A stretch of DNA of 64,000 nt, taken from positions 336,001 through 400,000 of the forward strand of contig JAVLUZ010000626.1 of assembly GCA_036768485.1 (NCBI GenBank), written 5' to 3'. The stretch comes from Mermis nigrescens. Taxonomy: Eukaryota > Nematoda > Enoplea > Mermithida > Mermithidae. Below are positions 1 to 64,000 of the stretch, in pieces. The translations under genes and the position numbers were made by a program. Every line of letters starts with the position of its first letter. Within the stretch, counting starts at the first letter, position 1. The notes under the pieces were generated by a model. That model was given only the letters and a program-made list of their open reading frames with translations. It was not told where the DNA came from and searched no databases.

Positions 1-10
1 GAAAGATTGA
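1..10 (+). CDS. LEA-like small protein, copy 0, last codons only (partial)
   Basis: The window opens on the last two codons (Lys-Asp) and the TGA stop (8..10) of a third copy of the gene found complete at 15.7 and 38.2 kb. The bases across the stop and the start of the 3' UTR match the ends of copies 1 and 2 (GAAAGATTGA, then TGTAAACTACG and AACGTACAA). The rest of the gene lies to the left of the window. Its existence shows that the family is a tandem array of at least three members on the same strand. Confidence 0.75.
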
Positions 11-251
11 TTATGTGTGTAAACTACGCAGTTTTTTTCATTAACGTACAATGTTGTTTTTCTGTTATATTCGCGAGTGATGTAAGACGTATGTAATTAT
101 GTTCTCTATAATGCTTTGATCGACCGAAGTAAGTACCTAACTGCTGCGTCGATCTGAAAAGTATCGTAGGTACTTCAATTTTTTGTTTGTTATCTGCATT
201 ATTAATGCTTAGCATTAGATTTCTGTATTATCCGACTTAATTATCAATAAA
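11..251 (+). other. 3' UTR of LEA-like copy 0 with poly(A) signal
   Basis: This stretch aligns with the DNA downstream of copies 1 and 2 (shared stretches around TAATGCTTTGATCG, CGTCGAT, ATCTGCATTATTA and TGCTTAGCATT), but lacks the roughly 0.75-kb element that splits the same region in those copies. An AATAAA signal is at 246..251. It is the best preserved uninterrupted 3' UTR of the family here. Confidence 0.55.
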
Positions 252-284
252 CGTAGTCTTCATAAGAATTCCATGCTGGTACCT

Positions 285-1070
285 AGGGGCATAACCAGTC
301 GGGAGGCGGATGCTCCCCTCGCGTCCGAAATGAAAAAATATTTTGTTATAATCTACTAAAAGGATAGTTAAACTGCGCTTTTAGCACTTTCGAGCTACTA
401 AACTCAAAATTTTCTAACGATTCGCGCCGTATTTCCTATTTTGTATCATATTTGCCTTAAAATCAGATTCGATTTCAGGATAGCAGAATGTCGAAAATTT
501 TCGGCGCTTCGCGACGATTTATTATTTTCTGCATTAGTTTTCTTTGCAAAACCGCAAAACTAAATGCAAAGATGAGGATTTTGAATTGCCTTGGAGTCAA
601 ACTTTCACTTGATATTACAAAATCAGTCTTGCACATAGGTGGGCAGTGCCGAAATTCTGGGAGTGCAAGATTTTCCAAAAGTTAAAAAAATGATCTTAAA
701 AATAGTTGTATGGCGAAAAAACACCAGTTTTCAACGTTTATTATCGAGCACTATCGATTGGCATCAAAAAATTGCGAAAAAAACGAAAAACAATTTTTCA
801 AAAACTGAATTGGGGGTTGGGTATTCGGCCCTCTGAAAGTTCGGGGTTGCATACCCCAAACCTCCTCGCTTCCAAACGCCCACTTGTGGTCATACAGATA
901 GGTTTAAGGATAAATGTTTTTATATCCAAGTTTGAAATCAAGCGAAACATTTTTCGATTTTTTTGAAATCTTTTTCTTCACCATAATACCATTATTTTCG
1001 CGTGCGGTTCTCGAGATATAGGACTTCCAAAATATCGCCCCCCCTGAATAAAATCTTAATAATGCCCCTG
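285..1070. mobile_element. Putative hAT-like element with AGGGGCAT ends, split by a MITE
   Basis: The left end reads AGGGGCATAA and the right end is the reverse complement of CAGGGGCATTA. The 8-bp direct repeat TACCTAGG lies across both borders (280..287 and 1072..1079), which could be the target duplication, though it overlaps the left inverted end. A younger MITE (634..888) is inserted inside. No transposase frame is visible. Borders are approximate. Confidence 0.35.
634..888 (+). mobile_element. hAT-type MITE (family M1), copy 1
   Basis: Starts CATAGGTGGGCAG and ends CCCACTTGTG, the imperfect inverted ends of family M1. The body carries the family's hallmarks (a TTCTGGG block, TATGGCGAAAAAACACC, a cATCGATTGGCATCAAAAAAT-like block, a G-rich patch before the 3' end). 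Flanks GTCTTGCA and GTCATACA are an eroded 8-bp target duplication (6 of 8). Confidence 0.75.
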
Positions 1071-1089
1071 TTACCTAGGTTACTGTAGT

Positions 1090-2440
1090 GTTATGTTGAC
1101 ATTTGACATTGTACAAAAAAATATTTTTGTCTGATTTTATTAGGCACTTGCTGAATTTTCAATATGCTTTTATTCTAAGAGATATCTCACATTTATATCA
1201 TTGAAAAAACGGAAAATATTTAAATATTTTAGATATTAATAGGGGGACGGCGTGAATTCTAGAATAAAATGAAGAAGATTCGTGAGGACGAAAGAAAACG
1301 TGTCTTTATTTCAAGTCGGTCTGACGTTTTGATTCCCAGGTCACATGAATTAATAAATTGCTACATATATGCATAATGCTCCTAAAGGACGATGAATGTA
1401 ATGTATGTAAAGAACCCACTAAGATCCTCATGTTGAGTCTATGCAAAAGCGTCGAAAAATAAAATTAATCGCAAGTTTAACTCGTGAAAAACGCTTGAAA
1501 CAGCGTACACTGTAGGTTTGCTCAGCCTGGTCATCAGCGGACAACCTCTAGAAGACTCCCATGTCCCTCCCCGTGTGCATTCTCATTTAGAAATTGATTG
1601 GTACCTACTATTGTACATCGTAACATGCATGCACCAGACATGCACGTGGGGTCTAAAGATCCACTAGAATAAGAAAAAGGGAAATTTCCTTGGGAAAATG
1701 AGACGAATTAAAAGCTGAAAAGTGGAGTAAAATTGGAAATTTCGTTCAAAAATGCTTTAAATTGGCCAGGAACTGTAACGATGTTTTAACGATATTTGAG
1801 CGCTTTTACCAGCTGTTGAGGCCGCGCCATTTCAATACTAAAAAGCTCAATTCTTGACCTCTCCCAGACCGCCTGACCCGGCCCCCCAGATCTACCATGC
1901 TGTGCATCTATGGTTGACACCAGTCCGGCGTTGGATTGGAACAATATGCACAACATGAACGATCTAACGGTCAGCCAGAGAGCTCTTTCGATCTAAAATG
2001 GTCTATAATACAACTTTAAATTGTGCAAAAGCCATGAAGCAAAATAGGACAATTCCTGGAACTGTCAAACTCTTGCAAAGGAAATTATAAATTATATAAA
2101 TGCTTTTGTTCTAAACAAAGATCTTGCAGATATATTTTCTAAGTTTTTTCCCCAATTTCTGTTGCCAGAGTTCAATGAGAAACGTCGAAAAATCGATTTT
2201 TTGTTCTTACCACAACTTATGACCCTTTTTGACTTGAATAAAACGAGATAAGTCAGAAGAAACATAATTTTCAGCTAATTCGGTTTTTTATAGAAATTCT
2301 TGACTTTTTAACATTTCTCAAAGATCAACAGCTAAAGCTTTACGCCTATCAATGTTTATGCTTTGATTCCATGTACATACATATGTAGGTATATACAAAA
2401 ACAAATTTTATGTCGAGCCGCCACAACCCAGACAGGCACA
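1090..2440. repeat. Intergenic; holds a diverged copy of repeat unit R2 (about 1639-1915)
   Basis: No gene is visible. From about 1639 (CCAGACATGCACGTGGGG) to about 1915 (CATGCTGTGCATC) lies an inverted copy of a dispersed unit, here called R2, seen again near 21.64, 22.72, 23.72, 30.69, 36.75, 44.57 and 54.55 kb. Shared internal landmarks are a block like AAACTGTG, a block like TTTTAGCGCTTA and a block like GAGGTCATTTCGG. The remainder is AT-rich with nothing recognised. Confidence 0.45.
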
Positions 2441-2454
2441 TGAGGGGTCTTGAC

Positions 2455-2613
2455 CATACATGGGCAGCAAGAACATTGTGGGGAGTGAAATCGCCAAAAA
2501 TTGTTAAAAATTGCCAAAAATGTTACTGAAAATAGAATTCTGGGGTCTACAGTAATCTGCGGGGAATTCAACATCTAGGATTGTTTACCCCAACCCCTTC
2601 ACGCCCATATGTG
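2455..2613 (+). mobile_element. M1 MITE, copy 2, internally deleted, first of a tandem pair
   Basis: Begins CATACATGGGCAGCA and ends CGCCCATATGTG. It is flanked by perfect 8-bp repeats GTCTTGAC at 2447..2454 and 2614..2621. At 159 bp it is a shortened member of the family. Confidence 0.8.
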
Positions 2614-2621
2614 GTCTTGAC

Positions 2622-2863
2622 CAAAGGTGGGCAGCACCAAAATTCTGGGGGAAGGGTTGAAAAAATTTTCAAAGGTCAAAAAAAGGTATTGAAAGTGGTC
2701 GTATGGCGGGAAAAAAACACCATTTTTCGAGGTTTCTCATCGAGCACTATCTAATGGCATAAAAAATCGCTAAAAAGCAAAAAAAATTTCAAAATTTGAA
2801 TTCTGGGGGGTATTTCAACTTCTGGGGGGCGCATACCCCCCAAAACCCCCACTCCCACGTGTG
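2622..2863 (+). mobile_element. M1 MITE, copy 3, inserted at the flank of copy 2
   Basis: Begins CAAAGGTGGGCAGCACC and ends CTCCCACGTGTG. GTCTTGAC is present on both sides (2614..2621 and 2864..2871), so three copies of the same 8-mer alternate with two MITEs. The second element evidently landed in the target duplication of the first. Confidence 0.85.
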
Positions 2864-2954
2864 GTCTTGACCCCCTAGAATGAAAGAATGGAAAATTTTC
2901 CAGCGGAAATGAGCCAAAGATTCATTTTAAAAGACATCAATTGACTGAAAATAG

Positions 2955-3052
2955 TCAGTATATGATAATATAATATTATAATTATATTATAATATTATAT
3001 TATCATATCATAATCATATCAGTATAATCATATATAATCATATATATGAAAT
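2955..3052. repeat. AT palindromic simple repeat
   Basis: About 100 bp of almost pure A and T made of ATATTATAAT and ATCATATA units that read as several overlapping palindromes. Probably a cruciform-prone simple repeat; no gene function is implied. Confidence 0.8.
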
Positions 3053-3054
3053 AG

Positions 3055-4100
3055 TCGTATTCAATTTTACCAAAGTTATATTTTATTTTATATTATTTTA
3101 ACATTTATAGTCTGTTTCATGAAACCTCGTGCACGGTTCACAAGACTACAGTGAATAATTGTTTTTATGTGCAAAAGATTTACACTAGGTCCAAAATAAT
3201 TTTCGCTTAGATCGAAAATTATCACACTTTTCAGTTTTCAAATCCATCATACATATGAAGCTATCCAAAATTCTACTGATTATTAAAAGAACCCATATTA
3301 TGACATAAGGAAAAGAAAAAAATGAAAAGGAAACGGGAAATAAGAGAAAAATTTGCAATAGTAATAATTTTAAGAAAAATCAATTGAAACAGGAAATGCT
3401 AACTAACGATACGACAAATGCGAATATAAATCTTATGACGACATTCAACATATCAAAGAGAAACAACTTTTAAAAGTGCACAAAAACAATATCATACGCC
3501 TAAACGTACTCTGAGGTACTTCCCCATGATAATGATACGTTTAAAACATCTCTATTCGTAAAACATTACCACTCGAGAACTACTACTTTACATAACGAAA
3601 TTCTGAGATCGGAGTAAAACATTTAAGATGCTCTGCGTAAAACAGGAATTACTGAAAATACGACAAATATAAATATAAATTTGTTGAAAAAATCAAATGT
3701 ATCTATATTATTTCTGATAAGGTGTCATTCCAATAGTATTCTTGATATTTTTAGAGTCAACAAAACAATATTGCGTACAATCGATATGCACACATCACAA
3801 TACAAGACTCGAAGTGTACATATGTACAAAATAAACGGAAAACATTGAGAAGCAATTCACTGATACAGAATAAAATTTTGGCCATCTTAAAAATACGGAA
3901 CAAAACAAAATACTTAAAGGCATGCTTTTGGTAAAAAATTACGAATTTTTCGATGAAATTTCGAATATGCACTGAACACGGGGCGTCCATTGGCCCATTG
4001 GAAAAATACGGAACCGAAATATTCAAATGAATAAATCGAAAAATCAGAATAACTTTCCATGAAAAGGTGCATAAATCGGTGATTTTTTTAACTCGGAGAA
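3055..4100. other. AT-rich intergenic stretch, nothing recognised
   Basis: Frames are short and codon use is not gene-like. A TATAGTCTGTTTCA motif near 3110 is a stray end of the 165-bp TA-flanked MITE family seen at 7.38 kb. The last part (about 4105-4347) is probably the 3' UTR of the membrane-protein gene on the minus strand, with AATAAA (reverse complement) at about 4106. Confidence 0.5.
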
Positions 4101-4347
4101 TGTGATTTTATTTCGAAAGTCGTGCTCCCGTAGAACTTGAGAAATCAAAATTTAAATTTGAATTCAAATCCTTATTCAGAAATTGTCTTACCGGCTGATT
4201 GCATCAACGAAGATCTCTTTCAAGGATACATTTTGAATTCGAATTGTAAGAGTGAGCCAGAATGATTTTGGTCGAAATTTGATGATTTTTAGTTCATTTA
4301 AAGGTTAAAAATACAATTAAACGAATTTCCGAAGTGACAGGCATCTG

Positions 4348-4536
4348 CTATACGTAGAATTCTTTGCCGCCTTGGGCGACCTCGGTGTTGCTGGTCAGTT
4401 GGACGACGGCCACTTCGTAGCTGTGGCCGTCGTTCATTCGCCTGTAACACACGAAGGCCACCGCTAACGCAACCAGTAAAACGAGCAACGCCGCCACGGC
4501 TATCAGGCTGTACAGCAATGTCGCATTAACGCCCAT
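4348..4536 (-). CDS. Small single-pass membrane protein with PDZ-ligand-like C-terminus
   Basis: A 62-codon frame that stands out from its surroundings by strongly G/C-ending codons (GTC, GCC, CTG, GGC, AAC), which argues for real coding use. A short N-terminus (MGVNATLLY) with one N-glycosylation sequon (NAT) is followed by a hydrophobic helix at about residues 10-30, ending in CYRR, so the tail is probably cytoplasmic. The tail ends GKEFYV, the shape of a class II PDZ ligand such as those closing neurexins (EYYV) and syndecans (EFYA); no relationship to either is shown. A TGA lies in frame five codons upstream and a TTTTTTAG acceptor sits near 4568, so this is either a whole small protein with a spliced 5' UTR or the final coding exon of a longer one using a cryptic acceptor. 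Family not recognised. Confidence 0.6.
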   Translation of the reverse strand: MGVNATLLYSLIAVAALLVLLVALAVAFVCYRRMNDGHSYEVAVVQLTSNTEVAQGGKEFYV

Positions 4537-4759
4537 GCTCGCCGTTTTTCATCTTTGGTCTCTGCCCTAAAAAACTGTTTCGCAGTAATTTAAAAATGAG
4601 AAAACTAATTCCGTACCTGAAAAGCGTCGAACAATTTGCGGTGCAAAAGGCAGAAAATAAGTTGGGGATATAGTTTTTCTCACGAACTTCCGAAAAGTTC
4701 GTTAACCAATTCGATTTTTGTATTGTAATGCACATCTTCTTAGCCCCGCATATGCACAT

Positions 4760-5580
4760 TCGTAGAACTCACTGAGCTGACGGCCACAGAATTTTCAATG
4801 ATTAGGCATAATTTTATCAAATTTCAAGGACTGAAAAGACAAATCATGCTCTTATCCCTCTAACTCAGTCTTCGTGTTTTTACAGATTTATCTTTATTTT
4901 GAGCCATTACAGCGGACCATATTCAGTTAAGTTATGCGTTTAATTTCAAAAAATTTTTTGCGCACCTAATTCATCAAATTTCGATTATCTGCACTGTTAA
5001 ATAGCGCAACTGTGGAATTAACCATAAAGTTTTCATTGTCATTTTATTTAAGCGTCATGGGATAAATATCCGGTATGAACACATTTCATAATTATTTTAA
5101 AAAGTTAACAATCATTCGTAAGTTTATTTTGGCTAAAGATTCTTAGGAATCAACTATTATTTTATTTATAAAATTTGACGAAAATGAGGTGGCCTGGCCC
5201 TTGCTATCAGTATCTAAAAAGATTAATCGCTCACTCGAATAAGAATGCGTATTCCAACTAATCTAGCGAAAGACTAAACAAATATATCAATAAGTCGATG
5301 TTCTTGCATTCGTAGCTAATGTCTAAACGTATTCCGCCAAAAAAACCGGGCTCCGCGAATTAATACGTTACATAAATGTAATATATAATTTTATAGGTCG
5401 GCAGGGTTGGCAAAAAGTATCTGCTTACCCCCTGTTTGGAATTAGAGGAATCTATACGTAAGCTTATACGAACGGCATTATCTACGCAGCGAGACAGGTA
5501 AAATATACGTATGCCAATAGGCGTATGGAGGGTACTAATGCATAACAATAAGCATTTATAAGAAAAGCTTAGACGAAAAT
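4760..5580. other. Intergenic, nothing recognised
   Basis: AT-rich sequence with no convincing frame or repeat landmark; no RNA gene fold was noticed. Confidence 0.5.
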
Positions 5581-5607
5581 TATTTGTCTTATCCTCGTGA
5601 GAGTATG

Positions 5608-5961
5608 AACCGCGTAACGGAGTGGGGGTTTAGACCGAATGCATCGCACAAATGGGTATATTTCCAGCTGAAAAATTTTCTTACGGCAGCTAGCAGCCAT
5701 GGTAGCAACGCAAAAGAGGCCAGTCATCAAAAGTCAATCGATCGAAAGCTAAACAACTTAGCCTATTCGTTTTTCCATTTTTTCCGCTTCAGAAGGCGGC
5801 CCAGATTTATGCAATTTCCATATACAGAAATTCCTACGCGAAATCGTCCGCAAACGACGAAAAAAGATATGATACATCGCAGCTATTTACTTCATTCGAT
5901 TTTCTCCTCTGTCGCAAGCACGCGCGTAAGCCTTATTACGGATCAATTTAATAAAAAATAA
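5608..5961 (+). CDS. Unrecognised 117-codon frame, doubtful
   Basis: Starting from the ATG at 5608 (MNRVTEWGF) the frame runs 117 codons to a TAA, with an AATAAA-rich tail immediately after (5950-5962). The product would be basic, with a run HFFRFRRRPRF near the middle and no signal peptide, membrane helix or known motif. Its base composition is slightly richer in G and C than the flanks. It may be an exon read past its splice site or chance; I assign no function. Confidence 0.2.
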   Translation, partial: NRVTEWGFRPNASHKWVYFQLKNFLTAASSHGSNAKEASHQKSIDRKLNNLAYSFFHFFRFRRRPRFMQFPYTEIPTRNRPQTTKKDMIHRSYLLHSIFSSVASTRVSLITDQFNKK

Positions 5962-5989
5962 AGCGTTTATACCAATTTTTCTTATGCAT

Positions 5990-7250
5990 TAATTATCGGA
6001 GACTCGAAAAATTCGGAGGATATCGGTTGGCATAACATTTTTTTGGAATTTCCGCACGATTCAATCCGTATTGTACGAATTGATGCATTTAAACGTCGTT
6101 CCGCTTGCATCGACGAACATTATAAACTTACATATATATACATGCGTCGCAATAAAATTGATTAATGAGAAGTCCACATACCATATTCTTCTGCTTACGA
6201 GTTATAATATCGCGAGAAATAAAGCTTACGCTGCAGAAGATAAGACTTGAATGTGTCTAAGAAATGATGCACTAATTATATATTCTTAATTAAATAACAC
6301 GTCGTTTCCTGCTACTTTTTGTCTTTTGTTAGCCGATTGAATAAGCTAGACACGCGACACACGCCTATATTAGAAAGCGTGCTTTTGAAATTCAAATTGG
6401 GGCTACGTTAAGAAGTTCAAATCGCAGCTATCTTACAACGATACGAAAAGTATTTTGGAAAACGAAACCGAAATTCTAACCAATTTTCATCAGTGTTTTT
6501 AGGCTTTCAAAACCATTAATAAAAACTCTTAGTTTTTGTGTTTTGATTTCAGATATTTTCATACATTATATAAAATGGTTCAAATTGATTTTGACGCTAA
6601 GAAAATTTTGTTCTCTTCGTTTAACTTCAAAACAAAATTAAGTATATTAGCAAGATTATTAAACTTAGATTAATTAGAAAGATACTAGAAGCATTTCGGT
6701 AAACGATTTATGCAGTAATCGTTTCAATTTTTATCAGTGTATTTTGAAACATTGATAAAAGACTCCAATTTTTATATAGCAATTTATTTATTATTATTCT
6801 ACTTAAAGGTTCATATTAATTCCTGATACGAATGAAAATTTCAATCTTTCCATTTCATTAACTTTCCTATTAAGTTTGAACAAGCTATTGAAAACTATTT
6901 TTCCAATAAGAAATAACTTTAATTCAGGGTGACCATTTTAATTTTCTTAATAAATGCAGGATTTTATTTCTAGGAAAGATCGACAAATTGTATGAAGATA
7001 ATTTTATTACATTGACCCAAATGTTCTTTTCTATAAAAGTAATCGCGTCTAAATCAATCTTCAACTCTTGCCAATTCCGGCAACGAAGGTATTGACATCA
7101 ATATCTTTTGAATATAATGAACTAAGGGTTCACTTGATTTAAGAAGTCTTTCTGTTTAATTTTTTATTTAGAAATATTTTTATCCAATTCTCGTCTACTA
7201 ATTGTAGCGACAATCTTTCAACGCAATAGCTTCGTAACGCTCACTTACTT
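5990..7250. other. AT-rich intergenic stretch, nothing recognised
   Basis: No frame of note and no clear repeat. Long A/T runs throughout. The right edge grades into the diverged duplicate segment that begins near 7.25 kb. Confidence 0.5.
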
Positions 7251-7381
7251 TTTATTATTTCTAATGTTTCCAATGCGATATGTAATTTATTCCTAATGCA
7301 TTTCATAAAACAAGAATCGAACCGTCAATAATAAATGCGTTAAGTGTCGATTTGAGGATAGAAACGGATAATTTATGCATC

Positions 7382-7544
7382 TATAGTCTGTTTCCACTCG
7401 TGCAAAAATTCTAAGAATTTTCATCGACACAAGCCCAGGGTTACGATAATTATATATCAGGTCAATGCTATAATCGCAATCAGTCAGCTTATTGTCAGAG
7501 ATGGTTTCAAAATTTATGGCCGAAGTTGTGTGAAACAGACTATA
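7382..7544. mobile_element. Tc1/mariner-type MITE with TATAGTCTGTTTC ends (family M2), copy 1
   Basis: Begins TATAGTCTGTTTCCAC and ends GTGTGAAACAGACTATA, near-perfect inverted ends whose outermost TA may be the duplicated target. About 163 bp. Further copies lie at 23454..23618 and 37080..37243 in the two arms of the large inverted repeat. Confidence 0.75.
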
Positions 7545-7611
7545 GTACTCGTTTATAGTTTGTTACTATAGTCTCATTAATTACGGGTGGTTGGAGTTAA
7601 TCCGTGGTCAG

Positions 7612-7763
7612 CAGAATTTAGGCACCTACTTTTAGCCTTTTGCCGCCGCCTTTTCATCATCAGTTAAAAGCATTTTCCCAATACAATAATCTGCGCACAG
7701 TTTAATAACACGGGCTTTCCTTCTCATCACTGTATTTTACTGTGTGATAAATATTAAAAGTAC
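7612..7763 (-). pseudogene. Broken homologue of the 49-codon frame at 58.8 kb
   Basis: Reading the minus strand from an ATG near 7725, the codons follow those of the intact frame at 58762..58911 (shared stretches CCCGTGTT, AAGGCGGCGGCAAAAGGC and ACTCCAACCACCCGTAATTAA on that strand), but the line reads AAAGGC then TAA, with further stops TAG and TGA beyond. It is therefore a decayed copy if the intact frame is a real gene. Confidence 0.4.
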
Positions 7764-7868
7764 AAAAGCCCTAGTGGCTCCTTTTTCATGAAAATGAGCA
7801 AGGAAGACCGGTCACCACCAGTAATAAAAGTTAAAATATTAATTATCTACGCAGCGTCAGTTGACGGA

Positions 7869-8054
7869 TTATGGCAATTTCACATCCGTTCGGTCGTCTG
7901 TTCGAAAATTCCTGAGTTCTAGACGGGCTTTCTGTAGTTTTCGGTAGCGTTTATGACAAAAACTCAGCAGCGACCAGCAGTGCCGCTTATTTGCCGCGGG
8001 CGCCAACCGGCTTTCAGGAGGCGGCAATTTTTTCAATACAAGTTTACGCTTCAT
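7869..8054 (-). CDS. Unrecognised 61-codon basic frame inside duplicate segment D
   Basis: Starts MKRKLVLKKL and ends near TDDRTDVKLP; very rich in Lys and Arg. The corresponding DNA at about 59.05-59.25 kb keeps only the last part in frame (RTNDRTDVKLL, same stop codon) and has stops upstream. A splice-acceptor-like CTACAG precedes the shared part in both copies, so the conserved piece could be a short terminal exon rather than part of a 61-codon gene. No family recognised. Confidence 0.2.
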   Translation of the reverse strand: MKRKLVLKKLPPPESRLAPAANKRHCWSLLSFCHKRYRKLQKARLELRNFRTDDRTDVKLP

Positions 8055-8517
8055 TTATCAAACAATGTGTACTTTATTAGCACGCATGTAGACAATGCCC
8101 GACTTTACATACGCACAATAACGATCGATCTGACTTCGAAAATTCGATTCCCAATTCTTTTGAAATAGAAATACATATGTACCTACTGCTTTCTAGTTTT
8201 TCATTGTATGAAATCATGTCATGTCGACCTAAAGAAATAAGTTGTAATTAGGAATTAATAAACATCGTTAAACGACTGACCGGCTGTTGGACTGTTTCCA
8301 TTTTCGGAACAGTTAGTACGGCCTTTATCTTTCCTTCGCCTTTTCCCCCAGCATTATTTCAACATGTACATTTGTCATACGGAAAGCGTCTTTGTTTTAT
8401 GCAAGATAGAACAGCTGAATTGAAGCATACTGTAGAGACCTTATTTGGGCGATATTTCGCAAGAGAAGTCTCTCTCTACCATAGGGGGTATTCGACCTCC
8501 CGCAGAATGGCTGCGAA

Positions 8518-8779
8518 CACACCTGGGCGTAGGGTTGGGGGGTTTGCACCCCCCAGAAACCAAAATACCCTCCAGAAATCAAAATACCCCCCCCAGAATA
8601 TCAATTTTTGAAAATTTTTCTCTCGTTTTTCCGCAATTTTTTGATGCCAATGGATAGTGCTTGATGAGAAACGTCGAAAAATGGTGTTTTTATCGCCATA
8701 CCACCATTTTTAAGGCCATTTTTTGACCTTCAAAAATCTTGCACCCCCATCCCACGAATTTTCTCGCTGCCCACGTATG
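8518..8779 (-). mobile_element. M1 MITE, copy 4
   Basis: Minus-strand copy: CACACCTGGGCG at the left and CCCACGTATG at the right. Flanks GCTGCGAA and GCTGCGAC agree at 7 of 8 bases. The interior holds the full set of family blocks in reverse, including GGTGTTTTTATCGCCATACC and two TTTCTGG-type repeats near the 3' end. Confidence 0.8.
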
Positions 8780-8784
8780 GCTGC

Positions 8785-11255
8785 GACCCCCACCCCCTTC
8801 TCGCAGAATTGTCGATTTTTTGGAAAAATTGTAAAAAGTGTCTTTTAAAAAGCGTTTTTAGCTCATTTTGACTCAAAAGTCTCGAATTTTGGCGCTTCGC
8901 GCCATACACACATTTTTTGACTATACTTCGTTCAATTTTCCTGATTTTTTCAAATTTTTCTTGAAAATTTTTCATGTTTAATCTCTAAGTAAGAACGAGC
9001 ATTGTCTCTATGGTCTTAAAATAGTTGTTTTTGACGTGTAAGCGATATTTTTTAGCCTAAATAAAGCACTTTTTGAAAATTTTTGGGGCCTGATCTCCCG
9101 GAATTCCCATGCTGTACGTAGGACATGTATACTTTCTACGATTATTCTTTTGGTATAATGACCGTTATAGCTAGATAATCATTTTTTAATTCTGATAATC
9201 AAGCGCCATAAGAAGCATCATAAAAATGATTAATGCTTCAGGTGCATAAGAAATTAGAATGAGTGTTAATGATCATCTGGATCATGCGGCGTCGATTTGT
9301 TGATCTGGAAAACGCAACAAAAAAGATGGAGAAATCGAAGCGAGTTACAAAAATTCAATGCTTTCGTATTTATTTTGCCATATTTCGACGCCGTATTTTT
9401 CAGCCTTATTTTTCGACATTTATTTCGGATTTCTCATAAACCTATTTTTGTCCGTAATAAGTAGGTACCATTTTTGTTTTTCCTTTAGGAAAGATCCTTG
9501 CTTAAAATTTAACACAGACTTAAAATTCAACTTTGCTTAAAGATACAAGGTTGGGTCTAGCCCGACTTAAGGCGAACTTTAATCTGACACGGCAACAAAA
9601 ATTAATGCTGCGTGCATTTATCATGCACAGATTTAAGGCAAGCTTGAGTCAAAAAGTCTAATTACAAAAGATCTTGAGTTAAATGTCATACCAAAAAAGA
9701 AAACTTTAATAAATTAATAAAGCAATGAAAAAATTAATAAATTGATAAAAAAACAGATAAATATAAAATTATAGAAAAATGCAAGTGACACGAAACTTCG
9801 TATAAGGGGGCAGATAACCACAAGATTTCATACAAAATGCAATATTTCTTTTATAAAACCATTTAATTCTGAATTAGGTTCATTTAAACGCTATTTAGTC
9901 TCCATTGAATTCATGAATAGAATTAGATTAAAAAGACTCTGATACCAGCAAATTTTTATAAAAAACAGCTCAATATTCAAATTTCTTTGGATTAATTGTC
10001 AGTTTCTCTTTCAACGTTTGATCATAATACTGACTAGAGAACGAAATCAGCATGCATTTTTATTTCAATATGCTGCCTAATTTTACTGCTAACTTATTTT
10101 ACGGATCAAAATCAAATGAATGGTCAGGATACCTACATCATTTCCGAAATAGAAACACCATCCATTTTGTGTGCTGACTTGTGTGAGTGGCAATATTGCA
10201 CTTGAAGTGAAATTTGTCAGCGATAAATGTGCTTCCACAAAGGAACAAACATTAGCTGCAACTGCTTTGAGAAACAGAACGTTATATTGCAAGATAACAA
10301 TCAGATTGTCAAAACATTCAGCGCGCATTTACTCGCAACTTTCTTAATTTTTCGATAAATGACGCGTATTTGATGAGGCGGCCTTTTTTCATTTTTAATC
10401 AAGATTTTTCAAATCTTTTACTCAGTCACTAGCTCAAGTTCAGAAAACGTCAAACCAACGTGCTAAACTGGTTTATGATCAAAAAATCATTCCTTTGGAT
10501 GAAAGAGATTCTATAAGAGGTCAGATTTTTTTAGGTTCCTGATCCGCTAGTGCCTTATTACTCATCACGGAATTGGTTGCAAAGCGACTTGCACTTTTAT
10601 TTGTTTGTTTATTTTCACTTTGGTATATTTTCACTTTTGTTTAATTCATTAATGGCTTTTATGCCATCAAACGAATGAAGTTTACAAATTGAAAGAAATT
10701 TGAAATTTATTAAAACAGCTTTGAAGTTTGAATTTTCAGAACTAATTCCCATAAATATTTTATTCTTTCTATGCGCTCAACTCTTTTATTTATAATTTAA
10801 TCAACTAATTTTCCAATGCCTCTCAATATCTGACCACTATGTAGAATAGATGCAAACCGCATCCGTTTTAAGTCACTGTCAGCAATATTAAAAGTTTGTC
10901 GTTTCATCTTAGGTAGCGCGTTAGCGCGTACCTATAATATACTTGGGTACCCCTAACAACTGTGCACCCCCTTACAGCTATAACGGGACACTTCTGGAAG
11001 GTGCGGTTTTTTTTTTAAAGAAAGATAATAAAAAAATTCGCTGCCCGTATTTTTTTGTTTTTCTTGAAACTCAAAACTGACTGTGTAAAGAAGGTGTAAA
11101 GTTTTTTGTGTAACGTTATAACATAGGACAAATTTTGGGACCTTTTTACTGCGGCATGTGGACAACTGAGTATTGATGACTTGAAGAATTGAACAGCATA
11201 GGATAATAGAGGGATGAATTCTACAGATGACACTTTTTTTGTTTTTTGAAATTCG
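8785..11255. other. Intergenic, nothing firm recognised
   Basis: Contains short frames (for example a 79-codon minus-strand frame at 10089..10328 ending next to a GTAGGT donor-like site) but none with family resemblance. A mostly AT-rich stretch with no element borders that I can pair. Confidence 0.45.
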
Positions 11256-11259
11256 CATT

Positions 11260-12860
11260 AGTTATCGAATGGCAGTGTAAAGAGTGCGAAAATCGGGGGT
11301 GAAAAAGCACTTTTTGGTCGAGTTTTCAACCTGCTTATGTCCGATACTAACTCCGATTATTAGTTTTTTAAAATGTTTTCTGACAGAAATGTAGAGAAAT
11401 CTGTAGAAAAATGTAGAACAAAAGAAATCTGCATATAAGCAAAGTCTTACTATGCTCTATGTTGAGTTAGATCCTGGGGTTTAAAGTTTACACTCTAGTG
11501 GATAATGTAAAAAAACGGATTTTAACTAAGATTTCTCTGCCAAATTTTCCCGCTTATGAGTCAGGGTGGATTGAATACAGCAGTAATAAAGTGCCTCTCA
11601 TGGGCTACACATCGCAGCAAACCGCATTTAAAAAAAACGCAATATTGAGTTATTTATGGGGGTGTAAAGTTCGAAATCAGAGGTAAAAAATGGGCGAAAA
11701 AACACGTTTTTTCCGAATTTCGATTAATAAATCATGCCAAATAATTTTTGCAAGAGAATTTTGGCACACAGGAATGTACTACGATTTAAAAGCTACAAAT
11801 AATACTCAAACCGAATTTCTTTAAACTCAATGGGGAGTTCGGTACGGAATTTTAAAGTTTACAGTGTTCTAAATGATGGAAAATACGTTTTTGTTGCGCT
11901 TTTTGTTTGCCACTTTCTCCGTCCAGAAGTCGGGATAAGTCCAATAGAATGAAAATAAAGTGCTTTATATCGGGTGCATGTCAAAGTAAATTGTGTATAC
12001 ATTAATATTTAGCGAGTGTAAAGTCAAAAATTTGGTGTTTAAAATGCGTTTTTGTCTTGTTTTGTCTGCCTGCTTCTCCGGTTATGAGTCAGGGACACGA
12101 TTATCAAGTCTAGAAATGGACCAGGAACCAAATTTGATATGCCAGTCTGGCGCATATGTTTACACTCTACAGTGTTTTACAGTGGTTTACACCTATTGTT
12201 AGTTTGCCCATAGAACATTATGGAGACTTAATTTTTTTCATAAATATTAATCGTACACTAGGTGTTTACATGAAGTTTACACTACAAATGTATTTATCTT
12301 CGTTTTTGAGCATTCCAGAAACCTAATTTTTTCCTGGAGTCTAGAAATTTCCAAAGAATCAAATGTGAGACGTCACGTAGGCGCGTTTGTTTACATCCAA
12401 CAGTGATGTAAAGTATTTTACACTCATTGTTTATTTGTCCTCAGACCATTGTAGACATGCAATTTTTTCATAAATGTTGATAATAATATCCGAGTAATAT
12501 CAGATTTACAAATCGGAATAAAGTCCTCTTTACATTAGGCGGTTGTGTAAAGTTTACACTGCTAATTAATCTTTGTTCTAGAGCTTTGCGAAAACCTGAA
12601 TTTTTTGCCGAAATCTGAAAATTTACATGGAATCAAATAAGGGACGTCAGCTGGGCGCGTTTGTTTACACTCAACAGTGATGTAAAGTGGTTAATCTTCG
12701 TTCTAGAGCTTTGCGAAAACCTAAATTTTTGCCGAAATCTGAAAATTTACATGGAATCAAATAAGGGACGTCAGCTGGGCGCGTTTGTTTACACTCAACA
12801 GTGATGTAAAGTGGTTTACATCTGTGTCTATTTGTCATTAAATCGTTATGGATCGACGTA
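11260..12860. repeat. Array of diverged repeats carrying TTTACACT / AGTGTAAA pairs
   Basis: At least a dozen GTGTAAA or TTTACAC words occur in this 1.6 kb, often as close inverted pairs (for example TTTACACTCAACAGTGATGTAAA). Each recurs in a looser unit of roughly 250-300 bp containing a TTGCGAAAACCT- or TTTTTCCG-like block. The best preserved tandem step is a unit of about 125 bp at about 12567..12690 repeated at 12691..12815 with very few changes. Not coding. Confidence 0.7.
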
Positions 12861-12879
12861 AATTGAGTATCTGCATGAA

Positions 12880-13955
12880 TCTTCTGACATTCGAGCTGTT
12901 TGAATCTTCAAATACTAAAGTCGAGAAGATGTTGTTTGGTCGAGAAGAGGCTAATTAACGAAACCCATAGCTTTTGTAATATTAATCATAGACGGATGAA
13001 ATTTTTTTCGCGTTTTCTTTCAACATGTTCTAAGTACTGAACGAAAAAATTCGCTTTTCTGAAGTTTATTTCTTAGTATTATGAAAGTACCATATTCTTA
13101 AGTTACTCCAATATTTATTCTTTCTATACGCTCAACTCTTTTATTTATAATTTAATTAACTAATTTCAATACTCTAAATATCAGCCACTGTAACGGGGGC
13201 ATATGCGACACGTGAGCAAAATTTTACCCGCACCGGTTTCCCGGATCTTCCGCTCTGATTCGCGTGTGTATACTAATCATTTAACTCGGGCTCTTGCTCA
13301 CAACTGCGCAAAGCCTTGAATGATATTGAAAGCAATGAAAACCTCAGCTTGCACTTTGACACTTAGAATGGCTGTATCTGCTAGTGACATGCTTAGTAAT
13401 AATGAAATACGAACAACTTAATTATGACTTGTTAACAGCATTTCACTTTCAGTCACATTATTAAGCAAATCAAAGTTAAATGAAGTCTGCAAAAAGTTGC
13501 ATTACGTAATATGCTTTTAAGATATTATGTCAATCAGTGAAAATTATTTTAAAATAATACGTTTTTTCAGAGACCGCAGAATATACTTCGATTTTTTGCA
13601 TTGTTTAGAGAAAGTCTGATTTTTAACATATTTTGCGATTTTTGGCATATAACATAGGGAGATTCCTAGTCCCCTCCTTTTACATCCTCGATAATTCACA
13701 ATCCCAAGTATATTCCCCTTTTTTGTTCCATCGGAGCATTTTTCTTTGCTAGTTCATTATTGATACTTGCAAAGTTTATAGAGAAATTAATTCGCTGTAA
13801 CACCGTCTCTGATAATCTCTCTAGCGAGTCTTCGCTAGCTAAACATAAAACATTAGTACATTGTCTGTCCTTTTTTTGCAAAAAATTTAAGGATTTTAGC
13901 TGTAAATGCATACATAGTGAAATTAGAGATCACGTATAGAGATGATTGTATTAAA
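12880..13955. other. Intergenic, nothing recognised
   Basis: A phrase at about 13114-13165 (TATTCTTTCTATACGCTCAA) recurs at 10757-10812, so some of this is dispersed repeat. No gene seen. Confidence 0.45.
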
Positions 13956-13970
13956 AAATTGGTGATGTCT

Positions 13971-14262
13971 CAAGAGCCCCACCAGTCCCAACAGCCCCAC
14001 CGTCCCAACAGCCCCACCAAAATCCCAACAGCCCCACCCGTCCCAACAGCCCCACCAGTCCCAACAGCCCACCGTCCCAACAGCCCCACCGTCCCAACAG
14101 CCCCACCAATCATCCCAACAGCCCCACCAATCCCAACAGCCCCACCACGTCCCAACAACCCCACCGTCCCAACAGCCCCACCGTCCCAACAGCCCCACTC
14201 AGCAGTCCCAGCAGCCCCACCGTCCCAACAGCCCCACCAATAATCCCAGCAGCCCCACCATT
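13971..14262 (+). repeat. Minisatellite arm of fold-back A (left)
   Basis: About 17 units of 17 bp with 1- to 4-base insertions between some units (AAT, AATC, AAAAT). The reading frames through it (Pro-Thr-Ala-Pro or Gly-Leu-Leu-Gly runs) are by-products of the repeat. Confidence 0.9.
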
Positions 14263-14629
14263 ACTGCGATTGCTATTATGCGAGAAGTACGTTTGGCGGA
14301 TGTACTTTTGAATTATTGAATTTATACGGGCTCCGTTTGATCATAAAAGAGCAGCATGTACATACAATTTAGGTAGGAAAGTACGTACTGCCCAAATGTA
14401 GCTGTATATTGCATGCATAGATCGATGTGAAGTGTTAAAATTCAATAAAAATCAAAACTTTCACGCTAATCTGCTTCAAAATAGCCAGAAAATGTGGATT
14501 AGCGTAATTTTTACGCTATTTTAACATTCATACCAGTTTTGAGGTCATTTTTGGCTCAAAGCTCCTTCTCCAGACCGATCGTGCCATGCAGCTATGAAGC
14601 TATGATTATAACAGTGGGATAGTTGCAAC

Positions 14630-14751
14630 CAAAATTGGCAGCGAAAAGTCTGGTGGGGGAGAGTGCTAAATATAGAATTCTGGGGGTTTACCATAATTTG
14701 GGGGTTTAAGGGGGTTAAACTCTAAACATCCCCTCCCCAAGCTTATGTGTG
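14630..14751 (+). mobile_element. M1 MITE, degraded short copy inside fold-back A
   Basis: Starts CAAAATTGGCAGCGAAAAG, ends AAGCTTATGTG TG-like; about 122 bp. Flanks GTTGCAAC (14622..14629) and GTTGGGAC (14752..14759) agree at 6 of 8 and start with GT like every other M1 target. Confidence 0.5.
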
Positions 14752-14805
14752 GTTGGGACAGTGCGACTGTTGGAGTGGTAGGACTGCTAGAACGATGGAA
14801 CTGCT

Positions 14806-15150
14806 GAGATTGGTGGGGCTCTTAGGACTAGTGGGCTCTTGGGATTATTGGTGGGGCTGTTGGGACGGTGGGGCTGCTGGGTAGGTGGGGTTGTTGGGAC
14901 GGTGGGGCTGTTGGGATTGGTGGGGCTGTTGGGACTAGTGGGGCTGTTGGGATTATTGGTGGGGCTGTTGGGACGGTGGGGCTGTTGGGACGGTGGGGTT
15001 ATTGGGACGGTGCGGCTGTTGGGATTGGTGGGGCTGTTGGGATGGTGGGGCTGTTGGTATAATTGGTGGGGCTGTTGGGACGCTTGGGCTGCTGGGATTT
15101 TTGGTGGGGCTGTTGGGACGGTGGGGCTGTTGGGACTGGTGGGGCTCTTG
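14806..15150 (-). repeat. Minisatellite arm of fold-back A (right)
   Basis: Inverted array of the same 17-bp unit (ACGGTGGGGCTGTTGGG on the plus strand), about 19-20 units with more variation than the left arm. Confidence 0.9.
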
Positions 15151-15569
15151 AGACACAATCGAAAAATTGTAAATTGTTGTTGCATTTTTATTGCTTCGTC
15201 CATTTCACATCGAATGATTAATCCCGGATTAACTTTTGACTCATCTAAGAAAGATTATTCGACGAAAATTCGCACACTTGTATGCAACTGAATTTTTATG
15301 AAATGCAAAAGACCGCAGGGTCAGAGTTGATATGCACAGGTGTACGTTAAAAGCCATTGATAGAGATATGCTGATGTTATGTGCTTTTGAACCACCCTAT
15401 AAAATAAACATTCATGCTAAACGCATCCTCGCATTATATGAAATTTCCTGCTCCTAGCATTCCACATTAACATATGAGGCATATGACGTCATGTGTTTTG
15501 CTGAGAAATCGATTTAAGTCGTATGCTTTCAAAGCAAATGTACATCTGCGTAACTGTGCGCGAGTTTTG

Positions 15570-15726
15570 TCAGTTCATACATAACTGTAGCTTGCATCTA
15601 CTATTCTGACATTGAAGCTGCACTATCGAATTTCAATTTTTCTGCCTATTAGTCGTTTTGGCTGACTCGCTAGCGAAAGTACAGGAACTGAATTATATCA
15701 CTGCATTATCGTCGATATCCTTCATA
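15570..15726 (+). promoter_or_regulatory. Putative core promoter and 5' UTR of LEA-like copy 1
   Basis: TCAGTTC at 15570..15576 matches the arthropod initiator consensus TCAGTY and lies about 155 bp before the ATG. The same stretch is conserved upstream of copy 2 (near 38020). No clear TATA box about 30 bp upstream. The transcription start is inferred only. Confidence 0.35.
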
Positions 15727-18700
15727 ATGTCTTCTGAAGAACACAAAGAAAAGGTAACCATTTCCTCTGCACGAAACTATATGTTGAAACTAGATGCTCA
15801 GACTCTTTAAACTCTTTTATTTATAAGTTAGAAAAAGCCGACCTAACACTTGTTTGCCGGGGGCCACTTCAGACGGCATCACTGCCCAAGTGACGTCCTG
15901 TAGAACACAATATTAATGTGTTTTCCATTTATCTTTTTATCGTTTTTACTACTTTTATTCCTAAACGTGTTCCGTCTAAGACAACAGTTGAAAATAGTTT
16001 TTATTGACGATTGTAAAAATTTCGGGAAATTTCTAGCCGATGACTAGACGAGTAGGACAGTTCGAAATATGGGTAAAACTGCAAAGTGATCGATATTAAA
16101 TGAGAATGTTTTTACCCTAATTGCATCAGGTCGAATGCTTAAAGAAGTCTGTTCAGGATGTTACTTTTCTGAATTTTACTTCGATTTTCACATGCTTCTT
16201 TCGTAGAAAACCAGACCGGAAAAATTAAAATTCGAAATTTTATATATTTTTCAGAAGTAGTCAAATGGCATAAGTGTAGGGTAATCTTTTCATTAAAAAC
16301 CTAATGAATAGAAAGCATCTCAAAAAAAGAATTCAGAGAATTAGGATTGCTGAGTAGAGACTGTACACGTTGATTAATTGAATAAGCTAATTTGTTACAC
16401 CTAGCATTTGTTGCTGATATCGTAAATTACAAGAAAATCTTTGGATAAGAAGATGTTAGAATTTCATTTTCAATTTATTATTTTAGATAATGATCTTCAG
16501 TTATACACATAGGTGGGCAGCACCAAAATTTTGGAGGGTGCAAGATTTTTCAAAGGTAAAAAAATGGTCTTAAAAATGGTGGTATGGCGAAATAACACCA
16601 TTTTTCAACGTTTCTTATCGTGCACTATCCATTGGCATCAAAAATTGCGAAAACAAACAAAAAAATTTCTAGAAATTGAATTATAGGGGTTCATACCTCA
16701 AACCCCCACGCCCACATGTGGTTATACACATTTGAAATATGTAGTTATTTATTTGTTGATGAAATCAATCGTTTTGCATTTAATTATCATTTAATGCAAA
16801 ATTTAATGTAACAGAAATGCGATGAAAAATCACAGAAATGTGATGAAAAACATGAGCATTCTGCTCAATGCGGCAACAAATCATTGGCGGATACGTTGAA
16901 AGACAAGGCTGGACAATTTGTCGAGAAGGTTGGCGAAGGTGAAGTAAATTACTCGAATTGACGTTTTCGTTTTTTCTTCTTTCAATCATTACCGGTTTTT
17001 TAAGTTTTTGTTTAATATGAAAAAATAATAAATTTAACTTTGAATTTCAAGCAACATCCCGTGTTCAGTGCGGCCATCATACGAATTTTCTGCGTGTTTC
17101 ATTCGGTCTGTCCCGTTTCTCCGACCATCCCGATTCTCCGACCATCCCGATTCTCTGTCTAATGATAAAACAGTTTATATTTAGATTCCCGAAATCCCCG
17201 TTTCTCCGACCGTCCCGATTCTCCGACTGTCCCGATTCTCCGACCGTCCCGATTCTCCGTTTAACGATAAAACAGGTTATTTTTAGATTTCCGAAATTCC
17301 CGTTTCTTCGACTGTCCCGATTCTCCGAACATCCCGATTCTCCGACTGTCCCGATTCTCCGACCAATTGTATGAAACACTATTTGTAAACACGAAAAATC
17401 ATCGTTTCTCTGACCGTCCTGATTCTACGACTGTACCGATCTCCGACCAATTGTACAAAACTCACGTTCAATGGTAAGGGATATTGACATTTGTGAAAGG
17501 ATGACGCTTTTTATTACTCCATTGATTGTTATACTTTTGCTCCATTCAAAAAAACCTTGCAGAATTTTCCGGTGCTCTTGTATGGTGAAAAATTATAAGT
17601 CATCAAGCGTCATCTGTGGATTTATCTTTATACAGACACCACAGTCTTACATTCTCAGAGCTCTTAACAAAAATGTGATTCCGACTCGTAACATCATATT
17701 GAATATCAATTGACTTCAAATGGTCGCGAAAAATATGCACGTAATCACGATAGTGAAGAAATTTATGAGCGGTCGGAGAATCGGGAAGGTCGGAGAATCG
17801 GGATAGGTCGTAGAATCGGGACGGTCGGAGAATCGGGACGGTCGGACAATCAGGTGCGGTCGAGGCAATCGGGACGGTCGGACAAGCAAGACGGTCGGAC
17901 AATCGGGACACAATCGTCTCATTATCGCATTTCTTAAGTGTATTAGACGCATTACTTAATGCTTAGGCTCATCGTTTTCGAGTGCTTGGCAAAGATTTTG
18001 AGGCTCTAATTCAAGGCTGAGTATTTTTAAAATCGTTTTTCTTGTTTTTTATCTGTTTCACTTCTAAGAGTTTTTGGGGAAGGTAAAAATGACTACAAAA
18101 CATTCGTTCGCAGCACCAAAATTCTGGGGGGGTGCTAGATTTGTTAGAGGTCAAAAATGGTCTTAAAAATGGTGGTATGGCGAGAAAAACACCATTTTTC
18201 AGCCTTTCTCATTAAGCACTATCCATGGGCATCAAAAAATTGCGAAAAAACAAAAAAATTTCAAAAATTGAATTCTGGGGAGTATTTTGGTTTCTGGGTG
18301 GTATTTCGGTTTCTGGGGGGTATTTTGGTTTCTGGGGGGTATTTTGGTTTCTGGGGGGTATTTTTGTTCCTTGGGAGGTATTTTGGTTTATGGGGGGATA
18401 TTTAGATTTCGGGGGGTACTTTGGTTTCTCGGGGGTGGGGGTGGTGCATACCTTCAAACCCCCACGCCCAGGTGTGCTGCGAAGTGCAAAAGTGTTTTTA
18501 AACTAATGTGACAGGAATGATATTTAAGAGTGTATTTACTGATAGGATTATGTCTAGCATTGTCCAGACTTTAAAACTATAGGAATACATTAATTACTTT
18601 CATAGCCTACTTGGATAATTGAATCACATGTAGTAAAAAATCTTCAATAAATAAAACGGACTATAGATTTTTAACAGTTGTTCCTAAACATTTTAAACAA

Positions 18701-19478
18701 CTGCGTATAAAAAAATGGCCCGCTGTTTCGATTTCGCAATGTCGTTTTTTTACTTCCGAAATCTAAAAAAGAACTATTAATCGCTTTAATACTTAACCCG
18801 CGAGAGAAGAAATCTATTGATTGTGGACATTTCTCTTGTTTTGCAAAGTTGTTAATAGAGCGAAATTCAATTTTCACTTTCAATGAATTCAACTAATTTT
18901 AATTAATTTTCAAGTGTCTCAGACTTATTGAAGTTTCAAATCTGACGAGATGAGCCAAAACAGCCGATTCTCTCTTCTCCGATGAATCAAGCTGCGTAGT
19001 TCTTGTTCACTCAATCGAGCAGATGTCTCACTTAATGAAGTGCCGGCAATAATAAAATTTTGCGGAAGAGAAAATTGCCAAAATTATCGCTTAGAAATAA
19101 CCTAAAGTACCGAATTACGAGGGGAATCATCAAATCAAAACTAAATTTACCAAAATCTTCGTTAATCTTAACAAAGTTTTGGCATGCATAAAGTTTTTTC
19201 GAGGATTATTCCTGGAAGCGCCCGGTCTTTTTGACTCTTCTGCCTGTAATAATGTCTTTTACTTTCGGCCGGAATTGCTGAATTTCGACCGGGAATTACA
19301 AAATAACTTTTGTTCGCCATTTTTTCATTTTAAGCTAAATTTTAAGTTCGATGATTTTTGACATTCTTGTTCCTAAAATTGCTTTGTTGTTTGTTTAGGA
19401 GCCGGCCAAATTTCTGACAAAGTTAAGAAAGAGGGAGAGGCCTTGGCTGGATTTTTGTCCGGTTCGAAGAAAGATTGA
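15727..19478 (+). CDS. LEA-like small protein, copy 1 (spliced)
   Basis: Exons seen: 15727..15753 (MSSEEHKEK, donor AAG|GTAACC), optional 15832..15889, 16815..16938 (acceptor AACAG, donor GAAG|GTGAAG, phase 1) and 19399..19478 (acceptor GTTTGTTTAG, stop TGA). Without the optional exon the product is 76 residues. It has a 7-residue repeat KCDEKSQ/KCDEKHE, then a Lys/Glu/Gly/Ala-rich amphipathic segment (LADTLKDKAGQFVEKVGE, GQISDKVKKEGEALAG) that resembles late-embryogenesis-abundant or other desiccation-type helices, and ends GSKKD. No signal peptide or membrane helix. In this copy the optional exon is 58 bp and shifts frame to a TAA after four codons, whereas in copy 2 it is 57 bp and open, so copy 1 must skip it or is damaged. 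The last intron (2.46 kb) holds fold-back B1 and an M1 MITE. LEA resemblance is by composition only. Confidence 0.7.
16508..16720 (+). mobile_element. M1 MITE, copy in duplication unit 1
   Basis: CATAGGTGGGCAGCACC ... CGCCCACATGTG with perfect GTTATACA flanks (16500..16507, 16721..16728). Its counterpart at 38936..39145 occupies the same site, so it inserted before the units duplicated. It lies in an intron of the LEA-like gene. Confidence 0.9.
17105..17916. mobile_element. Fold-back element B1 with 17-bp minisatellite inverted ends
   Basis: Left arm (17108-17455) contains units CCCGATTCTCCGACCGT broken by two spacers of about 45 bp (ATGATAAAACAGTTTAT-like). Right arm (about 17770-17910) carries the inverted unit ACGGTCGGAGAATCGGG. 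Edges read GTCTGTCCCG on the left and CGGGACACAATCG on the right. Flanks TTTCATTC (17097..17104) and TCTCATTA (17917..17924) look like an eroded 8-bp duplication; the better preserved right flank in B2 is TTTCATTA. It sits in the last intron of LEA-like copy 1. Confidence 0.7.
18101..18476 (+). mobile_element. M1 MITE with expanded internal G-rich repeat
   Basis: Start CATTCGTTCGCAGCACC is the M1 end with a few changes, and the end is CCCACGCCCAGGTGTG. The 3' part (18276-18435) is an array of about eight units like GGGGGGTATTTTGGTTTCT; other M1 copies have only one to three. Counterpart in unit 2: 40405..40744, where the array is shorter. Confidence 0.75.
18540..19390. other. Intron 3 of LEA-like copy 1, distal part
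   Basis: Non-coding. About 300 bp here (18570-18960) is missing from the matching intron of copy 2, where sequence jumps from TGTCCGGACT to AATCAAGCTGC. Confidence 0.6.
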
Positions 19479-19534
19479 TTGAGTGTAAACTACGTAGATT
19501 TTTTCTTGAACGTACAAATCTTTTTATATTATTT

Positions 19535-20286
19535 CAGGGTGGGTAAAAAGAGCGAAAGGACCTTGTAACTTCTTAAAAACGAAAGCAAATAGAATGCGGT
19601 TTGCTTTTATCATTCTCACCATAATAATTTCAAGTGATAATTAGAGTTCTTGCGTTATCCAAAAGATACACGCAATTTAACATGCGTCATTTTTCGAGTC
19701 ACGATTACGCCGGTCTGAAATATCAATTGCATTTGTTGCCCTGTACACTCTGGGACAGCTGAGCGTAGTTTCTTTTATTCTAAGCCACTTCATTCATTTA
19801 TCTTTTTACTCATTTGCTTTTGGGTATTTTGGCTCACTGTAAAATAATCGAGCTTTGATCAAAAATTGTAAGTTCTCTCAACTGCTTGTAAATTAAAAAC
19901 TTTGATTATTAATGCACTGATATGTAGTAAAAGATCATTTATTTCACCTAGATTAAATAATTAAAGATAGAAATGAAAAGAATAATTTAAAAAACAATTT
20001 TGATATCATATAAAGCAAGCCACTTTCAATTATCTTTTTTGTTGAAGAATTATATTGTTGAAAAGATGGCTTATTTTATGCAATGAATGTGCAAAGTTCT
20101 GGAAAAAACGACTTCTGCTAAATTTAGTGTAAAAACAATGACAGGTTAACCAGTATAATTGAAACTTGACTCCGTTGTCGCTGTGATAATAGGCTCTTAG
20201 ACAAAACAAACCGCGTTTAATTTGGCGAAGTAGGTATTTTAGATGTTATAAGGACCAATATGCGATTCGTTTTTTGACCCACCCTG
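19535..20286. mobile_element. Non-autonomous element with CAGGGTGGGT ends, in the 3' UTR
   Basis: Begins CAGGGTGGGTAAAAAG and ends CTTTTTTGACCCACCCTG-like (reverse complement CAGGGTGGGTCAAAAA), so about 15 bp of inverted end. 752 bp with no transposase frame. Copy 2 has the same insertion (41395..42130) but copy 0 at the window start does not, so the insertion came after copy 0 split off and before units 1 and 2 duplicated. Tc1/mariner-like by end type; target duplication not resolved. Confidence 0.65.
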
Positions 20287-20451
20287 TATAATGCATAGTT
20301 AGACATATCACTATGTTTTCTGTAATGCTTTGATCGTTCGATAGTAATCGCGTCGATTTGAAAATACTCATACTAATCAGTTTTTGTGCGGCATCTGCAT
20401 TATTATTGCTTAACAATCTGCCTCTGTATTAGTCGGCTTATCAGTCATGAG

Positions 20452-21037
20452 TTAATGTGGGTTAAAGCCACGCATCTATCACCGATTTTGTTTTTCTAGT
20501 ACTCAGCCAATTTTACTAGTTAAGTAATGAAAATTTACAGATAAGATTCTCATACATTAAAGTTTATTGTGACAAATTTTAGCCAATTTCAACGAAGTGC
20601 TCCAAAAATTATCAACTTCAACGTGATTACCGTGATTTTGAACTAAATTGTACAAACGTTCACGATATGATAAACTGCGTTTTCTTTCAATATCCATAAC
20701 TGATCCAATTTCCATTAGGTTTTTGTGCCACTTATAAATGCTGTTCTTGTCAGGTGGGTCACACAACTCACAGCCAAACTCAGTTCGAAATTTTCTTTGG
20801 ACCGTAGCAATGCTTTTCGTCTACTCAAACCATGCAGCGACTTTTGCACGTTCAGTTACAGAATAGGACATGGTAAAATTTATATTAAACTGGCAATAAT
20901 AGGACGGGAGACTTCAAACTTTGAGTAATAAAACTTCTATGTTTATTGTACATTAGCTGTGATGTTTCATCAAGTTTACACAAAAATTGTCCGTTTTACG
21001 CAAAAGCAAAATCGGTGATAGATAAGTGGCCCACCCT
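20452..21037 (-). mobile_element. Mariner-like element remnant with DUF4817-type N-terminus
   Basis: Inverted ends share CCGATTTTG and ATCTATCACCG (left 20468-20490, right 21006-21029), continuing outward to GGGTGGGCCACTT at the right. It contains the transposase fragment described separately. Counterpart in unit 2 spans about 42573-43976 and has gained one M1 MITE inside. Confidence 0.6.
20557..20871 (-). pseudogene. Transposase N-terminal fragment (DUF4817-like HTH), broken
   Basis: From ATG at 20871 the frame reads MSYSVTERAKVAAWFE, then an in-frame TAG, then TKSIATVQRKFRTEFG, PPDKNSIYKWHKNLMEIG and SVMDIERKR. This order (ERAK...VAAWFE, VQRKFR, KNSIYKWHKNL, GSV) is the helix-turn-helix region that opens many insect mariner/Tc1-type transposases. 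After about residue 75 the family resemblance fades and no DDE domain follows, so it is a deleted, inactive remnant. The copy in unit 2 has TGG in place of the stop but carries a frameshift and a MITE instead. Confidence 0.7.
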
Positions 21038-21039
21038 GA

Positions 21040-22402
21040 TACCTATATTTATATGCGTAGGTATGAAGATACCTTACATATTCAACACGGAAGTTTCACG
21101 AGTAAAAAGTGAAAGAGAAGAAAACGTACTAAAACTTCATTTAAAAAATATAAAACAGATGCATCCTTAGAATGTTATCACGATACAAGCCCGGCGTCGA
21201 ATTGGGAGGCCATATTAACAGCTTGAGTGGTGGGTAACCAGATAGCTACGTATTTTTCACTTAAAGTGAAGTAAACATAACAGTTTTTTGCGTATAAACT
21301 CTCTACGACAGTTGCTGGTCAATTTTGAATGCTTTCCGAGGGAATATCAAAAATAATGGGAATCTAGAAAATCCATTAGATTTCACATAATTGAACTCTT
21401 ATAAGTTTTACCTTTCCGCGACTTTTTGACGTCAGTGAACATAAAAGTCGAGAAATGGGCTTTTGTTCATGTCAACAAGGTGTTCGGTGCATTTAAACGG
21501 AAAACAAAGAGGAAGTCAGACAGATGCACACTTACTCGGTTTTTGTTATAAAAAGTTATGCATTTTTCTGATATTCTTGTGCACACTTCGGATTTAAAGC
21601 TTTTCTCACTGCTGAGCTGAGTCGGCCTTCCTTAGATGCACAGCACGGCCGGTTGGGGAGGAAGTGTCAGCTTGAAAGCATTGAGCTAAAATGCCCTCAA
21701 AAACTGATTTAAGTGCTAAAATAGCGCAAAGACGATTATTTTTTCTAGTTTCAAGCACATGTACGAAAACTTGTTCATTTCCATTCATTTTTAGCTGACA
21801 TTTTACCAGATTTTCGCAGGACAATTTCCAATTTTTCCACTGAGGTCGTTTAACCCCCACGTTTATATGTATATCTGGTCTGTTCACAGTACAAGGTCTG
21901 GAAATAAATGATTTGCCGGCTCTGCCTGATATTCATGAAATTTTTAAATGATTTTTTGAAGCTGAATTTTGCAAAAAGTTTTAATATTATAATAAGATTT
22001 TAGCTGGTGATAAATAAAATTTATGTCGTTGATTTTTATGTGCTGCATAGCAAAAATTAAGAGTCTTTTCAAGAATTATAAAAAATTAAGTCCATAAAAT
22101 CACATTTACTCTCAATTTAATGGGTTCAATGCATCAAAATTGTTGTCACGATCCACATTGAATTTGTATTGTACCGTACTATGTTAGCCTAATCTCTACA
22201 TTCGAATAGCATTTTATTTCAATCGTTTCAAACGTAAATTGACTGAAAATAGCTAGCAAGATTTTTATTAAGATTGAAAAGCATCATTCTCATTATTTTA
22301 GTCAATTCTGAGCATTATTTTCATGTAGCAGATTTACACGGGAATTATGCACATACATGAATAAGACTGTTTAATAAATTATTAGTTTACTTACATCAGG
22401 CA
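21040..22402. repeat. Duplicated intergenic DNA with one R2 copy (about 21635-21890)
   Basis: Non-coding. The R2 copy starts near GCACAGCACGGCCGGTTGG and ends near GTTTATATG. From 22.03 to 22.32 kb is DNA absent from unit 2. The segment ends in CATTTACCATGTACACAT (22402-22419), the empty version of the site occupied by the 9.16-kb palindrome at 45.07 kb. Confidence 0.6.
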
Positions 22403-23036
22403 TTTACCATGTACACATCTATGTACATGCATATATCATTAGAAATCGCGCTTTTGTATTTAAAATTAAGGCAGTGTCAAAGATTTCTGGTTATTCATAG
22501 GTCCGCTTTTATATTCAAATTTAGAATAAACTGATACCTACTCAAAGGATTTTGGAAAAATGTGATCGAAATTGTACCTAGTTTTTAACTTTTTCACCTC
22601 TGATAACGACGTATAGTTTTTATTCTTTAATTTAATTTATTTATGTCATATGAAAGGCATTTATGTACATTATTTAATATGCAAAACAATTTTTCGCTCT
22701 TTCCATTCGATAAAGTCCAACTGGGAGAGTCAAGAATTGAGATTTTTGAACTGAAATGACCTCAAAAACTGGATAAGTACCAAAATAGCACACAGTTTCT
22801 TGGACAATTTAAAGCATTTTTGAACAACATTTAAGATTTTTCCCGTGAAAATTTTCATGATTCCATTCCAAAGGGTAGACCCTATACGGGCATGTCTGGT
22901 GCCTAGGTAACTACGTAACAATATACAACGGTAGTTATGCAGTCAAATGTCTACCGAAAATGCACGTGGGAGCAGCTGGGCATACGTAACTGGGCAGCAC
23001 GCAAATTCTGGGGGATCAGGCAGGATGGGTCAAATC
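22403..23036. repeat. Flank segment F, copy 1 (other copies 30368 and 54229)
   Basis: Starts at the empty target CATGTA and runs through ATATATCATTAGAAA, an R2 copy (22715-22905), GGGCATGTCTGGTGCC and a broken M1 end (CATACGTAACTGGGCAGCAC, 22981) to the next M1 start. The same series follows the palindrome at 54229 and its half copy at 30368. A 63-codon frame here is not conserved. Confidence 0.75.
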
Positions 23037-23141
23037 CATACGTAGGCAACAAAAAAGTTCTGGGGGAGGGTGCGAGATTTTTCAAAGGTCCAAAAATGGC
23101 CTTAAAAATGGTGGTATGGCGAAGAAAACATCATTTTTCGA
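23037..23141 (+). mobile_element. M1 MITE truncated at the edge of the large inverted repeat
   Basis: CATACGTAGGCAAC start, with the target copy GTCAAATC at 23029..23036; identical to the first part of the complete MITE at 54868. It stops at TTTTTCGACG, where the arm of the inverted repeat begins, so the rearrangement cut through it. Confidence 0.8.
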
Positions 23142-23453
23142 CGCCCCTCCCCCCTATTGGCCCAAAAAAGTGCGAAAAATTAAGCATTTTTGAGCGATTT
23201 TTTTGCGATTTTCGGGTTAAAACGGCTAATTTTTCCGCCCAAATCAGGGTTTCGCCCCCCCCCCCTTAGGGGTACGGCCCCCCTTATTAGGAAAATCCTA
23301 GATCCGCCACTGGACGTTTTATGAAGAAAAAACAAGGCAAAATAAAGGCCAAAACGATGGAAATTGAAAATTTTCGTTGAAACTGCTTCAAATTGACCAT
23401 AAACTGTGTAATAACGTAGTTTTAACCTTATTTTAGGGATTTTAACAGTTATC

Positions 23454-23618
23454 TATTGTCTGTTTCACACAACTTCGGTCATAAATTTTTAAACTATCTC
23501 CGACAATAATCTGACAGATTGCGATTATAGCATTGATCTGATATCATAACCCTTGGCTTACATACTGTCGTTAAAAATTCTTAGAATTTATGCACGAAGT
23601 CATGTGAAACAGACTATA
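23454..23618. mobile_element. M2 MITE (TATTGTCTGTTTCAC ends), left arm
   Basis: TIR TATTGTCTGTTTCACAC / ATGTGAAACAGACTATA. Mirror copy at 37080..37243. Confidence 0.75.
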
Positions 23619-24357
23619 TGTAGTTCATTTTGGCCCCAAAAAGCTCAATTTTTGACGCCCCAGATCGGCTGACTCCCAGATCTGTCATCATGCTTTGCAG
23701 TGCATCTATCCGCACCGTAGATGCACAGCATGGCCGGTTTGGGTGGTCAAGAAATATGCTTTTTTAGGGCCGAAATGACCTCGAAAACTAGTGTAAGCGC
23801 TAAAATATTGTTAAAACTATGTACATAATTACACAGTTTCTGGTCAATTAAAGCAATTTTGAAGGAGATTTAATCCGTTTTTAGCCTTCATTTTAGCCTT
23901 ATTTTCCCAAGAAAATTTTTAATTTTTACATTCTCGAGGCTCTAAACCCTAACCTTCTCCCCACGTGCATTTCTGGTCCGTACCGGACCCCCTGAGAATC
24001 TGAAAGACCCCCAAAAATTAATACTCTTAGAAATGAATTTTCAGTGCAACTCTACAGAATTTGGTTGCTCTTGCTTTCGATACGACTATGAACGCGACTT
24101 GTAAAGTCATATCCAGAATCTTTTAAGTTAGTACTTCCTCAAATTTTCACTGTTTGGCCAGAAAAGTCAGAACCAAATGCATTTTTCTTCGGGCCGCAAC
24201 CTACATAATTCTGGGGTAATCGCGAAAAATAACCGCCGAAAATTCAATTCTGAATTTTTTCCTGATTCGGAGAGGGCTTTTAGATTCTGTAGAGGTTTGA
24301 GGCCTCCATTCCCTTGTGTGGCACAACCTGACAAGCAATTGGGAGGGGCTTTAGGTC

Positions 24358-25172
24358 AGTGGCGGGTTTGGGGTGACCGCTTCTCTGTCGTCAAAAAAAA
24401 TTTGGGCGCAACGAAGACTACTTAATTATTTTTTGATGATTTTAGCCATTTTATCATGATTTTTCACATATGCGCTTCGCGCCGGGTAGTACTCATTAAT
24501 GACATTTAATGATTTTCTTACAACTGCGTAATACATAGTATCAGTGGCACGCATAAGTGTTCCAGAAGAGGGTTGGGGGATTGACTCCCAGAATGGCTAC
24601 AGATCCTGCAAAATAGCTGCGATTTTCCCCGAATTGCCGATTTTTCATTAAAAAAATTGTGAAAAGCGTGCCTTTTCTTGCATTTTTGGCTGATTTTACT
24701 GGCGGATTTTGAGGGGCGCCGGGGCGGCCGCCCCTTCCCTGTCATAAAAAATACGAGTATTTGCGGCGCAATAAAGAATGGTATTTTTTGACGATTTCAG
24801 CTATTTCTATTATTATTTTTCAAATTTTTCCAGCGTTTCGCGCCGAATAGTAATCATTACTCACATAAATTTACGTCAGAAAAGTAGTATTTCTACAGAA
24901 CAAAGATTTTGTAGCTCATTTAATGATTTCTCAGTGTTTTTCGGCGATTTGTGTTGATTTCTGTATTAATTTTGCTAGTTTTTCATTAGGTAAAAAGTTC
25001 GGAAAGTTTAGAAAATTTTTTCTTTTTGTGTCAGCAACAATTTAGCCTATAAAAAATAACAAAAACTGGTACTTTGAGCGTAATATACGAATTTTTAGAC
25101 ATAATTTTTAACAATTTTAGGCAAATTTTGGGTTCCACCCCCCCCCCACTCAATAAATCCCAAATCCGTCAT
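24358..25172. mobile_element. hAT-like non-autonomous element remnants with CAGTGGCGG-type ends
   Basis: CAGTGGCGGGTTTGGGG at 24358 and AAATCCGTCATTG ending at 25172 are inverted ends of the kind that bound the complete element at 63299..63790; an internal CTGGCGGATTTTGAGGGG at about 24699 suggests two overlapping copies. Shared blocks include GCGCTTCGCGCC and TAGTACTCATTAATGACAT. The mirror image is in the right arm (35.57-36.38 kb). Confidence 0.5.
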
Positions 25173-25223
25173 TGGTGACAGGCTTTCGTACGCTTTGCAT
25201 GTGTATACACGTTAAGAATAGGT

Positions 25224-25770
25224 GTGTGTTCACGTCGCAAACGCCATAATCCAGATTCATCCTCTACTTCAAATGAGGTGTCATCTTTTGCTGATGCAAT
25301 TAATCGTGCTCCGTTTTTACAGCAAATGCATATTACAGTTGCTTCTAGAAAATCTTTTCGAAGTGAAAAGACGGATAAACGTAAATTTTTCAGTGAATTT
25401 GAAAGATTGGCAAATATTTGCAAAATTGATAAAGCGGAAAGAGCTGAATATTTGTCATCATTTTTTGACGATTATGCTTTGAGCTTATATGAAGCTTTGC
25501 CTGCTGAAGTGCGTAAATCATACTCAAAAACTAAGTATGCTATAATCGCAGAATTTCGTCCACTCGATCATGATACTTTGTATGATCGCTTCCTTGACCA
25601 TAGCAACAGCTTAATGAGTCTGTGCAAGCGTATTTTCTTGCGATTCATTAAGAATTAAAGCAAGCGCAACCTGAAATTGAGGTTGATTCGTCGCAATTTA
25701 ATTCAATGCTTAGACATCAACTAAAGCGTGGTCTAATATTACCCGAAATAGGTATCATTCGACAAAAATG
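25224..25770 (+). pseudogene. LTR-retrotransposon gag N-terminal fragment, left arm
   Basis: An open stretch of 144 codons shows a retrotransposon capsid-like layout: a charged N-terminus, then FFSEFERLANICKIDKAE, YLSSFFDDYALSLYEALP, AEVRKSYSKTKYAIIAEF and a DRFLDHSNSL tail. The pattern 'F...FE.L...C.I......YL.....D.AL..Y..LP.E.....' is that of Ty3/gypsy-type Gag. A frameshift after about codon 130 and an in-frame stop disable it, and the gag breaks off at 25744-25748 (GAAAT), where a 2-kb insertion begins. The mirror copy (35.08-35.51 kb) has an extra frameshift. Confidence 0.65.
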
Positions 25771-25964
25771 AGTTTCGAAACCAGCGAACCGCGATAGGAG
25801 AAGCATAGAGGTGTTAGAACAAACGAAGACCAGCCAAGTGGCAGCCGCGGAAAGAAAACCGGAACGTGCAAGCTGCAAAGCTGATGGAAATATGACAGAG
25901 GAAAGGCGAAGCAGAACCAGTGAAAGAGTGAAGCGATCCTGAACCGATTAGTCATGTGATAAGT

Positions 25965-26640
25965 TTATTTGGAATAATAAAGAGACATGCGTATGTGTTT
26001 GACCCTTCGTAACTCATTATACTGTAACATATCACGTTTACCGCATTAGTGTAAAGGACCAGGAAGTAGGTAATTTTTACCCCCATGAGGTGGGTGCGGG
26101 TAAATGTGGGACGTTCAAAGTACAATGAAACAGACTATATGGAATAAAAAACAGACATGCGGATGTGTTTTATTATACTGTAGAATATAAAGTAAATAGC
26201 ATAAGTTCAAAGGACATTAACATAAAATCATGAAGTAGGTAATTGATAACACCATGTAATTTATACCCCCATTAGGTGTGTGCGGGTAAATGTTGGACGT
26301 GCAAAGTACAATGAAACAGACTATATGGAATAAAAAACAGACATGCGGATGTGTTTTACTGCTTGTAACTCATTATACTGTAGAATATAAAGTAAATAGC
26401 ATAAGTTTAAAGGACATTTACATATAAACATGAAGTAGGTAATTGATAACACAATTAGGCAGATGTGTTTGACTCCTTGTAACTCATTATACTGTAGAAT
26501 ATCACGTTTACCGCATTAGTTTAAAGGACGTTTACATAAAATTATGAGGGAGGTACATAATTTTCAACCCCAATAGGTTTGTCCGGATAAATAAGGGACG
26601 TTCAAAGTTCAATGAAACAGACGATTACATGATCCGAAAT
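25965..26640 (+). repeat. Tandem satellite, about 4 units of 170-190 bp
   Basis: Each unit runs GGAATAAAAAACAGACATGC, ATGTGTTT, CTCATTATACTGTA, a AAAGGAC block, GAAGTAGGTAA, CCCCATTAGGTGTG and AATGAAACAGACTATAT. The last words are the end of M2-type MITEs. Mirror copy at 34.1-34.8 kb. Confidence 0.85.
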
Positions 26641-26994
26641 GATTGGTACGGATGTAGGAGATTAGTGAGGAACGTACTTATAGAAACGATAGAATATGAT
26701 ATTAGTGAAAATCTGTTGAACACAAGTTTGGTCTTTTTACTGATTTTAGTAAAGCCTTAACGCATTTGCTCAAGTACCTTCCTTTATGAAAATTATCGTA
26801 TCACAAATATTACTGTATCACAGAAATCGAACTACTTTCTATATTCACTACAGGCGAGGATCGGATTGGACAACATTTAAGAGGCTGACGTAAGCGATTG
26901 GTAGGAAAAAGCGCAAAACTTTGTTTTTTTAGACTTCTGCGAAATCCGTCAACAGCGAATCAAATTGATTCGCGCTAAATTTTCTAGCATCACT

Positions 26995-27060
26995 GGAAAA
27001 ATTACCTATAAAAAGGGGATGCAAATGATGCAATGCTCCCGCGCGCATTGTTAAGTTTTA
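26995..27060 (+). promoter_or_regulatory. Promoter-like TATAAAAAGGG site inside the inserted element
   Basis: CCTATAAAAAGGGGATG at about 27005 is a strong TATA box match, with TGTTAAGTTTTATTCAAT about 45 bp downstream. Present in mirror orientation in the right arm (about 33.74 kb). No coding frame follows, so it may be the promoter of the decayed inserted element. Confidence 0.3.
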
Positions 27061-27512
27061 TTCAATGTGACGCACTGGACGGGTGAATATGTAAGGAATC
27101 GCTATGTGGTGGGCACAGGTATCAGTGAAGAAGCGGAAGGCACCAACGGCCAGGACGAGTTTGAATGTGCTTTTGCCAGCATGCATTCTTTGAGAATTCG
27201 AGAATTCGAGTATACCCATATAGAAAGTCCTTGGATTCGTTAATTTCGGCTGATACCACTAATTTTGCTGCCCTTTAACTATATCATATTTTCAACAGAT
27301 TAGCAGCTAGAACGTTCCGGTTCTTTTGTCCGCGCCCGAAAATCAATACTACTATGGATTTTCACTCATCTTGATGCTCCAATCGCACTTCGCTAATTGA
27401 TTATTGTGACAGAAGCCCGACGAACTGGAGGATTAGAATAGTGAGGTGTAAACAACATATTTTCTAATCATTAAGTTGAGCTTAGCACTGGCTTAGGCTT
27501 AGGCTTAGTTAT

Positions 27513-27655
27513 GTGCCTTCAAATTGGTGCCAGGGGATGATGTAAGCCTGAGTCAGATGGGGCGAAAATTGCAGGAGCGAGCGAAGCGAGTGAAACAATT
27601 TTTGCCCCATCTTTGGCTTAGGCTTAGATCATCCCCTGACACCAATCTGAAGCCT
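27513..27655. repeat. Long hairpin (arms about 60 bp)
   Basis: AATTGGTGCCAGGGGATGAT pairs with ATCATCCCCTGACACCAAT, continuing through AAGCCTGAGTCAGATGGGGC and GCCCCATCTTTGGCTTAGG to a loop at GAGCGAGCGAAGCGAG. Mirror copy at 33.09-33.23 kb. Confidence 0.8.
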
Positions 27656-28857
27656 CAAACAGCACTTTTTGGGCTTCTAATCATCATGAGCAGCGCGATG
27701 AACCCAAGTTAAGAATGATTCTTAAAACACACAGTTATCTGCCTTTTGCTATGTCGGTGCTATACATGATATCAATTTTAGCATAAATTTTTGATTCTTT
27801 TTTCCTAGAGAACTTCCGCTGGGTGCAAAAGTTTACTTTTCTGTGCGGGAAATTTCTAGAGTTTTAATAACAAGTACTAATTTGTGCAATGGAGTGGAAC
27901 CACTCAAAAATTGCGAAAAATTCGGAAATTTTCTACAAATGCATGTACACTTTCTTTATTTTCATGCTTTGGAGACAGAAAAGGTGGCTATCCCTACTAT
28001 CAGAAACTGGTCATGTTTTATTGCTATTAAAATATGCTTATTTTCTATGTTTATTTTCATTTTCTTCAGCAAAAGCACATGTTTTTAGCCGAGACATCAG
28101 AACAAAATGTATGTTTTGGACAGCAAAATAGTCGCATAAAGGTAAAATCCTTCGCACATACAGAAAGATGCATTCCATATACAGATATGAGGCTTTTGCG
28201 TTGAGAATTTCCCATGTTTTGAGCCATATTTGGCACAAAAGTGTGTTTAAAATAGGAAATTTTGGCCTCTAGGTTAGCCAAAACTACATAAATTTGTTGT
28301 AAAGAAAGGGTAGTTTTTGATCGTGGTCAAAGTAACACATAGCCGTAACAAGAGGACTAAATATTTTGTTCATTTGCAAGAATATACAGGACAATTTGTT
28401 TCATATTTATTAAACTGGCTCAACCTTTACCTCCTTAATTTCATTTTCTAATGATAGATTACCAAATCTTGCAAGTTTTCCATGTTCGGATGAGAAAATT
28501 GTTTTTAGATTTCTAAAAGTTCACAAAAGCTCCTCTGTATCCCCAGATTTCTCAATGTTTTTCAGAAACAATGCAAGAATACTCAAATTCTGCAAGAAAA
28601 TTCCAAACTCTGTGATAGATTACCAAATCTTGCAAGTTTTCCATGTTCGATGAGAAAATTGTTTTTGAATTTCTAAAAGTTCACAAAAGCTCCTCTGTAT
28701 CCCCAGATTTCTCAATGATTTTCAGAAACAATGCAAGAATACTCAAATTCTGCAAGAAAATTCCAAACTCTGCAAGAAACTTTTTGATTTCTACAAGAGG
28801 AATTCCGGTTTGTGCTTGGAATTTCTCAAACTTTGAAAGAAATTTTATAGACTTACA

Positions 28858-29200
28858 GAAAGTTTCCAAACTTTACAAAAAAGTTTCCAAATTTTACAAA
28901 AAAGTTTCCAAATTTTACAAAAAAGTTTCCAAACTTTACAAAAAAGTTTCCAAATTTTACAAAATTCCTATGCTTAAGCACGTAAAAAAGTTTCCAAATT
29001 TTACAAAATAATTTCCAAATTTTACAAAAAAGTTTCTGAATTTTACAAAATAATTTCCAAATTTTACAAAACAGTTTTCAAATTTTACAAAAAAGTTTTC
29101 AAATTTTACAAAAAAGTTTCCAAATTTTACAAAAAAGTTTCCAAAGTTTACAAAATAATTTCCAAATTTTACAAAAAATTTCCAAATCTTACAAAATATG
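28858..29200 (+). repeat. 21-bp minisatellite in half palindrome
   Basis: About 16 units like CAAAAAAGTTTCCAAATTTTA. Its multiple-of-three period gives apparent protein repeats (KKVSKFY). A GCTTAAGCACG interruption near 28974 breaks the array. Same array at 46240-46556 (inverted) and 52735-53070. Confidence 0.9.
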
Positions 29201-29689
29201 TCTGATTTTTTCGTTAAACCCTTATCTTCATGTTTTATTGTCTCATAATCTTATTAAGTATTATGAACGTTTTCAGTGTGTTCATACAAAAGATCTGCAG
29301 TCTACAGAGTGATCCTCTAGCTTTAGGTTGGGGGAGATCTGTGCGAGACTGTGGACCCTTTGTAACCTTTTTCACAACCGCCTTTTCCTCACTATGGGTT
29401 ACTAAATGTTGCCTATAGTAGTTCTGGTGCCCTGTTCTATCGTGTTTGTTAAATCTCTCAAATTTCCAGCTCGGCGAATTAAAAGATACGTGTTGTAGCA
29501 TACCTACAGTGACCCCATCCACTATATTTTGCGTACGTTATTTTTTACTCATATGCATCTAATTTATTGAATTTCAGCTTTATTTGACTGTTAGTTTGTG
29601 AGATATAGAAAATCCAGAAAGCTACAGTATACCTACAGTAAGCCAATGTGCAAAGAATAAGTGACTCGCGTATATGCTGTTTCTCAAAT

Positions 29690-29945
29690 TTGAGCTCAAT
29701 CCGGCCATTGCTTCAAAAAGTACGTGTTATAACATAGCTACAGTAAGCCAGTACACGATTTTCCATATACGTTATTTTTGGCATGTAGTCTTTATATTCT
29801 GAAAATTTCAGCTCAATCCGGCCATTGGTTCAAAAAATACGTGTTATAACATAGCTACAGTAAGCCGGTTCACGATTTTCCATATACATTATTTTTGGCA
29901 TGTAGTCTTTATATTCTGAACATTTCAGCTCAATCCGGCCATTGG
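29690..29945 (+). repeat. Tandem repeat of about 123 bp
   Basis: Two and a half units of CTCAATCCGGCCATTG, TACGTGTTATAACATAGC, TACAGTAAGCC, CGATTTTCCATATAC, TTTTTGGCATGTAGT. Recurs in both arms of the complete palindrome (45.48-45.74, 53.56-53.82 kb). Confidence 0.85.
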
Positions 29946-30367
29946 TTCATGATTTATAGCAGTTTTATGATATGGTGTAAACTACTCGAGTGTAAAGTGT
30001 AAAGTGGTCAAGTGATACGCAAGTTAGAATATTGTACGCATTTAGTATGGTAAGCGGTGTTCATAGTTATCCCCTAAAAAATAAAATTCTGATAGATTCC
30101 CCCTTTTCGTATATCCCCCTGCATTAACTAGGTACTCTTGCTGTAGTGTAAAGTATGTCTGGTTGACTTGATCCGCAAATTTAAAATAGTCTCCAGTATA
30201 CCCATAGTTGGGGTTAACTATAGTGTGACGTCATCACCTGACGTCACCTCCGCAGACACAAAACATACTAGCCTATGCTTCAACACAGGACTATGCTTTA
30301 ACATTGCCTATGCTTAAGCACTGGCTATACTTTGTGTTGCGCATCCAGGGAGACCGGCTTAACTACT

Positions 30368-31475
30368 CATGTACACATGTATGTACATGCATATATCATT
30401 AGAAAGCGCGCTTTTGTATTTAAAATTGAGGCAATATTAAAGATTTCTGGTTATTCACAGGTCCGCCACTATATTCAAATTTAGATTAAACGGATACCTA
30501 TTCAAAGGATTTTGAAAAAATCGGCTCGAAATTGTAATTAATTTTCACCTAGTTTTTAGCTTTTTTACCTCCGATAACGACGCATAGTTTTTATTCTTTA
30601 ATTTAATTCATTTATGTCTTATGAAAGGCATTTATGTACATTATTTAATATGCAAAACAATTTTTCGCTCTTTCCATTCGATAAAGTCCAACTGGGAGAG
30701 TCAAGAATTGAGATTTTTGAACTGAAATGACCTCAAAAACTGGATAAGTACCAAAATAGCATACAGTTTTTGGACAATTTAAAGCATTTTTGAACAACAT
30801 TTAAGATTTTTCCCGTGAAAATTTTCATGATTCCATTCCAAAGGGTAGACCCTATACGGGCATGTCTGGTGCCTAGGTAACTACGTAACAATATACAACG
30901 GTAGTTATGCATTCAAATGTCTACTGAAAATGCACGTGGGAGCAGCTGGGCATATGTAATTGGACAGCACGCAAATTATGGGGATCAGGCTGGATGCGTC
31001 AAATCCATACGTGGGTAACAAAAAAATTCTGGGGAGGGGGAGGTGCAAGATTTTTCAAAGGTCAAAAAATGGCCTTAAAAATGGTGGTATGGCAAAGAAA
31101 ACACCATTTTTCGACGTTTCTCTTCACGCACAATCCATTGGCATCAAAAAATTTGCGAAAAAATTTTAAAAATTGGATTCTTGGGAGGTATTCTGATTTG
31201 TAGGGGTATTTTGGTTTCTCAGGGTGGGGGTGCATACCCTCAAACCCCCACGCCCAGGTGTGGTCAAATGGCCCAAAATGTTACTGAAAATAGATTTCTG
31301 ATGGTCTGTGGGGGGTTTCTCAACTTCTAGGGGTGCAACCTCCACGTCCATGTGTGAGCAGAGGAATCTCTCACAGATTGCCTACTGATGATAAGCTGAG
31401 CAAACCTATTCAGTTCTGAAGAATGGTTAAAGTGTAGGCTATAAGCGTTTTTCACGACTTGAAATTGCGAATAAC
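30368..31475. repeat. Flank segment F, copy 2
   Basis: Same series as at 22403 and 54229: CATGTACACATGTATG, R2 (30690-30880), broken M1, complete M1, then TGTGAGCAGAGGAATCTC and TTTTCACGACTTGAAATTGC. It diverges from the 54-kb copy at about 31475, where gag begins. Confidence 0.8.
31016..31262 (+). mobile_element. M1 MITE in flank copy 2
   Basis: CATACGTGGGTAACA ... CCCACGCCCAGGTGTG, flanks GTCAAATC and GTCAAATG (7 of 8). Confidence 0.85.
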
Positions 31476-31479
31476 ACCA

Positions 31480-32869
31480 TGGATTTCTGCGATGATGGTA
31501 GGTAAATTTGTACCAGCACGACTGAGAATCGGAGCTTCAGAGTCCTTATTGAGTGTTGGTGAATTCGCTAATTTTTCATAGACTGCTAACCTTCTTTGCA
31601 ATCTTTCATACTCTTCCGAAAAATCTTGAGACGCAAAACTTTCTTCACGCTTTTTAACCTCAGATGAACTTGAGGTAACCGTTTTTACGTCATTTCTAGA
31701 AGAAAAGGGCGGTTGCGGTGGGGTAAAGGTCCGGCGGGTTGGTTATCCGCTATGTATGTACGTAACATGTGGTGAATTGTTTTGTGGCGCTACAGAGTGA
31801 TAAGCAGAGTTATAATACGTATTGCGTTGTTCTGGCGGATAAGTCACGTGTTTTGGCGATAATCGTAAGGTGGAAAGCGATTATCGTAATTCTGATTTTG
31901 AAAATTTTGGCGATAGTCGTGAGGCTGAACGCGATTATCGTAGCACTGATTTTGGAATTGATTTGGCGCATAGTTTGGCGTGTAGTCATTGTAGTTTTGT
32001 CTAAAAGTTGTGCACGAGCGTCTTGAATCGAAACGTGCATCAGAATTTTGCGACATTGGCGATTTTGACTTTGTTCGCAATATCTAGGCATAGATGGCTG
32101 GCGATTATGATAATTAGGGCGCAGCAATGAGCGACTGCGATTATTCCATGATCGCGACTGATTACGAGGACGCTGTGGCAAAATCGTTTCTCAAATGTTA
32201 TGCATTTTCATCTGACTTGCACTGCTTCAGCCGTTTATAGCATTCTTCCTATGTGTGATCGGTTCGTTTGCAATATGTGCAAAATTTTGCGATGCGGTTT
32301 CCTCATTTTCGGAAGGTTTTGAGCAACTAAACGCTTTAGTGCGCAAGCAATCAGAATCGAAACTACTCGCAAAACGCACAGGATCCTTAGCAAAGCGCCA
32401 CCAGGGGTAGCAACCATAGGTGGGCAGCACCAAAATTCTGGGGGGGGTGAAAAATTTCTGGGGGGAGGGGGGTGAAAAAATTTTCAAAGGTTAAAAATGG
32501 CCTTAAAAATGGTGGTATGGCGAAAAAAACACCATTTTTCGACGTTTCTCATCGATCACTATCCAATGGCATCAAAAAATTGCCAAAAAAGCAAAAAAAT
32601 TTTTTCTGGGGGGGGGGTTATTTTGATTTCTGGGGGGGGGGTATTTCAACTTCTGGGGGTGCATACCCCAAACCCCCCCCCCACGCCCATGTGTGGTAGA
32701 AACTGCCGCATACATAAGTTGTTGGCGCTTTTTTTCGCCGCGAGCTGACGAGTTGCATACTCGGCACATTTAGCATTATGCAAAAATCCATACAAAAGAG
32801 CTTCCGGCGCACGCTGATATGCTGCAGTTAAAATTTCGGAGGAATATATTCGTTTGTACTGATTTTTCA
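31480..32869 (-). pseudogene. LTR-retrotransposon gag C-terminal fragment with zinc knuckle, broken
   Basis: Minus strand. A stretch beginning near KNQYKRIYSSEILTAAYQR (32.87 kb) and ALLYGFLHNAKCAEYATRQ is interrupted by an M1 MITE (32415..32695), then continues to a nucleic-acid-binding CCHC knuckle C-X2-C-X4-H-X4-C at about 32225-32275, with a TAG between the His and last Cys. Beyond is a long Gln/Asn/Arg/Tyr-rich tail (about 32.18-31.84 kb) and a Glu/Lys-rich end. No pol domain follows. It is the same strand and order as the N-terminal piece at 35.5-35.1 kb, so the two were one gag now split by a 2.1-kb insertion. Ty3/gypsy assignment is tentative. Confidence 0.6.
32415..32695 (+). mobile_element. 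M1 MITE inside gag
   Basis: CATAGGTGGGCAGCACC ... CGCCCATGTGTG with flanks GTAGCAAC (32407..32414) and GTAGAAAC (32696..32703). Confidence 0.85.
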
Positions 32870-32874
32870 ATTTC

Positions 32875-34986
32875 TTACAAAACAGCAGTTTTTCGGGTTT
32901 CTAATCATCACGAGCATTGCTAGAAACCCAAAACTGGCCGCGGAAGCCAGTTTTTCATATGCAAATTAGCCTAATTAGCATAGTATGCAAATTGGGCTAA
33001 TTAGCATATTGCAAACTTGCTTAATGGCTAGTCTTGGGTTCATCGCGCTGCTCATGATGATTAGAAGCCCAAAAAGTGCTGTTTGAGGCTTCAGATTGGT
33101 GTCAGGGGATGATCTAAGCCTAAGCCAAAGATGGGGCTAAAAATTGTTTCACTCGCTTCACTCGCTCCGCAATTTTCGCCCCATCTGACTCAGGCTTACA
33201 TCATCCCCTGGCACCAATTTGAAGGCACATAACTAAGCCTAAGCCTAAGCCAGTGCTAAGCTCAACTTAATGATTAGAAAATATGTTGTTTACACCTCAC
33301 TATTCTAATCCTCCAGTTCGTCGGGCTTCTGTCACAATAATCAATTAGCGAAGTGCGATTGGAGCATCAAGATGAGTGAAAATCCATAGTAGTATTGATT
33401 TTCGGGCGCGGACAAAAGAACCGAAACGTTCTAGCTGCTAATCTGTTGAAAATATGATATAGTTAAAGGGCAGCAAAATTAGTGGTATCAGCCAGAAATT
33501 AACGAATCCAAGGACTTTCTATATGGGTATACTCGAATTCTCGAATTCTCAAAGAATGCATGCTGGCAAAAGCACATTCAAACTCGTCCTGGCCGTTGGT
33601 GCCTTCCGCTTCTTCACTGATACCTGTGCCCATCACATAGCGATTCCTTACATATTCACCCGTCAGTACGTACATTGAATAAAACTTAACAATGCGCGCG
33701 GGAGCATTGCATCATTTGCATCCCCTTTTTATAGGTAATTTTTCCAGTGATGCTAGAAAATTTAGCGCGAATCAATTTGATTCGCTGTTGACGGATTTCG
33801 CAGAAGTCTAAAAAACAAAGTTTTGCGCTTTTTCCTACCAATCACACGTCAGCCTCTTAAATGTTGTCCAATCCGATCCTCGCCTGTAGTGAATATAGAA
33901 AGTAGTTCGATTTCTGTGATACAGTAATATTTGTGATACGATAATTTTCATAAAGGAAGGTACTTGAGCAAATGCGTTAAGGCTTTACTAAAATCAGTAA
34001 AAAGACCAAACTTGTGTTCAACAGATTTTCACTAATATCATATTCTATCGTTTCTATAAGTACGTTCCTCACTAATCTCCTACATCCGTACCAATCATTT
34101 CGGATCATGTAATCGTCTGTTTCATTGAACTTTGAACGTCCCTTATTTATCCGGACAAACCTATTGGGGTTGAAAATTATGTACCTCCCTCATAATTTTA
34201 TGTAAACGTCCTTTAAACTAATGCGGTAAACGTGATATTCTACAGTATAATGAGTTACAAGGAGTCAAACACATCTGCCTAATTGTGTTATCAATTACCT
34301 ACTTCATGTTTATATGTAAATGTCCTTTAAACTTATGCTATTTACTTTATATTCTACAGTATAATGAGTTACAAGCAGTAAAACACATCCGCATGTCTGT
34401 TTTTTATTCCATATAGTCTGTTTCATTGTACTTTGCACGTCCAACATTTACCCGCACACACCTAATGGGGGTATAAATTACATGGTGTTATCAATTACCT
34501 ACTTCATGATTTTATGTTAATGTCCTTTGAACTTATGCTATTTACTTTATATTCTACAGTATAATAAAACACATCCGCATGTCTGTTTTTTATTCCATAT
34601 AGTCTGTTTCATTGTACTTTGAACGTCCCACATTTACCCGCACCCACCTCATGGGGTAAAAATTACCTACTTCCTGGTCCTTTACACTAATGCGGTAAAC
34701 GTGATATGTTACAGTATAATGAGTTACGAAGGGTCAAACACATACGCATGTCTCTTTATTATTCCAAATAAACTTATCACATGACTAATCGGTTCAGGAT
34801 CGCTTCACTCTTTCACTGGTTCTGCTTCGCCTTTCCTCTGTCATATTTCCATCAGCTTTGCAGCTTGCACGTTCCGGTTTTCTTTCCGCGGCTGCCACTT
34901 GGCTGGTCTTCGTTTGTTCTAACACCTCTATGCTTCTCCTATCGCGGTTCGCTGGTTTCGAAACTCATTTTTGTCGAATGATACCT
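32875..34986 (-). mobile_element. 2.1-kb element inserted in gag, complete copy
   Basis: Bounded by ATTTC repeats, 5 bp. Contains the hairpin (33.09-33.23 kb), a TATA-like site, and the four-unit satellite. Coding frames are absent apart from a 66-codon frame (34781..34981) whose start and end do not match any gene feature. Confidence 0.45.
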
Positions 34987-35077
34987 ATTTCGGGTAATAT
35001 TAGACCACGCTTTAGTTGATGTCTAAGCATTGAATTAAATTGCGGCGAATCAACCTCAATTTCAGGTTGCGCTTGCT

Positions 35078-35513
35078 TTAATTCTTAATGAATCGCAAGA
35101 AAATACGCTTGCACAGACTCATTAAGCTGTTGCTATGGTCAAGGAAGCGATCATACAAAGTATCATGATCGAGTGGACGAAATTCTGCGATTATAGCATA
35201 CTTAGTTTTTGAGTATGATTTACGCACTTCAGCAGGCAAAGCTTCATATAAGCTCAAAGCATAATCGTCAAAAAATGATGACAAATATTCAGCTCTTTAC
35301 CGCTTTATCAATTTTGCAAATATTTGCCAATCTTTCAAATTCACTGAAAAATTTACGTTTATCCGTCTTTTCACTTCGAAAAGATTTTCTAGAAGCAACT
35401 GTAATATGCATTTGCTGTAAAAACGGAGCACGATTAATTGCATCAGCAAAAGATGACACCTCATTTGAAGTAGAGGATGAATCTGGATTATGGCGTTTGC
35501 GACGTGAACACAC
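35078..35513 (-). pseudogene. Gag N-terminal fragment, right arm
   Basis: Same fragment as at 25224 on the opposite strand. One extra base after the codons for CKIDKA shifts the frame, so here the sequence is split into a 74-codon and a 68-codon piece. Otherwise matches the left arm. Confidence 0.65.
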
Positions 35514-37079
35514 ACCTATTCTTAACGTGTATACACATGCAAAGCGTACGAAAGCCTGTCACCAATGACGGATTTGGGATTTATTGAGTGGGGGGGGGGT
35601 GGAACCCAGAATTTGCCTAAAATTGTTAAAAATTATGTCTAAAAATTCGTAATATTACGCTCAAAGTACCAGTTTTTGTTATTTTTTATAGGCTAAATAT
35701 GTTGCTGACGACAAAAAGAAAAAATTTTCTAAACTTTCCGAACTTTTTACCTAATGAAAAACTAGCAAAATTAATACAGAAATCAACACAAATCGCCTGA
35801 AAAACACTGAGAAATCATTAAATGAGCTACAAAATCTTTGTTCTGTAGAAATACTACTTTTCTGACGTAAATTTATGTGAGTAATGATTACTATTCGGCG
35901 CGAAACGCTGGAAAAATTTGAAAAATAATAATAGAAATAGCTGAAATCGTCAAAAAATACCATTCTTTATTGCGCCGCAAATACTCGTATTTTTTATGAC
36001 AGGGAAAGGGCCGCCCCGGCGCCCTCAAAATCCGCCAGTAAAATCAGCCAAAAATGCAAGAAAAGGCACGCTTTTCACAAATTTTTTAATGAAAAATCGG
36101 CAATTCGGGAAAATCGCAGCTATTTTGCAGGATCTGAAGCCATTCTGGGAGTCAATCCCCCAACCCTCTTCTGGAACACTTATGCGTGCCACTGATACTA
36201 TGTATTACGCAGTTGTAAGAAAATCATTAAATGTCATTAATGAGTACTACCCGGCGCGAAGCGCATATTGAAAAATCATGATAAAATGGCTAAAATCATC
36301 AAAAAGTAATTAAGTAGTCTTCGTTGCGCCCAAATTTTTTTGACGACAGAGAAGCGGTCACCCCAAACCCGCCACTGACCTAAAGCCCCTCCCAATTGCT
36401 TGTCAGGTTGTGCCACACAAGGGAATGGAGGCCTCAAAACCTCTACAGAATCTAAAAGCCCTCTCCGAATCAGGAAAAATTCAGAATTGAATTTTCGGCG
36501 GTTATTTTTCGCGCCCGAAGAAAATGCATTTGGTTCTGACTTTTCTGGCCAAACAGTGGAAAATTTGAGGTACTAACTTAAAAGATTCTGGATATGACTT
36601 TTACAAGTCGCGTTCATAGTCGTACGAAAGCAAGAGCAACCAAATTCTGTAGAGTTGCACTGAAAATTCATTTCTAAGAGTATTAATTTTTGGGGGTCTT
36701 TCAGATTCTCAGGGGGTCCGGTACGACCAGAAATGATGGGAGAAGGTTAGGCTTAGAGCCTCGAGAATGTAAAAATTAAAAATTTCTTGGGAAAATAAGG
36801 CTAAAATGAAGGCTAAAAACGGATTAAATCTCCTTCAAAATTGCTTTAATTGACCAGAAACTGTGTAATTATGTACATAGTTTTAACAATATTTTAGCGC
36901 TTACACTAGTTTTCGAGGTCATTTCGGCCCTCAAAAAGCATATTTCTTGACCACCTGCTAAACCGGCCATGCTGTGCATCTACGGTGCGGATAGATGCAC
37001 TGCAAAGCATGATGACAGATCTGGAGTCAGCCGATCTGGGGCGTCAAAAATTGAGCTTTTGGGGCCAAAATGAACCACA

Positions 37080-37243
37080 TATAGTCTGTTTCACATGACT
37101 TCGTGCATAAATTCTAAGAATTTTTAACGACAGTATGTAAGCCAAGGGTTACGATATCAGATCAATGCTATAATCGCAATCTGTCAGATTATTGTCGGAG
37201 ATAGTTTAAAAATTTATGACCGAAGTTAGCGAAACAGACAATG
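37080..37243. mobile_element. M2 MITE, right arm
   Basis: TATAGTCTGTTTCACATGAC at the left and AGCGAAACAGACAATG at the right; mirror of 23454..23618. Confidence 0.75.
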
Positions 37244-37371
37244 ATAACTGTTAAAATCCCTAAAATAAGGTTAAAACTATTATTAACAGTTTATGGTCAA
37301 TTTGAAGTCGAAAATTTTCAATTTCCATCGTTTTGGCCTTTATTTTGCCTTGTTTTCTTCATAAAACGTCC

Positions 37372-37575
37372 AGTGGCGGATCTAGGATTTTCCTAATAAG
37401 GGGGCCGTACCCCTAAGGGGGGCGAAACCCTGATTTGGGCGGAAAAATTAGCCGTTTTAACCCGAAAATCGCAAAAAATCGCTCAAAAATGCTTAATTTT
37501 TCGCACTTTTTTTGGGCCAATAGGGGGAGGGGCGGCCGCCCCCCCGCCCCCCCGCATCCTCTAAATCCGCCCCTG
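37372..37575. mobile_element. Small hAT-like element with CAGTGGCGGATCTAG end
   Basis: Starts CAGTGGCGGATCTAGGATTT and ends AAATCCGCCCCTG. Flanks AAAACGTC and AAAACGCG agree at 6 of 8. The outer edge of the inverted repeat (37534) falls inside it, and only its inner part is present in the left arm. Confidence 0.55.
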
Positions 37576-37930
37576 AAAACGCGTCATATTATGCTTGATA
37601 TTGGTACACTTTCCGATTTCATTGCGCTTGTGACGTCATGCTTGTGAACGCAAGTCTATTTATAGCCCGGCGTCTAAAACTACGTGTCGGACTTCGAACT
37701 TCGTTTCTCGTTCGTCCTTTTACTTTTTGACAAACGAAACGAAAAACGAAAGTTCGTTCATCATTCGTTGTTTTGTTTTGAATTGAAAACTGCTTAGCAA
37801 CAAAAATACGAATTCGTCGTTCGTCATAACAACTAAACTGTTTGATGAACAGAAGCAAAATTAGATAAAATGTTTGTTTCATCTCAGCTTTTTTTAGAAA
37901 AAAATAGGTTGGCGCCTCCGTGCACGGACA
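37576..37930. other. Short unique stretch before duplication unit 2
   Basis: Contains a patch of CGTT/CGAAA-rich repeats (37.69-37.83 kb, CTTCGTTTCTCGTTCG and similar) but no gene. Confidence 0.5.
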
Positions 37931-38176
37931 CATATGACGTCATATGTTTTGCTGACTAATCGATTTAAGTCGTATGCTTTCAAAGCAAATGTACATATGC
38001 GTAACTGTGCGCGAGTTTGGTCAGTTCATACATAACTGTAGCTTGCATCTACTGATCTGACATTGAAGCTACACTCTCGTATCTCAATTTTTCTGCCTAT
38101 CAGTCGTTTTGGCTGAATCGCTAGCGAAAGTACAGGAACTGATTATATCACTGCATTATCGTCGATATCCTTCATA

Positions 38177-41100
38177 ATGTCTTCTGAAGAACACAAAGAA
38201 AAGGTAACCATTTCCTCTGCACGAAACTAGATGCTCAGACTCTTAATACTCTTTTATTTTTTAGAAAAACCGACCTAACACTTTTTTGCCGGGAGCCACT
38301 TCAGACGGCATCGCTGCCCAAGTGACGTCCTGTAGAACACAATATTAATGCGTTTTCCATCTACTTATCGTTTTTACTACTTTTATTCCTAAACGTGTTC
38401 CGTCTAAGACAACAGTTGAAAATAGTTTTTATTGACGATTGTAAAAATTTCGGGAAACTTCTAGCCGATGACTAGACGAATGGGACAGTTCGAAATATGG
38501 GTAAAACTGCAAAGTGATCGATACTGAACGATAATGTTTTTACCCTCATTGCATCAGGTCGAATGCTTAAAGAAGTCTGTTCAGGATGTTACTTTTCTGT
38601 ATTTTACTTTGATTTTCACATGCTTCTTTCGTAGAAAACCAGACCGGAAAAATTAAAATTCGAAATTTTATATATTTTTCAGAAGTAGTCAAATGGCATA
38701 AGTGTAGGGAAATCTTTTCATTAAAAACCTAATGAATAGAAAGCATCTCAAAAATAGAATTCAGCGAATTAGGATTGCTGAGTAGATACTGTACACGTTG
38801 ATTCATTGAATAAGCTTATTTGTTACACCTAGCATCTGTTGCTGATATCGTAAATAACAAGAAAATCTTTGGATAAGAAAATGTTAGAATTTCATTTTCA
38901 ATTTATTATTTTAGATAATGATCTTCAGTTATACACATAGGTGGGCAGCACCAAAATTCTGGGGGGTGCAAGATTTTTCAAAGGTAAAAAATGGTCTTGA
39001 AAATGGTGGTATGGCGAAAAACACCATTTTTCAACGTTTCTTATCGTGCACTATCCATTGGCATCAAAAATTGCGAAAACAAACAAAAAAATTCCTAAAA
39101 TTGAATTCTGGGGTTCATACCTCAAACCCCCCACGCCCACATGTGGTTATACACATTTGAAGTATGTACTTATTTATTTTTTGATGAAATCAATCGTTTT
39201 GCATTTAATTATCATTTAATGCAAAATTTAATGTAACAGAAATGCGATGAAAAATCACAGAAATGTGATGAAAAACATGAGCATTCTGCTCAATGCGGCA
39301 ACAAATCATTGGCGGATACGTTGAAAGACAAGGCTGGACAATTTGTCGATAAGGTTGGCGAAGGTGAAGTAAATTACTCGAATTGACGTTTTCGTTTTTT
39401 CTTCTTTCAATCATTAACGGTTTTTTAAGTTTTTGTTTAATATGAAAAATAATAAATTTAACTTTGAATTTCAAGCAACATCCCGTTTCAGTGCGGCCAT
39501 CATACGAATATTTACTGCGTGTTTTATTGGGTTTGTCCCGTTTCTCCGACCGTCCCGATTCTCCGACCATCCCGATTCTTTGTCTAATGATAAAACAGCT
39601 TATATTTAGATTCCCGAAATTCCTGTTTCTCCGACTGTCCCGATTCTCCGACTGTCCCGATTCTCCGTCCGATCGTATAAAATAGCTATTTTTAGATTCA
39701 CGAAATTCCAGTTTCTTCGACTGTCCCGTTTCTCCGACCATCCCGATTCTCCGACCATCCTGATTCTACGACTGTACCGATTCTCCGACTAATTGTATAA
39801 AACTCACGTTTAATGGGAAAGAATATTGAGATTTGTGAAAGGATGACGCTTTTTATTACTTCATTGATTGTTACACTTTTGTTCCATTTAAAAAAACCCT
39901 GCAGAATTTTCTGGTGCTCTTGTGTGGTGAAAAATTATAAGTCATTAAGTTCATCTGTGGATTTATGTTTATACAGACACCACAGTCTTACATCCTCAGA
40001 ACTCTTAGCAAAAATGTGATTCCGACTCCGTAAAATCATATTTAATATCAATTGACTTCAAATGGTCGCGAAAAATATGCACGTAATCACGATAGTGAAG
40101 AAATTCATGAGCGATCGGAGAATCGGGAAGGTCGGAGAATCGGGACGGTCGGAGAATCGGGACGATCGGACAATCGGGATGGTCGGAGAATCAAGACGGT
40201 CGGAGAATCGGGACACAATCGTTTCATTACCGCATTTCTTAAGTGTATTAGACGTATTACTTAATGCTTAGGCTCATCGTTTTCGAGGGCTTGGCAAAGA
40301 TTTTGAAACTATATTTAAGGCTGAGTATTTTTAAAATCATTTTTCTTGTTTTTTTTCTGTTTCACTTCTAAGAGTTTTTGAGAAAGTTAAAAATGACTAC
40401 AAAACATCCGTTAGCAGCACTAAAATTCTGGGGGTGCAAGATTTGTTAGAGATCGTCAAAAATGGTATTAAAAATGGTGGTATGGCGAGAAAAACACCAT
40501 TTTTCAGCGTTTCTCATTAAGCACTATCCATTGGCATCAAAAAATTGTGAAAAAACAAAAATATTACAAAAATTGAATTATCGGGAGTATTTCGGTTTCT
40601 GGGGGTATTTGGGTTTCTGGGGGTATTTTGGTTTCTGGGGGTATTTTGGTTTTTGGGGTGGGTATTTTGATTCCTGGGGGGTATTTTGATTTCTCGGGCG
40701 GGAAGGAGGTGGTGCATACCTTCAAACCCCCACGCCCAGGTGTGCTGTGAAGTGCAAAAGTGTTTTCTAAACTAATGTGACAGGAATGATATTTAACGAG
40801 TATATTTACTGATAGGATTATGCCTAACATTGTCCGGACTAATAAATCAAGCTGCATAGTTCTTGTTCACTCAATCGAGCAGATGTCTTACTTAATGAAG
40901 TGCCGGCAATGATAAAATTTTGCAGGAAGAGAAAATTGCCAAAATTATCGCGTAGAATAACTTAAAGTACCGAATTACGAGGAGAATCACCACATCAAAA
41001 CTAAATTTACCAAAATCTTCGTTAATCTTGACAAAGTTTTGGCACGCATAAAGTTTTTTGAGGACTATTTCTGGAAGCGCCCGGTCTTTTTGACTCTTCT

Positions 41101-41336
41101 GCCTGTAATAATGTCTTTTACTTTCGGCCGGAATTGCTGAATTTCGACCGGGAATTCATAATAACTGTTGTTCGCCACTTTTTCATTTTAAGCTAAATTT
41201 TAAGTTCGATGATTTTTGACATTCTTCTTCCTAAAATTGCTTTGTTGTTTGTTCAGGAGCTGGCCAAATTTCCGACAAAGTTAAGAAAGACGGAGAGGCC
41301 TTGGCTGGATTTTTGTCCGGTTCGAAGAAAGATTGA
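38177..41336 (+). CDS. LEA-like small protein, copy 2 (spliced)
   Basis: Exons: 38177..38203 (MSSEEHKEK), 38265..38321 (acceptor TTTTTTAG; 19 codons beginning KNRPNTFLPG, ending GIAAQ before GTGACG), 39240..39363 (two KCDEK units, then LADTLKDKAGQFVDKVGE; phase 1) and 41257..41336 (GQISDKVKKDGEALAG...GSKKD, stop). With all four exons the product is 95 residues, hydrophilic, with a flexible N-terminal half and a C-terminal amphipathic LEA-like helix. The exon of 57 bp is phase 0 on both sides, so it can be skipped without frame loss (76 residues). Compared with copy 1 there are two conservative Glu-to-Asp changes. Exon 3 also has a second in-frame acceptor 21 bp downstream. No peptide signals or catalytic motif; role unknown. 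Confidence 0.75.
38936..39145 (+). mobile_element. M1 MITE, counterpart in unit 2
   Basis: Same site and GTTATACA flanks as 16508..16720. Confidence 0.9.
39530..40221. mobile_element. Fold-back element B2
   Basis: Counterpart of B1 in the last intron of gene copy 2. Left arm 39534-39810, right arm 40115-40215, unit CCCGATTCTCCGACCGT. The arms have fewer units than B1 (element 692 bp versus 812). Right flank TTTCATTA (40222..40229), left flank TTTTATTG. Confidence 0.7.
40405..40744 (+). mobile_element. M1 MITE with G-rich repeat, counterpart in unit 2
   Basis: CATCCGTTAGCAGCAC ... CGCCCAGGTGTG. The GGTATTTTGGTTTCTGGG-type array has about five to six units against about eight in unit 1. Confidence 0.75.
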
Positions 41337-41394
41337 TTGAGTGTAAACTATGTAGTTTTTCTTCTTTAACGTACAAATCTTTTTATATTATTCT

Positions 41395-42130
41395 CAGGGT
41401 GGGTAAAAAGAGCGAAAGGACCTTGTAACTTCCTAAAAACGAAAGCAAATAGAATGCGGTTTGCTTTTATCATTCTTACCATAATAATTTCAAGTGATAA
41501 TTAGAGTTCTTGCGTTATCCAAAAGATACACGCAATTTAACATGCGTCATTTTTTCGAGTCACAATTACACCGGTCTGAAACATCAATTGCATTTGTTGC
41601 CCTGTACACTCTGGGAGAGCTGAGCGTAATTTCTTTTATTCTAAACCACTTCATTCATTTATCTTTTTACTCATTTGCTTTTTGGTATTTTGGCTCACTG
41701 TAAAATAATCGAGCTTTGATCAAAAATTGTAAGTTCTTTCAACTGCTTGTAAATTAAAAACTTTGATTATTAATGCACTGATATGTAGTAAAAGATCATT
41801 TATTCCACCTAGATTAAGTAATTAAAGATAGGAATGAAAAGAATAATTTAAAAAACAATTTTGATATCATATAAAGCAAGCCACTTTCAATTATCTTTTT
41901 TGTTGAAGAATTATATTGTTGAAAAGATGGCTTATTTTATGCGATGAATGTGCGACTTCTGCTAAATTTAGTGTAAAAACAATGACAGGTTAACCGGTAT
42001 AATTGAAACTTGACTCCGTTGTCGCTGTGATAATAGGCTCTTAGACAAAACAAGCCGCGTTTAATTTGGCGAAGTAGGCATTTTAGATGTTATAAGGACC
42101 AATATGCGATTCGTTTTTTGACCCACCGTG
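41395..42130. mobile_element. CAGGGTGGGT-ended element, counterpart in unit 2
   Basis: Same insertion as 19535..20286; right end now ACCCACCGTG. Confidence 0.65.
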
Positions 42131-42294
42131 TATAATGCTTAGTTAGACATATCACTATGTTTTCTGTAATGCTTTGATCGTTCGAAGTAATCGCGTCGAT
42201 TTGAAAATACTCATACTAATCAGTTTTTGTGCGGCATCTGCATTATTATTGCTTAGCATTCTGTCTCTGTATTAGTCGGCTTATCAGTCATGAG

Positions 42295-42564
42295 CATAGG
42301 TGGGCAGCACCGAAATTCTGGGGGGGTGAAAAATTTCTGGGGGGGGGGGTGAAAAATTTTTAAAGGTCAAAAAATGGTCTTAAAAGTGGTCGTATGGCAA
42401 AAAACACCATTTTTCGACGTTTCTCATCAAGCTCTATCCAATGGCATCAAAAAATTGCTAAAAAAGCAAGAAAAAATTATTTCTGGGGGGGTATTTCGAT
42501 TTCTGGGGGGGGTTTTCAACTTCGGGGGGGTGTATACCCCCCAAACCCCCCACGAACATGTGTG
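42295..42564 (+). mobile_element. M1 MITE, young insertion only in unit 2
   Basis: Flanked by perfect GTCATGAG (42287..42294, 42565..42572). The empty site is present in unit 1 near 20445 as a single CAGTCATGAGTTAATG, proving insertion and 8-bp duplication. Confidence 0.95.
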
Positions 42565-43215
42565 GTCATGAGTTAATGTGGGTTAAAGCCACGTATCTAT
42601 CACCGATTTTGTTTTTCTAGTACTCATTGTCGCGAATTCTTGAAGCTCAGCGTAGGTTCGAATTTGGCGCATCGCGACGTATTTAAATTATTTGAGTATT
42701 TAAGTATTTGAATGTGGCTTACTTCTTCGCTATTACAAAAAATTCAATCTAAGTTGAATACAAACTACAAGCTATAAATCTAAAGTCATTCGCTCCAAAC
42801 TACAAGCTACGACACTTTTCTTACGAATCAATCACAACACAACTATTTATCTCCTGCTGTCACTGATAGATTCAATATTAAACACGTTTATATAATAAAA
42901 CGAAACGAAAAATCATACTGAATCACTGTGTCACGTTGCTGTATCATGCTGTTGCTGGTTTCAGCGTTCAAAATATATTTTGCTAAATGTCATTACGCGG
43001 TAGATTGTTCATTTGCTTGCTAAGAAAGCGTGACCGTTTTGCGTGGTTGCATAATTTCAAAACCGATCAGAAAATGAATATTTCGCAAAAGGTCATATTT
43101 AAAGCTTAGTTTAATCATTTTTCGCTGAATAATTGACCAAATTTTGCGTATTTCGCAACACTCATCCACTTTTACTACTTGAGTAGTGAAAATTTACAGA
43201 TAAGATTCTCATACA

Positions 43216-43810
43216 TTAAAGTTTATTGTGACAAATTTCAGCCAACTTCAAGGAAGTGCTCCAAAAATTAATAACTTCAACGTGATCACCGTGATTTTGA
43301 ACTAAATTGTACAAACTTTGACGATATGATAAACTGCGTTTTCTTTTAATATCCATAACTGATCCGATTTCCATTAGATTTTTGTGCCACTCGTAAATGC
43401 TGTTCTTGTCAGGTGGGTCACCACAACTCACAGCCAAACTCAGTTCGAAATTTTCTTTCGACCGTAGCAATCATACGTGGGCAGCAAGAAAATTCTGGGG
43501 GGTGCAAGATTTTTTTGAAGGTCAAAAAATGGCCCTAAAAATGGTGGTATGGCGATAAAAACACCATTTTTCGACGTTTCTCATCAAGCACTATCCATTG
43601 GCATCAAAAAATTACGAAGAAGACGAAAAAATTTTTCAAAAATTGAATTCTGGGGGGGTATTTTGATTTCTGGGGGGTATTTTGTGTTTCTGGGGGGTGC
43701 ATACCCCCCAAACCCCCCCCCCACGCCCAGGTGTGGTAGCAATGCTTTTCGTCCACTCAAACCATGCAGCGACTTTTGCACGTTCAGTTACAGAATAGGA
43801 AATAGTAAAA
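43216..43810 (-). pseudogene. DUF4817-like transposase fragment in unit 2, broken by MITE
   Basis: Same fragment as 20557..20871. The early stop of copy 1 is TGG here (VAAWFEWTKSIA), but the M1 MITE at 43472 splits it and one extra G before the PPDKNSIYEWHKNL block shifts the frame. Start codon is ATT instead of ATG. Confidence 0.65.
43472..43735 (+). mobile_element. M1 MITE, second young insertion only in unit 2
   Basis: Flanked by perfect GTAGCAAT (43464..43471, 43736..43743). Unit 1 has the single site CCGTAGCAATGCTTTT near 20805. Confidence 0.95.
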
Positions 43811-43975
43811 TTTATATAAAACTGGCAATAATAGGACGGGAGACTTCAAACTTTGAGAAATGAAACTTCTATGTTTATTGTACATTAGTGTTGTTGTTTT
43901 ATCAAGTATACACGAAAGTTGTCCGTTTTACACAGAAGCAAAATCGGTGATAGATAACTGGCCCACCCTGATACC

Positions 43976-45066
43976 TACATATATTTATATGCGTAGGTAT
44001 GAAGATACCGTACATGTTCAACACGGAAGTTTCACGAGTAAAAAGTGAAAGAGAAGAAAACGTACTAAAATTAATGTAACAAAATATAAAACAGATGCAT
44101 CCGTAGAATGTAATCACGATACAAGCCCGGCGTCGAATCGGGAGACCATATGAACAGCGTGAGTGGTGGATAACCAGATAGCTACGAATTTTTAACTTAA
44201 AATGAAGTAAAAATAACAGTTTTTTTTGCGTAAAAACTCTACGACAGTTGCTGGTCAATTTCAAATGCTTTCCGAGGGAATATTTCGAAAATAATGGAAA
44301 TCTATAAAACCCATTAGATTCCACATAATTAAACTCTTAAAGTTTTACCTTTCCGCGAGTTTTTGACGTCAGTGAACATAAAAGTCGAGAAATGGGTTTT
44401 TGTTCATGTCAACAAGATGTTCGGTGCATTGAAACGGAAAACAGAGAAAGTCAGACAAATGCACACTTACTCTTTTTTTGTTATAACAAGTTATGTATTT
44501 TTCTGATATCCTTGTGCACATTTCGGATTTAAAACTATTCTCACTGCTGAGCCGAGTCGGCCTTCCTTAGATGCACAGCATGGCCGGTTGGGGAATGGGG
44601 AGTGTCAGCTTGAAATCATTGAGCTAAAATCTCCTCAAAGACTGATTCAAGTGCTACAATAGCGCAAAAACTGTTACTTTTTTTAGTTTCAAGCACATTT
44701 ACGAAGAATTGTTCATTTTCATTTATTTTTAGCTGACATTTTACCAGATTTTCGCAGGACAATTTCCCATTTTTCCATTCTGGAGGTCGTTTAACCCCCA
44801 CGTTTATATGTAGGTATATCTGGTCCGTTCACAGTACAAGGTCTGGAAATAAATGATTTGCCGGCTTTGCCTGATATTTATGAAATTTTTAAATGACCTT
44901 TTGAAGCTGAATTTTGCAAAAAGTTTGAATATTATAATAAGATTTTAGCTGGTGATAAATAAAATTTATTATGTTTATGTAGCAGATTTACACGGGAATT
45001 ATGCACATAGGTACATGAATAAGACTGTTTAATAAATTATTAGTTTACTTCACATAAAGCATTTAC
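43976..45066. other. Duplicated intergenic DNA before the palindrome
   Basis: Matches 21035-22402 except for a 290-bp absence near 44965. R2 copy at about 44570-44830. No gene. Confidence 0.6.
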
Positions 45067-45072
45067 CATGTA

Positions 45073-48000
45073 AGTAGTTAAGCCTGTCTCCCTGGTGTGC
45101 AACACAAAGTATAGCCTGTGCTTAAGCGTAGGCAATGTTGAAGCATAGTCCTGTGTTGAAACATAGGCTATATGTTTTGTGTTGCGGTCTAGGGGATGAC
45201 GTCACACTATAGTTAACCCCAACTATGGGTATACTGGAGACTATTTTAAATTTGCGGATCAAGTCAACCAGGTATACTTTACACTACAGCAAGAGTACCT
45301 AGTTAATGCAGGGGGGATATATACGAAAAAGGGGGAATCTATCAGAAATTTATTTTTTAGGGGATAACTATGAACACCGCTTACTATACTAAATGCGTAC
45401 AATATTCTAACTTGCGTACCACTTGACCACTTTACACTTTACACTCGACTAGTTTACACCATATCATAAAACTGCTATAAATCATGAACCAATGGCCGGA
45501 TTGAGCTGAAATGTTCAGAATATAAACACTACATGCCAAAAATAATGTATACGGAAAATCGTGAACTGGCTTACTGTAGCTATGTTACAACACGTATTTT
45601 TTGAACCAATGGCCGAATTGAGCTGAAATTTTCAGAATATAAAGACCACATGCCAAAAATAACGTATATGAAAAATCGTGTACTGGCTTACTGTAGCTAT
45701 GTTATAACACGTACTTATTGAAGCAATGGCCGGATTGAGCTCAAATTTGAGAAACAGCATATACGCGAGTCACTTATTCTTTGCACATTGGCTTACTGTA
45801 GGTATACTGTAGCTTTCTGGATTTTCTATATCTCACAAACTAACAGTCAAATAAAGCTGAAATTCAATAAATTAGATGCATATGAGTAAAAAATAACGTA
45901 CGCAAAATATAGTGGATGGGGTCACTGTAGGTATGCTACAACACGTATCTTTCAATTCGCCGAGCTGGAAATTTGAGAGATTTAACAAATACGATAGAAC
46001 AGGGTACCAGAACTACCATAGGCAACATTTAGTAACCCATAGTGAGGAAAAGGTGGTTGTGAAAAAGGTTACAAAGGGTCCACAGTCTCGCCCAGATGTC
46101 CCCCAACCTAAAGCTAGAGGATCACTCTGTGGACTGCAGATCTTTTGTATGAACACACTGAAAACGTTCATAATACTTAATAAGATTATGAGACAATAAA
46201 ACATGAAGATAAGGGTTTAACGAAAAAAATCAGACATATTTTGTAAGATTTGGAAATTTTTTGTAAAATTTGGAAATTATTTTGTAAACTTTGGAAACTT
46301 TTTTGTAAAATTTGGAAACTTTTTTGTAAAATTTGGAAACTGTTTTGTAAAATTTGGAAATTATTTTGTAAAATTCGGAAACTTTTTTGTAAAATTTGGA
46401 AATTATTTTGTAAAATTTGGAAACTTTTTTGCGTGCTTAAGCATAGGAATTTTGTAAAATTTGGAAACTTTTTTGTAAAGTTTGGAAACTTTTTTGTAAA
46501 ATTTGGAAACTTTTTTGTAAAATTTGGAAACTTTTTTGTAAAGTTTGGAAACTTTCTGTAAGTCTATAAAATATCTTCCAAAGTTTGAGAAATTCCAAGC
46601 ACAAAACCGGAATTCCTCTTGTAGAAATCAAAAAGTTTCTTGCAGAGTTTGGAATTTTCTTGCAGAATTTGAGTATTCTTGCATTGTTTCTGAAAATCAT
46701 TGAGAAATCTGGGGATACAGAGGAGCTTTTGAGAACTTTTAGAAATTCAAAAACAATTTTCTCATCGAACATGGAAAACTTGCAAGATTTGGTAATCTAT
46801 CACAGAGTTTGGAATTTTCTTGCAGAATTTGAGTATTCTTGCATTGTTTCTGAAAAACATTGAGAAATCTGGGGATACAGAGGAGCTTTTGTGAACTTTT
46901 AGAAATCTAAAAACAATTTTCTCATCCGAACATGGAAAACTTGCAAGATTTGGTAATCTATCATTAGAAAATGAAATTAAGGAGGTAAAGGTTGAGCCAG
47001 TTTAATAAATATGAAACAAATTGTCCTGTATATTCTTGCAAATGAACAAAATATTTAGTCCTCTTGTTACGGCTATGTGTTACTTTGACCACGATCAAAA
47101 ACTACCCTTTCTTTACAACAAATTTATGTAGTTTTGGCTAACCTAGAGGCCAAAATTTCCTATTTTAAACACACTTTTGTGCCAAATATGGCTCAAAACA
47201 TGGGAAATTCTCAACGCAAAAGCCTCATATCTGTATATGGAATGCATCTTTCTGTATGTGCGAAGGATTTTACCTTTATGCGACTATTTTGTTGTCCAAA
47301 ACATACATTTTGTTCTGATTTTTCAACAAGTCTCGGCTAAAAACATGTGCTTTTGCTGAAGAAAATGAAAATAAACATAGAAAATAAGCATATTTTGATA
47401 GCAATAAAACATGACCAGTTTCTGATAGTAGGGATAGCCACCTTTTCTGTCTCCAAAGCATGAAAATAAAGAAAATGTACATGCATTTGTAGGAAATTTT
47501 CGAATTTTTCGCAATTTTCGAGTTGTTCCACTCCATTGCACAAAATAGTACTTGTTATTAAAACTCTAGAATTTTCCCGCACAGAAAGGTAAACTTTTGC
47601 ACCCAGCGGAAGTTCTCTAGGAAAAAAGAATCAAAAATTTATGCTAAAATAGATATCATGTATAGCACCGACATAGCAAAAGGCAGATAACTGTGTGTTT
47701 TAAGAATCATTCTGAACATTTTGGGAAAAGTTTGGTCTCCATGTGCACAGTAGTTGAGGGTTGAGACACATTTTCAGGTAGAAATGATGTTAACTTTCAA
47801 ACAAGGAACAGGCAAAAATAATGCAAATAGATGCTAAAATGGAAAAATGTCAGTTTTGTTCAGAAAGTTCTTAAGATCAACCAGAAATGGCAGCTCAGGC
47901 AGATTCTGCACTATTTTTACCCTTCTAGTCAGTTTTTCAGCAATTTCAGCCTTGAAAGGTTTGGAAAATTGACACTTCTTTACCCACTTCAACCTCCCAG

Positions 48001-48903
48001 ACCAAGATCTGCTTTGGGCAAAAATTATGTGTAATTAAGGCCAAAAAGAGACAAATATTGCAGCTTTGTTGAGAAAGTGCTTGAAATCAGCTGAAAACTG
48101 CAAGTTGAGATAACTTTTCGGTTGTTTTTATGAATTTTAGGGCCATTTGAGTCCTAAAAAGCTCGAAAAATTTACTTTTAGACTGCCTCATCCTCCCAGG
48201 CCTCCTGGCCAGACACTCACATGAGGGTTTGGGGGTTTTGCCCCAAAAGTGAAGATTTTCTAGGAAAAATGAGGCAAAATAAAACCCAACATTGAATGAA
48301 AATTAAAATATTTGTTTAGAAACATCAAAAACCGTACGGAAACTATGGAGTTACATGGTTTTTTCGCTATTTAAGCTTTAAATCCCGTTTTTTGTGGCCA
48401 TTTTATCTCCTAGACTAAGGTCTGTTTTAGTCAAAAATAGTGTAAAATCAAGGCCAAAATCAGACAAAAATCATATTTTGTTGCAAAAGTCTTGAAATCA
48501 AGCAGAAACTGTCACTTAAGTTGAAGTTTATGCTATTTTGATGCTCACAGTCAATTTTTGTGGCCATTTCAGCCCTAAAAGGCTCGAAGAATTAGCTCTC
48601 AAGACTGCAAAATCCTTGCAGGCCTCCTGATCTGACAAGCCTGTGGATTTGGGGTCTAGACCACCTCAGAATGGAAGAAATGGGAATATTCCAGGTCAAT
48701 TGAGGCAAGCTGAGGACTAAAACTGAATGAAAATTGAAGAATCTTTCCGAAAATGCCTAAAAGTGATCAGAAACTATGGATTTACATGGTAATAACCTTA
48801 TTTTAGCGTTTACACCCATTTTTCGGCCATTAATCCAAAAAAAGCGGAAATTTTGACCCCAAGACCGGTCCTTCTTGCCACCTATGCTCCCAGACCTTGG
48901 TCT
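45073..48903 (+). repeat. Left arm of the 9.16-kb palindrome
   Basis: Order: terminal GCTTAAGC-rich patch; 123-bp tandem repeats (45483-45735); a 95-codon frame (45912..46199) that is not conserved as protein; the 21-bp minisatellite (46240-46556); a duplicated block with TTGCAAGATTTGGTAATCTA (46.77-46.97 kb); then R2-related units (47.83-48.9 kb) ending CTCCCAGACCTTGG. Confidence 0.9.
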
Positions 48904-50392
48904 GCTGTGTGTTAAATGAATTAATCAGTGAAATATTTCAAGTAAAATAATCAGACCAATCATTCAAAGCCTCATTGAAACCCCTTTTGTTCCTATTTTA
49001 TCATATTTTTATATGTAAACAAAACTTTTACAAAGTTGTATGTCTGAATACTTGAAAATGTATGAATTATCTAAATGGTATTCACAAAGTTTGTGTCAGA
49101 TTGTTTGGATGCAAGGACCCATTGGACTGAGGGGATGTTTTTACAAGGTTCATTTATGAGCAAGAATATAGAAATTCTTTCATTTTAACAAACAAATCTT
49201 GTGAAACTTGTCATGGTTTATGAATATTTATTTTACTATTCAATATCAGGCATATTCATTTTGAAGTATTTTTCAGTAAATTGTGCAAAATCTTGGAATT
49301 AGTAATATTTATGTGGCAAATTCGTTGAAAATATGCTTAAATTGACCAATTAATTATGTAAGAAATATATTTTTGCATATGAAAATGCAGATAATATTAA
49401 AAATTAAAATAAATTTATTTACTTTGACCACATTTGTTATAATACTAAGAGAGGTAATCATGGTCTGCCTTTCTGTAAATCTTAAACATGGGATACATAA
49501 AGCCATGTCTCCAGAAATTTATCGGTTTCAAATATTCTTGAGCTTGATAATTTGATCAGGCAGAAACTTGCTATAGAATAACAACAATATTTTCATACCT
49601 CTTGCTATTTCTGACTTGGAATGTTGTTTATGGATGAACGATACCATATCAGTTTTATTGGAAATTCAACTGGCTGTCTTATCTTGCTAGTAATTCTTTC
49701 TTGAACATATACAAACATTGAAAAGAAGCTTCATTCTAAAATGCTTCAATGTCAATAATATAGCTATTTGAACTATCACAATAAAGATTAGTTAACTAAG
49801 CATGTTTATTTGGACATCTGTCATTCTTACCTTTATTTGTATAATATAAATACAAACATAAATTGGAAGTAATAATCAGTAAAAAATGTAATTATTCCTT
49901 GGTTGCTATGCTATATTTCTGCCATAATCAATGATTTAGCACACTTAGAACCTCCCTTTTTTCCAGAATATGGATGCATTAATAGTGAGTTATTGCGATA
50001 TACTAAGGCGAATTAAAACATGAAATTGAAAAATGCGGGTTTCTGCCCAATATTGTTGAAAATGCAGAGCATAAAAATACTCACTTCCTTCTTGAGGAAA
50101 AGGACTAATTGTGAAATATACGAGATATTGTGTAAAATCATAACTTTCCAGGCTTTTTTATTTGCAGTTTTCTGCCCATCACCCATGTTTCAGATTAGAG
50201 GTTTTTGAACTCTGGACTATAAATGTTTATATTCTAAACAATTGGAATATTAATCTTTGAAATAGGTATCACACTTATATTTGTTATTTACATGGCGAAA
50301 TCAGGGGCTGAAGTAGAGATTTGGCTGTACAGTCTGTGTTTTCATATGAAATGTAAGATTTATGTCATGGTTTTACCTTTTGCCTCACTGCA
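48904..50392. other. Unique centre of the palindrome
   Basis: AT-rich, no frame above about 62 codons, no splice or family landmark. It is the only part of the element not in the inverted arms; nothing identified. Confidence 0.7.
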
Positions 50393-53300
50393 CACCAAGG
50401 TCTGGGAGCATAGGTGGCAAGAAGGACCGGTCTTGGGGTCAAAATTTCCGCTTTTTTTGGATTAATGGCCGAAAAAATGGGTGTAAACGCTAAAATAAGG
50501 TTATTACCATGTAAATCCATAGTTTCTGATCACTTTTAGGCATTTTCGGAAAGATTCTTCATTTTTCATTCAGTTTTAGTCCTCAGCTTGCCTCAATTGA
50601 CCTGGAATATTCCCATTTCTTCCATTCTGAGGTGGTCTAGACCCCAAATCCACAGGCTTGTCAGATCAGGAGGCCTGCAAGGATTTTGCAGTCTTGAGAG
50701 CTAATTCTTCGAACCTTTTAGGGCTGAAATGGCCACAAAAATTGACTGTGAGCATCAAAATAGCATAAACTTCAACTTAAGTGACAGTTTCTGCTTGATT
50801 TCAAGACTTTTGCAACAAAATATGATTTTTGTCTGTTTTGGCCTTGATTTTACATTATTTTTGACTGAAACAGACCTTAGTCTAGGAGATAAAATGGCCA
50901 CAAAAAACGGGATTTAAAGCTTAAATAGCGAAAAAACCATGTAACTCCATAATTTCCGTACGGTTTTTGATGTTTCTAAACAAATATTTTAATTTTCATT
51001 CAATGTTGGGTTTTATTTTGCCTCATTTTTCCTAGAAAATCTTCACTTTTGGGGCAAAACCCCCAAACCCTCATGTGAGTGTCTGGCCAGGAGGCCTGGG
51101 AGGATGAGGCAGTCTAAAAGATAAATTTTTCGAGCTTTTTAGGACTCAAATGGCCCTAAAATTCATAAAAACAACCGAAAAGTTATCTCAACTTGCAGTT
51201 TTCAGCTGATTTCAAGCACTTTCTCAACAAAGCTGCAATATTTGTCTCTTTTTGGCCTTAATTACACATAATTTTTGCCCAAAGCAGATCTTGGTCTGGG
51301 AGGGTGAAGTGGGTAAAGAAGTGTCAATTTTCCAAACCTTTCAAGGCTGAAATTGCTGAAAAACTGACTAGAAGGGTAAAAATAGTGCAGAATCTGCCTG
51401 AGCTGCCATTTCTGGTTGATCTTAAGAACTTTCTGAACAAAACTGACATTTTTCCATTTTAGCATCTATTTGCATTATTTTTGCCTGTTTCTTGTTTGAA
51501 AGTTCACATCATTTCTACCTGAAAATGTGTCTCAACCCTCAACTACTGTGCACATGGAGACCAAACGTTTCCCAAAATGTTCAGAATGATTCTTAAAACA
51601 CACAGTTATCTGCCTTTTGCTATGTCGGTGCTATACATGATATCAATTTTAGCATAAATTTTTGATTCTTTTTTCCTAGAGAACTTCCGCTGGGTGCAAA
51701 AGTTTACTTTTCTGTGCGGGAAAATTCTAGAGTTTTAATAACAAGTACTAATTTGTGCAATGGAGTGGAACCACTCAAAAATTGCGAAAAATTCGAAAAT
51801 TTTCTACAAATGCATGTACATTTTCTTTATTTTCATGCTTTGGAGACAGAAAAGGTGGCTATCCCTACTATCAGAAACTGGTCATGTTTTATTGCTATTA
51901 AAATATGCTTATTTTCTATGTTTATTTTCATTTTCTTCAGCAAAAGCACATGTTTTTAGCCGAGACATCAGAACAAAATGTATGTTTTGGACAGCAAAAT
52001 AGTCGCATAAAGGTAAAATCCTTCGCACATACAGAAAGATGCATTCCATATACAGATATGAGGCTTTTGCGTTGAGAATTTCCCATGTTTTGAGCCATAT
52101 TTGGCACAAAAGTGTGTTTAAAATAGGAAATTTTGGCCTCTAGGTTAGCCAAAACTACATAAATTTGTTGTAAAGAAAGGGTAGTTTTTGATCGTGGTCA
52201 AAGTAACACATAGCCGTAACAAGAGGACTAAATATTTTGTTCATTTGCAAGAATATACAGGACAATTTGTTTCATATTTATTAAACTGGCTCAACCTTTA
52301 CCTCCTTAATTTCATTTTCTAATGATAGATTACCAAATCTTGCAAGTTTTCCATGTTCGGATGAGAAAATTGTTTTTAGATTTCTAAAAGTTCACAAAAG
52401 CTCCTCTGTATCCCCAGATTTCTCAATGTTTTTCAGAAACAATGCAAGAATACTCAAATTCTGCAAGAAAATTCCAAACTCTGTGATAGATTACCAAATC
52501 TTGCAAGTTTTCCATGTTCGATGAGAAAATTGTTTTTGAATTTCTAAAAGTTCACAAAAGCTCCTCTGTATCCCCAGATTTCTCAATGATTTTCAGAAAC
52601 AATGCAAGAATACTCAAATTCTGCAAGAAAATTCCAAACTCTGCAAGAAACTTTTTGATTTCTACAAGAGGAATTCCGGTTTGTGCTTGGAATTTCTCAA
52701 ACTTTGAAAGAAATTTTATAGACTTACAGAAAGTTTCCAAACTTTACAAAAAAGTTTCCAAATTTTACAAAAAAGTTTCCAAATTTTACAAAAAAGTTTC
52801 CAAACTTTACAAAAAAGTTTCCAAATCTTACAAAATTCCTATGCTTAAGCACGTAAAAAAGTTTCCAAATTTTACAAAATAATTTCCAAATTTTACAAAA
52901 AAGTTTCTGAATTTTACAAAATAATTTCCAAATTTTACAAAACAGTTTTCAAATTTTACAAAAAAGTTTTCAAATTTTACAAAAAAGTTTCCAAATTTTA
53001 CAAAAAAGTTTCCAAAGTTTACAAAATAATTTCCAAATTTTACAAAAAATTTCCAAATCTTACAAAATATGTCTGATTTTTTCGTTAAACCCATATCTTC
53101 ATGTTTTATTGTCTCATAATCTTATTAAGTATTATGAACGTTTTCAGTGTGTTCATACAAAAGATCTGCAGTCTACAGAGTGATCCTCTAGCTTTAGGTT
53201 GGGGGAGATCTGTGCGAGACTGTGGACCCTTTGTAACCTTTTTCACAACCGCCTTTTCCTCACTATGGGTTACTAAATGTTGCCTATGGTAGTTCTGGTG

Positions 53301-54228
53301 CCCTGTTCTATCGTATTTGTTAAATCTCTTAAATTTCCAGCTCGGCGAATTGAAAGATACGTGTTGTAGCATACCTACAGTGACCCCATCCACTATATTT
53401 TGCGTACGTTATTTTTTACTCATATGCATCTAATTTATTGAATTTCAGCTTTATTTGACTGTTAGTTTGTGAGATATAGAAAATCCAGAAAGCTACAGTA
53501 TACCTACAGTAAGCCAATGTGCAAAGAATAAGTGACTCGCGTATATGCTGTTTCTCAAATTTGAGCTCAATCCGGCCATTGCTTCAAAAAGTACGTTTTA
53601 TAACATAGCTACAGTAAGCCAGTACACGATTTTCCATATACGTTATTTTTGGCATGTAGTCTTTATATTCTGAAAATTTCAGCTCAATCCGGCCATTGGT
53701 TCAAAAAATACGTGTTGTAACATAGCTACAGTAAGCCAGTTCACGATTTTCCGTATACATTATTTTTGGCATGTAGTGTTTCATATTCTGAACATTTCAG
53801 CTCAATCCGGCCATTGGTTCATGATTTATAGCAGTTTTATGATATGGTGTAAATAGTCGAGTGTAAAGTGTAAAGTGGTCAAGTGGTACGCAAGTTAGAA
53901 TATTGTACGCATTTAGTATAGTAAGCGGTGTACATAGTTATCCCTAAAAAATAAATTTCTGATAGATTCCCCCCTTTTTCGTATATCCCCCTGCTTTAAC
54001 TAGGTACTCTTGCTGTAGTGTAAAGTATACCTGGTTGACTTGATCCGCAAATTTAAAATAGTCTCCAGTATACCCATAGTTGGGGTTAACTATAGTGTGA
54101 CGTCATCCCCTAGACCGCAACACAAAACATATAGCCTATGTTTCAACACAGGACTATGCTTCAACATTGCCTATGCTTAAGCACAGGCTATACTTTGTGT
54201 TGCACACCAGGAGACAGGCTTAACTACT
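50393..54228 (-). repeat. Right arm of the 9.16-kb palindrome
   Basis: Reverse complement of 45073..48903 with few differences. The part from about 51583 onward is the piece also found at 27711..30367. Confidence 0.9.
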
Positions 54229-55310
54229 CATGTACACATGTATGTACATGCATATATCATTAGAAAGCGCGCTTTTGTATTTAAAATTGAGGCAATATTA
54301 AAGATTTCTGGTTATTCACAGGTCCGCCACTATATTCAAATTTAGATTAAACGGATACCTATTCAAAGGATTTTGAAAAAATCGGCTCGAAATTGTAATT
54401 AATTTTCACCTAGTTTTTAGCTTTTTTACCTCCGATAACGACGCATAGTTTTTATTCTTTAATTTAATTCATTTATGTCTTATGAAAGGCATTTATGTAC
54501 ATTATTTAATATGCAAAACAATTTTTCGCTCTTTCCATTCGATAAAGTCCAACTGGGAGAGTCAAGAATTGAGATTTTTGAACTGAAATGACCTCAAAAA
54601 CTGGATAAGTACCAAAATAGCACACAGTTTTTGGACAATTTAAAGCATTTTTGAACAACATTTAAGATTTTTCCCGTGAAAATTTTCATGATTCCATTCC
54701 AAAGGGTAGACCCTATACGGGCATGTCTGGTGCCTAGGTAACTACGTAACAATATACAACGGTAGTTATGCAGTCAAATGTCTACCGAAAATGCACGTGG
54801 GAGCAGCTGGGCATACGTAACTGGGCAGCACGCAAATTCTGGGGGATCAGGCAGGATGGGTCAAATCCATACGTAGGCAACAAAAAAGTTCTGGGGGGAG
54901 GGTGCGAGATTTTTCAAAGGTCCAAAAATGGCCTTAAAAATGGTGGTATGGCGAAGAAAACATCATTTTTCGACGTTTCTCTTCAAGCACTATCCATTGG
55001 CATCAAAAAATTGCGAGAAAAAATTTCAAAAATTGGATTCTTGGGAGGTATTTTGATTTCTCGGGATAGGGGGTGCATACCCCCAAAACCCCCCACGCCC
55101 AGGTGTGGTCAAATGGCCCAAAATGTTACTGAAAATAGATTTCTGATGGTCTGCGGGGGGGTTTCTCAACTTCTGTGGGTGCAACCTCCACGCCTATGTG
55201 TGAGCAGAGGAATCTCCTACAGATTGCCTACTGATGACAAGCTGAGCAAACCTATTCAGTTTTAAAGAAAAGTTAAAGTGTAGGCTATTATCGTTTTTCA
55301 CGACTTGAAA
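54229..55310. repeat. Flank segment F, copy 3
   Basis: Continues unit 2 beyond the palindrome: CATGTACACATGTATG, R2 (54550-54745), broken M1, complete M1, then shared sequence to TTTTCACGACTTGAAATTGC. Confidence 0.8.
54868..55107 (+). mobile_element. M1 MITE in flank copy 3
   Basis: CATACGTAGGCAACA ... CGCCCAGGTGTG; flanks GTCAAATC and GTCAAATG. It is the complete form of the truncated MITE at 23037. Confidence 0.85.
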
Positions 55311-55646
55311 TTGCGATTAATTTTCCAGCGTAAATTATATTGAATTTTTCGAATCTTTCGTACAGACGCGACACAGGGACCATAGCGGGTTCTCTAGATA
55401 CATTTTTTAGGCATCGTCTTTCATGAACATTTTATCGTACTTCCTAAGTTTGAATAGTACCCCTAGTACTACATTGATATCCGGGCATCGAAACACCAGA
55501 CTGACCAGAAACAACGAAGACACGTACATATGTACTTCACGACGTTTTCTTTCGTTCTACGAACCTTCGTTCCCCGTTTAGATTATATGTAAAATATTGT
55601 ATTATTATCCGCGATTTCAACAGGCACGTAGCTGTGGGGGGAGAAT
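55031..55646. repeat. Direct repeat, unit 1
   Basis: Repeats at 55690-56301: shared GATTCTTGGGAGGTATTTTG, GGTTTCTCAACTTCTG, TGTGAGCAGAGGAATCTCC, GGGCATCGAAACACCAGACT, TACATATGTACTTCACGACG, GGCACGTAGCTGTGGGGG. No coding frame survives in both units. Confidence 0.85.
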
Positions 55647-55659
55647 GGGGGGTCTGGAC

Positions 55660-55766
55660 CATACGTGGGCAGCAAAAAAATTCTCTTGAAATTAGATTCT
55701 TGGGAGGTATTTTGATTTCTCGGGATAGGGGGTGCATACCCCCAAAACCCCTCACGCCCAGGTGTG
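55660..55766 (+). mobile_element. Short M1 MITE at the junction of the direct repeats
   Basis: CATACGTGGGCAGCAAAAAA to CACGCCCAGGTGTG, 107 bp. Flanks GTCTGGAC and GTCCAATC do not match well, as expected if the direct duplication fused the 5' part of one MITE to the 3' part of another. Confidence 0.65.
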
Positions 55767-56301
55767 GTCCAATCGCCAAAAATTTCACAGAAAATAGATT
55801 TCTGAAGGTCTGCGGGGGGTTTCTCAACTTCTGTGGGTGCAACCTCCACGCCTATGTGTGAGCAGAGGAATCTCCTACAGATTGCCTACTGATGACAAGC
55901 TGAGCAAACCTATTCAGTTTTAAAGAAAAGTTAAATTGTAGGCTATTATCGTTTTTCACGACTTGAAATTGCGATTAATTTTCCAGCGTAAATTATATTG
56001 AATTTTTCGAATCTTTCGTACAGATGCAACACAGGGACCATAACGGGTTCTCTGATATTTTTATAGGCATCGTCTTTCAGGAACATTTTATCGTAGTTCC
56101 TAAGTTTGAATAGCACCCCTAGTACTACATTGATATCCGGGCATCGAAACACCAGACTGACCCGAAACAACGAAGACACGTACATATGTACTTCACGACG
56201 TTTTCTTTCGTTCTACGAACCTTCGTTCCCTGTTTAGATTATATGTAAAATATTGTATTATTATCCGCGATTGCAACAGGCACGTAGCTGTGGGGGAAAA
56301 T
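55690..56301. repeat. Direct repeat, unit 2
   Basis: See unit 1 at 55031. Differences are scattered substitutions and a few short indels. Confidence 0.85.
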
Positions 56302-56523
56302 GGGGAGTCCGGACCCCCAAAATTCAGAAGAAAACGGAAAAATAGGTTTTTTCACACGTTATTTTGTGCTATTTCTGGCTTAGACCCCCCAAAATTGGTG
56401 TTGGTCCTCCCATAATAGGAGGGCCAACTACATGCCTGGATTTCAATAATAAAAATGTGATATGTCCCTAAGAATAAAAACATGATATATGTAGATAGTT
56501 CAGCAAGTGCCTAACAAAATCTG

Positions 56524-58102
56524 GTACCGTCTCAACACTCCCACTGTCTCAACATTCCCACTGTCTCAACATTCCCACTGTCTCAACACTCCCACTCGAA
56601 TTCTCAACACTCCCACTGTCTCAACATTCACACTGTCGCAATGCTAAACGGGACCATATATGAGCATGAAGCGTCTGGGTGGGGTCTAGAGACCCCCTCT
56701 CGCCCAAGAATCTGGCGAACTTCCTAGAATTGTTATCACTGATACTTTTTGGAACTTGATCCCGTCTGGAGCCCCATAATTTTTAAGCTGCCCATGCATG
56801 AATGGTAAATTTCACTTAAGGGCGATAAGATTTACAACCTTGCACATATTCTAGTTCAGATTTAGGATTTTAAATATCACTTTATGGTTATAAGATCTAC
56901 GACCTTGCACATATTCTACTTCAACGGATTTGGGATTTTACTGACACAGATGCCACATGCCACTGTTTCGCATTTTCAATGGCGAAGCTATGGTAATTAG
57001 TTAGCAGGATTTAATGTCATCAAAAAATACATTAAGATGCAGGTATCGCGAAATGGGTTTCATTTTTATCAACATGCGTGATGATAACAACGCTATATCC
57101 ATTAAGAGTTTAACCAAGACGATATATAATTTTTATGTAATTGTATCTAATATTAAAGGTCAGGACCCGCCAATTTCAGGCAGGAGCTCCAACACGTCCA
57201 CGGGATCCTCGTTATGTTGCTGTGGACAATGGAATAGTGCGTGCCAAAGAAAATTTTGCACGCGAAATCATCGGGGTCCAGCCTGAACAGCTGATTGAAA
57301 ATGCACGCGGTTATTTGAATCACTTAATATTATCTTCTTGGTTAAACCGTTAATGGATATAGCGTTGTTATCATCACGCATGTTGATAAAAATGAAACGC
57401 ATTTCGCGATACCTGCAAATCTTGCTAACTAATTACCATAGCATCGCCATTGAAATTGCGAAACAGTGGCAGGTGGCATCCGTGTCAGTAAAATCCTAAA
57501 TCCGTTGAAGTAGAATATGTGCAAGGTCATGAATCTTATCACCATTAAGTGATATTTAAAATCCTAAATCTGAACTGGAATATGTGCAAGGTTGTAAATA
57601 TTATCGCCCTTGAGTGAATTTTACCGTTCATGCATGGGCAGCGTAAAAATTATGGAGCTCCAGACGGGATCAAGTCCCAAAAGGTATCAATGATAACAAT
57701 TCTTGGAAGTTCGCCGGATTCTTGGGCGAGAGGGGGTCTCTAGACCCCACCCAGACGCTTCATGCTCATATATGGTCCCGTTTAGCATTGCGACAGTGTG
57801 AATGTTGAGACAGTGGGAGTGTTGAGAATTCGAGTGGGAGTGTTGTGACAGTGGGAATGTTGAGACAGTTGGAATGTTGAGATAGTGGGACTGTTGAGAA
57901 TTCGAGTGGGAGTGTTGAGACAGTGGGAATGTTGAGACACTGGGAATGTTGAGATAGTGGGAATTTTGAGACAGTGGGAGTGTTGAGAATTCGAGTGGGA
58001 GTGTTGAGACAGTGGGAATGTTGAGACAGTGGGAATGTTGAGACAGTGGGAATGTTGAGACAGTGGGAATGTTGAGACGGTGGGAGTGTTGAGGCACAAT
58101 CC
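56524..58102. mobile_element. Fold-back element C with 17-bp minisatellite ends and a coding-like loop
   Basis: Outer arms are arrays of CTCAACATTCCCACTGT (left, 56529-56640) and its reverse complement (right, 57790-58093). Inside these a further inverted repeat continues to 57119 and 57337, so total arms are about 600-765 bp. AAAATCTG flanks both sides (56516..56523, 58103..58110), an 8-bp duplication. Right edge reads GAGGCACAATCC, matching the right edges of A (GAGACACAATC) and B (GGGACACAATC). The 217-bp loop holds a coding-like exon. Confidence 0.8.
57180..57353 (+). CDS. Coding-like exon in the loop of fold-back C (unrecognised)
   Basis: After an acceptor-like CCGCCAATTTCAG, 57 codons are open to a TAA at 57351..57353: AGAPTRPRDPRYVAVDNG, then IVRAKENFAREIIGVQPEQ, LIENARGYLNHLILSSWLNR. 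Codon use (GCC, CGC, GTC, CTG, CAG) contrasts with the AT-rich arms. The last codons and stop lie in the right inverted arm, so the stop may have come with the element. It could be a host exon captured by the fold-back element, or the stub of a lost transposase. No family recognised and no donor site identified. Confidence 0.35.
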   Translation, partial: AGAPTRPRDPRYVAVDNGIVRAKENFAREIIGVQPEQLIENARGYLNHLILSSWLNR

Positions 58103-58111
58103 AAAATCTGA

Positions 58112-58595
58112 CAAAACATTTTTTGGTACCTACCTAAGCACCTGTGTCAACATAACACTGATAGGTAAAAGAAGCAGCTTCTTGGAAACTTTTTTAATGA
58201 GTAGTAATTTTAGTTCAAGTAAGTATTCCCATTATTTTCGAGAAGTTTAAAATTTTATTATTCCAGAACGATCACCAAATTGATGAGCTCTTAATTTGAA
58301 CATTAATTAATGTTCTTTTTTCCAAAAAGAGTGTTCGTTTTTCAATCATTTATTTAATTTTTGCCAATTCTACAAAGTTGTATTCTTTAAGATAAAATAG
58401 ACTAGAGGATTCGTCTTGATTAAGGGCTTCTACGAAAATTCGTAACAAAATTAGTCATTTAAATACTGCATGATAGATTAATAGCGTTTTGATACATTTT
58501 TATTTTTTGTGAACTCTATTGAATTTTGTCACATTGTGCAAAGAATTTATCAGCGCTTCATTGTATTTCTAATAAATTATACGCTCATTTATATA
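58112..58595. other. Intergenic, nothing recognised
   Basis: AT-rich with no frame or repeat border. Confidence 0.5.
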
Positions 58596-58599
58596 ATTC

Positions 58600-59290
58600 A
58601 TTCATACTATATTCAGCGCTAAGCGGAATAAATTTCTATCACATTTCGTGAACAATCGAACCGTAAATAATGAAGGCCTTGGGTGTTGCTTCAATAATAT
58701 TAGAGCATAGCCTCGGGTAATTTATGCACCTCGTACGTTTATAAATTGTTATTTTAGTTAATTAATTACGGGTGGTTGGAGTTGATCCCTGGCCAGTAGT
58801 TTTAGGTGGTAAGTACTTTTGGCCTTTTGCCGCCGCCCATACATCACCAGCTAAAATTTCTTCCAAAAATCTACGCACGCCATATTTAACAACACGGGGT
58901 GTCCTTCCCATCGATGCGTCTTACTGTAAAATTAAGATTAAAAGCGCAAAAGCCTTAAATGGCTCCTTCGTTTTCCATAACGACGAGTAAGGAAGACCGG
59001 TCACCAGTTATAAGTTCAAATATCAATTATCTACGCAGCGTCAGTTGGCAGATTATAGCAATTTAACATCCGTTCGGTCGTTTGTCCGACAATTCTTGGA
59101 TTTTAGGCGGGCGTACTGTAATTTTTGCTTAGCGTTAGGGACAAAAAATCAGCAACTACCGGCATAGCCCCTCATTTGCCGGGCGCCAACCGGCTTTCGG
59201 GGGCGACAATTTTTTCCACTTTCACAATACAATTTAATTAACGCTTCGTTAATTATCAAACAATGTGTACATTCCAATTACCGACGCAGT
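58600..59290. repeat. Diverged duplicate segment D, copy 2
   Basis: Partner of 7255..8110, without the M2 MITE. Contains the intact 49-codon frame on the minus strand. Landmarks are listed under copy 1. Confidence 0.65.
58762..58911 (-). CDS. Unrecognised 49-codon basic protein
   Basis: Minus-strand frame MGRTPRVVKYGVRRFLEEIL, then AGDVWAAAKGQKYLPPK and TTGQGSTPTTRN, stop TAA. It is preceded 12 bp upstream by a good acceptor (TTAATTTTACAG), though a TAA lies in frame right at that junction, so the ATG would be the start in a spliced transcript. The amphipathic start (VRRFLEEILAGDVWAA) is protein-like. The homologous DNA at 7.6 kb has stops. No known family; may be the last exon of a small gene. 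Confidence 0.35.
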   Translation of the reverse strand: MGRTPRVVKYGVRRFLEEILAGDVWAAAKGQKYLPPKTTGQGSTPTTRN

Positions 59291-59299
59291 AAATCGATT

Positions 59300-60505
59300 G
59301 CTTGAACATATCAGGGATCTGACTATCGTTAAACCAAAAATTGTTCAATATCCATATTCGCAATGAATACCTACCGAATTTCACACAACTTTCGATAAAA
59401 CAAATGAAGTTATCGTCAATTTTAATCCCTTTCAATAAAAAATATATTGACGGTAAATGAAACTTTTAATAAAAAGTATATTATTAGTTTTGCATTGCGC
59501 TTATGGGTAAAATAAAATCTTTATCAGCGGAACATAATCAATTGCATCAAAAATATGCTTTCTAGGAATATATGTACTCGTATATGTATTTCAGATGATC
59601 ATTAAAACAAAAATGTTGCGTTGCAAGCTTTTCAAGAGAAAGTTGAAATTTAATTTTCATGAGCTTTAATTTTGATCTCGTAAAGAAATAAGCCAAGTTG
59701 CTACATTTAAAAAAATATTAAAAAAATAATCCGGGACTACGTATCTTCCTAAAAATAAAATAAAGGACAGGTTTTACAAAATTTAGAAATAATGCGCAGT
59801 ACGAACGAATTTAAACAGTGTAAATACGTTCTAGAATCGCGAACTTAATCATTTCTTGAGCACCTGAATAAAAACGAAATCAGGTTTGTCTCTATGTTCG
59901 ACGAATCAATTAGCAGCATAGACAAAAATAAAGAAGGAAAAATAAAAAACAAAGTGCTAATGAGAACTAAGATAAAAAATGACCATTATAAAAAACATTG
60001 TAAGAAAAACAATAAGGATATCAGAAGTTGGGAATTTTTTAGCTAATCTTCTATTGACCTTACCTGAAATGGTAATAGTACTTTTTCTTTAGAACCTCGG
60101 TTTTTTGAAAAATTAATTTCTCGCATTCTCGTAAGGTTTTTAGCAACTTTGTCGTCTAGTCCAAAAAGTGAAGGTTAACGAGTTGTAATTTTAATCCTTA
60201 ATTAAACTCGAAGAACATGGAGCAGCGGCTGAATTCTCGGGCTTCAAAAATTTCAAATAAGTCAAAACCCATTAAAATTGGTAATGGGGTGAAAAAATCA
60301 TTTTTTGACGTTTTTCATCAAAATCTGTTTATAAATGTCGAAAACTTGGAAAAAGACAGTTTAAAAAAATTAATTTTGAGGTCTACAGATTCCGGCTGGA
60401 GGGTCTTCTGGATTATGGGGTCTCTAGAACACCATTCCCTCACGTCCGCTTGCGCGTGATACTATAAATTATCAATGTGAGAAATTAAGTTCACAAAAAT
60501 TTCGA
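59300..60505. other. Intergenic and probable 3' UTR of the PRDM13-like gene
   Basis: AT-rich. At 60.28-60.46 kb is a worn M1-like stretch (AATCATTTTTTGACGTTTTT, TCATCAAAATC, CCCTCACGTCCGCTTGCG) that also yields an 80-codon frame without meaning. Confidence 0.45.
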
Positions 60506-60513
60506 TTTAACGT

Positions 60514-61158
60514 CTACGAATGTTTCGAGGAAAAATGACGTTCTAAATCTCGTTTTCGGACGAAAATTTTTTTACAAAAAGGACACAAAAAAGTTGTCAC
60601 ATTTGGCATCATGGGGCCATTGTCGAATTTCTGGGCGTGCAATCGAACGTGCTTGTTCAAATTACTCGGATCGCCGAACGGTCTGGCGCACACTTTGCAT
60701 TTCAACGGCTTAAAATTAAGGTGCGTTCGCAAATGAATTTTCAGACCGTATTTGCGCGAATAAATTTTGGCGCAATAGATGCACCGATGTCGTTGGCCGT
60801 CGACCGTTTTGCCCAAATTCGTGGCCAATAATTCGAGCGACGATTTTTGATGTTCGGCTAGAGTCAAATTTTGATCCCGATTAAAAGGCTGCACGAATTC
60901 GTTCGAACGTTTCTCGATTTTTTCGTCGCATTCGTAGCATTTTTCCGCTTCCTTTTTATGAGGAGCCGAATGAAATTTTTGGAGAATTTCGGAAGATTGC
61001 GACGCCTGCAACATTCCGCTATGATAATCGTCGTCCCAAGGCCGAAAAATCCGCGATTTTTTGCCGCCGGCCGACGCGGCGAGAGGTTTATTCGAGGAGT
61101 CCCGTTGAAATAGCTCATGCTCCGGTATCTTTACCATATTTTGATCAATCGTTCGCAT
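60514..61158 (-). CDS. Prdm13: PRDM13-like zinc-finger protein, C-terminal exon
   Basis: 214 codons on the minus strand. Three C2H2 zinc fingers: C126-C129-H142-H146 (IYSRKYGLKIHLRTH), C154-C157-H170-H174 (RPFGDPSNLNKHVRLH) and C192-C195-H208-H213 (RKRDLERHFSSKH). These helix sequences and their order are those I associate with PRDM13, a nuclear PR/SET-domain transcriptional regulator of neuronal fate in animals. A lone CxxC at 74-77 is not followed by a matching His pair. The PR domain is absent: an in-frame TGA lies upstream of the first ATG and an acceptor-like TTTATTGAAG ends 2 bp before it, so the true protein probably begins in exons beyond 61.2 kb or outside the window. Residues 1-120 are low-similarity and charged. 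Coding composition is clearly richer in G and C than the flanks. Confidence 0.75.
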   Translation of the reverse strand: MRTIDQNMVKIPEHELFQRDSSNKPLAASAGGKKSRIFRPWDDDYHSGMLQASQSSEILQKFHSAPHKKEAEKCYECDEKIEKRSNEFVQPFNRDQNLTLAEHQKSSLELLATNLGKTVDGQRHRCIYCAKIYSRKYGLKIHLRTHLNFKPLKCKVCARPFGDPSNLNKHVRLHAQKFDNGPMMPNVTTFLCPFCKKIFVRKRDLERHFSSKHS

Positions 61159-61257
61159 ATCTTCAATAAATATAGATATAGCATTTCGTCACTTGGATTC
61201 AAATCAAATTTAAATAATTCAAATCAAATTTAAATAATCGAATTATTGGCCACGACT

Positions 61258-61400
61258 TTTGTCTGCGATATCGGCGATATTGCCGACAAAAAATCGGCGA
61301 TATCGGTGACATCGACGATTTTATCGGCGATATCGCCAACTTTTATCGGCGATATCGGCGATGTAGCCGATATCGCGAACAAAAATTTTCGATATCGCCC
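61258..61400. repeat. Cluster of GGCGATATCGCC-type palindromes
   Basis: Around nine CGATATCG or CGATATTG cores in about 140 bp, for example CGGCGATATCGCCAAC. More occur at 63143-63212 (GTCGGCGATATCGCCGAC). Each core is a perfect palindrome. Lies just upstream of the PRDM13-like exon. Confidence 0.75.
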
Positions 61401-61439
61401 ACGTCAGAACCGCCTGAGAAGCCATATATAGATACTGTG

Positions 61440-62870
61440 TATGCGTATCATGCAATGCATGCATGTACATACATACATAATGGGGCATATACGTCACGTA
61501 ATATTGTGATTAGGAATGTTTAAATAAAATTGAATAGAAATTCAAAAAAATTAAGATAAATAGAGTAGAATAAAAAATAAATGGAAATCAATTTAAAAAA
61601 TAATAATGAAAGTAAAATATAAAAAAAATTATTACGAAAATTACGCAAATACAGAACTTATTTTTTGAACACCGGAAAAAAGATTTTATTATGCTCTCAT
61701 TCTCCGTGTTTTTCGATTTTTATTTCAAATGCGTGGCCAGGTAGGTGGCGGAGGGGGTACGTGCCCCCTTCGAAACCTTTGTTTTACTTTTGGAATAACT
61801 TCCTAGTCATTTCATTTTTCGTGTTAAAATTCTGAAATCATTTCGAATTTTAATGCATTTTCTAGTGTCAAAAATCTTTAAAATTTTCAATTTAATCTGG
61901 AATTTAATCCATTTACGCTTTTCTGACCTGTCAAAGATCCCGAATTCTGTGCTATGCACAAATTTGATATTTTTTGCATTTCTGGAGTCAAAAACTCAAA
62001 AATGGGCGTTTTGCGCACATTTAATCATTTTTACGTATCTCTAGGATTCATAATTTCAAAGATCCATTTGAACGCAGTAATTTTAAAGCATTTTCTACTG
62101 ACGGAATCTCCAAAATTTTGACCAATAAAGCTCGGCCGTTTCCGATGGGTTCGATCATTTTTACACAGCTTCTGACATTAAAATCCCCAAAAATTTATGT
62201 TTTTCATTTCTAGCATTAACAATTTCGCACTTCACACGAATTTAATCAATTTATGTCACTTACATTTCAAAGCTAAAAATCGGACGTTTCAAATGAATAA
62301 AGATCGTTTGAATGCATTTAGATTAATGATCTCCGAATTTTCGAGCTTCGTATATATCAATCCTAGAAGTTGGAAATTTCCCGCATCTTTGATCATTTGA
62401 TTGCATTTTCTCAGAAAACTTATTTTCAGTAATGCGGATTTATTTATTTTAAGTGTTTTATGGTTGGTACCCAGAAGAATCTAAGTACTCATCGTTAACG
62501 TAATAATTTTCAAATAGCCTTGTGGCAAAATATAAAAAACGATTTAATTATTTTTTAATTCTTGAGAGGCGCGCGATGGTGTGAAATGCAACAGGCAGAA
62601 TAGAACCATGTTTAGGAGATGAAACGTGCTAACGTGGCACAATAATAGATAAATAGCAAAAACGCGTCTGAATGCTCCGAAAACACTAAAAAAATTTACA
62701 TGTGTGCCCCTCCGAACCAAAATCCTGGCTACGCCTCAGGTTTTTTGAACCTGTCAGAAGAATAGTAGGAAATGAGTATATAACTGTCTTTAGAAAATTA
62801 AGGATTTTACGAAAGGCATACGGTATTACTAAATTTGTTTCTTCCCATGAAAACTCATTCGAGAGAATGA
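61440..62870. other. Intergenic or intronic, nothing recognised
   Basis: AT-rich. From 61.83 to 62.40 kb a loose series of units with TGCATTTTCTA, CCCAAAAATT and AATCATTTTTAC phrases recurs, suggesting worn tandem repeats of about 110-130 bp. No exon of the PR domain was found. Confidence 0.45.
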
Positions 62871-62879
62871 ATTTGCAAT

Positions 62880-63005
62880 TTTTAATTTAATTAATTTATT
62901 CTTAATCCAGCATTTAATTAATTAAATAATGAATTAATCAATTAAATGATTATTAAATAATTTATTTGAATTGATTAATTTTTTATCCTAATTAATTAAC
63001 TTTAT
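62880..63005. repeat. TTAATTAA-rich stretch
   Basis: About 125 bp with roughly ten TTAAT/ATTAA words, including TTTAATTAATTAAATAATG. Could be simple sequence or a cluster of homeodomain-type TAATTA sites. Confidence 0.6.
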
Positions 63006-63298
63006 TCAGTTTTTTCAGTCTACCTCGATTTGATGCTTTTAAGCTCATTAAAAATTCAGCCCAAAAATAACTAATTATTTGCATGCCAAACGCGTGCAAA
63101 TATTTTCTTCCACTGACTTTACTATATTTTGTACACAAATTGTCGGCGATATCGCAGAGAAATAGAAAAGGATCCCTTATCCCGATTTTAGTCGGCGATA
63201 TCGCCGACAGAATATCGGGAAAATCGGGGCACTTGTGAACTGAGAAAAATTCGACTTTCTCTTCTGAAGCGGGCTTCACACAACACATAGGAAGGGAA

Positions 63299-63790
63299 CA
63301 TTGGCGGATCCAGGATTTTCTGACGGTGGAGGGGTGCTAAAACCCAAATTTTCCTAATAGTGTCAAAAATTGTGCGAAAAACCCGTGAATTATGTTTAAA
63401 GTATCGGTTTCTTTTCCGTCTTTTGATAGACAGAATCACTCGTTATCTATGAAACAGAATTTTCGAAAATTTTCAACTGAAAACGCGCAAAATTAGTGCT
63501 AAAAATCGGCGCAAAGCACCGAAAAAATACTTGAGAGATCATTTCAAGAATTAAAAAGCTATGTTCTGTACATAAACAACTCTTCTGTCTTGAAAATAAA
63601 GTCTTTAGATTGCGAAGAAAGTCAGTAAATATCATTAATGAGTACTACCAGGCGCGAAGCGCCGGAAAATCTAAAAAAATTCGTGATAAAAAATGGCTAA
63701 AATCATAAAAATACACACATCAGCGCCCAAATATTTTTTTGACGACAGGGAGCGGCCGCCAACCCCCTGCCCCTTTTAAATCCCCGCTTG
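63299..63790. mobile_element. hAT-like non-autonomous element, complete (492 bp)
   Basis: Starts CATTGGCGGATCCAGGATTT, ends AAATCCCCGCTTG. Flanks GAAGGGAA (63291..63298) and GAAGGAAA (63791..63798) agree at 7 of 8. Interior shares TACCAGGCGCGAAGCGCCGG and ATGGCTAAAATCAT with the remnants at 24.4 kb. No transposase frame. Confidence 0.7.
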
Positions 63791-63799
63791 GAAGGAAAG

Positions 63800-64000
63800 G
63801 GATCTTAACCCACATATCCTACTATTAGCCTTAATCTGCTAATGCTTTTACGGCTAGAGAGTGCGAGAAGAGGAGCCATTTTTATGGCTATTTCAATTTA
63901 GGCTAAGGCTTAGTAATATGCATCCAGCTTGATGCTGGCAGGTAAGACAAGCTGGAACGACAATAACGGTCGAAGGCTGTATTAGGGTGTTTAGGTTTGA
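63800..64000. other. Right edge, nothing recognised
   Basis: Short GGCTAAGGCTTAG phrases recall the hairpin of the large inverted repeat, but no border or frame can be assigned. Confidence 0.4.

Follow-up and report, generated by a model that had tools for sequence, protein, structure and literature searches.

Inverted 17-bp tandem arrays phased to a common right border in three fold-back element families of a Mermis nigrescens contig

Fold-back transposons with tandem-repeat ends in other animals

The inverted-array layout described here is already known from Mutator-type fold-back transposons of other worms and of mosquitoes. Sea-urchin TU elements, too, are of the fold-back type; their tandem units are short and their duplications 8 bp long. 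Tm1 of root-knot nematodes (Meloidogyne) is described as a Mutator/Foldback element with a coding copy that carries a MULE transposase; its inverted repeat is bordered by a 7-bp outer motif on each side, an asymmetric pair of which one is well conserved and the other variable; tandem units of about 14 bp follow inside these, and its duplications measure 8–10 bp in 45 of 53 elements, 9 bp being the commonest (PMC3169594). The motifs named B (GGA) and D in that source belong to Tm1 (PMC3169594). In Aedes aegypti, the MULE Muta1 makes 8- or 9-bp duplications and its TIRs contain tandem units of 12 bp. Tandem units of 9–15 bp are described in 10 of the 12 Muta families with long TIRs, and the centres of non-autonomous derivatives are heterogeneous (PMC5225508).

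Here we analyse three families of fold-back elements (A, B and C; Table 1) in a 64,000-nucleotide stretch of a Mermis nigrescens contig, hereafter referred to as the window. Like A, B and C, Tm1 has asymmetric outer motifs (one conserved, one variable), short tandem units, unequal arms, non-autonomous copies with differing centres and a nematode host; however, its unit is mostly 14 bp long and of other sequence, as against 17 bp here, and by eye its outer motifs (CGGTTAA/CCTACCC) differ from the GGT.. and ACAATC of the present elements (PMC3169594). Shuffled Tm1 units reached the true score in 444, 18 and 410 of 500 trials for A, B and C, respectively, which is chance level for A and C; we set aside a kinship between the B unit and the Tm1 unit, since 18 of 500 in one of three tests amounts at most to a faint likeness. 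The Muta families share with A, B and C the long TIRs with tandem units, duplications of 8 or 9 bp, and centres that vary behind common TIRs, but Muta1 differs in its 12-bp unit with 3–4-bp spacers, its terminal motif (a 10-bp imperfect palindrome) and its known transposase, which is active in yeast (PMC5225508).

The first-pass annotation had compared the elements with Drosophila FB; as nearest precedent FB is not supported, since Tm1 and the Muta families of Aedes are closer in anatomy. FB units probably differ from the 17-bp units found here. FB and FB4 resemble A, B and C in their fold-back ends and variable centres (PMC2955051), and in having tandem repeats in those ends (PMC3169594). Galileo, a Drosophila element of the P superfamily, also has long, internally repetitive TIRs, but with a P-type transposase; its repeats were shown to contain extra transposase binding sites, which the same 2013 paper describes as untested for Foldback and Phantom (PMC3688188). 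Tetris of Drosophila virilis combines fold-back tandem-repeat ends, 8–10-bp duplications and copies lacking a transposase, but its units measure about 220 bp and are preceded on the outside by a flanking domain that can reach 866 bp (PMC4079207). Rehavkus is described with a PHD-finger transposase, a 9-bp duplication and a minisatellite before the 3' TIR (PMC6446971); here, that duplication length is possible, and the arrays of A, B and C form both arms.

Arrays, border and insertion geometry

As annotated in the first pass, period-17 arrays in opposite orientation occupy the two ends of each element copy (A, B1, B2 and C). A lag scan of the window (85-base windows, identity of at least 0.6) gave nine lag-17 regions, all of which overlap A, B or C. 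TRF also reported weak period-17 arrays at 30271-30333 and 54136-54195; we dropped these as a fourth family, there being no CACAATC nearby (the nearest is at 31129). Arm lengths range from about 100 to 600 nt across the three families, which fits the MULE criterion of long TIRs. Over their outermost 60 nt, left and right arms are identical at 58/60 positions in both A and C but much less alike in B (42/62 and 48/62). The centres, with boundaries set by the analyst, are unrelated as proposed, in that matches between families are short and weak (lowest E 0.052).

Table 1 Coordinates of elements A, B and C and their parts in the window
Feature	Position	Strand	Remarks
Element A, fold-back	13962..15160	.	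9-bp border reading; 13962-15161 in the first-pass annotation
A left target duplication	13953..13961	+	AAAAAATTG; 8/9 against right copy GAAAAATTG
A right target duplication	15161..15169	+	GAAAAATTG
A left arm	13967..14260	+	16 units of GTCCCAACAGCCCCACC; outermost is a variant also in right arm
A right arm	14752..15154	-	about 22 units, of which innermost degenerate; 58/60 identity to left arm over outermost 60 nt
A right asymmetric end motif	15155..15160	+	ACAATC; outside inverted repeat
Element B, copy 1 (B1)	17105..17915	.	
B1 left flank	17096..17104	+	GTTTCATTC; 7/9 against right GTCTCATTA
B1 right flank	17916..17924	+	GTCTCATTA
B1 left arm	17110..17460	+	GTCCCGATTCTCCGACC units, AT-rich spacers; about 102-bp higher-order repeat
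B1 right arm	17770..17909	-	8 units, inverted
B1 right end motif	17910..17915	+	ACAATC
Element B, copy 2 (B2)	39530..40220	.	in segmental duplication; same insertion as B1
B2 left flank	39521..39529	+	GTTTTATTG; 7/9 against right GTTTCATTA
B2 right flank	40221..40229	+	GTTTCATTA
B2 left arm	39535..39792	+	258 nt (script boundaries) vs 351 nt in B1
B2 right arm	40113..40214	-	6 units vs 8 in B1
B2 right end motif	40215..40220	+	ACAATC
Element C, fold-back	56524..58101	.	56524-58102 in the first-pass annotation
C left target duplication	56515..56523	+	CAAAATCTG; 9/9 match to right copy
C right target duplication	58102..58110	+	CAAAATCTG
C left array	56529..56641	+	about 6.4 units of GTCTCAACATTCCCACT
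C inner inverted arm	56650..57124	+	88.8% pairing with inner arm 57331..57779
C inner inverted arm, other side	57331..57779	-	
C right array	57788..58095	-	about 17 units; higher-order repeat expansion with GAATTCG variant unit
C right asymmetric end motif	58096..58101	+	ACAATC; outside inverted repeat

B1 and B2 had been listed side by side as two copies. Both lie within a duplicated segment (15480-18570 and 37931-40840, 88.9%) and are thus a single insertion copied by segmental duplication, so that the window holds three independent insertions. The arrays of the two copies differ in length (351/140 nt in B1 versus 258/102 nt in B2, left/right arms), and the right border is common to both.

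Aligned without gaps, the units of A, B and C agree at 9 of 17 positions, as first read. This three-way agreement stood up to composition shuffling, with P 5e-6 at fixed phase (1 of 200,000 shuffles) and P 3e-4 with free phase (1 of 3,000). The pair A–C is strong (13/17; P 2e-5 fixed, 1e-4 free); A–B (11/17; P 0.003 fixed, 0.047 free) and B–C (10/17; P 0.009 fixed, 0.15 free) are each weak when taken alone.

The proposed common right border, GRGRCACAATC, matches perfectly at the right end of every copy (A, B1, B2, C), and the four right arrays finish with GRC followed by ACAATC in identical phase. The ends are asymmetric, with GGT plus two to three bases on the left and ACAATC on the right, both outside the inverted repeat. 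The left outer motifs read GTGAT, GGTCT, GGTTT and GTACC versus ACAATC on the right, an asymmetry of the kind that serves as a criterion of the Tm1 family. In the window as a whole, CACAATC was observed 7 times (8.65 expected), ACAATC 25 times (43.9 expected) and GRGRCACAATC with at most one mismatch 4 times (2.62 expected). The border string by itself is therefore not rare, and its weight comes from its place at the end of the array in a single phase. We also scanned 127,956 positions with a matrix of unit plus border trained on two families at a time; the held-out ends ranked 4th (A), 4th and 5th (B1/B2) and 4th (C). These ranks count the training ends, which numbered three, two and three, respectively, and lay within the scan; in the case of B, one or more further sites must therefore score higher. 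At 13944-13949, 17 bases beyond the left array of A, stands ACAATC in inverted orientation; we considered it as the true left end and took it as chance, because it has no counterpart in B or C and the flanks would mismatch.

The first-pass annotation gave all three families 8-bp direct flanks. In its frame these are exact in A and C, but only 6/8 bases match in either copy of B (7/8 one base earlier), and a length of 9 bp fits at least equally well. Reading 9 bp directly after CACAATC gave 24/27 matches over A, B1 and C, compared with 22/24 for the best 8-bp readings. This corresponds to one geometry common to A, B1 and C, with a left remnant of 5, a right remnant of 6 and 9-bp flanks; among 2,000 random triples, each tried in 36 geometries, the best reached 18/27. 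Mutated duplication bases are required in A, B1 and B2 under the 9-bp model and in B1 and B2 under every model. Both 8 and 9 bp are possible lengths for the target duplication; either length, in A and C, and with the imperfect duplication of B, lies within the 8–11 bp given for MULEs (PMC6446971). Because 9 bp also fits, and Muta1 makes both lengths, the duplication does not set A, B and C apart, as had been suggested, from Drosophila FB, whose duplication the first-pass annotation gave as 9 bp.

A probable Mutator-type lineage and its alternatives

Equal period, phase at the border, the right motif and the insertion geometry support the earlier proposal of one superfamily. We consider it probable (roughly 0.65) that the three families are non-autonomous fold-back transposons of one lineage which move by cut and paste through a Mutator-type (MULE) transposase. 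Each family has an asymmetric outer motif, a 17-bp inverted array phased to the border, and an unrelated centre. The transposase, of the Phantom/Muta/Tm1-like type, would be encoded elsewhere in the genome and act in trans, recognising the outer motif, binding the repeated units as putative sites and excising the element, which would reinsert with a staggered duplication of 8–9 bp. Unit sequence may have drifted between families during turnover of the arrays through slippage and unequal exchange, with the border and phase presumably held by selection. Should the rest of the genome agree, Tm1/Muta-type fold-back MULEs would reach another animal lineage, and the families would offer a clean contrast between conserved features (border, phase and period) and drifting ones (unit sequence and array length), which bears on transposon ends whose tandem repeats are suspected transposase binding sites.

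Transposases of other kinds are also found with fold-back ends, as in Galileo of the P superfamily, and the anatomy is therefore no proof of a MULE. P and hAT elements make 8-bp duplications, and the P-type transposase carries a THAP domain. The same fold-back lineage could accordingly have been served by a P/Galileo-like or hAT-like enzyme giving 8-bp duplications, a reading that agrees with the flanks of A and C, exact at 8 bp in the first-pass frame, and with the long, internally repetitive TIRs of Galileo, in which the repeats hold transposase sites (PMC3688188). We regard this as unlikely, however, as 9 bp directly after CACAATC fits at least as well, and short non-inverted outer motifs, although unusual, are reported for Mutator-like elements (PMC3169594). 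That the three families are unrelated, their C-rich minisatellites being alike by chance or through selection on base composition, would suit the marginal similarity of the B unit to those of A and C and a border motif whose number in the window is, by itself, no higher than expected by chance; but composition does not yield the three-way P values, the common phase, the border and the geometry, and we judge such a coincidence improbable.

The earlier suggestion that the superfamily swaps its minisatellite corresponds to a modular exchange in one lineage, in which the border stays and the end arrays are replaced by new minisatellites. A constant right border beside differing units would be expected from this, yet the units align without gaps in one register, with A and C differing at only 4 of 17 positions, which satellite replacement would not produce and which divergence of a single array predicts; swapping of this kind thus seems very improbable. 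More speculatively, and in our estimate doubtful, the families could be siblings in which transposases and 17-bp units have diverged together against a fixed border, period and phase; what the synaptic complex reads would then be how the units are spaced and phased, and not the greater part of their sequence.

Searches for a transposase and for relatives

The mark of an autonomous MULE copy is a MULE-type DDE transposase. No transposase was found in A, B or C, and Pfam returned no transposase family for the 80 frames of the window that were scanned (79 of 111 retained out of 139, and one further frame). A helix-turn-helix match to DUF4817 at 20560-20820 (minus strand; E 6.4e-4, 19.8 bits versus a cut-off of 22.6) was rejected as a transposase and lies outside the elements. 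Apart from zinc fingers, there were matches to DUF63, Methuselah_N, HEXIM and adenovirus hexon, which were below the cut-offs where seen and were taken as chance. A 62-residue frame in the loop of C (P0121) matched PF07717 (helicase OB fold) at E 0.05, below the curated cut-off; with 80 frames scanned this value is expected by chance, and we rejected the frame as a captured gene. It had no homologues in a protein search (candidates 0.55–1.75 times the query length), no match in NCBIfam, and in the PDB a single hit up to E 10 (an uncharacterised protein, unrelated) with none up to E 1.

At its gathering thresholds Rfam matched nothing in the window, and the right arm of A had no match among phage records. 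Our literature search found no paper on these elements, which says little, as subscription papers were mostly outside its coverage. The unit-plus-border pattern occurred in 2 stretches of viral contigs and 6 of genome contigs, sets that may omit the window's own or very near genomes; we attribute all 8 to chance, none having an adjoining 17-bp array (lag-17 identity 0.15–0.26). The Pfam frame scan also contained a match to PF22386 (E 0.032).

Inverted arms and their asymmetric ends

Each of the four copies of the fold-back transposons A, B (copies B1 and B2) and C has period-17 arrays at its two ends (Tandem Repeats Finder), and the arms of each copy are inverted relative to each other. All nine lag-17 regions found in a scan of the window (85-base windows, identity threshold 0.6) overlap A, B or C copies. 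The 17-bp tandem units that the first-pass annotation placed in the inverted ends are present in every copy it named. Unit-by-unit decomposition, reading from the outside in, gives GTCCCAACAGCCCCACC for A, GTCCCGATTCTCCGACC for B and GTCTCAACATTCCCACT for C. In A the left array holds 16 units and the right one about 22; the corresponding numbers in C are about 6 and about 17. The left array of B is interrupted by AT-rich spacers, with a higher-order period of about 102 bp. Over the outermost nucleotides the arms agree at 58/60 positions in both A and C, and less well in B1 (42/62) and B2 (48/62). The right array of C (57788-58095) has grown as a higher-order repeat, in which a GAATTCG-variant unit occurs three times; the left array has that variant once.

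The inverted repeat ends at GTC/GRC, beyond which the outer bases differ between left and right, an asymmetry absent from the first-pass annotation. All four copies share ACAATC as their right outer motif. On the left, the outer bases (A, B1, B2 and C, respectively) are GTGAT, GGTCT, GGTTT and GTACC if a 9-bp target duplication is read, and GGTGAT, CGGTCT, GGGTTT and GGTACC if 8 bp are read from the same right border. GGT lies at the left border of each copy, offset by one base in B relative to A and C. An inverted ACAATC at 13944-13949, exactly 17 bases outward of the A left array, was put down to chance; B and C have nothing similar.

Relatedness of units and borders

The three-way unit agreement of 9/17 claimed previously was confirmed, being reached once in 200,000 fixed-phase composition shuffles (P 5e-6) and once in 3,000 when all rotations were allowed. 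The A–C match (13/17) is convincing by itself; with rotation allowed, A–B (11/17, P 0.047) and B–C (10/17, P 0.15) are not. All four right arrays finish in GRC followed by ACAATC, and it is this common phase and border that joins B to A and C. With a matrix built from the two other families, the held-out family's end ranks 4th to 5th among 127,956 positions, in a scan that contains the training ends; when B is held out, one or more additional sites outscore it. The proposed common border holds as the same right motif in 4/4 copies, but the string alone is no more frequent in the window than chance: CACAATC occurs 7 times (8.65 expected), ACAATC 25 times (43.9 expected) and GRGRCACAATC with at most one mismatch 4 times (2.62 expected). 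A, B and C are real, related, fold-back elements.

Target duplications, insertions and class

Left and right remnants (the bases between array and target duplication) of 0–12 bases were scanned over A, B1 and C, with B2 omitted as a duplicate. The best common geometry (left 5, right 6, 9 bp) gave 24/27 matches, and the best 8-bp geometries, 5/7 (the frame used previously) and 6/6, gave 22/24. Since random flank-pair triples reached at most 18/27 (9 bp) and 17/24 (8 bp) in 2,000 trials over 36 geometries, the duplications are very likely real; with three insertions to go by, they may measure either 8 or 9 bp, and the contrast drawn between 8 bp here and 9 bp in Drosophila FB fails on this evidence. 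Muta1 of Aedes aegypti has duplications of both lengths (PMC5225508).

B1 and B2 lie in a duplicated 3.1-kb segment (88.9% identity) that takes in both B flanks; they are a single insertion later copied with the segment, and the independent insertions therefore number three. The two copies differ in array length (left/right 351/140 nt in B1 and 258/102 nt in B2), while their centres are 92% alike and their right borders identical, so that arrays have changed faster than borders, at least in this pair. The suggested 'swapping' of minisatellites was not upheld on this evidence.

Elements of this kind are already described in nematodes and mosquitoes, although A, B and C themselves were not found in the literature searched. 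Tm1 of Meloidogyne has tandem units of about 14 bp that differ in number between ends; asymmetric outer motifs of 7 bp, a variable and a conserved one, lying beyond the inverted repeat; duplications of 8–10 bp in 45/53 elements, 9 being commonest; and non-autonomous copies with varied centres beside one copy type with a FLYWCH-MULE (Mutator-like element) transposase (PMC3169594). Outer motifs and unit differ, so A, B and C are not Tm1. They share duplication length and long TIRs with MULEs, and their Tm1-like anatomy suggests that they may be mobilised in trans by a MULE transposase reading border and units. The end repeats of Galileo, from Drosophila, bind the DNA-binding domain of its transposase; such binding was untested for Foldback and Phantom elements, according to that paper (PMC3688188).

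No coding copy with a transposase was recognised among 80 frames of the window compared with Pfam. These comprised one additional frame and 79 of the 111 kept, after complexity filtering and omission of duplicated segments, from 139 of at least 72 residues; of the 32 other kept frames, most coincide in part with the zinc-finger gene or with minisatellite arrays. Outside A, B and C, a frame of 87 residues matches the DUF4817 helix-turn-helix family weakly (E 6.4e-4; 19.8 bits, cut-off 22.6) and is possibly a remnant of another transposon.

Other features of the window

Features located in the window
Feature	Position	Strand	Remark
Element A	13962-15160		
Element B1	17105-17915		
Element B2	39530-40220		
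Element C	56524-58101		
3.1-kb segment	15480-18570, 37931-40840		
DUF4817-like frame	20560-20820	minus	
C loop frame	57165-57350		62 residues
C2H2 zinc-finger exon, PRDM13-like gene	60514-61188	minus	only frame seen with match above Pfam cut-off
Roughly 200-280-bp repeat	623-825, 2614-2866, 8512-8787, 16497-16689, 18110-18436, 31005-31265, 32452-32697, 38925-39113, 40423-40700, 42331-42571, 43472-43741, 54867-55110		about 12 copies
Large direct and inverted duplications	22408-31116, 33033-37534, 45073-48909, 50386-55320		92-98% identity
Roughly 740-bp repeats	22408-23143, 30368-31116		
Gag-like frame	25179-25655		159 aa
Nested arrays	28452-29196, 46239-46963, 52323-53067		three duplicated segments

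Among the best 120 of 547 matches to the zinc-finger gene, the first is from Romanomermis culicivorax (66% over half of the query); proteins of Trichinella, Plectus and arthropods come next, several of them under the name PRDM13. On this one gene, the best guess for the source of the window is a nematode related to these but distinct from R. culicivorax. The open frame in the C loop lies behind an acceptor-like TTTCAG. Its match to a helicase OB fold is sub-threshold (E 0.05), and no further relative turned up; it may be a captured gene fragment. Several copies of the 200-280-bp repeat carry an 18–23-bp minisatellite, for example GGGGGGTATTTTGGTTTCT, at one end, unlike the fold-back elements. 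The 740-bp repeats could be long terminal repeats; the frame listed as gag-like looks so by eye and is without a Pfam match. In the nested arrays, two copies of a 160-bp unit adjoin a 21-bp unit (AAAGTTTCCAAATTTTACAAA or its complement) repeated 15–16 times.
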